Of a stretch of 64,000 nucleotides of DNA, positions 1-64,000 are shown in pieces (within the stretch, counting starts at the first letter, position 1; each line of letters opens with the position of its first letter). This stretch comes from Cornus controversa (Eukaryota; Streptophyta; Magnoliopsida; Cornales; Cornaceae): contig CM048852.1 in NCBI GenBank assembly GCA_026545225.1, forward strand, positions 12,558,146-12,622,145, read 5' to 3'. The translations under genes were made by a program, and so were the position numbers. A model generated the notes under the pieces. It was not told where the DNA came from. It was given only the letters and a program-made list of their open reading frames with translations, and searched no databases.

Positions 1-730
1 TTACTTGTCCAGATGGTCGAATTTGGCACAAAGCACCATACGGTTCTGATCATTCATGAGTGCAGAAAGGACGTCGTCACGGTCGAATTTGGCATAAAGC
101 AACGTATAATTCTAAGTATGGCACGATTTCACTTGGATTGGGACTTTTCGAATCAAAACAAGTCAAACGAAACAAGTTCGAAATCGTTGTTGTGATTCTC
201 TATTCTTCTGCACATCCAGACGGTCAATTCTAGCACAAAGCAACATACTGTTGTGGTCATGCCTGATTTTTGCAAGGAATTGTTCTTTTCGACTCAGAAC
301 AACTCAAACAAACTTGGATGAAGATCGGATCGACATACTCGTCGTTTCTTTGGGACGTTTTAATGGCTTAATTTCAAAATAAGCAACGTACGATTCGTAG
401 TATGCCAGGACTTCTCCTGGAATGTGGTTTTCGAATCAAAATAACTCAAGGGAAACAAGTTTAAAATGTTGGTAGCTTGCTAATTGTTTCTTTTAGATGT
501 CCAAAAGGTCGAATTTGGAACAAAGCACCATACGGTTGTGATGAAGATCGGATTGACTTGTTCGTCATTTCTTTTGGACGCTTTGATGGTCTGATTTGGA
601 AAAAAGCAACGTACGATTCTGATTATGGCACGACTTCTCAAGGAATAGGGTTTTTGAATTAGAACAACTCAAACTAAACTTGTTTAAAATCTTCGATAGC
701 TTGCTAATTGTTTCTTTTACTTGTCCAGAT
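1..730 (+). repeat. Satellite: first monomer (gamma class)
   Basis: Bases 1-14 are the end of a monomer cut by the window edge. A gamma monomer occupies 15-730 (716 bp) and shows the gamma marks CGTAGTATGCC, AATAACTCAAGGG and AAAATGTTGG. No gene is seen. Confidence 0.85.
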
Positions 731-1151
731 GGTCGAATTTGGCACAAAGCACCATACGGTTGTGATCATTTGGGAGGCTTTGATGGTTTAATTTCAAAAT
801 AAGCAACGTACGATTCGTATTATGCCAGGACTTCTCCTGGAATGTGGTTTTCAAATCAAAACAACTCAAAGGAAACAAGTTTAAAATGGTTGGTAGCTTG
901 CCAATTGTTTCCTTTAGATGTCCAAACGGTCGAATTTGGAACAAAGCACCATACAGTCGTGATGAAGATCGGATTGACTTGTTCGTCATTTCTTTTGGAT
1001 GCTCTAATGGTCTAATTTGGAAAAAAGCTACGTACGATTCTGATTATGGCACAACTTCTCAAGGAATAGGGTTTTTGAATTAGAACAACTCAAACTAAAC
1101 TTGTTTAAAATCTTCGATAGCTTGCTAATTGTTTCTTTTTCTTGTCCAGAT
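731..1151 (+). repeat. Truncated satellite monomer (421 bp)
   Basis: This monomer keeps the first ~40 bp of subunit 1 and then jumps at about 770 from GTGATCAT to TTGGGAGGCTTTGATGG, near the end of subunit 3. About 296 bp (rest of subunit 1, all of subunit 2, most of subunit 3) are missing, and the rest is an alpha monomer. It is the only grossly truncated monomer in the window. Only a few bases match at the junction, so the break is not an obvious unequal exchange between aligned subunits. Confidence 0.9.
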
Positions 1152-3302
1152 GGTCGAATTTGGCACAAAGCACCATACGGTTGTGATCATTCATGAGTGC
1201 AGCAAGGACGTTGTCACGGTCGAATTTGGCATAAAGCAACATATAATTCTAAGTATGGCACAATTTCACTTGGATTGGGACTTTTCGAATCAAAACAAGT
1301 CAAACGAAACAAGTTCGAAATCGTTGTTGTGATTTTCTATTCTTCTGCATAGCCAGACGGTTAATTCTAGCACAAAGCAACATACTGTTGTGGTCATGCC
1401 TGATTTTTGCATGGAATTGTTCTTTTCGACTCAGAACAACTCAAACAAACTTGGATGAAGATCGGATCGACATACTCGTCGTTTCTTTGGGAGGCTTTGA
1501 TGGTTTAATTTCAAAATAAGCAACGTACGATTCTTATTATGCCAAGACTTCTCCTGGAATGTGATTTTCAAATCAAAACAACTCAAAGGAAACAAGTTTA
1601 AAATGGTTGGTTGCTTGCTAATTGTTTCCTTTAGATGTCCAAACGGTCGAATTTGGAACAAAGCACCATACGGTTGTGATGAAGATCGGATTGACTTGTT
1701 CGTCATTTCTTTTGGATGCTTTGATGGTCTAATTTGGAAAAAAGCAACGTACGATTCTGATTATGGCACGACTTCACAAGGAATAGGGTTTTTGAATTAA
1801 AACAACTCAAACTAAACTTGTTGAAAATCTTCGATAGCTTGCTAATTGTTTCTTTTACTTGTCCAGATGGTCGAATTTGGAACAAAGCACCATACGGTTG
1901 TGATCATTCATGAGTGCAGCAACAACGTCGTCACGGTCGAATTTGGCATAAAGCAACGTATAATTCTAAGTATGGCACAATTTCCCTTGGATTGGGACTT
2001 TTCGAATCAAAATAAGTCAAACGAAACAAGTTTGAAATCGTTGTTGTGATTCTCTATTCTTCTGCACATCCAGACGGTCAATTCTAGCACAAAGCAACAT
2101 ACTGTTGTGGTCATGCCTGATTTTTGCAAGGAATTGTTCTTTTCGACTCAGAACAACTCAAACAAACTTGGATGAAGATCGGATCGACATACTCGTCGTT
2201 TCTTTGGGAGGCTTTGATGGTTTAATTTCAAAATAAGCAACGTACGATTCGTATTATGCCAGGACTTCTCCTGCAATGTGGTTTTCAAATCAAAACAACT
2301 CAAAGGAAACAACTTTAAAATGGTTGGTAGCTTGCCAATTGTTTCCTTTAGATGTCCAAACGGTCGAATTTGGAACAAAGCACCATACAGTCGTGATGAA
2401 GATCGGATTGACTTGTTCGTCATTTCTTTTGGATGCTCTAATGGTCTAATTTGGAAAAAAGCTACGTACGATTCTGATTATGTCACAACTTCTCAAGGAA
2501 TAGGGTTTTTGAATTAGAACAACTCAAACTAAACTTGTTTAAAATCTTCGATAGCTTGCTAATTGTTTCTTTTACTTGTCCAGATGGTCGAATTTGGCAC
2601 AAAGCACCATACAGTTGTGATCATTCATGAGTGCAGCAAGGACGTTGTCACGGTCGAATTTGGCATAAAGCAACATATAATTCTAAGTATGGCACAATTT
2701 CACTTGGATTGGGACTTTTCGAATCAAAACAAGTCAAACGAAACAAGTTCGAAATCGTTGTTGTGATTCTCTATTCTTCTGCACATCCAGACGGTCAATT
2801 CTAGCACAAAGCAATATACTGTTGTGGTCATGCCTGATTTTTGCATGGAATTGTTCTTTTCGACTCAGAACAACTCAAACAAACTTGGATGAAGATCGGA
2901 TCGACATACTCGTTGTTTCTTTGGGAGGCTTTGATGGTTTAATTTCAAAATAAGCAACGTACGATTCTTATTATGCCAAGACTTCTCCTGGAATGTGATT
3001 TTCAAATCAAAACAACTCAAAGGAAACAAGTTTAAAATGGTTGGTAGCTTGCCAATTGTTTCCTTTAGATGTCCAAACGGTCGAATTTGGAACAAAGCAC
3101 CATATAGTCGTGATGAAGATCGGATTGACTTGTTCGTCATTTCTTTTGGATACTCTAATGGTCTAATTTGGAAAAGAGCTACGTACGATTCTGATTATGG
3201 CACAACTTCTCAAGGAATAGGGTTTTTGAATTAGAACAACTCAAACTAAACTTGTTTAACATCTTCGATAGCTTGCTAATTGTTTCTTTTACTTGTCCAG
3301 AT
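1152..3302 (+). repeat. Satellite: irregular beta-alpha-beta monomers
   Basis: Three monomers start at 1152 (beta), 1869 (alpha with the TCCTGC arm) and 2586 (beta). The first shares private bases with the Cassandra-bearing monomer at 17635: GTGATTTTCTATTC, GCATAGCCAG and CGGTTAATTC. The second has the GCAGCAACAACG form of subunit 1 that otherwise follows Cassandra. The junction between them, at 1842-1846, is therefore an empty-site relative of the insertion. Confidence 0.85.
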
Positions 3303-6168
3303 GGTCGAATTTGGCACAAAGCACCATACGGTTCTGATCATTCATGAGTGCAGAAAGGACGTCGTCACGGTCGAATTTGGCATAAAGCAACGTATAATTC
3401 TAAGTATGGCACGATTTCACTTGGATTGGGACTTTTCGAATCAAAACAAGTCAAACGAAACAAGTTCGAAATCGTTGTTGTGATTCTCTATTCTTCTGCA
3501 CATCCAGACGGTCAATTCTAGCACAAAGCAACATACTGTTGTGGTCATGCCTGATTTTTGCAAGGAATTGTTCTTTTCGACTCAGAACAACTCAAACAAA
3601 CTTGGATGAAGATCGGATCGACATACTCGTCGTTTCTTTGGGAGGCTTTGATGGTTTAATTTCAAAATAAGCAACGTACGATTCGTATTATGCCAGGACT
3701 TCTCCTGCAATGTGGTTTTCAAATCAAAACAACTCAAAGGAAACAAGTTTAAAATGGTTGGTAGCTTGTTAATTGTTTCCTTTAGATGTCCAAACGGTCG
3801 AATTTGGAACAAAGCACCATACGGTCGTGATGAAGATCGGATTGACTTGTTCGTCATTTCTTTTGGATGATCTAATGGTCTAATTTGGAAAAAAGCTACG
3901 TACGATTCTGATTATGGCACGACTTCTCAAGGAATAGGGTTTTTGAATTAGAACAACTCAAACTAAACTTGTTTAAAATCTTCGATAGCTTGCTAATTGT
4001 TTCTTTTACTTGTCTAGATGGTCGAATTTGGCACAAAGCACCATACGGTTCTGATCATTCATGAGTGCAGAAAGGACGTCGTCACGGTCGAATTTGGCAT
4101 AAAGCAACGTATAATTCTAAGTATGGCACAATTTCCCTTGGATTGGGACTTTTCGAATCAAAACAAGTCAAACGAAACAAGTTTGAAATCGTTGTTGTGA
4201 TTCTCTATTCTTCTGCACAGCCAGACGGTCAATTCTAGCACAAAGCAACATACTGTTGTCGTCATGCCTGATTTTTGCAAGGAATTGTTCTTTTCGACTC
4301 AGAACAACTCAAACAAACTTGGATGAAGATCGGATCGACATACTCGTCGTTTCTTTGGGACGTTTTAATGGTTTAATTTCAAAATAAGCAACGTACGATT
4401 CGTATTATGCCTGGACTTCTCCTGGAATGTGGTTTTCGAATCAAAATAACTCAAGGGAAACAAGTTTAAAATGTTGGTAGCTTGCTAATTGTTTCTTTTA
4501 GACGTCCAAAAGGTCGAATTTGGAACAAAGCACCATACAGTCGTGATGAAGATCGGATTGACTTGTTCGTCATTTCTTTTGGATGCTCTAATGGTCTAAT
4601 TTGGAAAAAAGCTACGTACGATTCTGATTATGGCACGACTTCTCAAGGAATAGGGTTTTTGAATTAGAACAACTCAAACTAAACTTGTTTAAAATCTTCG
4701 ATAGCTTGCTAATTGTTTCTTTTACTTGTCCAGATGGTCGAATTTGGCACAAAGCACCATACGGTTCTGATCATTCATGAGTGCAGAAAGGACGTCGTCA
4801 CGGTCGAATTTGGCATAAAGCAACGTATAATTCTAAGTATGGCACGATTTCACTTGGATTGGGACTTTTCGAATCAAAACAAGTCAAACGAAACAAGTTC
4901 GAAATCTTTGTTGTGATTCTCTATTCTTCTGCACATCCAGACGGTCAATTCTAGCACAAAGCAACATACTGTTGTGGTCATGCCTGATTTTTGTAAGGAA
5001 TTGTTCTTTTCGACTCAGAACAACTCAAACAAACTTGGATGAAGATCGAATCGACATACTCGTCGTTTCTTTGGGAGGCTTTGATGGTTTAATTTCAAAA
5101 TAAGCAACGTACGATTCGTAGTATGCCAGGACTTCTCCTGGAATGTGGTTTTCGAATCAAAATAACTCAAGGGAAACAAGTTTAAAATGTTGGTAGCTTG
5201 CTAATTGTTTCTTTTAGATGTCCAAAAGGTTGAATTTGGAACAAAGCACCATACGGTTGTGATGAAGATCGGATTAACTTGTTCGTCATTTCTTTTGGAT
5301 GCTTTGATGGTCTAATTTGGAAAAAAGCAACGTACGATTCTAATTATGGCACGACTTCTCAAGGAATAGGGTTTTTGAATTAGAACAACTCAAACTAAAC
5401 TTGTTTAAAATCTTCGATAGCTTGCTAATTGTTTCTTTTACTTGTCCAGATGGTCGAATTTGGAACAAAGCACCATACGGTTGTGATCATTCATGAGTGC
5501 AGCAACAACGTCGTCACGGTCGAATTTGGCATAAAGCAACGTATAATTCTAAGTATGGCACGCGTTCACTTGGATTGGGACTTTTCGAATCAAAACAAGT
5601 CAAACGAAACATGTTCAAAATCGTTGTTGTGATTCTCTATTCTTCTCCACATCCAGACGGTCAATTCTAGCACAAAGCAACATACTGTTGTGGTCATGCC
5701 TGATTTTTGCAAGGAATTGTTCTTTTCGACTCAGAACAACTCAAACAGACTTGGATGAAGATCGAATCGACATACTCGTCGTTTCTTTGGGAGGCTTTGA
5801 TGGTTTAATTTCAAAATAAGCAACGTACGATTCGTATTATGCCAGGACTTCTCCTGGAATGTGGTTTTCAAATCAAAACAACTCAAAGGAAACAAGTTTA
5901 AAATGGTTGGTAGCTTGCCAATTGTTTCCTTTAGATGTCCAAACGGTCGAATTTGGAACAAAGCACCATACGGTCGTGATGAAGATCGGAGTGACTTGTT
6001 CGTCATTTCTTTTGGATGCTCTAACGGTCTAATTTGGAAAAAAGCTACGTACGATTCTGATTATGGCACAACTTCTCAAGGAATAGGGTTTTTGAATTAG
6101 AACAACTCAAACTAAACTTGTTTAAAATCTTCGATAGCTTGCTAATTGTTTCTTTTACTTGTCCAGAT

Positions 6169-6234
6169 GGTCGAATTTGGCACAAAGCACCATACGGTTC
6201 TGATCATTCATGAGTGCAGAAAGGACGTCGTCAC
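6169..6234 (+). repeat. Subunit 1 of the monomer (66 bp, shortened)
   Basis: It opens with GGTCGAATTTGGCACAAAGC and then diverges into a stretch carrying GATCATTCATGAGTGC and GACGTCGTCAC. It lacks the central AATCAAAACAACTC part of the long subunits. In other monomers this subunit occurs in three forms that track monomer lineages: GCAGAAAGGACG, GCAGCAAGGACG and GCAGCAACAACG. The last form marks monomers that follow the Cassandra insertion or its empty-site relatives. Confidence 0.8.
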
Positions 6235-6375
6235 GGTCGAATTTGGCATAAAGCAACGTATAATTCTAAGTATGGCACGATTTCACTTGGATTGGGACTT
6301 TTCGAATCAAAACAAGTCAAACGAAACAAGTTCGAAATCGTTGTTGTGATTCTCTATTCTTCTGCACATCCAGAC
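6235..6375 (+). repeat. Subunit 2 of the monomer (141 bp)
   Basis: A full-length subunit that opens GGTCGAATTTGGCATAAAGC. It has the central TTCGAATCAAAACAAGTCAA stretch and a diverged closing part ending CATCCAGAC or CAGCCAGAC. It contains the palindrome TTCGAA. Confidence 0.8.
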
Positions 6376-6518
6376 GGTCAATTCTAGCACAAAGCAACAT
6401 ACTGTTGTGGTCATGCCTGATTTTTGCAAGGAATTGTTCTTTTCGACTCAGAACAACTCAAACAAACTTGGATGAAGATTGGATCGACATACTCGTCCTT
6501 TCTTTGGGAGGCTTTGAT
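6376..6518 (+). repeat. Subunit 3 of the monomer (143 bp)
   Basis: A full-length subunit that opens GGTCAATTCTAGCACAAAGC. Its closing part (GATGAAGATCGGATCGACAT...) is shared with subunit 5 and not with subunits 4 and 6, so two kinds of closing part exist in the monomer. A CATACTCGTCGTTTC word is nearly constant across the array. Confidence 0.8.
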
Positions 6519-6661
6519 GGTTTAATTTCAAAATAAGCAACGTACGATTCGTATTATGCCAGGACTTCTCCTGGAATGTGGTTTTCAAATCAAAACAACT
6601 CAAAGGAAACAAGTTTAAAATGGTTGGTAGCTTGCTAATTGTTTCCTTTAGATGTCCAAAC
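6519..6661 (+). repeat. Subunit 4 of the monomer (143 bp), class-defining
   Basis: A full-length subunit that opens GGTTTAATTTCAAAATAAGC. It carries most class markers. Alpha reads GTATTATGCCAGGAC, beta reads TTATTATGCCAAGAC with GTGATTTTC, and gamma usually reads GTAGTATGCCAGGAC with AATAACTCAAGGG and a missing G (AAAATGTTGG). The missing G makes gamma monomers 716 bp. In alpha it contains the perfect inverted repeat CCAGGACTTCTCCTGG at 6559-6574. Confidence 0.85.
6559..6574. repeat. 6-bp inverted repeat with 4-base loop (dyad)
   Basis: The 16-bp word CCAGGACTTCTCCTGG is a perfect dyad: arms CCAGGA and TCCTGG around CTTC. It recurs in each alpha monomer and in most gamma monomers. Beta monomers read CCAAGA on the left arm. 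The alpha monomers at 1869, 3303, 8319 and 11902 read TCCTGC on the right arm. The gamma monomers at 4020, 9036 and 12619 read CCTGGA on the left arm. Only the local symmetry is seen; extrusion or protein binding is untested. Confidence 0.6.
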
Positions 6662-6742
6662 GGTCGAATTTGGAACAAAGCACCATACGGTCGTGATGAA
6701 GATCGGATTGACTTGTTCGTCATTTCTTTTGGATGCTCTAAT
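6662..6742 (+). repeat. Subunit 5 of the monomer (81 bp, shortened)
   Basis: It joins the usual opening (GGTCGAATTTGGAACAAAGC) directly to a subunit-3-type closing part (GATGAAGATCGGATTGACTT), so about 62 bp of centre are missing. Together with subunit 1 (66 bp) the two short blocks sum to 147 bp. Confidence 0.8.
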
Positions 6743-6885
6743 GGTCTAATTTGGAAAAAAGCTACGTACGATTCTGATTATGGCACGACTTCTCAAGGAA
6801 TAGGGTTTTTGAATTAGAACAACTCAAACTAAACTTGTTTAAAATCTTCGATAGCTTGCTAATTGTTTCTTTTACTTGTCCAGAT
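6743..6885 (+). repeat. Subunit 6 of the monomer (143 bp), Cassandra target
   Basis: A full-length subunit that opens GGTCTAATTTGGAAAAAAGC and closes with GATAGCTTGCTAATTG, like subunit 4. The word CTAAT in its closing part is where Cassandra is inserted in seven other monomers, 22 bp before the subunit end. Confidence 0.8.
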
Positions 6886-8318
6886 GGTCGAATTTGGCAC
6901 AAAGCACCATACGGTTCTGATCATTCATGAGTGCAGAAAGGACGTCGTCACGGTCGAATTTGGCATAAAGCAACGTATAATTCTAAGTATGGCACGATTT
7001 CACTTGGATTGGGACTTTTCGAATCAAAACAAGTCAAACGAAACAAGTTCGAAATCTTTGTTGTGATTCTCTATTCTTCTGCACATCCAGACGGTCAATT
7101 CTAGCACAAAGCAACATACTGTTGTGGTCATGCCTGATTTTTGTAAGGAATTGTTCTTTTCGACTCAGAACAACTCAAACAAACTTGGATGAAGATCGAA
7201 TCGACATACTCGTCGTTTCTTTGGGAGGCTTTGATGGTTTAATTTCAAAATAAGCAACGTACGATTCGTAGTATGCCAGGACTTCTCCTGGAATGTGGTT
7301 TTCGAATCAAAATAACTCAAGGGAAACAAGTTTAAAATGTTGGTAGCTTGCTAATTGTTTCTTTTAGATGTCCAAATGGTCGAATTTGGAACAAAGCACC
7401 ATACGGTTGTGATGAAGATCGGATTGACTTGTTCGTCATTTCTTTTGGACGCTTTGATGGTCTGATTTGGAAAAAAGCAACGTACGATTCTGATTATGGC
7501 ACGACTTCTCAAGGAATAGGGTTTTTGAATTAGAACAACTCAAACTAAACTTGTTTAAAATCTTCGATAGCTTGCTAATTGTTTCTTTTACTTGTCCAGA
7601 TGGTCGAATTTGGCACAAAGCACCATACGGTTGTGATCATTCATGAGTGCAGCAAGGACGTCGTCACGGTCGAATTTGGCATAAAGCAACATATAATTCT
7701 AAGTATGGCACAATTTCACTTGGATTGGGACTTTTCGAATCAAAACAAGTCAAACGAAACAAGTTCGAAATCGTTGTTGTGATTCTCTATTCTTCTGCAC
7801 AGCCAGACGGTCAATTCTAGCACAAAGCAACATACTGTTGTGGTCATCCCTGATTTTTGCAAGGAATTATTCTTTTCGACTCAGAACAACTCAAACAAAC
7901 TTAGATGAAGATCGGATCGACATACTCGTCGTTTCTTTGGGAGGCTTTGATGGTTTAATTTCAAAATAAGCAACGTACGATTCTTATTATGCCAAGACTT
8001 CTCCTGGAATGTGATTTTCAAATCAAAACAACTCAAAGGAAACAAGTTTAAAATGGTTGGTAGCTTGCTAATTGTTTCCTTTAGATGTCCAAACGGTCGA
8101 ATTTGGAACAAAGCACCATACAGTCGTGATGAAGATCGGATTGACTTGTTCGTCATTTCTTTTGGATGCTCTAATGGTCTAATTTGGAAAAAAGCTACGT
8201 ACGATTCTGATTATGGCACGACTTCTCAAGGAATAGGGTTTTTGAATTAGAACAACTCAAACTAAACTTGTTTAAAATCTTCGATAGCTTGCTAATTGTT
8301 TCTTTTACTTGTCCAGAT

Positions 8319-11300
8319 GGTCGAATTTGGAACAAAGCACCATACGGTTCTGATCATTCATGAGTGCAGAAAGGACGTTGTCACGGTCGAATTTGGCATA
8401 AAGCAACTTATAATTCTAAGTATGGCACGATTTCACTTGGATTGGGACTTTTCGAATCAAAACAAGTCAAACGAAACAAGTTCGAAATCGTTGTTGTGAT
8501 TCTCTATTCTTCTGCACATCCAGACGGTCAATTCTAGCACAAAGCAACATACTGTTGTGGTCATGCCTGATTTTTGCAAGGAATTGTTCTTTTCGACTCA
8601 GAACAACTCAAACAAACTTGGATGAAGATCGGATCGACATACTCGTCGTTTCTTTGGGAGGCTTTGATGGTTTAATTTCAAAATAAGCAACGTACGATTC
8701 GTATTATGCCAGGACTTCTCCTGCAATGTGGTTTTCAAATCAAAACAACTCAAAGGAAACAAGTTTAAAATGGTTGGTAGCTTGTTAATTGTTTCCATTA
8801 GATGTCCAAACGGTCGAATTTGGAACAAAGCACCATACGGTCGTGATGAAGATCGGATTGACTTGTTCGTCATTTCTTTTGGATGATCTAATGGTCTAAT
8901 TTGGAAAAAAGCTACGTACGATTCTGATTATGGCACGACTTCTCAAGGAATAGGGTTTTTGAATTAGAACAACTCAAACTAAACTTGTTTAAAATCTTCG
9001 ATAGCTTGCTAATTGTTTCTTTTACTTGTCTAGATGGTCGAATTTGGCACAAAGCACCATACGGTTCTGATCATTCATGAGTGCAGAAAGGACGTCGTCA
9101 CGGTCGAATTTGGCTTAAAGCAACGTATAATTCTAAGTATGGCACAATTTCCCTTGGATTGGGACTTTTCGAATCAAAACAAGTCAAACGAAACAAGTTT
9201 GAAATCGTTGTTGTGATTCTCTATTCTTCTGCACAGCCAGACGGTCAATTCTAGCACAAAGCAACATACTGTTGTGGTCATGCCTGATTTTTGCAAGGAA
9301 TTGTTCTTTTCGACTCAGAACAACTCAAACAAACTTGGATGAAGATCGGATCGACATACTCGTCGTTTCTTTGGGACGTTTTAATGGTTTAATTTCAAAA
9401 TAAGCAACGTACGATTCGTATTATGCCTGGACTTCTCCTGGAATGTGGTTTTTGAATCAAAATAACTCAAGGGAAACAAGTTTAAAATGTTGGTAGCTTG
9501 CTAATTGTTTCTTTTAGACGTCCAAAAGGTCGAATTTGGAACAAAGCACCATACAGTCGTGATGAAGATCGGATTGACTTGTTCGTCATTTCTTTTGGAT
9601 GCTCTAATGGTCTAATTTGGAAAAAAGCTACGTACGATTCTGATTATGGCACGACTTCTCAAGGAATAGGGTTTTTGAATTAGAACAACTCAAACTAAAC
9701 TTGTTTAAAATCTTCGATAGCTTGCTAATTGTTTCTTTTACTTGTCCAGATGGTCGAATTTGGCACAAAGCACCATACGGTTCTGATCATTCATGAGTGC
9801 AGAAAGGACGTCGTCACGGTCGAATTTGGCATAAAGCAACGTATAATTCTAAGTATGGCACGATTTCACTTGGATTGGGACTTTTCGAATCAAAACAAGT
9901 CAAACGAAACAAGTTCGAAATCTTTGTTGTGATTCTCTATTCTTCTGCACATCCAGACGGTCAATTCTAGCACAAAGCAACATACTGTTGTGGTCATGCC
10001 TGATTTTTGTAAGGAATTGTTCTTTTCGACTCAGAACAACTCAAACAAACTTGGATGAAGATCGAATCGACATACTCGTCGTTTCTTTGGGAGGCTTTGA
10101 TGGTTTAATTTCAAAATAAGCAACGTACGATTCGTAGTATGCCAGGACTTCTCCTGGAATGTGGTTTTCGAATCAAAATAACTCAAGGGAAACAAGTTTA
10201 AAATGTTGGTAGCTTGCTAATTGTTTCTTTTAGATGTCCAAAAGGTTGAATTTGGAACAAAGCACCATACGGTTGTGATGAAGATCGGATTAACTTGTTC
10301 GTCATTTCTTTTGGATGCTTTGATGGTCTAATTTGGAAAAAAGCAACGTACGATTCTAATTATGGCACGACTTCTCAAGGAATAGGGTTTTTGAATTAGA
10401 ACAACTCAAACTAAACTTGTTTAAAATCTTTGATAGCTTGCTAATTGTTTCTTTTACTTGTCCAGATGGTCGAATTTGGAACAAAGCACCATACGGTTGT
10501 GATCATTCATGAGTGCAGCAACAACGTCGTCACGGTCGAATTTGGCATAAAGCAACGTATAATTCTAAGTATGGCACGCGTTCACTTGGATTGGGACTTT
10601 TCGAATCAAAACAAGTCAAACGAAACATGTTCAAAATCGTTGTTGTGATTCTCTATTCTTCTCCACATCCAGACGGTCAATTCTAGCACAAAGCAACATA
10701 CTGTTGTGGTCATGCCTGATTTTTGCAAGGAATTGTTCTTTTCGACTCAGAACAACTCAAACAGACTTGGATGAAGATCGAATCGACATACTCGTCGTTT
10801 CTTTGGGAGGCTTTGATGGTTTAATTTCAAAATAAGCAACGTACGATTCGTATTATGCCAGGACTTCTCCTGGAATGTGGTTTTCAAATCAAAACAACTC
10901 AAAGGAAACAAGTTTAAAATGGTTGGTAGCTTGCCAATTGTTTCCTTTAGATGTCCAAACGGTCGAATTTGGAACAAAGCACCATACGGTCGTGATGAAG
11001 ATCGGAGTGACTTGTTCGTCATTTCTTTTGGATGCTCTAATGGTCTAATTTGGAAAAAAGCTACGTACGATTCTGATTATGGCACAACTTCTCAAGGAAT
11101 AGGGTTTTTGAATTAGAACAACTCAAACTAAACTTGTTTAAAATCTTCGATAGCTTGCTAATTGTTTCTTTTACTTGTCCAGATGGTCGAATTTGGCACA
11201 AAGCACCATACGGTTCTGATCATTCATGAGTGCAGAAAGGACGTCGTCACGGTCGAATTTGGCATAAAGCAACGTATAATTCTAAGTATGGCACGATTTC

Positions 11301-11901
11301 ACTTGGATTGGGACTTTTCGAATCAAAACAAGTCAAACGAAACAAGTTCGAAATCGTTGTTGTGATTCTCTATTCTTCTGCACATCCAGACGGTCAATTC
11401 TAGCACAAAGCAACATACTGTTGTGGTCATGCCTGATTTTTGCAAGGAATTGTTCTTTTCGACTCAGAACAACTCAAACAAACTTGGATGAAGATCGGAT
11501 CGACATACTCGTCGTTTCTTTGGGAGGCTTTGATGGTTTAATTTCAAAATAAGCAACGTACGATTCGTATTATGCCAGGACTTCTCCTGGAATGTGGTTT
11601 TCAAATCAAAACAACTCAAAGGAAACAAGTTTAAAATGGTTGGTAGCTTGCCAATTGTTTCCTTTAGATGTCCAAACGGTCGAATTTGGAACAAAGCACC
11701 ATACGGTCGTGATGAAGATCGGAGTGACTTGTTCGTCATTTCTTTTGGATGCTCTAATGGTCTAATTTGGAAAAAAGCTACGTACGATTCTGATTATGGC
11801 ACGACTTCTCAAGGAATAGGGTTTTTGAATTAGAACAACTCAAACTAAACTTGTTTAAAATCTTCGATAGCTTGCTAATTGTTTCTTTTACTTGTCCAGA
11901 T
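8319..11901 (+). repeat. Satellite higher-order repeat: 3583-bp pentamer, copy 1
   Basis: Five monomers start at 8319 (alpha, TCCTGC arm), 9036 (gamma, CCTGGACTTC), 9752 (gamma), 10468 (alpha, GCAGCAACAACG) and 11185 (alpha). 717+716+716+717+717 gives 3583 bp, and the next copy starts exactly 3583 bp on. Shared private variants include TTTGGCTTAAAGC in the second monomer and TTCTAATTATGG in the third. Confidence 0.9.
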
Positions 11902-14900
11902 GGTCGAATTTGGCACAAACCACCATACGGTTCTGATCATTCATGAGTGCAGAAAGGACGTCGTCACGGTCGAATTTGGCATAAAGCAACGTATAATTCT
12001 AAGTATGGCACGATTTCACTTGGATTGGGACTTTTCGAATCAAAACAAGTCAAACGAAACAAGTTCGAAATCGTTGTTGTGATTCTCTATTCTTCTGCAC
12101 ATCCAGACGGTCAATTCTAGCACAAAGCAACATACTGTTGTGGTCATGCCTGATTTTTGCAAGGAATTGTTCTTTTCGACTCAGAACAACTCAAACAAAC
12201 TTGGATGAAGATCGGATCGACATACTCGTCGTTTCTTTGGGAGGCTTTGATGGTTTAATTTCAAAATAAGCAACGTACGATTCGTATTATGCCAGGACTT
12301 CTCCTGCAATGTGGTTTTCAAATCAAAACAACTCAAAGGAAACAAGTTTAAAATGGTTGGTAGCTTGTTAATTGTTTCCTTTAGATGTCCAAACGGTCGA
12401 ATTTGGAACAAAGCACCATACGGTCGTGATGAAGATCGGATTGACTTGTTCGTCATTTCTTTTGGATGATCTAATGGTCTAATTTGGAAAAAAGCTACGT
12501 ACGATTCTGATTATGGCACGACTTCTCAAGGAATAGGGTTTTTGAATTAGAACAACTCAAACTAAACTTGTTTAAAATCTTCGATAGCTTGCTAATTGTT
12601 TCTTTTACTTGTCTAGATGGTCGAATTTGGCACAAAGCACCATACGGTTCTGATCATTCATGAGTGCAGAAAGGACGTCGTCACGGTCGAATTTGGCTTA
12701 AAGCAACGTATAATTCTAAGTATGGCACAATTTCCCTTGGATTGGGACTTTTCGAATCAAAACAAGTCAAACGAAACAAGTTTGAAATCGTTGTTGTGAT
12801 TCTCTATTCTTCTGCACAGCCAGACGGTCAATTCTAGCACAAAGCAACATACTGTTGTGGTCATGCCTGATTTTTGCAAGGAATTGTTCTTTTCGACTCA
12901 GAACAACTCAAACAAACTTGGATGAAGATCGGATCGACATACTCGTCGTTTCTTTGGGACGTTTTAATGGTTTAATTTCAAAATAAGCAACGTACGATTC
13001 GTATTATGCCTGGACTTCTCCTGGAATGTGGTTTTCGAATCAAAATAACTCAAGGGAAACAAGTTTAAAATGTTGGTAGCTTGCTAATTGTTTCTTTTAG
13101 ACGTCCAAAAGGTCGAATTTGGAACAAAGCACCATACAGTCGTGATGAAGATCGGATTGACTTGTTCGTCATTTCTTTTGGATGCTCTAATGGTCTAATT
13201 TGGAAAAAAGCTACGTACGATTCTGATTATGGCACGACTTCTCAAGGAATAGGGTTTTTGAATTAGAACAACTCAAACTAAACTTGTTTAAAATCTTCGA
13301 TAGCTTGCTAATTGTTTCTTTTACTTGTCCAGATGGTCGAATTTGGCACAAAGCACCATACGGTTCTGATCATTCATGAGTGCAGAAAGGACGTCGTCAC
13401 GGTCGAATTTGGCATAAAGCAACGTATAATTCTAAGTATGGCACGATTTCACTTGGATTGGGACTTTTCGAATCAAAACAAGTCAAACGAAACAAGTTCG
13501 AAATCTTTGTTGTGATTCTCTATTCTTCTGCACATCCAGACGGTCAATTCTAGCACAAAGCAACATACTGTTGTGGTCATGCCTGATTTTTGTAAGGAAT
13601 TGTTCTTTTCGACTCAGAACAACTCAAACAAACTTGGATGAAGATCGAATCGACATACTCGTCGTTTCTTTGGGAGGCTTTGATGGTTTAATTTCAAAAT
13701 AAGCAACGTACGATTCGTAGTATGCCAGGACTTCTCCTGGAATGTGGTTTTCGAATCAAAATAACTCAAGGGAAACAAGTTTAAAATGTTGGTAGCTTGC
13801 TAATTGTTTCTTTTAGATGTCCAAAAGGTTGAATTTGGAACAAAGCACCATACGGTTGTGATGAAGATAGGATTAACTTGTTCGTCATTTCTTTTGGATG
13901 CTTTGATGGTCTAATTTGGAAAAAAGCAACGTACGATTCTAATTATGGCACGACTTCTCAAGGAATAGGGTTTTTGAATTAGAACAACTCAAACTAAACT
14001 TGTTTAAAATCTTTGATAGCTTGCTAATTGTTTCTTTTACTTGTCCAGATGGTCGAATTTGGAACAAAGCACCATACGGTTGTGATCATTCATGAGTGCA
14101 GCAACAACGTCGTCACGGTCGAATTTGGCATAAAGCAACGTATAATTCTAAGTATGGCACGCGTTCACTTGGATTGGGACTTTTCGAATCAAAACAAGTC
14201 AAACGAAACATGTTCAAAATCGTTGTTGTGATTCTCTATTCTTCTCCACATCCAGACGGTCAATTCTAGCACAAAGCAACATACTGTTGTGGTCATGCCT
14301 GATTTTTGCAAGGAATTGTTCTTTTCGACTCAGAACAACTCAAACAGACTTGGATGAAGATCGAATCGACATACTCGTCGTTTCTTTGGGAGGCTTTGAT
14401 GGTTTAATTTCAAAATAAGCAACGTACGATTCGTATTATGCCAGGACTTCTCCTGGAATGTGGTTTTCAAATCAAAACAACTCAAAGGAAACAAGTTTAA
14501 AATGGTTGGTAGCTTGCCAATTGTTTCCTTTAGATGTCCAAACGGTCGAATTTGGAACAAAGCACCATACGGTCGTGATGAAGATCGGAGTGACTTGTTC
14601 GTCATTTCTTTTGGATGCTCTAATGGTCTAATTTGGAAAAAAGCTACGTACGATTCTGATTATGGCACAACTTCTCAAGGAATAGGGTTTTTGAATTAGA
14701 ACAACTCAAACTAAACTTGTTTAAAATCTTCGATAGCTTGCTAATTGTTTCTTTTACTTGTCCAGATGGTCGAATTTGGCACAAAGCACCATACGGTTCT
14801 GATCATTCATGAGTGCAGAAAGGACGTCGTCACGGTCGAATTTGGCATAAAGCAACGTATAATTCTAAGTATGGCACGATTTCACTTGGATTGGGACTTT

Positions 14901-15484
14901 TCGAATCAAAACAAGTCAAACGAAACAAGTTCGAAATCGTTGTTGTGATTCTCTATTCTTCTGCACATCCAGACGGTCAATTCTAGCACAAACCAACATA
15001 CTGTTGTGGTCATGCCTGATTTTTGCAAGGAATTGTTCTTTTCGACTCAGAACAACTCAAACAAACTTGGATGAAGATCGGATCGACATACTCGTCGTTT
15101 CTTTGGGAGGCTTTGATGGTTTAATTTCAAAATAAGCAACGTACGATTCGTATTATGCCAGGACTTCTCCTGGAATGTGGTTTTCAAATCAAAACAACTC
15201 AAAGGAAACAAGTTTAAAATGGTTGGTAGCTTGCCAATTGTTTCCTTTAGATGTCCAAACGGTCGAATTTGGAACAAAGCACCATACGGTCGTGATGAAG
15301 ATCGGAGTGACTTGTTCGTCATTTCTTTTGGATGCTCTAATGGTCTAATTTGGAAAAAAGCTACGTACGATTCTGATTATGGCACGACTTCTCAAGGAAT
15401 AGGGTTTTTGAATTAGAACAACTCAAACTAAACTTGTTTAAAATCTTCGATAGCTTGCTAATTGTTTCTTTTACTTGTCCAGAT
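11902..15484 (+). repeat. Satellite higher-order repeat: 3583-bp pentamer, copy 2
   Basis: It repeats 8319-11901 monomer for monomer (starts 11902, 12619, 13335, 14051, 14768) with scattered single-base differences, for example AAGATAGGATTAAC near 13865 against AAGATCGGATTAAC near 10281. The low divergence indicates a recent duplication. Confidence 0.9.
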
Positions 15485-18329
15485 GGTCGAATTTGGCACA
15501 AACCACCATACGGTTCTGATCATTCATGAGTGCAGAAAGGACGTCGTCACGGTCGAATTTGGCATAAAGCAACGTATAATTCTAAGTATGGCACGATTTC
15601 ACTTGGATTGGGACTTTTCGAATCAAAACAAGTCAAACGAAACAAGTTCGAAATCGTTGTTGTGATTCTCTATTCTTCTGCACATCCAGACGGTCAATTC
15701 TAGCACAAAGCAACATACTGTTGTGGTCATGCCTGATTTTTGCAAGGAATTGTTCTTTTCGACTCAGAACAACTCAAACAAACTTGGATGAAGATCGGAT
15801 CGACATACTCGTCGTTTCTTTGGGAGGCTTTGATGGTTTAATTTCAAAATAAGCAACGTACGATTCGTATTATGCCAGGACTTCTCCTGGAATGTGGTTT
15901 TCAAATCAAAACAACTCAAAGGAAACAAGTTTAAAATGGTTGGTAGCTTGCTAATTGTTTCCTTTAGATGTCCAAACGGTCGAATTTGGAACAAAGCACC
16001 ATACGGTCGTGATGAAGATCGGATTGACTTGTTCGTCATTTCTTTTGGATGCTCTAATGGTCTAATTTGGAAAAAAGCTACGTACGATTCTGATTATGGC
16101 ACGACTTCTCAAGGAATAGGGTTTTTGAATTAGAACAACTCAAACTAAACTTGTTTAAAATCTTCGATAGCTTGCTAATTGTTTCTTTTACTTGTCCAGA
16201 TGGTCGAATTTGGCACAAAGCACCATACGGTTCTGATCATTCATGAGTGCAGAAAGGACGTCGTCACGGTCGAATTTGGCATAAAGCAACGTATAATTCT
16301 AAGTATGGCACGATTTCACTTGGATTGGGACTTTTCGAATCAAAACAAGTCAAACGAAACAAGTTTGAAATCGTTGTTGTGATTCTCTATTCTTCTGCAC
16401 AGCCAGACGGTCAATTCTAGCACAAAGCAACATACTGTTGTGGTCATGCCTGATTTTTGCAAGGAATTGTTCTTTTCGACTCAGAACAACTCAAACAAAC
16501 TTGGATGAAGATCGGATCGACATACTCGTCGTTTCTTTGGGACGTTTTAATGGCTTAATTTCAAAATAAGCAACGTACGATTCGTAGTATGCCAGGACTT
16601 CTCCTGGAATGTGGTTTTCGAATCAAAATAACTCAAGGGAAACAAGTTTAAAATGTTGGTAGCTTGCTAATTGTTTCTTTTAGATGTCCAAAAGGTCGAA
16701 TTTGGAACAAAGCACCATACGGTTGTGATGAAGATCGGATTGACTTGTTCGTCATTTCTTTTGGACGCTTTGATGGTCTGATTTGGAAAAAAGCAACGTA
16801 CGATTCTGATTATGGCACGACTTCTCAAGGAATAGGGTTTTTGAATTAGAACAACTCAAACTAAACTTGTTTAAAATCTTCGATAGCTTGCTAATTGTTT
16901 CTTTTACTTGTCCAGATGGTCGAATTTGGCACAAAGCACCATACGGTTGTGATCATTCATGAGTGCAGCAAGGACGTCGTCACGGTCGAATTTGGCATAA
17001 AGCAACATATAATTCTAAGTATGGCACAATTTCACTTGGATTGGGACTTTTCGAATCAAAACAAGTCAAACGAAACAAGTTCGAAATCGTTGTTGTGATT
17101 CTCTATTCTTCTGCACAGCCAGACGGTCAATTCTAGCACAAAGCAACATACTGTTGTGGTCATCCCTGATTTTTGCAAGGAATTGTTCTTTTCGACTCAG
17201 AACAACTCAAACAAACTAGGATGAAGATCGGATCGACATACTCGTCGTTTCTTTGGGAGGCTTTGATGGTTTAATTTCAAAATAAGCAACGTACGATTCT
17301 TATTATGCCAAGACTTCTCCTGGAATGTGATTTTCAAATCAAAACAACTCAAAGGAAACAAGTTTAAAATGGTTGGTAGCTTGCTAATTGTTTCCTTTAG
17401 ATGTCCAAACGGTCGAATTTGGAACAAAGCACCATACAGTCGTGATGAAGATCGGATTGACTTGTTCGTCATTTCTTTTGGATGCTCTAATGGTCTAATT
17501 TGGAAAAAAGCTACGTACGATTCTGATTATGGCACGACTTCTCAAGGAATAGGGTTTTTGAATTAGAACAACTCAAACTAAACTTGTTTAAAATCTTCGA
17601 TAGCTTGCTAATTGTTTCTTTTACTTGTCCAGATGGTCGAATTTGGCACAAAGCACCATACGGTTGTGATCATTCATGAGTGCAGCAAGGACGTTGTCAC
17701 GGTCGAATTTGGCATAAAGCAACATATAATTCTAAGTATGGCACAATTTCACTTGGATTGGGACTTTTCGAATCAAAACAAGTCAAACGAAACAAGTTCG
17801 AAATCGTTGTTGTGATTTTCTATTCTTCTGCATAGCCAGACGGTTAATTCTAGCACAAAGCAACATACTGTTGTGGTCATGCCTGATTTTTGCATGGAAT
17901 TGTTCTTTTCGACTCAGAACAACTCAAACAAACTTGGATGAAGATCGGATCGACATACTCGTCGTTTCTTTGGGAGGCTTTGATGGTTTAATTTCAAAAT
18001 AAGCAACGTACGATTCTTATTATGCCAAGACTTCTCCTGGAATGTGATTTTCAAATCAAAACAACTCAAAGGAAACAAGTTTAAAATGGTTGGTTGCTTG
18101 CTAATTGTTTCCTTTAGATGTCCAAACGGTCGAATTTGGAACAAAGCACCATACGGTTGTGATGAAGATCGGATTGACTGTTTCGTCATTTCTTTTGGAT
18201 GCTTTGATGGTCTAATTTGGAAAAAAGCAACGTACGATTCTGATTATGGCACGACTTCTCAAGGAATAGGGTTTTTGAATTAGAACAACTCAAACTAAAC
18301 TTGTTTAAAATCTTCGATAGCTTGCTAAT
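15485..18329 (+). repeat. Satellite: alpha-gamma-beta-beta run up to Cassandra 1
   Basis: Monomers start at 15485 (alpha), 16202 (gamma), 16918 (beta) and 17635 (beta). The last is interrupted at 18330 by Cassandra. The stretch from about 15.55 kb recurs 15028 bp downstream. The beta monomer at 17635 carries the GATTGACTGTTTCG change in subunit 5, which is shared by all Cassandra-bearing monomers. Confidence 0.85.
18307..18310 (-). terminator. Possible polymerase III stop (TTTT) in flanking satellite
   Basis: This is the first minus-strand TTTT after the left-LTR 5S domain. It lies in the satellite about 20 bp beyond the LTR edge. A polymerase III transcript of the left domain would be about 0.15-0.2 kb and would end in satellite sequence. 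Confidence 0.3.
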
Positions 18330-18386
18330 TGTAACGCCCCACCCTATCCAGACACAATATTGTCCGCTTTTGGTTCCCCCGGACCA

Positions 18387-18460
18387 GAGACTTCCCAGGG
18401 GGTCACCCATCCTGGTTCTACTCCCAGCTAAGCACGCTTAACTGTGGAGTTCTGGTGGGT
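18387..18460 (-). ncRNA. 5S rRNA-derived domain, Cassandra 1 left LTR
   Basis: The minus strand reads CCAGAACTCCACAGTTAAGC, then GTGCTTAGCTGGGAGTAG, then AGGATGGGTGACCCCCTGGG and AAGTCTC. This aligns with the 3' two thirds of plant 5S rRNA, including the internal polymerase III promoter: A-box AGTTAAGCGTGC, intermediate element (here GTAGAACCAGG) and C-box GGATGGGTGACC. The 5' third of 5S is too diverged to align by eye. It is a derived domain inside an LTR, not a functional 5S rRNA gene. Confidence 0.85.
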
Positions 18461-18479
18461 TCACAACCATCACGGCTTT

Positions 18480-18483
18480 AAAA
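18480..18483 (-). terminator. Possible polymerase III stop (TTTT) in the left LTR
   Basis: This is the first minus-strand TTTT met by a transcript leaving the right-LTR 5S domain. Such a transcript would cover the 5S domain, the internal part and part of the left LTR, about 0.36 kb. A run of four T is a minimal terminator, so read-through is possible. Confidence 0.3.
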
Positions 18484-18514
18484 CGCGTTGTGTCATAGAA
18501 GGGTGATAATCATA

Positions 18515-18523
18515 CATATAATA
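18515..18523 (-). promoter_or_regulatory. TATA-like element upstream of the 5S domain (left LTR)
   Basis: The minus strand reads TATTATATG here, roughly 25-35 bp before where the 5' end of a 5S transcript would fall. Plant 5S genes carry a TATA-like element near -28, so the spacing fits. It could equally serve as the LTR's own polymerase II TATA box. No activity is shown. Confidence 0.4.
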
Positions 18524-18693
18524 CTTCCCCATTCCTAGCCAGGCGATGTGGGATTGAGCACCCTGTAGCCTGCCAGTGTGGTAGCTCGCCCAGTGTCTCG
18601 CACCCGCCCACATCACACCCGCCCACAAGGGTCACCACAATCCACCCCCATAGGAGGCCCGACGTCCCCATCGGCACACTTCCGGCTGGGTCA

Positions 18694-18706
18694 GGCTCTG
18701 ATACCA
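18694..18706 (-). other. Primer binding site of Cassandra 1
   Basis: The minus strand reads TGGTATCAGAGCC two bases inside the 5' LTR (right LTR on this map). This is the sequence complementary to the 3' end of initiator tRNA-Met used by Cassandra and many plant LTR elements to start reverse transcription. It fixes the element's orientation. Confidence 0.9.
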
Positions 18707-18765
18707 TTTGTAACGCCCCACCCTATCCAGACACAATATTGTCCGCTTTGGGTTCCCCCGGACCA

Positions 18766-18839
18766 GAGACTTCCCAGGGGGTCACCCATCCTGGTACTAC
18801 TCCCAGCTAACCACGCTTAACTGTGGAGTTCTGGTGGGT
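18766..18839 (-). ncRNA. 5S rRNA-derived domain, Cassandra 1 right LTR
   Basis: Same domain as in the left LTR. Its intermediate element (GTAGTACCAGG) is closer to the 5S consensus, but the A-box has a C-to-G change (GTTAAGCGTGG). This is the 5' LTR of the element. Confidence 0.85.
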
Positions 18840-18893
18840 TCACAACCATCACGGCTTTAAAACGCGTTGTGTCATAGAAGGGTGATAATCATA

Positions 18894-18902
18894 CATATAA
18901 TA
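18894..18902 (-). promoter_or_regulatory. TATA-like element upstream of the 5S domain (right LTR)
   Basis: The minus strand reads TATTATATG at the same LTR offset as 18515-18523. In the 5' LTR it is the more likely of the two to start an element transcript. Confidence 0.4.
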
Positions 18903-19018
18903 CTTCCCCATTCCTACCCAGACGATGTGGGATTGAGCACCCTGTAGCCTGCCAGTGTGGTAGCTCGCCCAGTGTCTCGCACCCGCCCACATCACACCCG
19001 CCCACAAGGGTCACCACA

Positions 19019-20479
19019 CTAATTGTTTCTTTTACTTGTCCAGATGGTCGAATTTGGAACAAAGCACCATACGGTTGTGATCATTCATGAGTGCAGCAAC
19101 AACGTCGTCACGGTCGAATTTGGCATAAAGCAACGTATAATTCTAAGTATGGCACGCGTTCAATTGGATTGGGACTTTTCGAATCAAAACAAGTCAAACG
19201 AAACATGTTCAAAATCGTTGTTGTGATTCTCTATTCTTCTCCACATCCAGACGGTCAATTCTAGCACAAAGCAACATACTGTTGTGGTCATGCCTGATTT
19301 TTGCAAGGAATTGTTCTTTTCGACTCAGAACAACTCAAACACACTTGGATGAAGATCGGATCGACATACTCGTCGTTTCTTTGGGAGGCTTTGATGGTTT
19401 AATTTCAAAATAAGCAACGTACGATTCGTATTATGCCAGGACTTCTCCTGGAATGTGGTTTCCAAATCAAAACAACTCAAAGGAAACAAGTTTAAAATGG
19501 TTGGTAGCTTGCTAATTGTTTCCTTTAGATGTCCAAACGGTCGAATTTGGAACAAAGCACCATACAGTCGTGATGAAGATCGGATTGACTTGTTCGTCAT
19601 TTCTTTTGGATGCTCTAATGGTCTAATTTGGAAAAAAGCTACGTACGATTCTGATTATGGCACAACTTCTCAAGGAATAGGGTTTTTGAATTAGAACAAC
19701 TCAAACTAAACTTGTTTAAAATCTTCGATAGCTTGCTAATTGTGTCTTTTACTTGTCCAGATGGTCGAATTTGGCACAAAGCACCATACGGTTCTGATCA
19801 TTCATGAGTGCAGAAACGACGTCGTCACGGTCGAATTTGGCATAAAGCAACGTATAATTCTAAGTATGGCACGATTTCACTTGGATTGGGACTTTTCGAA
19901 TCAAAACAAGTCAAACGAAACAAGTTCGAAATCGTTGTTGTGATTCTCTATTCTTCTGCACATCCAGACGGTCAATTCTAGCACAAAGCAACATACTGTT
20001 GTGGTCATGCCTGATTTTTGCAAGGAATTGTTCTTTTCGACTCAGAACAACTCAAACAAACTTGGATGAAGATCGGATCGACATACTCGTCGTTTCTTTG
20101 GGAGGCTTTGATGGTTTAATTTCAAAATAAGCAACGTACGATTCGTATTATGCCAGGACTTCTCCTGGAATGTGGTTTTCAAATCAAAACAACTCAAAGG
20201 AAACAAGTTTAAAATGGTTGGTAGCTTGCTAATTGTTTCCTTTAGATGTCCAAACGGTCGAATTTGGAACAAAGCACCATACGGTCGTGATGAAGATCGG
20301 ATTGACTTGTTCGTCATTTCTTTTGGATGCTCTAATGGTCTAATTTGGAAAAAAGCTACGTACGATTCTGATTATGGCACGACTTCTCAAGGAATAGGGT
20401 TTTTGAATTAGAACAACTCAAACTAAACTTGTTTAAAATCTTCGATAGCTTGCTAATTGTTTCTTTTACTTGTCTAGAT
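19019..20479 (+). repeat. Satellite: two alpha monomers after Cassandra 1
   Basis: The array resumes with the right copy of CTAAT (19019-19023). Monomers start at 19046 and 19763. The first has the GCAGCAACAACG form, GGCACGCGTTCAATTGG, and GTGGTTTCCAAATC in subunit 4. That last variant marks the monomers after Cassandra copies 1, 2, 6 and 7. Confidence 0.85.
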
Positions 20480-23400
20480 GGTCGAATTTGGCACAAACCA
20501 CCATACGGTTCTGATCATTCATGAGTGCAGAAAGGACGTCGTCACGGTCGAATTTGGCTTAAAGCAACGTATAGGTCTATGTATGGCACAATTTCACTTG
20601 GATTGGGACTTTTCGAATCAAAACAAGTCAAACGAAACAAGTTTGAAATCGTTGTTGTGATTCTCTATTCTTCTGCACAGCCAGACGGTCAATTCTAGCA
20701 CAAAGCAACATACTGTTGTGGTCATGCCTGATTTTTGCAAGGAATTGTTCTTTTCGACTCAGAACAACTCAAACAAACTTGGATGAAGATCGGATCGACA
20801 TACTCGTCGTTTCTTTGGGACGTTTTAATGGTTTAATTTCAAAATAAGCAACGTACGATTCGTAGTATGCCAGGACTTCTCCTGGAATGTGGTTTTCGAA
20901 TCAAAATAACTCAAGGGAAACAAGTTTAAAATGTTGGTAGCTTGCTAATTGTTTCTTTTAGATGTCCAAATGGTCGAATTTGGAACAAAGCACCATACGG
21001 TTGTGATGAAGATCGGATTGACTTGTTCGTCATTTCTTTTGGACGCTTTGATGGTCTGATTTGGAAAAAAGCAACGTACGATTCTGATTATGGCACGACT
21101 TCTCAAGGAATAGGGTTTTTGAATTAGAACAACTCAAACTAAACTTGTTTAAAATCTTCGATAGCTTGCTAATTGTTTCTTTTACTTGTCCAGATGGTCG
21201 AATTTGGCACAAAGCACCATACGGTTGTGATCATTCATGAGTGCAGCAAGGACGTCGTCACGGTCGAATTTGGCATAAAGCAACATATAATTCTAAGTAT
21301 GGCACAATTTCACTTGGATTGGGACTTTTCGAATCAAAACAAGTCAAACGAAACAAGTTCGAAATCGTTGTTGTGATTCTCTATTCTTCTGCACAGCCAG
21401 ACGGTCAATTCTAGCACAAAGCATCATACTGTTGTGGTCATCCCTGATTTTTGCAAGGAATTGTTCTTTTCGACTCAGAACAACTCAAACAAACTTAGAT
21501 GAAGATCGGATCGACATACTCGTCGTTTCTTTGGGAGGCTTTGATGGTTTAATTTCAAAATAAGCAACGTACGATTCTTATTATGCCAAGACTTCTCCTG
21601 GAATGTGATTTTCAAATCAAAACAACTCAAAGGAAACAAGTTTAAAATGGTTGGTAGCTTGCTAACTGTTTCCTTTAGATGTCCAAACGGTCGAATTTGG
21701 AACAAAGCACCATACAGTCGTGATGAAGATCGGATTGACTTGTTCGTCATTTCTTTTGGATGCTCTAATGGTCTAATTTGGAAAAAAGCTACGTACGATT
21801 CTGATTATGGCACGACTTCTCAAGGAATAGGGTTTTTGAATTAGAACAACTCAAACTAAACTTGTTTAAAATCTTCGATAGCTTGCTAATTGTTTCTTTT
21901 ACTTGTCCAGATGGTCGAATTTGGAACAAAGCACCATACGGTTCTGATCATTCATGAGTGCAGAAAGGACGTCGTCACGGTCGAATTTGGCATAAAGCAA
22001 CGTATAATTCTAAGTATGGCACGATTTCACTTGGATTGGGACTTTTCGAATCAAAACAAGTCAAACGAAACAAGTTCGAAATCGTTGTTGTGATTCTCTA
22101 TTCTTCTGCACATCCAGACGGTCAATTCTAGCACAAAGCAACATACTGTTGTGGTCATGCCTGATTTTTGCAAGGAATTGTTCTTTTCGACTCAGAACAA
22201 CTCAAACAAACTTGGATGAAGATCGGATCGACATACTCGTCGTTTCTTTGGGAGGCTTTGATGGTTTAATTTCAAAATAAGCAACGTACGATTCGTATTA
22301 TGCCAGGACTTCTCCTGGAATGTGGTTTTCAAATCAAAACAACTCAAAGGAAACAAGTTTAAAATGGTTGGTAGCTTGCTAATTGTTTCCTTTAGATGTC
22401 CAAACGGTCGAATTTGGAACAAAGCACCATACGGTCGTGATGAAGATCGGATTGACTTGTTCGTCATTTCTTTTGGATGCTCTAATGGTCTAATTTGGAA
22501 AAAAGCTACGTACGATTCTGATTATGGCACGACTTCTCAAGGAATAGGGTTTTTCAATTAGAACAACTCAAACTAAACTTGTTTAAAATCTTCGATAGCT
22601 TGCTAATTGTTTCTTTTACTTGTCCAGATAGTCGAATTTGGCACAAAGCACCATACGGTTCTGATCATTCATGAGTGCAGAAAGGACGTCGTCACGGTAG
22701 AATTTGGCATAAAGCAACGTATAATTCTAAGTATGGCACGATTTCACTTGGATTGGGACTTTTCGAATCAAAACAAGTCAAACGAAACATGTTTGATATC
22801 GTTGTTGTGATTCTCTATTCTTCTGCACAGCCAGACGGTCAATTCTAGCACAAAGCAACATACTGTTGTGGTCATGCCTGATTTTTGCAAGGAATTGTTC
22901 TTTTCGACTCAGAACAACTCAAACAAACTTGGATGAAGATCGGATCGACATACTCGTCGTTTCTTTGGGACGTTTTAATGGCTTAATTTCAAAATAAGCA
23001 ACGTACGATTCGTAGTATGCCAGGACTTCTCCTGGAATGTGGTTTTCGAATCAAAATAACTCAAGGGAAACAAGTTTAAAATGTTGGTAGCTTGCTAATT
23101 GTTACTTTTAGATGTCCAAAAGGTCGAATTTGGAACAAAGCACCATACGGTTGTGATGAAGATCGGATTGACTTGTTCGTCATTTCTTTTGGACGCTTTG
23201 ATGGTCTGATTTGGAAAAAAGCAACGTACGATTCTGATTATGGCACGACTTCTCAAGGAATAGGGTTTTTGAATTAGAACAACTCAAACTAAACTTGTTT
23301 AAAATCTTCGATAGCTTGCTAATTGTTTCTTTTACTTGTCCAGATGGTCGAATTTGGCACAAAGCACCATACGGTTGTGATCATTCATGAGTGCAGCAAG

Positions 23401-24779
23401 GACGTCGTCACGGTCGAATTTGGCATAAAGCAACATATAATTCTAAGTATGGCACAATTTCACTTGGATTGGGACTTTTCGAATCAAAACAAGTCAAACG
23501 AAACAAGTTCAAAATCGTTGTTGTGATTCTCTATTCTTCTGCACAGCCAGACGGTCAATTCTAGCACAAAGCAACATACTGTTGTGGTCATCCCTGATTT
23601 TTGCAAGGAATTGTTCTTTTCGACTCAGAACAACTCAAACAAACTAGGATGAAGATCGGATCGACATACTCGTCGTTTCTTTGGGAGGCTTTGATGGTTT
23701 AATTTCAAAATAAGCAACGTACGATTCTTATTATGCCAAGACTTCTCCTGGAATGTGATTTTCAAATCAAAACAACTCAAAGGAAACAAGTTTAAAATGG
23801 TTGGTAGCTTGCTAATTGTTTCCTTTAGATGTCCAAACGGTCGAATTTGGAACAAAGCACCATACAGTCGTGATGAAGATCGGATTGACTTGTTCGTCAT
23901 TTCTTTTGGATGCTCTAATGGTCTAATTTGGAAAAAAGCTACGTACGATTCTGATTATGGCACGACTTCTCAAGGAATAGGGTTTTTGAATTAGAACAAC
24001 TCAAACTAAACTTGTTTAAAATCTTCGATAGCTTGCTAATTGTGTCTTTTACTTGTCCAGATGGTCGAATTTGGAACAAAGCACCATACGGTTCTGATCA
24101 TTCATGAGTGCAGAAAGGACGTCGTCACGGTCGAATTTGGCATAAAGCAACGTATAATTCTAAGTATGGCACGATTTCACTTGGATTGGGACTTTTCGAA
24201 TCAAAACAAGTCAAACGAAACAAGTTCGAAATCGTTGTTGTGATTCTCTATTCTTCTGCACATCCAGACGGTCAATTCTAGCACAAAGCAACATACTGTT
24301 GTGGTCATGCCTGATTTTTGCAAGGAATTGTTCTTTTCGACTCAGAACAACTCAAACAAACTTGGATGAAGATCGGATCGACATACTCGTCGTTTCTTTG
24401 GGAGGCTTTGATGGTTTAATTTCAAAATAAGCAACGTACGATTCGTATTATGCCAGGACTTCTCCTGGAATGTGGTTTTCAAATCAAAACAACTCAAAGG
24501 AAACAAGTTTAAAATGGTTGGTAGCTTGCTAATTGTTTCCTTTAGATGTCCAAACGGTCAAATTTGGAACAAAGCACCATACGGTCGTGATGAAGATCGG
24601 ATTGACTTGTTCGTCATTTCTTTTGGATGCTCTAATGGTCTAATTTGGAAAAAAGCTACGTACGATTCTGATTATGGCACGACTTCTCAAGGAATAGGGT
24701 TTTTGAATTAGAACAACTCAAACTAAACTTGTTTAAAATCTTCGATAGCTTGCTAATTGTTTCTTTTACTTGTCTAGAT
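20480..24779 (+). repeat. Satellite higher-order repeat: 4300-bp hexamer, copy 1
   Basis: Six monomers run gamma-beta-alpha-gamma-beta-alpha, starting at 20480, 21196, 21913, 22630, 23346 and 24063. It is a doubled 2150-bp trimer whose halves have diverged. The first half carries CGTATAGGTCTATGTATGG and GCTAACTGTTTCC. The second half carries CCAGATAGTCGAATTTGG, GTTTGATATCG and GTTACTTTTAG. Confidence 0.92.
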
Positions 24780-27700
24780 GGTCGAATTTGGCACAAACCA
24801 CCATACGGTTCTGATCATTCATGAGTGCAGAAAGGACGTCGTCACGGTCGAATTTGGCTTAAAGCAACGTATAGGTCTATGTATGGCACAATTTCACTTG
24901 GATTGGGACTTTTCGAATCAAAACAAGTCAAACGAAACAAGTTTGAAATCGTTGTTGTGATTCTCTATTCTTCTGCACAGCCAGACGGTCAATTCTAGCA
25001 CAAAGCAACATACTGTTGTGGTCATGCCTGATTTTTGCAAGGAATTGTTCTTTTCGACTCAGAACAACTCAAACAAACTTGGATGAAGATCGGATCGACA
25101 TACTCGTCGTTTCTTTGGGACGTTTTAATGGTTTAATTTCAAAATAAGCAACGTACGATTCGTAGTATGCCAGGACTTCTCCTGGAATGTGGTTTTCGAA
25201 TCAAAATAACTCAAGGGAAACAAGTTTAAAATGTTGGTAGCTTGCTAATTGTTTCTTTTAGATGTCCAAATGGTCGAATTTGGAACAAAGCACCATACGG
25301 TTGTGATGAAGATCGGATTGACTTGTTCGTCATTTCTTTTGGACGCTTTGATGGTCTGATTTGGAAAAAAGCAACGTACGATTCTGATTATGGCACGACT
25401 TCTCAAGGAATAGGGTTTTTGAATTAGAACAACTCAAACTAAACTTGTTTAAAATCTTCGATAGCTTGCTAATTGTTTCTTTTACTTGTCCAGATGGTCG
25501 AATTTGGCACAAAGCACCATACGGTTGTGATCATTCATGAGTGCAGCAAGGACGTCGTCACGGTCGAATTTGGCATAAAGCAACATATAATTCTAAGTAT
25601 GGCACAATTTCACTTGGATTGGGACTTTTCGAATCAAAACAAGTCAAACGAAACAAGTTCGAAATCGTTGTTGTGATTCTCTATTCTTCTGCACAGCCAG
25701 ACGGTCAATTCTAGCACAAAGCATCATACTGTTGTGGTCATCCCTGATTTTTGCAAGGAATTGTTCTTTTCGACTCAGAACAACTCAAACAAACTTAGAT
25801 GAAGATCGGATCGACATACTCGTCGTTTCTTTGGGAGGCTTTGATGGTTTAATTTCAAAATAAGCAACGTACGATTCTTATTATGCCAAGACTTCTCCTG
25901 GAATGTGATTTTCAAATCAAAACAACTCAAAGGAAACAAGTTTAAAATGGTTGGTAGCTTGCTAACTGTTTCCTTTAGATGTCCAAACGGTCGAATTTGG
26001 AACAAAGCACCATACAGTCGTGATGAAGATCGGATTGACTTGTTCGTCATTTCTTTTGGATGCTCTAATGGTCTAATTTGGAAAAAAGCTACGTACGATT
26101 CTGATTATGGCACGACTTCTCAAGGAATAGGGTTTTTGAATTAGAACAACTCAAACTAAACTTGTTTAAAATCTTCGATAGCTTGCTAATTGTTTCTTTT
26201 ACTTGTCCAGATGGTCGAATTTGGAACAAAGCACCATACGGTTCTGATCATTCATGAGTGCAGAAAGGACGTCGTCACGGTCGAATTTGGCATAAAGCAA
26301 CGTATAATTCTAAGTATGGCACGATTTCACTTGGATTGGGACTTTTCGAATCAAAACAAGTCAAACGAAACAAGTTCGAAATCGTTGTTGTGATTCTCTA
26401 TTCTTCTGCACATCCAGACGGTCAATTCTAGCACAAAGCAACATACTGTTGTGGTCATGCCTGATTTTTGCAAGGAATTGTTCTTTTCGACTCAGAACAA
26501 CTCAAACAAACTTGGATGAAGATCGGATCGACATACTCGTCGTTTCTTTGGGAGGCTTTGATGGTTTAATTTCAAAATAAGCAACGTACGATTCGTATTA
26601 TGCCAGGACTTCTCCTGGAATGTGGTTTTCAAATCAAAACAACTCAAAGGAAACAAGTTTAAAATGGTTGGTAGCTTGCTAATTGTTTCCTTTAGATGTC
26701 CAAACGGTCGAATTTGGAACAAAGCACCATACGGTCGTGATGAAGATCGGATTGACTTGTTCGTCATTTCTTTTGGATGCTCTAATGGTCTAATTTGGAA
26801 AAAAGCTACGTACGATTCTGATTATGGCACGACTTCTCAAGGAATAGGGTTTTTCAATTAGAACAACTCAAACTAAACTTGTTTAAAATCTTCGATAGCT
26901 TGCTAATTGTTTCTTTTACTTGTCCAGATAGTCGAATTTGGCACAAAGCACCATACGGTTCTGATCATTCATGAGTGCAGAAAGGACGTCGTCACGGTAG
27001 AATTTGGCATAAAGCAACGTATAATTCTAAGTATGGCACGATTTCACTTGGATTGGGACTTTTCGAATCAAAACAAGTCAAACGAAACATGTTTGATATC
27101 GTTGTTGTGATTCTCTATTCTTCTGCACAGCCAGACGGTCAATTCTAGCACAAAGCAACATACTGTTGTGGTCATGCCTGATTTTTGCAAGGAATTGTTC
27201 TTTTCGACTCAGAACAACTCAAACAAACTTGGATGAAGATCGGATCGACATACTCGTCGTTTCTTTGGGACGTTTTAATGGCTTAATTTCAAAATAAGCA
27301 ACGTACGATTCGTAGTATGCCAGGACTTCTCCTGGAATGTGGTTTTTGAATCAAAATAACTCAAGGGAAACAAGTTTAAAATGTTGGTAGCTTGCTAATT
27401 GTTACTTTTAGATGTCCAAAAGGTCGAATTTGGAACAAAGCACCATACGGTTGTGATGAAGATCGGATTGACTTGTTCGTCATTTCTTTTGGACGCTTTG
27501 ATGGTCTGATTTGGAAAAAAGCAACGTACGATTCTGATTATGGCACGACTTCTCAAGGAATAGGGTTTTTGAATTAGAACAACTCAAACTAAACTTGTTT
27601 AAAATCTTCGATAGCTTGCTAATTGTTTCTTTTACTTGTCCAGATGGTCGAATTTGGCACAAAGCACCATACGGTTGTGATCATTCATGAGTGCAGCAAG

Positions 27701-29079
27701 GACGTCGTCACGGTCGAATTTGGCATAAAGCAACATATAATTCTAAGTATGGCACAATTTCACTTGGATTGGGACTTTTCGAATCAAAACAAGTCAAACG
27801 AAACAAGTTCAAAATCGTTGTTGTGATTCTCTATTCTTCTGCACAGCCAGACGGTCAATTCTAGCACAAAGCAACATACTGTTGTGGTCATCCCTGATTT
27901 TTGCAAGGAATTGTTCTTTTCGACTCAGAACAACTCAAACAAACTAGGATGAAGATCGGATCGACATACTCGTCGTTTCTTTGGGAGGCTTTGATGGTTT
28001 AATTTCAAAATAAGCAACGTACGATTCTTATTATGCCAAGACTTCTCCTGGAATGTGATTTTCAAATCAAAACAACTCAAAGGAAACAAGTTTAAAATGG
28101 TTGGTAGCTTGCTAATTGTTTCCTTTAGATGTCCAAACGGTCGAATTTGGAACAAAGCACCATACAGTCGTGATGAAGATCGGATTGACTTGTTCGTCAT
28201 TTCTTTTGGATGCTCTAATGGTCTAATTTGGAAAAAAGCTACGTACGATTCTGATTATGGCACGACTTCTCAAGGAATAGGGTTTTTGAATTAGAACAAC
28301 TCAAACTAAACTTGTTTAAAATCTTCGATAGCTTGCTAATTGTGTCTTTTACTTGTCCAGATGGTCGAATTTGGAACAAAGCACCATACGGTTCTGATCA
28401 TTCATGAGTGCAGAAAGGACGTCGTCACGGTCGAATTTGGCATAAAGCAACGTATAATTCTAAGTATGGCACGATTTCACTTGGATTGGGACTTTTCGAA
28501 TCAAAACAAGTCAAACGAAACAAGTTCGAAATCGTTGTTGTGATTCTCTATTCTTCTGCACATCCAGACGGTCAATTCTAGCACAAAGCAACATACTGTT
28601 GTGGTCATGCCTGATTTTTGCAAGGAATTGTTCTTTTCGACTCAGAACAACTCAAACAAACTTGGATGAAGATCGGATCGACATACTCGTCGTTTCTTTG
28701 GGAGGCTTTGATGGTTTAATTTCAAAATAAGCAACGTACGATTCGTATTATGCCAGGACTTCTCCTGGAATGTGGTTTTCAAATCAAAACAACTCAAAGG
28801 AAACAAGTTTAAAATGGTTGGTAGCTTGCTAATTGTTTCCTTTAGATGTCCAAACGGTCAAATTTGGAACAAAGCACCATACGGTCGTGATGAAGATCGG
28901 ATTGACTTGTTCGTCATTTCTTTTGGATGCTCTAATGGTCTAATTTGGAAAAAAGCTACGTACGATTCTGATTATGGCACGACTTCTCAAGGAATAGGGT
29001 TTTTGAATTAGAACAACTCAAACTAAACTTGTTTAAAATCTTCGATAGCTTGCTAATTGTTTCTTTTACTTGTCTAGAT
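24780..29079 (+). repeat. Satellite higher-order repeat: 4300-bp hexamer, copy 2
   Basis: It repeats 20480-24779 at exactly 4300 bp with all the private marks of both halves. I noticed only isolated differences, such as GGTTTTTGAATC near 27343 against GGTTTTCGAATC near 23043. It is among the most recent duplications in the window. Confidence 0.92.
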
Positions 29080-31229
29080 GGTCGAATTTGGCACAAACCA
29101 CCATACGGTTCTGATCATTCATGAGTGCAGAAAGGACGTCGTCACGGTCGAATTTGGCTTAAAGCAACGTATAGGTCTATGTATGGCACAATTTCACTTG
29201 GATTGGGACTTTTCGAATCAAAACAAGTCAAACGAAACAAGTTTGAAATCGTTGTTGTGATTCTCTATTCTTCTGCACAGCCAGACGGTCAATTCTAGCA
29301 CAAAGCAACATACTGTTGTGGTCATGCCTGATTTTTGCAAGGAATTGTTCTTTTCGACTCAGAACAACTCAAACAAACTTGGATGAAGATCGGATCGACA
29401 TACTCGTCGTTTCTTTGGGACGTTTTAATGGTTTAATTTCAAAATAAGCAACGTACGATTCGTAGTATGCCAGGACTTCTCCTGGAATGTGGTTTTCGAA
29501 TCAAAATAACTCAAGGGAAACAAGTTTAAAATGTTGGTAGCTTGCTAATTGTTTCTTTTAGATGTCCAAATGGTCGAATTTGGAACAAAGCACCATACGG
29601 TTGTGATGAAGATCGGATTGACTTGTTCGTCATTTCTTTTGGACGCTTTGATGGTCTGATTTGGAAAAAAGCAACGTACGATTCTGATTATGGCACGACT
29701 TCTCAAGGAATAGGGTTTTTGAATTAGAACAACTCAAACTAAACTTGTTTAAAATCTTCGATAGCTTGCTAATTGTTTCTTTTACTTGTCCAGATGGTCG
29801 AATTTGGCACAAAGCACCATACGGTTGTGATCATTCATGAGTGCAGCAAGGACGTCGTCACGGTCGAATTTGGCATAAAGCAACATATAATTCTAAGTAT
29901 GGCACAATTTCACTTGGATTGGGACTTTTCGAATCAAAACAAGTCAAACGAAACAAGTTCGAAATCGTTGTTGTGATTCTCTATTCTTCTGCACAGCCAG
30001 ACGGTCAATTCTAGCACAAAGCATCATACTGTTGTGGTCATCCCTGATTTTTGCAAGGAATTGTTCTTTTCGACTCAGAACAACTCAAACAAACTTAGAT
30101 GAAGATCGGATCGACATACTCGTCGTTTCTTTGGGAGGCTTTGATGGTTTAATTTCAAAATAAGCAACGTACGATTCTTATTATGCCAAGACTTCTCCTG
30201 GAATGTGATTTTCAAATCAAAACAACTCAAAGGAAACAAGTTTAAAATGGTTGGTAGCTTGCTAACTGTTTCCTTTAGATGTCCAAACGGTCGAATTTGG
30301 AACAAAGCACCATACAGTCGTGATGAAGATCGGATTGACTTGTTCGTCATTTCTTTTGGATGCTCTAATGGTCTAATTTGGAAAAAAGCTACGTACGATT
30401 CTGATTATGGCACGACTTCTCAAGGAATAGGGTTTTTGAATTAGAACAACTCAAACTAAACTTGTTTAAAATCTTCGATAGCTTGCTAATTGTTTCTTTT
30501 ACTTGTCCAGATGGTCGAATTTGGAACAAAGCACCATACGGTTCTGATCATTCATGAGTGCAGAAAGGACGTCGTCACGGTCGAATTTGGCATAAAGCAA
30601 CGTATAATTCTAAGTATGGCACGATTTCACTTGGATTGGGACTTTTCGAATCAAAACAAGTCAAACGAAACAAGTTCGAAATCGTTGTTGTGATTCTCTA
30701 TTCTTCTGCACATCCAGACGGTCAATTCTAGCACAAAGCAACATACTGTTGTGGTCATGCCTGATTTTTGCAAGGAATTGTTCTTTTCGACTCAGAACAA
30801 CTCAAACAAACTTGGATGAAGATCGGATCGACATACTCGTCGTTTCTTTGGGAGGCTTTGATGGTTTAATTTCAAAATAAGCAACGTACGATTCGTATTA
30901 TGCCAGGACTTCTCCTGGAATGTGGTTTTCAAATCAAAACAACTCAAAGGAAACAAGTTTAAAATGGTTGGTAGCTTGCTAATTGTTTCCTTTAGATGTC
31001 CAAACGGTCGAATTTGGAACAAAGCACCATACGGTCGTGATGAAGATCGGATTGACTTGTTCGTCATTTCTTTTGGATGCTCTAATGGTCTAATTTGGAA
31101 AAAAGCTACGTACGATTCTGATTATGGCACGACTTCTCAAGGAATAGGGTTTTTGAATTAGAACAACTCAAACTAAACTTGTTTAAAATCTTCGATAGCT
31201 TGCTAATTGTTTCTTTTACTTGTCCAGAT
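29080..31229 (+). repeat. Satellite higher-order repeat: hexamer copy 3, first half only
   Basis: Monomers start at 29080 (gamma), 29796 (beta) and 30513 (alpha) and match the first half of the 4300-bp hexamer. The match ends between about 31066 and 31160: the marks TTTTTCAATTAG and CCAGATAGTCG, expected at the end of the third monomer and the start of the fourth, are absent. From there the sequence follows the 16-kb region instead. Confidence 0.88.
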
Positions 31230-33357
31230 GGTCGAATTTGGCACAAAGCACCATACGGTTCTGATCATTCATGAGTGCAGAAAGGACGTCGTCACGGTCG
31301 AATTTGGCATAAAGCAACGTATAATTCTAAGTATGGCACGATTTCACTTGGATTGGGACTTTTCGAATCAAAACAAGTCAAACGAAACAAGTTTGAAATC
31401 GTTGTTGTGATTCTCTATTCTTCTGCACAGCCAGACGGTCAATTCTAGCACAAAGCAACATACTGTTGTGGTCATGCCTGATTTTTGCAAGGAATTGTTC
31501 TTTTCGACTCAGAACAACTCAAACAAACTTGGATGAAGATCGGATCGACATACTCGTCGTTTCTTTGGGACGTTTTAATGGCTTAATTTCAAAATAAGCA
31601 ACGTACGATTCGTAGTATGCCAGGACTTCTCCTGGAATGTGGTTTTCGAATCAAAATAACTCAAGGGAAACAAGTTTAAAATGTTGGTAGCTTGCTAATT
31701 GTTTCTTTTAGATGTCCAAAAGGTCGAATTTGGAACAAAGCACCATACGGTTGTGATGAAGATCGGATTGACTTGTTCGTCATTTCTTTTGGACGCTTTG
31801 ATGGTCTGATTTGGAAAAAAGCAACGTACGATTCTGATTATGGCACGACTTCTCAAGGAATAGGGTTTTTGAATTAGAACAACTCAAACTAAACTTGTTT
31901 AAAATCTTCGATAGCTTGCTAATTGTTTCTTTTACTTGTCCAGATGGTCGAATTTGGCACAAAGCACCATACGGTTGTGATCATTCATGAGTGCAGCAAG
32001 GACGTCGTCACGGTCGAATTTGGCATAAAGCAACATATAATTCTAAGTATGGCACAATTTCACTTGGATTGGGACTTTTCGAATCAAAACAAGTCAAACG
32101 AAACAAGTTCGAAATCGTTGTTGTGATTCTCTATTCTTCTGCACAGCCAGACGGTCAATTCTAGCATAAAGCATCATACTGTTGTGGTCATCCCTGATTT
32201 TTGCAAGGAATTGTTCTTTTCGACTCAGAACAACTCAAACAAACTAGGATGAAGATCGGATCGACATACTCGTCGTTTCTTTGGGAGGCTTTGATGGTTT
32301 AATTTCAAAATAAGCAACGTACGATTCTTATTATGCCAAGACTTCTCCTGGAATGTGATTTTCAAATCAAAACAACTCAAAGGAAACAAGTTTAAAATGG
32401 TTGGTAGCTTGCTAATTGTTTCCTTTAGATGTCCAAACGGTCGAATTTGGAACAAAGCACCATACAGTCGTGATGAAGATCGGATTGACTTGTTCGTCAT
32501 TTCTTTTGGATGCTCTAATGGTCTAAGTTGGAAAAAAGCTACGTACGATTCTGATTATGGCACGACTTCTCAAGGAATAGGGTTTTTGAATTAGAACAAC
32601 TCAAACTAAACTTGTTTAAAATCTTCGATAGCTTGCTAATTGTTTCTTTTACTTGTCCAGATGGTCGAATTTGGCACAAAGCACCATACGGTTGTGATCA
32701 TTCATGAGTGCAGCAAGGACGTCGTCACGGTCGAATTTGGCATAAAGCAACATATAATTCTAAGTATGGCACAATTTCACTTGGATTGGGACTTTTCGAA
32801 TCAAAACAAGTCAAACGAAACAAGTTCGAAATCGTTGTTGTGATTCTCTATTCTTCTGCACAGCCAGACGGTCAATTCTAGCACAAACCAACATACTGTT
32901 GTGGTCATCCCTGATTTTTGCAAGGAATTGTTCTTTTCGACTCAGAACAACTCAAACAAACTAGGATGAAGATCGGATCGACATACTCGTCGTTTCTTTG
33001 GGAGGCTTTGATGGTTTAATTTCAAAATAAGCAACGTACGATTCTTATTATGCCAAGACTTCTCCTGGAATGTGATTTTCAAATCAAAACAACTCAAAGG
33101 AAACAAGTTTAAAATGGTTGGTTGCTTGCTAATTGTTTCCTTTAGATGTCCAAACGGTCGAATTTGGAACAAAGCACCATACGGTTGTGATGAAGATCGG
33201 ATTGACTGTTTCGTCATTTCTTTTGGATGCTTTGATGGTCTAATTTGGAAAAAAGCAACGTACGATTCTGATTATGGCACGACTTCTCAAGGAATAGGGT
33301 TTTTGAATTAGAACAACTCAAACTAAACTTGTTTAAAATCTTCGATAGCTTGCTAAT
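31230..33357 (+). repeat. Satellite: second copy of the run leading to Cassandra
   Basis: Monomers start at 31230 (gamma), 31946 (beta) and 32663 (beta, interrupted at 33358). They match 16202-18329 at an offset of 15028 bp. The monomer at 32663 lacks the GCATAGCCAG and CGGTTAATTC marks seen at 17635, so its front half has been converted or exchanged. Confidence 0.87.
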
Positions 33358-33414
33358 TGTAACGCCCCACCCTATCCAGACACAATATTGTCCGCTTTTG
33401 GTTCCCCCGGACCA

Positions 33415-33488
33415 GAGACTTCCCAGGGGGTCACCCATCCTGGTTCTACTCCCAGCTAAGCACGCTTAACTGTGGAGTTCTGGTGGGT
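33415..33488 (-). ncRNA. 5S rRNA-derived domain, Cassandra 2 left LTR
   Basis: A-box AGTTAAGCGTGC and C-box GGATGGGTGACC are intact; the intermediate element reads GTAGAACC. No change from copy 1. Confidence 0.82.
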
Positions 33489-33793
33489 TCACAACCATCA
33501 CGGCTTTAAAACGCGTTGTGTCATAGAAGGGTGATAATCATACATATAATACTTCCCCATTCCTAGCCAGGCGATGTGGGATTGAGCACCCTGTAGCCTG
33601 CCAGTGTGGTAGCTCGCCCAGTGTCTCGCACCCGCCCACATCACACCCGCCCACAAGGGTCACCACAATCCACCCCCATAGGAGGCCCGACGTCCCCGTC
33701 GGCACACTTCCGGCTGGGTCAGGCTCTGATACCATTTGTAACGCCCCACCCTATCCAGATACAATATTGTCCGCTTTGGGTTCCCCCGGACCA

Positions 33794-33867
33794 GAGACTT
33801 CCCAGGGGGTCACCCATCCTGGTACTACTCCCAGCTAACCACGCTTAACTGTGGAGTTCTGGTGGGT
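33794..33867 (-). ncRNA. 5S rRNA-derived domain, Cassandra 2 right LTR
   Basis: C-box intact; the A-box carries the C-to-G change (GCGTGG) found in all right LTRs. Confidence 0.82.
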
Positions 33868-34046
33868 TCACAACCATCACGGCTTTAAAACGCGTTGTGT
33901 CATAGAAGGGTGATAATCATACATATAATAATTCCCCATTCCTACCCAGACGATGTGGGATTGAGCACCCTGTAGCCTGCCAGTGTGGTAGCTCGCCAAG
34001 TGTCTCGCACCCGCCCACATCACACCCGCCCACAAGGGTCACCACA

Positions 34047-36940
34047 CTAATTGTTTCTTTTACTTGTCCAGATGGTCGAATTTGGAACAAAGCACCATAC
34101 GGTTGTGATCATTCATGAGTGCAGCAACAACGTCGTCACGGTCGAATTTGGCATAAAGCAACGTATAATTCTAAGTATGGCACACGTTCAATTGGATTGG
34201 GACTTTTCGAATCAAAACAAGTCAAACGAAACATGTTCAAAATCGTTGTTGTGATTCTCTATTCTTCTCCACATCCAGACGGTCAATTCTAGCACAAAGC
34301 AACATACTGTTGTGGTCATGCCTGATTTTTGCAAGGAATTGTTCTTTTCGACTCAGAACAACTCAAACACACTTGGATGAAGATCGGATCGACATACTCG
34401 TCGTTTCTTTGGGAGGCTTTGATGGTTTAATTTCAAAATAAGCAACGTACGATTCGTATTATGCCAGGACTTCTCCTGGAATGTGGTTTCCAAATCAAAA
34501 CAACTCAAAGGAAACAAGTTTAAAATGGTTGGTAGCTTGCTAATTGTTTCCTTTAGATGTCCAAACGGTCGAATTTGGAACAAAGCACCATACAGTCGTG
34601 ATGAAGATCGGATTGACTTGTTCGTCATTTCTTTTGGATGCTCTAATGGTCTAATTTGGAAAAAAGCTACGTACGATTCTGATTATGGCACAACTTCTCA
34701 AGGAATAGGGTTTTTGAATTAGAACAACTCAAACTAAACTTGTTTAAAATCTTCGATAGCTTGCTAATTGTGTCTTTTACTTGTCCAGATGGTCGAATTT
34801 GGCACAAAGCACCATACGGTTCTGATCATTCATGAGTGCAGAAAGGACGTCGTCACGGTCGAATTTGGCATAAAGCAACGTATAATTCTAAGTATGGCAC
34901 GATTTCACTTGGATTGGGACTTTTCGAATCAAAACAAGTCAAACGAAACAAGTTCGAAATCGTTGTTGTGATTCTCTATTCTTCTGCACATCCAGACGGT
35001 CAATTCTAGCACAAAGCAACATACTGTTGTGGTCATGCCTGATTTTTGCAAGGAATTGTTCTTTTCGACTCAGAACAACTCAAACAAACTTGGATGAAGA
35101 TCGGATCGACATACTCGTCGTTTCTTTGGGAGGCTTTGATGGTTTAATTTCAAAATAAGCAACGTACGATTCGTATTATGCCAGGACTTCTCCTGGAATG
35201 TGGTTTTCAAATCAAAACAACTCAAAGGAAACAAGTTTAAAATGGTTGGTAGCTTGCTAATTGTTTCCTTTAGATGTCCAAACGGTCGAATTTGGAACAA
35301 AGCACCATACGGTCGTGATGAAGATCGGATTGACTTGTTCGTCATTTCTTTTGGATGCTCTAATGGTCTAATTTGGAAAAAAGCTACGTACGATTCTGAT
35401 TATGGCACGACTTCTCAAGGAATAGGGTTTTTGAATTAGAACAACTCAAACTAAACTTGTTTAAAATCTTCGATAGCTTGCTAATTGTTTCTTTTACTTG
35501 TCTAGATGGTCGAATTTGGCACAAACCACTATACGGTTCTGATCATTCATGAGTGCAGAAAGGACGTCGTCACGGTCGAATTTGGCTTAAAGCAACGTAT
35601 AGGTCTATGTATGGCACAATTTCACTTGGATTGGGACTTTTCGAATCAAAACAAGTCAAACGAAACAAGTTTGAAATCGTTGTTGTGATTCTCTATTCTT
35701 CTGCACAGCCAGACGGTCAATTCTAGCACAAAGCAACATACTGTTGTGGTCATGCCTGATTTTTGCAAGGAATTGTTCTTTTCGACTCAGAACAACTCAA
35801 ACAAACTTGGATGAAGATCGGATCGACATACTCGTCGTTTCTTTGGGACGTTTTAATGGTTTAATTTCAAAATAAGCAACGTACGATTCGTAGTATGCCA
35901 GGACTTCTCCTGGAATGTGGTTTTCGAATCAAAATAACTCAAGGGAAACAAGTTTAAAATGTTGGTAGCTTGCTAATTGTTTCTTTTAGATGTCCAAATG
36001 GTCGAATTTGGAACAAAGCACCATACGGTTGTGATGAAGATCGGATTGACTTGTTCGTCATTTCTTTTGGACGCTTTGATGGTCTGATTTGGAAAAAAGC
36101 AACGTACGATTCTGATTATGGCACGACTTCTCAAGGAATAGGGTTTTTGAATTAGAACAACTCAAACTAAACTTGTTTAAAATCTTCGATAGCTTGCTAA
36201 TTGTTTCTTTTACTTGTCCAGATGGTCGAATTTGGCACAAAGCACCATACGGTTGTGATCATTCATGAGTGCAGCAAGGACGTCGTCACGGTCGAATTTG
36301 GCATAAAGCAACATATAATTCTAAGTATGGCACAATTTCACTTGGATTGGGACTTTTCGAATCAAAACAAGTCAAACGAAACAAGTTCGAAATCGTTGTT
36401 GTGATTCTCTATTCTTCTGCACAGCCAGACGGTCAATTCTAGCACAAAGCATCATACTGTTGTGGTCATCCCTGATTTTTGCAAGGAATTGTTCTTTTCG
36501 ACTCAGAACAACTCAAACAAACTTAGATGAAGATCGGATCGACATACTCGTCGTTTCTTTGGGAGGCTTTGATGGTTTAATTTCAAAATAAGCAACGTAC
36601 GATTCTTATTATGCCAAGACTTCTCCTGGAATGTGATTTTCAAATCAAAACAACTCAAAGGAAACAAGTTTAAAATGGTTGGTAGCTTGCTAACTGATTC
36701 CTTTAGATGTCCAAACGGTCGAATTTGGAACAAAGCACCATACAGTCGTGATGAAGATCGGATTGACTTGTTCGTCATTTCTTTTGGATGCTCTAATGGT
36801 CTAATTTGGAAAAAAGCTACGTACGATTCTGATTATGGCACGACTTCTCAAGGAATAGGGTTTTTGAATTAGAACAACTCAAACTAAACTTGTTTAAAAT
36901 CTTCGATAGCTTGCTAATTGTTTCTTTTACTTGTCCAGAT
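34047..36940 (+). repeat. Satellite: alpha-alpha-gamma-beta after Cassandra 2
   Basis: Monomers start at 34074, 34791, 35508 and 36224. They match 19019-21912 at an offset of 15028 bp, including CGTATAGGTCTATGTATGG, with new private changes (GGCACACGTTC near 34182, CCACTATACGG near 35527, GCTAACTGATTCC near 36690). Confidence 0.87.
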
Positions 36941-39068
36941 GGTCGAATTTGGAACAAAGCACCATACGGTTCTGATCATTCATGAGTGCAGAAAGGACGT
37001 CGTCACGGTCGAATTTGGCATAAAGCAACGTATAATTCTAAGTATGGCACGATTTCACTTGGATTGGGACTTTTCGAATCAAAACAAGTCAAACGAAACA
37101 AGTTTGAAATCGTTGTTGTGATTCTCTATTCTTCTGCACAGCCAGACGGTCAATTCTAGCACAAAGCAACATACTGTTGTGGTCATGCCTGATTTTTGCA
37201 AGGAATTGTTCTTTTCGACTCAGAACAACTCAAACAAACTTGGATGAAGATCGGATCGACATACTCGTCGTTTCTTTGGGACGTTTTAATGGCTTAATTT
37301 CAAAATAAGCAACGTACGATTCGTAGTATGCCAGGACTTCTCCTGGAATGTGGTTTTCGAATCAAAATAACTCAAGGGAAACAAGTTTAAAATGTTGGTA
37401 GCTTGCTAATTGTTTCTTTTAGATGTCCAAAAGGTCGAATTTGGAACAAAGCACCATACGGTTGTGATGAAGATCGGATTGACTTGTTCGTCATTTCTTT
37501 TGAAGGCTTTGATGGTCTGATTTGGAAAAAAGCAACGTACGATTCTGATTATGGCACGACTTCTCAAGGAATAGGGTTTTTGAATTAGAACAACTAAAAC
37601 TAAACTTGTTTAAAATCTTCGATAGCTTGCTAATTGTTTCTTTTACTTGTCCAGATGGTCGAATTTGGCACAAAGCACCATACGGTTGTGATCATTCATG
37701 AGTGCAGCAAGGACGTCGTCACGGTCGAATTTGGCATAAAGCAACATATAATTCTAAGTCTGGCACAATTTCACTTGGATTGGGACTTTTCGAATCAAAA
37801 CAAGTCAAACGAAACAAGTTCGAAATCGTTGTTGTGATTCTCTATTCTTCTGCACAGCCAGACGGTCAATTCTAGCACAAAGCAACATACTGTTGTGGTC
37901 ATCCCTGATTTTTGCAAGGAATTGTTCTTTTCGACTCAGAACAACTCAAACAAACTAGGATGAAGATCGGATCGACATACTCGTCGTTTCTTTGGGAGGC
38001 TTTGATGGTTTAATTTCAAAATAAGCAACGTACGATTCTTATTATGCCAAGACTTCTCCTGGAATGTGATTTTCAAATCAAAACAACTCAAAGGAAACAA
38101 GTTTAAAATGGTTGGTTGCTTGCTAATTGTTTCCTTTAGATGTCCAAACGGTCGAATTTGGAACAAAGCACCATACAGTCGTGATGAAGATCGGATTGAC
38201 TTGTTCGTCATTTCTTTTGGATGCTCTAATGGTTTAATTTGGAAAAAAGCTACGTACGATTCTGATTATGGCACGACTTCTCAAGGAATAGGGTTTTTGA
38301 ATTAGAACAACTCAAACTAAACTTGTTTAAAATCTTCGATAGCTTGCTAATTGTTTCTTTTACTTGTCCAGATGGTCGAATTTGGCACAAAGCACCATAC
38401 GGTTGTGATCATTCATGAGTGCAGCAAGGACGTCGTCACGGTCGAATTTGGCATAAAGCAACATATAATTCTAAGTATGGCACAATTTCACTTGGATTGG
38501 GACTTTTCGAATCAAAACAAGTCAAACGAAACAAGTTCGAAATCGTTGTTGTGATTCTCTATTCTTCTGCACAGCCAGACGGTCAATTCTAGCACAACGC
38601 AACATACTGTTGTGGTCATCCCTGATTTTTGCAAGGAATTGTTCTTTTCGACTCAGAACAACTCAAACAAACTAGGATGAAGATCGGATCGACATACTCG
38701 TCGTTTCTTTGGGAGGCTTTGATGGTTTAATTTCAAAATAAGCAACGTACGATTCTTATTATGCCAAGACTTCTCCTGGAATGTGATTTTCAAATCAAAA
38801 CAACTCAAAGGAAACAAGTTTAAAATGGTTGGTTGCTTGCTAATTGTTTCCTTTAGATGTCCAAACGGTCGAATTTGGAACAAAGCACCATACGGTTGTG
38901 ATGAAGATCGGATTGACTGTTTCGTCATTTCTTTTGGATGCTTTGATGGTCTAATTTGGAAAAAAGCAACGCACGATTCTGATTATGGCACGACTTCTCA
39001 AGGAATAGGGTTTTTGAATTAGAATAACTCAAACTAAACTTGTTTAAAATCTTCGATAGCTTGCTAAT
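36941..39068 (+). repeat. Satellite: gamma-beta-beta run to Cassandra 3
   Basis: Monomers start at 36941 (gamma), 37657 (beta) and 38374 (beta, interrupted at 39069). The 15028-bp match with the 22-kb region ends near 37100 inside the first monomer (GTTTGAAATC here against GTTCGAAATC at 22078). The last monomer has AACGCACGATTC, shared only with the monomer at 41219. Confidence 0.85.
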
Positions 39069-39125
39069 TGTAACGCCCCACCCTATCCAGACACAATATT
39101 GTCCGCTTTTGATTCCCCCGGACCA

Positions 39126-39199
39126 GAGACTTCCCAGGGGGTCACCCATCCTGGTTCTACTCCCAGCTAAGCACGCTTAACTGTGGAGTTCTGGTGGGT
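39126..39199 (-). ncRNA. 5S rRNA-derived domain, Cassandra 3 left LTR
   Basis: A-box and C-box as in copy 1. The G-to-A change of CTTTTGATTCC lies just outside this domain. Confidence 0.82.
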
Positions 39200-39504
39200 T
39201 CACAACCATCACGGCTTTAAAACGCGTTGTGTCATAGAAGGGTGATAATCATACATATAATACTTCCCCATTCCTAGCCAGGCGCTGTGGGATTGAGCAC
39301 CCTGTAGCCTGCCAGTGTGGTAGCTCGCCCAGTGTCTCGCACCCGCCCACATCACACCCGCCCACAAGGGTCACCACAATCCACCCCCATAGGAGGCCCG
39401 ACGTCCCCATCGGCACACTTCCGGCTGGGTCAGGCTCTGATACCATTTGTAACGCCCCACCCTATCCAGACACAATATTGTCCGCTTTGGGTTCCCCCGG
39501 ACCA

Positions 39505-39578
39505 GAGACTTCCCAGGGGGTCACCCATCCTGGTACTACTCCCAGCTAACCACGCTTAACTGTGGAGTTCTGGTGGGT
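39505..39578 (-). ncRNA. 5S rRNA-derived domain, Cassandra 3 right LTR
   Basis: Same as the right-LTR domain of copy 1, with the altered A-box GCGTGG. Confidence 0.82.
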
Positions 39579-39757
39579 TCACAACCATCACGGCTTTAAA
39601 ACGCGTTGTGTCATAGAAGGGTGATAATCATACATATAATACTTCCCCATTCCTACCCAGACGATGTGGGATTGAGCACCCTGTAGCCTGCCAGTGTGGT
39701 AGCTCGCCCAGTGTCTCGCACCCGCCCACATCACACCCGCCCACAAGGGTCACCACA

Positions 39758-41913
39758 CTAATTGTTTCTTTTACTTGTCCAGATGGTCGAATTTGGAACA
39801 AAGCACCATACGGTTGTGATCATTCATGAGTGCAGCAACAACGTCGTCACGGTCGAATTTGGCATAAAGCAACGTATAATTCTAAGTATGGCACGCGTTC
39901 ACTTGGATTGGGACTTTTCGAATCAAAACAAGTCAAACGAAACATGTTCAAAATCGTTGTTGTGATTCTCTATTCTTCTCCACATCCAGACGGTCAATTC
40001 TAGCACAAAGCAACATACTATTGTGGTCATGCCTGATTTTTGCAAGGAATTGTTCTTTTCGACTCAGAACAACTCAAACACACTTGGATGAAGATCGGAT
40101 CGACATACTCGTCGTTTCTTTGGGAGGCTTTGATGGTTTAATTTCAAAATAAGCAACGTACGATTCGTATTATGCCAGGACTTCTCCTGGAATGTGGTTT
40201 TCAAATCAAAACAACTCAAAGGAAACAAGTTTAAAATGGTTGGTAGCTTGCTAATTGTTTCCTTTAGATGTCCAAACGGTCGAATTTGGAACAAAGCACC
40301 ATACGGTCGTGATGAAGATCGGATTGACTTGTTCGTCATTTCTTTTGGATGCTCTAATGGTCTAATTTGGAAAAAAGCTACGTACGATTCTGATTATGGC
40401 ACGACTTCTCAAGGAATAGGGTTTTTGAATTAGAACAACTCAAACTAAACTTGTTTAAAATCTTCGATAGCTTGCTAATTGTTTCTTTTACTTGTCTAGA
40501 TGGTCGAATTTGGCACAAAGCACCATACGGTTCTGATCATTCATGAGTGCAGAAAGGACGTCGTCACGGTCGAATTTGGCATAAAGCAACGTATAATTCT
40601 AAGTATGGCACGATTTCACTTGGATTGGGACTTTTCGAATCAAAACAAGTCAAACGAAACAAGTTCGAAATCGTTGTTGTGATTCTCTATTCTTCTGCAC
40701 ATCCAGACGGTCAATTCTAGCACAAAGCAACATACTGTTGTGGTCATGCCTGATTTTTGCAAGGAATTGTTCTTTTCGACTCAGAACAACTCAAACAAAC
40801 TTGGATGAAGATCGGATCGACATACTCGTCGTTTCTTTGGGAGGCTTTGATGGTTTAATTTCAAAATAAGCAACGTACGATTCTTATTATGCCAAGACTT
40901 CTCCTGGAATGTGATTTTCAAATCAAAACAACTCAAAGGAAACAAGTTTAAAATGGTTGGTTGCTTGCTAATTGTTTCCTTTAGATGTCCAAACGGTCGA
41001 ATTTGGAACAAAGCACCATACAGTCGTGATGAAGATCGGATTGACTTGTTCGTCATTTCTTTTGGATGCTCTAATGGTTTAATTTGGAAAAAAGCTACGT
41101 ACGATTCTGATTATGGCACGACTTCTCAAGGAATAGGGTTTTTGAATTAGAACAACTCAAACTAAACTTGTTTAAAATCTTCGATAGCTTGCTAATTGTT
41201 TCTTTTACTTGTCCAGATGGTCGAATTTGGCACAAAGCACCATACGGTTGTGATCATTCATGAGTGCAGCAAGGACGTCGTCACGGTCGAATTTGGCATA
41301 AAGCAACATATAATTCTAAGTATGGCACAATTTCACTTGGATTGGGACTTTTCGAATCAAAACAAGTCAAACGAAACAAGTTCGAAATCGTTGTTGTGAT
41401 TCTCTATTTTTCTGCACAGCCAGACGGTCAATTCTAGCACAAAGCAACATACTGTTGTGGTCATCCCTGATTTTTGCAAGGAATTGTTCTTTTCGACTCA
41501 GAACAACTCAAACAAACTAGGATGAAGATCGGATCGACATACTCGTCGTTTCTTTGGGAGGCTTTGATGGTTTAATTTCAAAATAAGCAACGTACGATTC
41601 TTATTATGCCAAGACTTCTCCTGGAATGTGATTTTCAAATCAAAACAACTCAAAGGAAACAAGTTTAAAATGGTTGGTTGCTTGCTAATTGTTTCCTTTA
41701 GATGTCCAAACGGTCGAATTTGGAACAAAGCACCATACGGTTGTGATGAAGATCGGATTGACTGTTTCGTCATTTCTTTTGGATGCTTTGATGGTCTAAT
41801 TTGGAAAAAAGCAACGCACGATTCTGATTATGGCACGACTTCTCAAGGAATAGGGTTTTTGAATTAGAACAACTCAAACTAAACTTGTTTAAAATCTTCG
41901 ATAGCTTGCTAAT
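39758..41913 (+). repeat. Satellite: alpha-beta-beta between Cassandra 3 and 4
   Basis: Monomers start at 39785 (alpha), 40502 (beta) and 41219 (beta, interrupted at 41914). With Cassandra this forms a 2845-bp unit. The alpha monomer keeps GTGGTTTTCAAATC, which distinguishes copies 3, 4 and 5 from the GTGGTTTCCAAATC lineage. Confidence 0.87.
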
Positions 41914-41970
41914 TGTAACGCCCCATCCTATCCAGACACAATATTGTCCGCTTTTGATTCCCCCGGACCA

Positions 41971-42044
41971 GAGACTTCCCAGGGGGTCACCCATCCTGGT
42001 TCTACTCCCAGCTAAGCACGCTTAACTGTGGAGTTCTGGTGGGT
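41971..42044 (-). ncRNA. 5S rRNA-derived domain, Cassandra 4 left LTR
   Basis: Promoter boxes unchanged from the other left LTRs. Confidence 0.82.
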
Positions 42045-42349
42045 TCACAACCATCACGGCTTTAAAACGCGTTGTGTCATAGAAGGGTGATAATCATACA
42101 TATAATACTTCCCCATTCCTAGCCAGGCGCTGTGGGATTGAGCACCCTGTAGCCTGCCAGTGTGGTAGCTCGCCCAGTGTCTCGCACCCGCCCACATCAC
42201 ACCCGCCCACAAGGGTCACCACAATCCACCCCCATAGGAGGCCCGACGTCCCCATCGGCACACTTCCGGCTGGGTCAGGCTCTGATACCATTTGTAACGC
42301 CCCACCCTATCCAGACACAATATTGTCCGCTTTGGGTTCCCCCGGACCA

Positions 42350-42423
42350 GAGACTTCCCAAGGGGTCACCCATCCTGGTACTACTCCCAGCTAACCACGC
42401 TTAACTGTGGAGTTCTGGTGGGT
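42350..42423 (-). ncRNA. 5S rRNA-derived domain, Cassandra 4 right LTR
   Basis: It has the altered A-box and one further change beside the C-box (CCCTTGGGAAG instead of CCCCTGGGAAG on the minus strand). Confidence 0.8.
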
Positions 42424-42602
42424 TCACAACCATCACGGCTTTAAAACGCGTTGTGTCATAGAAGGGTGATAATCATACATATAATACTTCCCCATTCCTA
42501 CCCAGACGATGTGGGATTGAGCACCCTGTAGCCTGCCAGTGTGGTAGCTCGCCCAGTGTCTCGCACCCGCCCACATCACACCCGCCCACAAGGGTCACCA
42601 CA

Positions 42603-45600
42603 CTAATTGTTTCTTTTACTTGTCCAGATGGTCGAATTTGGAACAAAGCACCATACGGTTGTGATCATTCATGAGTGCAGCAACAACGTCGTCACGGTCG
42701 AATTTGGCATAAAGCAACGTATAATTCTAAGTATGGCACGCGTTCACTTGGATTGGGACTTTTCGAATCAAAACAAGTCAAACGAAACATGTTCAAAATC
42801 GTTGTTGTGATTCTCTATTCTTCTCCACATCCAGACGGTCAATTCTAGCACAAAGCAACATACTATTGTGGTCATGCCTGATTTTTGCAAGGAATTGTTC
42901 TTTTCGACTCAGAACAACTCAAACACACTTGGATGAAGATCGGATCGACATACTCGTCGTTTCTTTGGGAGGCTTTGATGGTTTAATTTCAAAATAAGCA
43001 ACGTACGATTCGTATTATGCCAGGACTTCTCCTGGAATGTGGTTTTCAAATCAAAACAACTCAAAGGAAACAAGTTTAAAATGGTTGGTAGCTTGCTAAT
43101 TGTTTCCTTTAGATGTCCAAACGGTCGAATTTGGAACAAAGCACCATACGGTCGTGATGAAGATCGGATTGACTTGTTCGTCATTTCTTTTGGATGCTCT
43201 AATGGTCTAATTTGGAAAAAAGCTACGTACGATTCTGATTATGGCACGACTTCTCAAGGAATAGGGTTTTTGAATTAGAACAACTCAAACTAAACTTGTT
43301 TAAAATCTTCGATAGCTTGCTAATTGTGTCTTTTACTTGTCCAGATGGTCGAATTTGGCACAAAGCACCATACGGTTCTGATCATTCATGAGTGCAGAAA
43401 GGACGTCGTCACGGTCGAATTTGGCATAAAGCAACGTATAATTCTAAGTATGGCACGATTTCACTTGGATTGGGACTTTTCGAATCAAAACAAGTCAAAC
43501 GAAACAAGTTCGAAATCGTTGTTGTGATTCTCTATTCTTCTGCACATCCAGACGGTCAATTCTAGCACAAAGCAACATACTGTTGTGGTCATGCCTGATT
43601 TTTGCAAGGAATTGTTCTTTTCGACTCAGAACAACTCAAACAAACTTGGATGAAGATCGGATCGACATACTCGTCGTTTCTTTGGGAGGCTTTGATGGTT
43701 TAATTTCAAAATAAGCAACGTACGATTCGTATTATGCCAGGACTTCTCCTGGAATGTGGTTTTCAAATCAAAACAACTCAAAGGAAACAAGTTTAAAATG
43801 GTTGGTAGCTTGCTAATTGTTTCCTTTAGATGTCCAAACGGTCGAATTTGGAACAAAGCACCATACGGTTGTGATGAAGATCGGATTGACTTGTTCGTCA
43901 TTTCTTTTGGACGCTTTGATGGTCTGATTTGGAAAAAAGCAACGTACGATTCTGATTATGGCACGACTTCTCAAGGAATAGGGTTTTTGAATTAGAACAA
44001 CTAAAACTAAACTTGTTTAAAATCTTCGATAGCTTGCTAATTGTTTCTTTTACTTGTCCAGATGGTCGAATTTGGCACAAAGCACCATACGGTTGTGATC
44101 ATTCATGAGTGCAGCAAGGACGTCGTCACGGTCGAATTTGGCATAAAGCAACATATAATTCTAAGTATGGCACAATTTCACTTGGATTGGGACTTTTCGA
44201 ATCAAAACAAGTCAAACGAAACAAGTTCGAAATCGTTGTTGTGATTCTCTATTCTTCTGCACAGCCAGACGGTCAATTCTAGCACAAAGCATCATACTGT
44301 TGTGGTCATCCCTGATTTTTGCAAGGAATTGTTCTTTTCGACTCAGAACAACTCAAACAAACCTAGATGAAGATCGGATCGACATACTCGTCGTTTCTTT
44401 GGGAGGCTTTGATGGTTTAATTTCAAAATAAGCAACGTACGATTCTTATTATGCCAAGACTTCTCCTGGAATGTGATTTTCAAATCAAAACAACTCAAAG
44501 GAAACAAGTTTAAAATGGTTGGTAGCTTGCTAATTGTTTCCTTTAGATGTCCAAACGGTCGAATTTGGAACAAAGCACCATACAGTCGTGATGAAGATCG
44601 GATTGACTTGTTCGTCATTTCTTTTGGATGCTCTAATGGTCTAATTTGGAAAAAAGCTACGTACGATTCTGATTATGGCACGACTTCTCAAGGAATAGGG
44701 TTTTTGAATTAGAACAACTCAAACTAAACTTGTTTAAAATCTTCGATAGCTTGCTAATTGTTTCTTTTACTTGTCCAGATGGTCGAATTTGGAACAAAGC
44801 ACCATACGGTTCTGATCATTCATGAGTGCAGAAAGGACGTCGTCACGGTCGAATTTGGCATAAAGCAACGTATAATTCTAAGTATGGCACGATTTCACTT
44901 GGATTGGGACTTTTCGAATCAAAACAAGTCAAACGAAACAAGTTCGAAATCGTTGTTGTGATTCTCTATTCTTCTGCACATCCAGACGGTCAACTCTAGC
45001 ACAAAGCAACACACTGTTGTGGTCATGCCTGATTTTTGCAAGGAATTATTCTTTTCGACTCAGAACAACTCAAACAAACTTGGATGAAGATCGGATCGAC
45101 ATACTCGTCGTTTCTTTGGGAGGCTTTGATGGTTTAATTTCAAAATAAGCAACGTACGATTCGTATTATGCCAGGACTTCTCCTGGAATGTGGTTTTCAA
45201 ATCAAAACAACTCAAAGGAAACAAGTTTAAAATGGTTGGTAGCTTGCTAATTGTTTCCTTTAGATGTCCAAACGGTCGAATTTTGAACAAAGCACCATAC
45301 GGTCGTGATGAAGATCGGATTGACTTGTTCGTCATTTCTTTTGGATGCTCTAATGGTCTAATTTGGAAAAAAGCTACGTACGATTCTGATTATGGCACGA
45401 CTTCTCAAGGAATAGGGTTTTTGAATTAGAACAACTCAAACTAAACTTGTTTAAAATCTTCGATAGCTTGCTAATTGTTTCTTTTACTTGTCCAGATGGT
45501 CGAATTTGGCACAAAGCACCATACGGTTCTGATCATTCATGAGTGCAGAAAGGACGTCGTCACGGTCGAATTTGGCATAAAGCAACGTATAATTCTAAGT

Positions 45601-46908
45601 ATGGCACGATTTCACTTGGATTGGGACTTTTCGAATCAAAACAAGTCAAACGAAACAAGTTTGAAATCGTTGTTGTGATTCTCTATTCTTCTGCACAGCC
45701 AGACGGTCAATTCTAGCACAAAGCAACATACTGTTGTGGTCATGCCTGATTTTTGCAAGGAATTGTTCTTTTCGACTCAGAACAACTCAAACAAACTTGG
45801 ATGAAGATCAGATCGACATACTCATCGTTTCTTTGGGACGTTTTAATGGCTTAATTTCAAAATAAGCAACGTACGATTCGTAGTATGCCAGGACTTCTCC
45901 TGGAATGTGGTTTTCGAATCAAAATAACTCAAGGGAAACAAGTTTAAAATGTTGGTAGCTTGCTAATTGTTTCTTTTAGATGTCCAAAAGGTCGAATTTG
46001 GAACAAAGCACCATACGGTTGTGATGAAGATCGGATTGACTTGTTCGTCATTTCTTTTGGACGCTTTGATGGTCTGATTTGGAAAAAAGCAACGTACGAT
46101 TCTGATTATGGCACGACTTCTCAAGGAATAGGGTTTTTGAATTAGAACAACTAAAACTAAACTTGTTTAAAATCTTCGATAGCTTGCTAATTGTTTCTTT
46201 TACTTGTCCAGATGGTCGAATTTGGCACAAAGCACCATACGGTTGTGATCATTCATGAGTGCAGCAAGGACGTCGTCACGGTCGAATTTGGCATAAAGCA
46301 ACATATAATTCTAAGTATGGCACAATTTCACTTGGATTGGGACTTTTCGAATCAAAACAAGTCAAACGAAACAAGTTCGAAATCGTTGTTGTGATTCTCT
46401 ATTCTTCTGCACAGCCAGACGGTCAATTCTAGCACAAAGCAACATACTGTTGTGGTCATCCCTGATTTTTGCAAGGAATTGTTCTTTTCGACTCAGAACA
46501 ACTCAAACAAACTAGGATGAAGATCGGATCGACATACTCGTCGTTTCTTTGGGAGGCTTTGATGGTTTAATTTCAAAATAAGCAACGTACGATTCTTATT
46601 ATGCCAAGACTTCTCCTGGAATGTGATTTTCAAATCAAAACAACTCAAAGGAAACAAGTTTAAAATGGTTGGTTGCTTGCTAATTGTTTCCTTTAGATGT
46701 CCAAACGGTCGAATTTGGAACAAAGCACCATACGGTTGTGATGAAGATCGGATTGACTGTTTCGTCATTTCTTTTGGATGCTTTGATGGTCTAATTTGGA
46801 AAAAAGCAACGTACGATTCTGATTATGGCACGACTTCTCAAGGAATAGGGTTTTTGAATTAGAACAACTCAAACTAAACTTGTTTAAAATCTTCGATAGC
46901 TTGCTAAT
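42603..46908 (+). repeat. Satellite: six monomers between Cassandra 4 and 5
   Basis: Monomers start at 42630 (alpha), 43347 (alpha-gamma hybrid), 44064 (beta), 44781 (alpha), 45498 (gamma) and 46214 (beta, interrupted at 46909). The monomer at 43347 is alpha through subunit 4 (AAAATGGTTGG) but gamma-like in subunits 5 and 6 (GGTTGTGATG, GGACGCTTTGATGG, GGTCTGATTTGG), a recombinant. Confidence 0.85.
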
Positions 46909-46965
46909 TGTAACGCCCCACCCTATCCAGACACAATATTGTCCGCTTTTGGTTCCCCCGGACCA

Positions 46966-47039
46966 GAGACTTCCCAGGGGGTCACCCATCCTGGTTCTAC
47001 TCCCAGCTAAGCACGCTTAACTGTGGAGTTCTGGTGGGT
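46966..47039 (-). ncRNA. 5S rRNA-derived domain, Cassandra 5 left LTR
   Basis: Identical by eye to the left-LTR domain of copy 1. Confidence 0.82.
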
Positions 47040-47344
47040 TCACAACCATCACGGCTTTAAAACGCGTTGTGTCATAGAAGGGTGATAATCATACATATAA
47101 TACTTCCCCATTCCTAGCCAGGCGATGTGGGATTGAGCACCCTGTAGCCTGCCAGTGTGGTAGCTCGCCCAGTGTCTCGCACCCGCCCACATCACACCCG
47201 CCCACAAGGGTCACCACAATCCACCCCCATAGGAGGCCCGACGTCCCCATCGGCACACTTCCGGCTGGGTCAGGCTCTGATACCATTTGTAACGCCCCAC
47301 CCTATCCAGACACAATATTGTCCGCTTTGGGTTCCCCCGGACCA

Positions 47345-47418
47345 GAGACTTCCCAGGGGGTCACCCATCCTGGTACTACTCCCAGCTAACCACGCTTAAC
47401 TGTGGAGTTCTGGTGGGT
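47345..47418 (-). ncRNA. 5S rRNA-derived domain, Cassandra 5 right LTR
   Basis: Identical by eye to the right-LTR domain of copy 1, including the GCGTGG A-box. Confidence 0.82.
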
Positions 47419-47597
47419 TCACAACCATCACGGCTTTAAAACGCGTTGTGTCATAGAAGGGTGATAATCATACATATAATACTTCCCCATTCCTACCCAG
47501 ACGATGTGGGATTGAGCACCCTGTAGCCTGCCAGTGTGGTAGCTCGCCCAGTGTCTCGCACCCGCCCACATCACACCCGCCCACAAGGGTCACCACA

Positions 47598-50500
47598 CTA
47601 ATTGTTTCTTTTACTTGTCCAGATGGTCGAATTTGGAACAAAGCACCATATGGTTGTGATCATTCATGAGTGCAGCAACAACGTCGTCACGGTCGAATTT
47701 GGCATAAAGCAACGTATAATTCTAAGTATGGCACGCGTTCACTTGGATTGGGACTTTTCGAATCAAAACAAGTCAAACGAAACATGTTCAAAATCGTTGT
47801 TGTGATTCTCTATTCTTCTCCACATCCAGACGGTCAATTCTAGCACAAAGCAACATACTGTTGTGGTCATGCCTGATTTTTGCAAGGAATTGTTCTTTTC
47901 GACTCAGAACAACTCAAACACACTTGGATGAAGATCGGATCGACATACTCGTCGTTTCTTTGGGAGGCTTTGATGGTTTAATTTCAAAATAAGCAACGTA
48001 CGATTCGTATTATGCCAGGACTTCTCCTGGAATGTGGTTTTCAAATCAAAACAACTCAAAGGAAACAAGTTTAAAATGGTTGGTAGCTTGCTAATTGTTT
48101 CCTTTAGATGTCCAAACGGTCGAATTTGGAACAAAGCACCATACGGTCGTGATGAAGATCGGATTGACTTGTTCGTCATTTCTTTTGGATGCTCTAATGG
48201 TCTAATTTGGAAAAAAGCTACGTACGATTCTGATTATGGCACGACTTCTCAAGGAATAGGGTTTTTGAATTAGAACAACTCAAACTAAACTTGTTTAAAA
48301 TCTTTGATAGCTTGCTAATTGTTTCTTTTACTTGTCCAGATGGTCGAATTTGGCACAAAGCACCATACGGTTCTGATCATTCATGAGTGCAGAAAGGACG
48401 TCGTCACGGTCGAATTTGGCATAAAGCAACGTATAATTCTAAGTATGGCACGATTTCACTTGGATTGGGACTTTTCGAATCAAAACAAGTCAAACGAAAC
48501 AAGTTCGAAATCGTTGTTGTGATTCTCTATTCTTCTGCACATCCAGACGGTCAATTCTAGCACAAAGCAACATACTGTTGTGGTCATGCCTGATTTTTGC
48601 AAGGAATTGTTCTTTTCGACTCAGAACAACTCAAACAAACTTGGATGAAGATCGGATCGACATACTCGTCGTTTCTTTGGGAGGCTTTGATGGTTTAATT
48701 TCAAAATAAGCAACGTACGATTCGTATTATGCCAGGACTTCTCCTGGAATGTGGTTTCCAAATCAAAACAACTCAAAGGAAACAAGTTTAAAATGGTTGG
48801 TAGCTTGCTAATTGTTTCCTTTAGATGTCCAAACGGTCGAATTTGGAACAAAGCACCATACAGTCGTGATGAAGATCGGATTGACTTGTTCGTCATTTCT
48901 TTTGGATGCTCTAATGGTCTAATTTGGAAAAAAGCTACGTACGATTCTGATTATGGCACAACTTCTCAAGGAATAGGGTTTTTGAATTAGAACAACTCAA
49001 ACTAAACTTGTTTAAAATCTTCGATAGCTTGCTAATTGTGTCTTTTACTTGTCCAGATGGTCGAATTTGGCACAAAGCACCATACGGTTCTGATCATTCA
49101 TGAGTGCAGAAAGGACGTCGTCACGGTCGAATTTGGCATAAAGCAACGTATAATTCTAAGTATGGCACGATTTCACTTGGATTGGGACTTTTCGAATCAA
49201 AACAAGTCAAACGAAACAAGTTCGAAATCGTTGTTGTGATTCTCTATTCTTCTGCACATCCAGACGGTCAATTCTAGCACAAAGCAACATACTGTTGTGG
49301 TCATGCCTGATTTTTGCAAGGAATTGTTCTTTTCGACTCAGAACAACTCAAACAAACTTGGATGAAGATCGGATCAACATACTCGTCGTTTCTTTGGGAG
49401 GCTTTGATGGTTTAATTTCAAAATAAGCAACGTACGATTCTTATTATGCCAAGACTTCTCCTGGAATGTGATTTTCAAATCAAAACAACTCAAAGGAAAC
49501 AAGTTTAAAATGGTTGGTTGCTTGCTAATTGTTTCCTTTAGATGTCCAAACGATCGAATTTGGAACAAAGCACCATACGGTTGTGATGAAGATCGGATTG
49601 ACTTGTTCGTCTTTTCTTTTGGACGCTTTGATGGTCTGATTTGGAAAAAAGCAACGTACGATTCTGATTATGGCACGACTTCTCCTGGAATGTGGTTTTC
49701 GAATTAGAACAACTCAAACTAAACTTGTTTAAAATCTTCGATAGCTTGCTAATTGTTTCTTTTAGTTGTCTAGATGGTCGAATTTGGCACAAAGCACCAT
49801 ACGGTTCTGATCATTCATGAGTGCAGAAAGGACGTCGTCACGGTCGAATTTGGCTTAGAGCAACGTATAATTCTAAGTATGGCACAATTTCACTTGGATT
49901 GGGACTTTTCGAATCAAAACAAGTCAAACGAAACAAGTTTGAAATCGTTGTTGTGATTCTCTATTCTTCTGCACAGCCAGACGGTCAATTCTAGCACAAA
50001 GCAACATACTGTTGTGGTCATGCCTGATTTTTGCATGGAATTGTTCTTTTCGACTCAGAACAACTCAACCAAACTTGGATGAAGATCGGATCGACATACT
50101 CGTCGTTTCTTTGGGAGGCTTTGATGGTTTAATTTCAAAATAAGCAACGTACGATTCTTATTATGCCAAGACTTCTCCTGGAATGTGATTTTCAAATCAA
50201 AACAACTCAAAGGAAACAAGTTTAAAATGGTTGGTTGCTTGCTAATTGTTTCCTTTAGATGTCCAAACGATCGAATTTGGAACAAAGCACCATACGGTTG
50301 TGATTAAGATCGGATTGACTTGTTCGTCATTTCTTTTGGATGCTTTGATGGTCTAATTTGGAAAAAAGCTACGTACGATTCTGATTATGGCACGACTTCT
50401 CAAGGAATAGGGTTTTTGAATTAGAAAAACTCAAACTAAACTTGTTTAAAATCTTCGATAGCTTGCTAATTGTTTCTTTTACTTGTCCAGATGGTCGAAT

Positions 50501-52622
50501 TTGGAACAAAGCACCATACGGTTCTGATCATTTCATGAGTGCAGAAAGGACGTCGTCACGGTCGAATTTGGCATAAAGCAACGTATAATTCTAAGTATGG
50601 CACGATTTCACTTGGATTGGGACTTTTCGAATCAAAACAAGTCAAACGAAACAAGTTCGAAATCGTTGTTGTGATTCTCTATTCTTCTGCACATCCAGAC
50701 GGTCAATTCTAGCACAAAGCAACATACTGTTGTGGTCATGCCTGATTTTTGCAAGGAATTGTTCTTTTCGACTCAGAACAACTCAAACAAACTTGGATGA
50801 AGATCGGATCGACATACTCGTCGTTTCTTTGGGAGGCTTTGATGGTTTAATTTCAAAATAAGCAACGTACGATTCGTATTATGCCAGGACTTCTCCTGGA
50901 ATGTGGTTTTCAAATCAAAACAACTTAAAGGAAACAAGTTTAAAATGGTTGGTAGCTTGCTAATTGTTTCCTTTAGATGTCCAAACGGTCGAATTTGGAA
51001 CAAAGCACCATACGGTCGTGATGAAGATCGGATTGACTTGTTCGTCATTTCTTTTGGATGCTCTAATGGTCTAATTTGGAAAAAAGCTACGTACGATTCT
51101 GATTATGGCACGACTTCTCAAGGAATAGGGTTTTTGAATTAGAACAACTCAAACTAAACTTGTTTAAAATCTTCGATAGCTTGCTAATTGTTTCTTTTAC
51201 TTGTCCAGATGGTCGAATTTGGCACAAAGCACCATACGGTTGTGATCATTCATGAGTGCAGCAAGGACGTCGTCACGGTCGAATTTGGCATAAAGCAACA
51301 TATAATTCTAAGTATGGCACAATTTCACTTGGATTGGGACTTTTCGAATCAAAACAAGTCAAACGAAACAAGTTCGAAATCGTTGTTGTGATTCTCTATT
51401 CTTCTGCACATCCAGACGGTCAATTCTAGCACAAAGCAACATACTGTTGTGGTCATGCCTGATTTTTGCAAGGAATTGATCTTTTCGACTCAGAACAACT
51501 CAAACAAACTTGGATGAAGATCGGATCGACATACTCGTCGTTTCTTTGGGAGGCTTTGATGGTTTAATTTCAAAATAAGCAACGTACGATTCGTATTATG
51601 CCAGGACTTCTCCTGGAATGTGGTTTTCAAATCAAAACAACTCAAAGGAAACAAGTTTAAAATGGTTGGTAGCTTGCTAATTATTTCCTTTAGATGTCCA
51701 AACGGTCGAATTTGGAACAAAGCACCATACGGTCGTGATGAAGATCGGATTGACTTGTTCGTCATTTCTTTTGGATGCTGTAATGATCTAATTTGGAAAA
51801 AAGCTACGTACGATTATGATTATGGCACGATTTCTCAAGGAATAGGGTTTTTGAATTAGAACAACTCAAACTAAACTTGTTTAAAATCTTCGATAGCTTG
51901 CTAATTGTGTCTTTTACTTGTCCAGATGGTCGAATTTGGCACAAAGCACCATACGGTTCTGATCATTCATGAGTGCAGAAAGGACGTCGTCACGGTCGAA
52001 TTTGGCATAAAGCAACGTATAATTCTAAGTATGGCACGATTTCACTTGGATTGGGACTTTTCGAATCAAAACAAGTCAAACGAAACAAGTTCGAAATCGT
52101 TGTTGTGATTCTCTATTCTTCTGCACAGCCAGACGGTCAATTCTAGCACAAAGCAACATACTGTTGTGGTCATCCCTGATTTTTGCAAGGAATTGTTCTT
52201 TTCGACTCAGAACAACTCAAACAAACTAGGATGAAGATCGGATCGACATACTCGTCGTTTCTTTGGGAGGCTTTGATGGTTTAATTTCAAAATAAGCAAC
52301 GTACGATTCTTATTATGCCAAGACTTCTCCTGGAATGTGATTTTCAAATCAAAACAACTCAAAGGAAACAAGTTTAAAATGGTTGGTTGCTTGCTAATTG
52401 TTTCCTTTAGATGTCCAAACGGTCGAATTTGGAACAAAGCACCATACGGTTGTGATGAAGATCGGATTGACTGTTTCGTCATTTCTTTTGGATGCTTTGA
52501 TGGTCTAATTTGGAAAAAAGCAACGTACGATTCTGATTATGGCACGACTTCTCAAGGAATAGGGTTTTTGAATTAGAACAACTCAAACTAAACTTGTTTA
52601 AAATCTTCGATAGCTTGCTAAT
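47598..52622 (+). repeat. Satellite: seven monomers between Cassandra 5 and 6
   Basis: Monomers start at 47625 (alpha), 48342 (alpha), 49059 (delta), 49776 (beta), 50493 (alpha, 718 bp because of an extra T in CATTTCATGAG), 51211 (alpha) and 51928 (beta, interrupted at 52623). The stretch of about 48.75-50.4 kb recurs at 53.75-55.4 kb, offset 4996 bp. The alpha monomer at 51211 carries the cluster GATGCTGTAATGATC, CGATTATGATTATGG and CGATTTCTC, which is reused at 56206, 56923 and 61917. Confidence 0.85.
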
Positions 52623-52679
52623 TGTAACGCCCCACCCTATCCAGACACAATATTGTCCGCTTTTGGTTCCCCCGGACCA

Positions 52680-52753
52680 GAGACTTCCCAGGGGGTCACC
52701 CATCCTGGTTCTACTCCCAGCTAAGCACGCTTAACTGTGGAGTTCTGGTGGGT
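52680..52753 (-). ncRNA. 5S rRNA-derived domain, Cassandra 6 left LTR
   Basis: Promoter boxes intact as in the other left LTRs. Confidence 0.82.
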
Positions 52754-53057
52754 TCACAACCATCACGACTTTAAAACGCGTTGTGTCATAGAAGGGTGAT
52801 AATCATACATATAATACTTCCCCATTCCTAGCCAGGCGATGTGGGATTGAGCACCCTGTAGCCTGCCAGTGTGGTAGCTCGCCCAGTGTCTCGCACCCGC
52901 CCACATCACACCGCCCACAAGGGTCACCACAATCCACCCCCATAGGAGGCCCGACCTCCCCGTCGGCACACTTCCGGCTGGGTCAGGCTCTGATACCATT
53001 TGTAACGCCCCACCCTATCCAGACACAATATTGTCCGCTTTTGGTTCCCCCGGACCA

Positions 53058-53131
53058 GAGACTTCCCAGGGGGTCACCCATCCTGGTACTACTCCCAGCT
53101 AACCACGCTTAACTGTGGAGTTCTGGTGGGT
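53058..53131 (-). ncRNA. 5S rRNA-derived domain, Cassandra 6 right LTR
   Basis: Altered A-box as in the other right LTRs. A private C-to-T change (GGGTTTACAACC) lies at its edge. Confidence 0.8.
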
Positions 53132-53310
53132 TTACAACCATCACGGCTTTAAAACGCGTTGTGTCATAGAAGGGTGATAATCATACATATAATACTTCCC
53201 CATTCCTACCCAGACGATGTGGGATTGAGCACCCTGTAGCCTGCCAGTGTGGTAGCTCGCCCAGTGTCTCGCACCCGCCCACATCACACCCGCCCACAAG
53301 GGTCACCACA

Positions 53311-56300
53311 CTAATTGTTTCTTTTACTTGTCCAGATGGTCGAATTTGGAACAAAGCACCATACGGTTGTGATCATTCATGAGTGCAGCAACAACGTCGT
53401 CACGGTCGAATTTGGCATAAAGCAACGTATAATTCTAAGTATGGCACGCGTTCACTTGGATTGGGACTTTTCGAATCAAAACAAGTCAAACGAAACATGT
53501 TCAAAATCGTTGTTGTGATTCTCTATTCTTCTCCACATCCAGACGGTCAATTATAGCACAAAGCAACATAGTGTTGTGGTCATGCCTGATTTTTGCAAGG
53601 AATTGTTCTTTTCGACTCAGAACAACTCAAACACACTTGGATGAAGATCGGATCGACATACTCGTCGTTTCTTTGGGAGGCTTTGATGGTTTAATTTCAA
53701 AATAAGCAACGTACGATTCGTATTATGCCAGGACTTCTCCTGGAATGTGGTTTCCAAATCAAAACAACTCAAAGGAAACAAGTTTAAAATGGTTGGTAGC
53801 TTGCTAATTGTTTCCTTTAGATGTCCAAACGGTCGAATTTGGAACAAAGCACCATACAGTCGTGATGAAGATCGGATTGACTTGTTCGTCATTTCTTTTG
53901 GATGCTCTAATGGTCTAATTTGGAAAAAAGCTACGTACGATTCTGATTATGGCACGGCTTCTCAAGGAATAGGGTTTTTGAATTAGAACAACTCAAACTA
54001 AACTTGTTTAAAATCTTCGATAGCTTGCTAATTGTGTCTTTTACTTGTCCAGATGGTCGAATTTGGCACAAAGCACCATACGGTTCTGATCATTCATGAG
54101 GGCAGAAAGGACGTCGTCACGGTCGAATTTGGCATAAAGCAACGTATAATTCTAAGTATGGCACGATTTCACTTGGATTGGGACTTTTCGAATCAAAACA
54201 AGTCAAACGAAACAAGTTCGAAATCGTTGTTGTGATTCTCTATTCTTCTGCACATCCAGACGGTCAATTCTAGCACAAAGCAACATACTGTTGTGGTCAT
54301 GCCTGATTTTTGCAAGGAATTGTTCTTTTCGACTCAGAACAACTCAAACAAACTTGGATGAAGATCGGATCGACATACTCGTCGTTTCTTTGGGAGGCTT
54401 TGATGGTTTAATTTCAAAATAAGCAACGTACGATTCTTATTATGCCAAGACTTCTCCTGGAATGTGATTTTCAAATCAAAACAACTCAAAGGAAACAAGT
54501 TTAAAATGGTTGGTTGCTTGCTAATTGTTTCCTTTAGATGTCCAAACGATCGAATTTGGAACAAAGCACCATACGGTTGTGATGAAGATCGGATTGACTT
54601 GTTCGTCGTTTCTTTTGGACGCTTTGATGGTCTGATTTGGAAAAAAGCAACGTACGATTCTGATTACGGCACAACTTCTCCTGTAATGTGGTTTTCGAAT
54701 TAGAACAACTCAAACTAAACTTGTTTAAAATCTTCGATAGCTTGCTAATTGTTTCTTTTAGTTGTCTAGATGGTCGAATTTGGCACAAAGCACCATACGG
54801 TTCTGATCATTCATGAGTGCAGAAAGGACGTCGTCACGGTCGAATTTGGCTTAGAGCAACGTATAATTCTAAGTATGGCACAATTTCACTTGGATTGGGA
54901 CTTTTCGAATCAAAACAAGTCAAACGAAACAAGTTTGAAATCGTTGTTGTGATTCTCTATTCTTCTGCACAGCCAGACGGTCAATTCTAGCACAAAGCAA
55001 CATACTGTTGTGGTCATGCCTGATTTTTGCATGGAATTGTTCTTTTCGACTCAGAACAACTCAACCAAACTTGGATGAAGATCGGATCGACATACTCGTC
55101 GTTTCTTTGGGAGGCTTTGATGGTTTAATTTCAAAATAAGCAACGTACGATTCTTATTATGCCAAGACTTCTCCTGGAATGTGATTTTCAAATCAAAACA
55201 ACTCAAAGGAAACAAGTTTAAAATGGTTGGTTGCTTGCTAATTGTTTCCTTTAGATGTCCAAACGATCGAATTTGGAACAAAGCACCATACGGTTGTGAT
55301 TAAGATCGGATTGACTTGTTCGTCATTTCTTTTGGATGCTTTGATGGTCTAATTTGGAAAAAAGCAACGTACGATTCTGATTATGGCACGACTTCTCAAG
55401 GAATAGGGTTTTTGAATTAGAACAACTCAAACTAAACTTGTTGAAAATCTTGGATAGCTTGCTAAATGTTTCTTTTACTTGTCCAGATGGTCGAATTTGG
55501 AACAAAGCACCATACGGTTGTGATCATTCATGAGTGCAGCAACAACGTCGTCACGGTCGAATTTGGCATAAAGCAACGTATAATTCTAAGTATGGCACGC
55601 GTTCACTTGGATTGGGACTTTTCGAATCAAAACAAGTCAAACGAAACATGTTCAAAATCGTTGTTGTGATTCTCTATTCTTCTCCACATCCAGACGGTCA
55701 ATTCTAGCACAAAGCAACATACTGTTGTGGTCATGCCCGATTTTTGCAAGGAATTGTTCTTTTCGACTCAGAACAACTCAAACAGACTTGGATGAAGATC
55801 GGATCGACATACTCGTCGTTTCTTTGGGAGGCTTTGATGGTTTAATTTCAAAATAAACAACGTACGATTCGTATTATGCCAGGACTTCTCCTGGAATGTG
55901 GTTTTCAAATCAAAACAACTCAAAGGAAACAAGTTTAAAATGGTTGGTAGCTTTCTAATTGTTTCCTTTAGATGTCCAAACGGTCGAATTTGGAACAAAG
56001 CACCATACAGTCGTGATGAAGATCGGATTGACTTGTTCGTCATTTCTTTTGGATGCTCTAATGGTCTAATTTGGAAAAAAGCTACGTACGATTCTGATTG
56101 TGGCACCACTTCTCAAGGAATAGGGTTTTTGAATTAGAACAACTCAAACTAAACTTGTTTAAAATCTTCGATAGCTTGCTAATTGTTTCTTTTACTTGTC
56201 TAGATGGTCGAATTTGGCACAAAGCACCATACGGTTCTGATCATTCATGAGTGCAGAAAGGACGTCGTCACGGTCGAATTTGGCATAAAGCAACGTATAA

Positions 56301-58334
56301 TTCTAAGTATGGCACGATTTCACTTGGATTGGGACTTTTCGAATCAAAACAAGTCAAACGAAACAAGTTCGAAATCGTTGTTGTGATTCTCTATTCTTCT
56401 GCACATCCAGACGGTCAATTCTAGCACAAAGCAACATACTGTTGTGGTCATGCCTGATTTTTGCAAGGAATTGATCTTTTCGACTCAGAACAACTCAAAC
56501 AAACTTGGATGAAGATCGGATCGACATACTCGTCGTTTCTTTGGGAGGCTTTGATGGTTTAATTTCAAAATAAGCAACGTACGATTCGTATTATGCCAGG
56601 ACTTCTCCTGGAATGTGGTTTTCAAATCAAAACAACTCAAAGGAAACAAGTTTAAAATGGTTGGTAGCTTGCTAATTATTTCCTTTAGATGTCCAAACGG
56701 TCGAATTTGGAACAAAGCACCATACGGTCGTGATGAAGATCGGATTGACTTGTTCGTCATTTCTTTTGGATGCTGTAATGATCTAATTTGGAAAAAAGCT
56801 ACGTACGATTATGATTATGGCACGATTTCTCAAGGAATAGGGTTTTTGAATTAGAACAACTCAAACTAAACTTGTTTAAAATCTTCGATAGCTTGCTAAT
56901 TGTTTCTTTTACTTGTCCAGATGGTCGAATTTGGCACAAAGCACTATACGGTTGTGATCATTCATGAGTGCAGCAAGGACGTTGTCACGGTCGAATTTGG
57001 CATAAAGCAACATATAATTCTAAGTATGGCACAATTTCACTTGGATTGGGACTTTTCGAATCAAAACAAGTCAAACGAAACAAGTTCGAAATCGTTGTTG
57101 TTATTCTCTATTCTTCTGCACAGCCAGACGGTTAATTCTAGCACAAAGCAACATACTGTTGTGGTCATGCCTAATTTTTGCATGAAATTGTTCTTTTCGA
57201 CTCAGAACAACTCAAACAAACTTGGATGAAGATCGGATCGACATACTCGTCGTTTCTTTGGGAGGCTTTGATGGTTTAATTTCAAAATAAGCAACGTACG
57301 ATTCGTATTATGCCAGGACTTCTCCTGGAATGTGGTTTTCAAATCAAAACAACTCAAAGGAAACAAGTTTAAAATGGTTGGTAGCTTGCTAATTATTTCC
57401 TTTAGATGTCCAAACGGTCGAATTTGGAACAAAGCACCATACGGTCGTGATGAAGATCGGATTGACTTGTTCGTCATTTCTTTTGGATGCTGTAATGATC
57501 TAATTTGGAAAAAAGCTACGTACGATTATGATTATGGCACGATTTCTCAAGGAATAGGGTTTTTGAATTAGAACAACTCAAACTAAACTTGTTTAAAATC
57601 TTCGATAGCTTGCTAATTGTGTCTTTTACTTGTCCAGATGGTCGAATTTGGCACAAAGCACCATACGGTTCTGATCATTCATGAGTGCAGAAAGGACGTC
57701 GTCACGGTCGAATTTGGCATAAAGCAACGTATAATTCTAAGTATGGCACGATTTCACTTGGATTGGGACTTTTCGAATCAAAACAAGTCAAACGAAACAA
57801 GTTCGAAATCGTTGTTGTGATTCTCTATTCTTCTGCACAGCCAGACGGTCAATTCTAGCACAAAGCAACATACTATTGTGGTCATCCCTGATTTTTGCAA
57901 GGAATTGTTATTTTCGACTCAGAACAACTCAAACAAACTAGGATGAAGATCGGATCAACATACTCGTCGTTTCTTTGGGAGGCTTTGATGGTTTAATTTC
58001 AAAATAAGCAACGTACGATTCTTATTATGCCAAGACTTCTCCTGGAATGTGATTTTCAAATCAAAACAACTCAAAGGAAACAAGTTTAAAATGGTTGGTT
58101 GCTTGCTAATTGTTTCCTTTAGATGTCCAAACGGTCGAATTTGGAACAAAGCACCATACGGTTGTGATGAAGATCGGATTGACTGTTTCGTCATTTCTTT
58201 TGGATGCTTTGATGGTCTAATTTGGAAAAAAGCAACGTACGATTCTGATTATGGCACGACTTCTCAAGGAATAGGGTTTTTGAATTAGAACAACTCAAAC
58301 TAAACTTGTTTAAAATCTTCGATAGCTTGCTAAT
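53311..58334 (+). repeat. Satellite higher-order repeat: ~5.71-kb unit, copy 1
   Basis: Seven monomers: 53338 (alpha), 54055 (delta), 54772 (beta), 55489 (alpha, GCAGCAACAACG), 56206 (alpha), 56923 (alpha) and 57640 (beta, interrupted at 58335). With Cassandra the unit is 5711 bp. A Cassandra-free beta-to-GCAGCAACAACG junction at 55462 reads CTAAATG instead of CTAATTG. Confidence 0.88.
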
Positions 58335-58391
58335 TGTAACGCCCCACCCTATCCAGACACAATATTATCCGCTTTTGGTTCCCCCGGACCA

Positions 58392-58465
58392 GAGACTTCC
58401 CAGGGGGTCACCCATCCTGGTTCTACTCCCAGCTAAGCACGCTTAACTGTGGAGTTCTGGTGGGT
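58392..58465 (-). ncRNA. 5S rRNA-derived domain, Cassandra 7 left LTR
   Basis: Promoter boxes intact as in the other left LTRs. A G-to-A change (ATATTATCCGC) lies downstream of the domain. Confidence 0.8.
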
Positions 58466-58697
58466 TCACAACCATCACGACTTTAAAACGCGTTGTGTCA
58501 TAGAAGGGTGATAATCATACATATAATACTTCCCCATTCTTAGCCAGGCGATGTGGGATTGAGCACCCTGTAGCCTGCCAGTGTGGTAGCTCGCCCAGTG
58601 TCTCGCACCCGCCCACATCACACCGCCCACAAGGGTCACCACAATCCACCACCATAGGAGGCCCGACGTCCCCGTCGGCACACTTCCGGCTGGGTCA

Positions 58698-58710
58698 GGC
58701 TCTCATACCA
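58698..58710 (-). other. Mutated primer binding site of Cassandra 7
   Basis: The minus strand reads TGGTATGAGAGCC; the other six copies read TGGTATCAGAGCC. One mismatch to initiator tRNA-Met would weaken priming. Confidence 0.85.
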
Positions 58711-58769
58711 TTTGTAACGCCCCACCCTATCCAGACACAATATTGTCCGCTTTTGGTTCCCCCGGACCA

Positions 58770-58842
58770 GAGACTTCCCAGGGGGTCACCCATCCTGGTA
58801 CTACCCCAGCTAACCACGCTTAACTGTGGAGTTCTGGTGGGT
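58770..58842 (-). ncRNA. 5S rRNA-derived domain, Cassandra 7 right LTR
   Basis: It has the altered A-box plus a 1-bp deletion (CTACCCCAGC on the plus strand), which shortens the spacing between A-box and C-box. Confidence 0.8.
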
Positions 58843-59021
58843 TCACAACCATCACGGCTTTAAAACGCGTTCTGTCATAGAAGGGTGATAATCATACATA
58901 TAATACTTCCCCATTCCTACCCAGACGATGTGGGATTGAGCACCCTGTAGCCTGCCAGTGTGGTAGCTCGCCCAGTGTCTCGCACCCGCCCACATCACAC
59001 CCGCCCACAAGGGTCACCACA

Positions 59022-62000
59022 CTAATTGTTTCTTTTACTTGTCCAGATGGTTGAATTTGGAACAAAGCACCATACGGTTGTGATCATTCATGAGTGCAGC
59101 AACAACGTCGTCACGGTCGAATTTGGCATAAAGCAACGTATAATTCTAAGTATGGCACGCGTTCACTTGGATTGGGACTTTTCGAATCAAAACAAGTCAA
59201 ACGAAACATGTTCAAAATCGTTGTTGTGATTCTCTATTCTTCTCCACATCCAGACGGTCAATTCTAGCACAAAGCAACATACTGTTGTGGTCATGCCTGA
59301 TTTTTGCAAGGAATTGTTCTTTTCGACTCAGAACAACTCAAACACACTTGGATGAAGATCGGATCGACATACTCGTCGTTTCTTTGGGAGGCTTTGATGG
59401 TTTAATTTCAAAATAAGCAACGTACGATTCGTATTATGCCAGGACTTCTCCTGGAATGTGGTTTCCAAATCAAAACAACTCAAAGGAAACAAGTTTAAAA
59501 TGGTTGGTAGCTTGCTAATTGTTTCCTTTAGATGTCCAAACGGTCGAATTTGGAACAAAGCACCATACAGTCGTGATGAAGATCGGATTGACTTGTTCGT
59601 CATTTCTTTTGGATGCTCTAATGGTCTAATTTGGAAAAAAGCTACGTACGATTCTGATTATGGCACAACTTCTCAAGGAATAGGGTTTTTGAATTAGAAC
59701 AACTCAAACTAAACTTGTTTAAAATCTTCGATAGCTTGCTAATTGTGTCTTTTACTTGTCCAGATGGTCGAATTTGGCACAAAGCACCATACGGTTCTGA
59801 TCATTCATGAGTGCAGAAAGGACGTCGTCACGGTCGAATTTGGCATAAAGCAACGTATAATTCTAAGTATGGCACGATTTCACTTGGATTGGGACTTTTC
59901 GAATCAAAACAAGTCAAACGAAACAAGTTCGAAATCGTTGTTGTGATTCTCTATTCTTCTGCACATCCAGACGGTCAATTCTAGCACAAAGCAACATACT
60001 GTTGTGGTCATGCCTGATTTTTGCAAGGAATTGTTCTTTTCGACTCAGAACAACTCAAACAAACTTGGATGAAGATCGGATCGACATACTCGTCGTTTCT
60101 TTGGGAGGCTTTGATGGTTTAATTTCAAAATAAGCAACGTACGATTCTTATTATGCCAAGACTTCTCCTGGAATGTGATTTTCAAATCAAAACAACTCAA
60201 AGGAAACAAGTTTAAAATGGTTGGTTGCTTGCTAATTGTTTCCTTTAGATGTCCAAACGATCGAATTTGGAACAAAGCACCATACGGTTGTGATGAAGAT
60301 CGGATTGACTTGTTCGTCGTTTCTTTTGGACGCTTTGATGGTCTGATTTGCAAAAAAGCAACGTACGATTCTGATTATGGCACGACTTCTCCTGGAATGT
60401 GGTTTTCGAATTAGAACAACTCAAACTAAACTTGTTTAAAATCTTCGATAGCTTGCTAATTGTTTCTTTTAGTTGTCTAGATGGTCGAATTTGGCACAAA
60501 GCACCATACGGTTCTGATCATTCATGAGTGCAGAAAGGACGTCGTCACGGTCGAATTTGGCTTAGAGCAACGTATAATTCTAAGTATGGCACAATTTCAC
60601 TTGGATTGGGACTTTTCGAATCAAAACAAGTCAAACGAAACAAGTTTGAAATCGTTGTTGTGATTCTCTATTCTTCTGCACAGCCAGACGGTCAATTCTA
60701 GCACAAAGCAACATACTGTTGTGGTCATGCCTGATTTTTGCATGGAATTGTTCTTTTCGACTCAGAACAACTCAACCAAACTTGGATGAAGATCGGATCG
60801 ACATACTCGTCGTTTCTTTGGGAGGCTTTGATGGTTTAATTTCAAAATAAGCAACGTACGATTCTTATTATGCCAAGACTTCTCCTGGAATGTGATTTTC
60901 AAATCAAAACAACTCAAAGGAAACAAGTTTAAAATGGTTGGTTGCTTGCTAATTGTTTCCTTTAGATGTCCAAACGATCGAATTTGGAACAAAGCACCAT
61001 ACGGTTGTGATTAAGATCGGATTGACTTGTTCGTCATTTCTTTTGGATGCTTTGATGGTCTAATTTGGAAAAAAGCAACGTACGATTCTGATTATGGCAC
61101 GACTTCTCAAGGAATAGGGTTTTTGAATTAGAACAACTCAAACTAAACTTGTTGAAAATCTTCGATAGCTTGCTAATTGTTTCTTTTACTTGTCCAGATG
61201 GTCGAATTTGGAACAAAGCACCATACGGTTGTGATCATTCATGAGTGCAGCAACAACGTCGTCACGGTCGAATTTGGCATAAAGCAACGTATAATTCTAA
61301 GTATGGCACGCGTTCACTTGGATTGGGACTTTTCGAATCAAAACAAGTCAAACGAAACATGTTCAAAATCGTTGTTGTGATTCTCTATTCTTCTCCACAT
61401 CCAGACGGTCAATTCTAGCACAAAGCAACATACTGTTGTGGTCATGCCTGATTTTTGCAAGGAATTGTTCTTTTCGACTCAGAACAACTCAAACAGACTT
61501 GGATGAAGATCGGATCGACATACTCGTCGTTTCTTTGGGAGGCTTTGATGGTTTAATTTCAAAATAAACAACGTACGATTCGTATTATGCCAGGACTTCT
61601 CCTGGAATGTGGTTTTCAAATCAAAACAACTCAAAGGAAACAAGTTTAAAATGGTTGGTAGCTTGCTAATTGTTTCCTTTTGATGTCCAAACGGTCGAAT
61701 TTGGAACAAAGCACCATACAGTCGTGATGAAGATCGGATTGACTTGTTCGTCATTTCTTTTGGATGCTCTAATGGTCTAATTTGGAAAAAAGCTACGTAC
61801 GATTCTGATTGTGGCACAACTTCTCAAGGAATAGGGTTTTTGAATTAGAACAACTCAAACTAAACTTGTTTAAAATCTTCGATAGCTTGCTAATTGTTTC
61901 TTTTACTTGTCTAGATGGTCGAATTTGGCACAAAGCACCATACGGTTCTGATCATTCATGAGTGCAGAAAGGACGTCGTCGCGGTCGAATTTGGCATAAA

Positions 62001-64000
62001 GCAACGTATAATTCTAAGTATGGCACAATTTCACTTGGATTGGGACTTTTCGAATCAAAACAAGTCAAACGAAACAAGTTCGAAATCGTTGTTGTGATTC
62101 TCTATTCTTCTGCACATCCAGACGGTCAATTCTAGCACAAAGCAACATACTGTTGTGGTCATGCCTAATTTTTGCAAGGAATTGATCTTTTCGACTCAGA
62201 ACAACTCAAACAAACTTGGATGAAGATCGGATCGACATACTCGTCGTTTCTTTGGGAGGCTTTGATGGTTTAATTTCAAAATAAGCAACGTACGATTCGT
62301 ATTATGCCAGGACTTCTCCTGGAATGTGGTTTTCAAATCAAAACAACTCAAAGGAAACAAGTTTAAAATGGTTGGTAGCTTGCTAATTATTTCCTTTAGA
62401 TGTCCAAACGGTCGAATTTGGAACAAAGCACCATACGGTCGTGATGAAGATCGGATTGACTTGTTCGTCATTTCTTTTGGATGCTGTAATGATCTAATTT
62501 GGAAAAAAGTTACGTACGATTATGATTATGGCACGATTTCTCAAGGAATAGGGTTTTTGAATTAGAACAACTCAAACTAAACTTGTTTAAAATCTTCGAT
62601 AGCTTGCTAATTGTTTCTTTTACTTGTCCAGATGGTCGAATTTGGCACAAAGCACTATACGGTTGTGATCATTCATGAGTGCAGCAAGGACGTTGTCACG
62701 GTCGAATTTGGCATAAAGCAACATATAATTCTAAGTATGGCACAATTTCACTTGGATTGGGACTTTTCGAATCAAAACAAGTCAAACGAAACAAGTTCGA
62801 AATCGTTGTTGTTATTCTCTATTCTTCTGCACAGCCAGACGGTTAATTCTAGCACAAAGCAACATACTGTTGTGGTCATGCCTGATTTTTGCATGGAATT
62901 GTTCTTTTCGACTCAGAACAACTCAAACAAACTTGGATGAAGATCGGATCGACATACTCGTCGTTTCTTTGGGAGGCTTTGATGGTTTAATTTCAAAATA
63001 AGCAACGTACGATTCTTATTATGCCAAGACTTCTCCTGGAATGTGATTTTCAAATCAAAACAACTCAAAGGAAACAAGTTTAAAATGGTTGGTTGCTTGC
63101 TAATTGTTTCCTTTAGATGTCCAAACGATCGAATTTGGAACAAAGCACCATACGGTTGTGATTAAGATCGGATTGACTTGTTCGTCATTTCTTTTGGATG
63201 CTTTGATTGTCTAATTTGGAAAAAAGCAACGTACGATTCTGATTATGGCACGACTTCTCAAGGAATAGGGTTTTTGAATTAGAACAACTCAAACTAAACT
63301 TGTTGAAAATCTTCGATAGCTTGCTAATTGTTTCTTTTACTTGTCCAGATGGTCGAATTTGGAACAAAGCACCATACGGTTGTGATCATTCATGAGTGCA
63401 GCAACAACGTCGTCACGGTCGAATTTGGCATAAAGCAACGTATAATTCTAAGTATGGCACGCGTTCACTTGGATTGGGACTTTTCGAATCAAAACAAGTC
63501 AAACGAAACATGTTCAAAATCGTTGTTGTGATTCTCTATTCTTCTCCACATCCAGACGGTCAATTCTAGCACAAAGCAACATACTGTTGTGGTCATGCCT
63601 GATTTTTGCAAGGAATTGTTCTTTTCGACTCAGAACAACTCAAACACACTTGGATGAAGATCGGATCGACATACTCGTCGTTTCTTTGGGAGGCTTTGAT
63701 GGTTTAATTTCAAAATAAACAACGTACGATTCGTAATATGCCAGGACTTCTCCTGGAATGTGGTTTTCAAATCAAAACAACTCAAAGGAAACAAGTTTAA
63801 AATGGTTGGTAGCTTGCTAATTGTTTCCTTTTGATGTCCAAACGGTCGAATTTGGAACAAAGCACCATACAGTCGTGATGAAGATCGGATTGACTTGTTC
63901 GTCATTTCTTTTGGATGCTCTAATGGTCTAATTTGGAAAAAAGCTACGTACGATTCTGATTGTGGCACAACTTCTCAAGGAATAGGGTTTTTGAATTAGA
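59022..64000 (+). repeat. Satellite higher-order repeat: ~5.71-kb unit, copy 2 (incomplete)
   Basis: Monomers start at 59049 (alpha), 59766 (delta), 60483 (beta), 61200 (alpha), 61917 (alpha), 62634 (beta) and 63351 (alpha, cut by the window end). It follows 53311 onward at 5711 bp until the sixth monomer, which is beta from subunit 4 on instead of alpha. From there it follows 60.76-61.85 kb at an offset of 2151 bp (three monomers). Alpha monomers 61200 and 63351 share TTCCTTTTGATGTCC and GATTGTGGC. Confidence 0.86.

Follow-up and report, generated by a model that had tools for sequence, protein, structure and literature searches.

LTR elements can be duplicated after their integration by exchange of the satellite repeats around them, as is the case for ATHILA in the CEN178 arrays of Arabidopsis. 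ATHILA invasion and its purging by satellite homogenisation are mentioned in PMC12046899. In great apes, non-satellite spacers were captured and expanded along with subterminal satellite (PMC12058530), and alpha-satellite higher-order repeats are described as multi-monomer blocks of several lengths (PMC8099727). Cassandra TRIMs, including tandem arrays of them, were treated by Kalendar et al. 2020 (PMC7215508), where the autonomous partner of Cassandra is termed unknown.

Here we analysed a 64,000-bp stretch of Cornus controversa DNA (the window), in which seven Cassandra elements lie in a satellite array with a 717-bp unit. We regard it as highly probable that a single Cassandra insertion into this array was subsequently multiplied by satellite exchange, the element being carried as a passenger. 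The elements share with the Cassandra described in PMC7215508 the 5S-derived LTR, boxes A and C 18 bases apart, the PBS TGGTATCAGAGC, the noncoding character and a 5-bp TSD, and one copy (E8) has the form with three LTRs and two internal domains that is described there. However, the tandem arrays described in that source repeat LTR plus internal domain, whereas here the satellite block is repeated and whole elements with both TSDs stand between satellite units. As with ATHILA in CEN178, a retroelement resides within a satellite array and is subject to the exchange of that array, but in this case it is a miniature, Pol III-type element, with nine copies of what is very probably one insertion and with polarised LTR markers. 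The ape spacers are similar in that a foreign segment was incorporated into a satellite structure of higher order and multiplied there, although the segment described there is a 34-kb duplicated spacer with >477 copies in gorilla and not a TSD-bearing transposon (PMC12058530). The likeness to the alpha-satellite repeats of PMC8099727 lies in the repetition of multi-monomer blocks of several lengths; satellite and kingdom are different, and the element-bearing blocks here occur only twice each, with no long homogeneous higher-order array.

Anatomy of the elements and their host units

The seven elements of the window (E1 to E7, Table 1) are 687-689 bp long, lie on the minus strand and consist of 5S-type LTRs of 309-310 bp with TG...CA ends and a 69-bp internal domain. 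The LTR start TGTAACGCCCC gave 14 matches in the window, which correspond to the seven elements, where 0.31 would be expected on average by chance (at most one mismatch). CTAAT was found on both sides of every element as a 5-bp TSD. The minus-strand orientation, owing to which the right LTR is the 5' LTR, was absent from the initial annotation. Two further copies, E8 and E9, are present in the genome just to the right of the seven, making nine copies within 56 kb, and insertion base, TSD and orientation are common to all nine.

Two LTRs, a short internal domain, a length below 1 kb (1068 bp in E8), TG...CA ends and the 5-bp TSD identify these elements as TRIMs. In E1, the one copy searched, the minus strand of both LTRs matched RF00001, with 37.2 bits (E 1.1e-5) for the right and 26.1 bits (E 0.0093) for the left LTR, neither of which reaches the gathering score of 38. 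The PBS TGGTATCAGAGC is located next to the 5' LTR, where the right end of the internal domain (69 bp) carries its reverse complement GCTCTGATACCA in seven of the nine copies; in E7 and E9 one base of it is changed. Boxes A and C, 18 bases apart, are found in all nine left LTRs, and both boxes are also present in 39/39 other genomic Cassandra LTRs, box A being unaltered in both sets. In the right or middle LTRs of the nine copies, box C is kept and box A is changed (10/10).

Table 1. Positions of the Cassandra copies, host units and repeated blocks in the window
Feature	Position	Strand	Remarks
Satellite array, 717-bp unit	1..64000	+	fills the whole window
Cassandra copy E1	18330..19018	-	left LTR 18330-18639, internal 18640-18708, right/5' LTR 18709-19018
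CTAAT flanks of E1	18325-18329 and 19019-19023		
Cassandra copy E2	33358..34046	-	
Cassandra copy E3	39069..39757	-	
Cassandra copy E4	41914..42602	-	
Cassandra copy E5	46909..47597	-	element identical to E1 over 689 bp
Cassandra copy E6	52623..53310	-	688 bp
Cassandra copy E7	58335..59021	-	687 bp
Host unit of E1	17937..19347	+	717-bp satellite unit, element inside
Starts of the other host units	32965, 38676, 41521, 46516, 52230, 57942		
8-unit block with E1	15787..22214	+	copy of E2 block; 21 differences in 6428 columns
8-unit block with E2	30815..37242	+	copy of E1 block
3-unit block with E3	37959..40803	+	tandem sister of E4 block; 7 differences in 2845 columns
3-unit block with E4	40804..43648	+	tandem sister of E3 block
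7-unit block with E6	51513..57224	+	tandem sister of E7 block; 33 differences in 5712 columns
7-unit block with E7	57225..62935	+	tandem sister of E6 block

The array extends over at least C8:12496146-12722112, its left side adjoining a stretch reading N. Other listed places of the satellite family are C3 (first 4.3 Mb), C4 (first 2.4 Mb) and the start of C8. All seven window elements are inserted at offset 393 of the 717-bp unit; thus the earlier claims of a single monomer base and of a common CTAAT duplication and orientation held for 7/7 copies. The label 'subunit 6' could not be reproduced, as the insertion falls in the second ~224-bp subunit of the 717-bp unit, the first two such subunits being ~80% alike.

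The seven window host units are only 1-5 bp apart from one another, while the nearest of the 73 other window units differs from them by at least 7 bp (mean 27-29), and in a tree of the window units the hosts form one clade (UFBoot 99). The proposal that the host monomers share a marker was borne out by GATTGACTGTTTCG, with exactly seven matches on the plus strand of the window, one per host; GATTGACTTGTTCG occurs 68 times in the window. Two adjacent private bases are present in 9/9 hosts and in 0/251 other units, and 9/260 typed units of the array carry the element. Genome-wide, nine matches were listed for the host-unit marker (at most one mismatch) and nine for the satellite-Cassandra right junction (at most three mismatches), all at the nine copies, which agrees with one shared insertion site; the junction of the nine was seen nowhere else among the genome matches listed. 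Genome counts of repeated sequences are lower bounds. A long list (24-base satellite pattern, at most three mismatches) omitted known exact matches; the host-marker and junction lists on which these absences rest are short, with a length equal to the count. The initial annotation had called the element a building block of a satellite family, a wording that is too wide for nine of the typed units with no junction listed elsewhere.

LTR differences and age of the insertion

Left and right LTRs differ at columns 88, 103, 209 and 214 in 7/7 window copies. The first three are the differences named in the initial annotation, which counted about five; the fourth is likewise fixed, and a fifth (column 42) is present in 5/7 copies only. 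All four differences are fixed in 9/9 copies. When genomic LTRs were added to the alignment, columns 209 and 214 became 210 and 215, and this alignment showed two derived states per LTR, at columns 88 and 210 in the left and 103 and 215 in the right LTR. None of the 39 other genomic Cassandra LTRs carried these derived states (one has a gap at 210), and a private A at column 21 marks 19/19 LTRs of the nine copies versus 1/39 others. As had been anticipated, left and right LTRs cluster apart, the right-LTR clade having a bootstrap of 99 in the tree of the seven window copies and UFBoot 97 with the 39 genomic LTRs, taken from a genome with 584 Cassandra LTR starts. The comparison LTRs come from 20 loci chosen among about the first 100 of these starts. 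No locus has more than one mismatch at its LTR start, and all but L048, which has a single start, contain at least two (19/20), so that young copies and contigs C1-C3 are over-represented. The set excludes six starts for which no LTR end was recognised, including the sole start of L048, as well as a rearranged LTR of L047, removed ahead of the 39-LTR tree.

LTR divergence gives an age of ~0.85 My in all, of which ~0.5 My precedes amplification, so the earlier estimate of the order of half a million years was of the right order.

Probable multiplication of the element within the array

Six copies sit in three pairs of multi-unit blocks (pairs computed: E1/E2, E3/E4 and E6/E7; Table 1), and these blocks, at 99.4-99.8% identity, are more alike than window units in general (median 23 differences in 717), as is expected of a higher-order repeat. 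Across the nine elements, six informative sites gave 0/15 conflicting site pairs, and in the window set 1/36 pairs conflicts (element site 341 versus host site 534). E1-E5 and E6-E9 are each marked by one derived base, and both groups form uninterrupted runs along the contig (chance 0.016). Over all nine, elements lying farther apart on the contig were not significantly more diverged (Mantel r 0.15, p 0.26). All copies have in common the insertion site, the TSD, the LTR mutations gained after insertion and the private bases of the host, which is the pattern of one insertion multiplied through satellite exchange. The repeated blocks, LTR markers and host-private bases support the view of the initial annotation that satellite exchange, rather than transposition, amplified the element.

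We propose that a Cassandra TRIM integrated once into one 717-bp unit on C8, with the CTAAT duplication that its anatomy displays, and stayed single long enough to gain the two mutations per LTR now fixed in 9/9 copies. Misaligned satellite units very probably then underwent unequal exchange, duplicating element-containing blocks until nine copies lay in 56 kb; the three copy pairs share blocks that are 3, 7 and 8 units long, and unequal crossing-over is the probable form of this exchange. The element would now replicate as a passenger of the satellite. Since the Pol III box A is changed in the 5' LTR of every copy, transposition is unlikely to multiply the element, and judging from these motifs it is an unlikely source of the copies.

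Could one insertion have spread mainly by gene conversion, that is, by unit-to-unit copying through repair synthesis with short flanks and no whole-block duplication? Units of several types are found to the left of the copies, and E8 changes unit type near the element. This copy (1068 bp) has a middle and a right LTR that are identical; its left half-unit equals the E1 host (0/393 differences) and its right half-unit equals three empty units (0/324 differences), the switch of flank type lying between unit bases 319 and 428, with the element at 393. Taken whole, the E8 host unit has 12 differences to empty units versus 17-22 to other hosts, an affinity which holds until the unit is split at the insertion. 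Moreover, E1 and E2 differ in their left neighbour by seven bases within one 180-bp bin of an otherwise near-identical block, so that gene conversion probably acts too; this patch adjoins E1. As the main route, we find it improbable: the seven window copies have in common no less than the entire 717-bp host unit (1-5 differences), and three pairs share blocks of 2.8-6.4 kb in register, such long tracts fitting duplication better.

An assembly artefact repeating one stretch is suggested by the identity of E1 and E5 and by the difficulty of assembling tandem satellites, but most copies have private changes in element or host, the structure of E8 is distinct and the spacings between copies are unequal, which makes an artefact very improbable. 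Separate Cassandra insertions into a preferred satellite base deserve mention, as LTR elements on C2 and C18 stand at the same base with CTAAT duplications of their own (see below). For the nine copies such a hot-spot origin, which the initial annotation had also rejected, has next to no likelihood, being ruled out by LTR differences derived after insertion in 9/9 copies and by the host-private bases. A single insertion multiplied by satellite exchange would turn the nine copies into a dated, polarised tracer in a satellite array; because the element is a unique tag among otherwise interchangeable repeats, it could reveal in what order satellite exchanges took place and how large they were. 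It would also be a route for a miniature element to gain copies despite a changed 5' promoter motif, and scoring the copies as transpositions would count nine events in place of one.

Other insertions at the satellite and a candidate partner

The elements on C2 and C18 are independent hits, and when the 60 bp downstream of a satellite word were scanned, 3/7 separate events fell at this position (chance 0.009); E3 was missed by the scan owing to a changed base in its satellite word. This base thus seems to be a repeated target of LTR elements and, because other elements hit it repeatedly, a common target base alone is weak evidence of common descent. The initial annotation had named Cassandra at other monomer positions as what would refute it, and this was partly found: at least three insertions in the same satellite family lie at other bases (C3:512364, C3:1262335 and the chimeric C8:12638626), a number that is an undercount, as about the first 100 of the 584 LTR starts were listed. 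These are separate events and leave the nine copies unaffected.

Four matches outside C8 were rejected as satellite-Cassandra junctions, namely those on C2 and C18, which belong to the other LTR elements, C7:8458134, with neither Cassandra nor satellite in the 10 kb inspected, and C7:54933471, where a Cassandra-like match lies ~0.6 kb off and no satellite was seen. A junction search for a C3 insertion gave C3:880549 as its second match; what might have been a further copy of that Cassandra insertion proved to be a member of the C18 family, inserted at the same base.

The C18 element (C18:967855-978556) is of Ty3/Gypsy type, with gag, protease, RT, RNase H and integrase domains (Pfam); the integrase core (rve) scored 27.2 bits, under the cut-off of 32.6, and the integrase zinc domain 76.1. 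This family is a candidate for the autonomous driver of Cassandra. We put forward, with low confidence, the fuller reading that the driver here is this Ty3/Gypsy family, integrating at the same satellite base, and that the inserted element marks an edge of unit exchange, which would link the insertion site to the later amplification. Common target base and LTR ends supply a concrete candidate for the autonomous partner. The C18 element shares with Cassandra the PBS and the LTR ends (TGTAACGCCCC...GGTCTCTACA against TGTAACGCCCC...GGTCACCACA).

The satellite array and its Cassandra insertions

The window is a single satellite array throughout, and after removal of the inserted elements it holds 80 full units of 716-718 bp, each built of two ~224-bp subunits, mutually ~80% alike, and a more diverged remainder. 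One 38-base word of this satellite family has at least 481 exact matches in the genome, with contigs C3, C4 and C8 among the matches listed. Element-free higher-order blocks of five and six units occupy window positions 3605-15786 and 20065-30814, where several unit pairs are identical over the whole unit. The same satellite lies on the opposite strand at the start of the contig (C8:1-125000), with matches recurring mostly every ~2874 bp, a spacing that suggests a higher-order repeat of four units.

Seven insertions of 687-689 bp (E1-E7) interrupt the array, all of which start with TGTAACGCCCC, finish with CACCACA, have CTAAT on either side and consist of LTRs of 309-310 bp and an internal domain of 69 bp. 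The internal domain terminates in the reverse complement of TGGTATCAGAGC (one base is changed in E7 and E9), which is given as the Cassandra primer-binding site (PBS) in the available portion of PMC7215508. Both LTRs of E1 carry on the minus strand a 5S rRNA-like stretch (RF00001, 37.2 and 26.1 bits, both below the gathering score of 38), and by the box A and box C definitions of that portion of PMC7215508, the two boxes are 18 bases apart in the left LTRs. The insertions are thus Cassandra elements in minus orientation, and therefore the right LTR is the 5' LTR.

Positions of the Cassandra copies and of other elements at the homologous satellite base
Feature	Position	Location	Observation
E1-E7	starts 18330, 33358, 39069, 41914, 46909, 52623, 58335	window	Cassandra copies
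E8	C8:12624342-12625409	right of window	host marker and right junction
E9	C8:12631868-12632555	right of window	host marker and right junction
Other LTR element	C2:41715959 onward, ~3.9 kb	homologous satellite base	CTAAT both sides
Ty3-type LTR element	C18:967855-978556, 10.7 kb	homologous satellite base	CTAAT both sides

The nine copies descend from one insertion

All seven window elements sit at offset 393 of the unit. Their host units differ from one another by 1-5 bases, while against the 73 other window units the nearest stands at least 7 differences away and the mean is 27-29, and the hosts form a clade (UFBoot 99) in the tree of window units. We searched the whole genome (771.7 Mb, 61 contigs), in which the window occupies C8:12558146-12622145, and obtained nine matches to a host marker at up to one mismatch and nine to the right satellite-Cassandra junction at up to three, both sets being E1-E7 together with E8 and E9. 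The initial annotation had proposed a single insertion copied within satellite repeats, and these results bear out the one shared site. The left junction CTAATTGTAACGCCCC had 13 exact matches, namely the nine copies and four others, which were rejected as they are not Cassandra there. When units of the extended array were classed into types by similarity, the adjacent bases 244-245 proved private to the hosts (9/9 hosts, 0/251 others). The further proposal, that the element had become a building block of the satellite, has to be narrowed: it is present in 9 of the 260 typed units, and the junction and marker searches of the whole genome, in which repeat counts are lower bounds, found no copy elsewhere in this large family.

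We compared the LTRs of the nine copies with 39 others: 19 of 20 other Cassandra loci on C1-C3 supplied 38 (the twentieth yielded no LTR), and the locus at C8:12638626 supplied the last. Every one of the nine left LTRs carries the derived state at columns 88 and 210, as does every one of the ten right or middle LTRs at columns 103 and 215, and none of these states occurs in the 39 others (one of which is gapped at 210). As expected for one insertion, left and right LTRs cluster separately, with bootstrap 99 for the seven copies and UFBoot 97 when the 39 are included. A private A at column 21 is found in 19/19 LTRs of the nine copies and in 1/39 elsewhere, G at column 42 is confined to right LTRs of E1-E5 and A at column 146 to left LTRs of E6-E9. 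No pair among six informative sites conflicts over the nine elements (0/15), and one does (1/36) once host sites are added for the seven copies. By eye, and in numbers too few to judge, three of the four fixed left-right columns (88, 103, 209 and 214, the last two being 210 and 215 of the genomic alignment) are transversions, and 8 of 13 other variable substitution columns resemble C to T or G to A.

Probable multiplication by exchange within the array

Transposition is probably not the engine of multiplication. Box A is unchanged in 9/9 left LTRs and in 39/39 other genomic LTRs, while its final base is altered in 10/10 right or middle LTRs, on the 5' side, a change that from its sequence may disable transcription. 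Duplicated blocks surround the copies in a comparison covering E1-E4, E6 and E7. The blocks are tandem for E3 and E4 (three units each, 7 differences in 2845 columns) and for E6 and E7 (seven units each, 33 in 5712); those of E1 and E2 span eight units and stand ~15 kb from each other (21 in 6428). A single derived base marks each of two groups of copies, E1-E5 and E6-E9, and both groups are contiguous (chance 0.016); a Mantel test over all pairs of the nine elements was not significant (r 0.15, p 0.26).

E8 has three LTRs, of which the middle and right are identical, and two identical internal domains, a form to be expected if sister copies had exchanged unequally through their LTRs. Left of the element its host equals that of E1 (0/393 differences), and right of it three empty neighbourhood units, V157, V160 and V177 (0/324). 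The last difference from these empty units is at base 319 and the first from the E1 host at 428, therefore the change of type falls in the interval 319-428, and the element itself sits at 393. Since the element occurs only in host-type units in this array, we infer that the break lies at the element or up to 35 bp right of it. Gene conversion probably contributed too, because in the unit left of E1, within an otherwise near-identical block, seven differences from the E2 block fall in one 180-bp bin; they cluster at ~17818-17935 of the window, like a conversion tract.

ATHILA elements in Arabidopsis satellites have likewise duplicated after integration. The kind of phenomenon is already known, and these Cassandra copies are a new instance of it. 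The literature on elements co-amplified with satellites against which we set them includes the available portions of PMC12628747, PMC8099727 and PMC12058530. Amplification of Cassandra inside a satellite is not described in the portions available of PMC7215508, PMC10853983 and PMC11899658, and papers found on Cassandra together with centromeres or higher-order repeats did not, by title and abstract opening, treat such amplification.

Age of the insertion

At the rate named in the initial annotation (1.3e-8 per site per year), the four fixed differences between the two LTRs give ~0.50 My before amplification (Poisson 0.14-1.27), close to the half million years proposed there, while the mean left-right distance of the nine copies (6.9) gives ~0.85 My in all, which exceeds it. 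The mean distance is 2.2 among left LTRs and 2.5 among right LTRs, and the seven-copy counterpart corresponds to ~0.28 My. All these dates are rough because of exchange inside the array. Left-right differences average 2.3 (0-6) in 17 other genomic elements, a sample biased towards young copies because a near-exact match at the LTR start was the criterion of choice.

A probable recurrent target base and other insertions

Two other LTR elements, on C2 and C18, occupy the homologous satellite base. Both were detected via a pattern containing CTAAT, hence the test was repeated without CTAAT. In the 60 bp that follow the word AACAACTCAAA there were fourteen TGTAACGCCCC starts. By our count these represent seven separate insertions, since eight of the nine C8 copies are taken as one. 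Three of the seven share a position (chance 0.009, a rough value because these three belong to the second subunit and the remaining four to the first). A second base is shared by a Cassandra cluster (C3:512364) and a C18-family element (C3:880561), a pair found by searching that site itself.

The C18 element encodes gag, protease, RT, RNase H and integrase domains (integrase core below the Pfam cut-off), and its LTRs are 99.97% identical. It has the same PBS as Cassandra, matching LTR ends and the same orientation. Judged from sequence, it is a lead and not a result as a candidate Cassandra partner, because such ends and PBS are frequent among plant LTR elements. The autonomous partner is called unknown in the available portion of PMC7215508; in that of PMC4717578, 11 of 289 TRIM subfamilies have related longer elements, four of them coding-complete, and none is named for Cassandra.

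The C3 cluster (C3:512364-513579), in which four LTR starts accompany an inverted piece, is bordered by CAACC on each side and lies in the same satellite family at a base other than that of the C8 copies. A separate Cassandra insertion in the satellite, at C3:1262335, lies at yet another base. Furthermore, the array of E1-E9 contains an insertion of 4389 bp (C8:12638626-12643014) that opens with one Cassandra LTR, followed by an internal domain and 160 bp from a second LTR, and runs on as another LTR-type element. The whole insertion is flanked by GATGA on either side, as though a chimera had integrated, and its left junction has one genome match at up to two mismatches.
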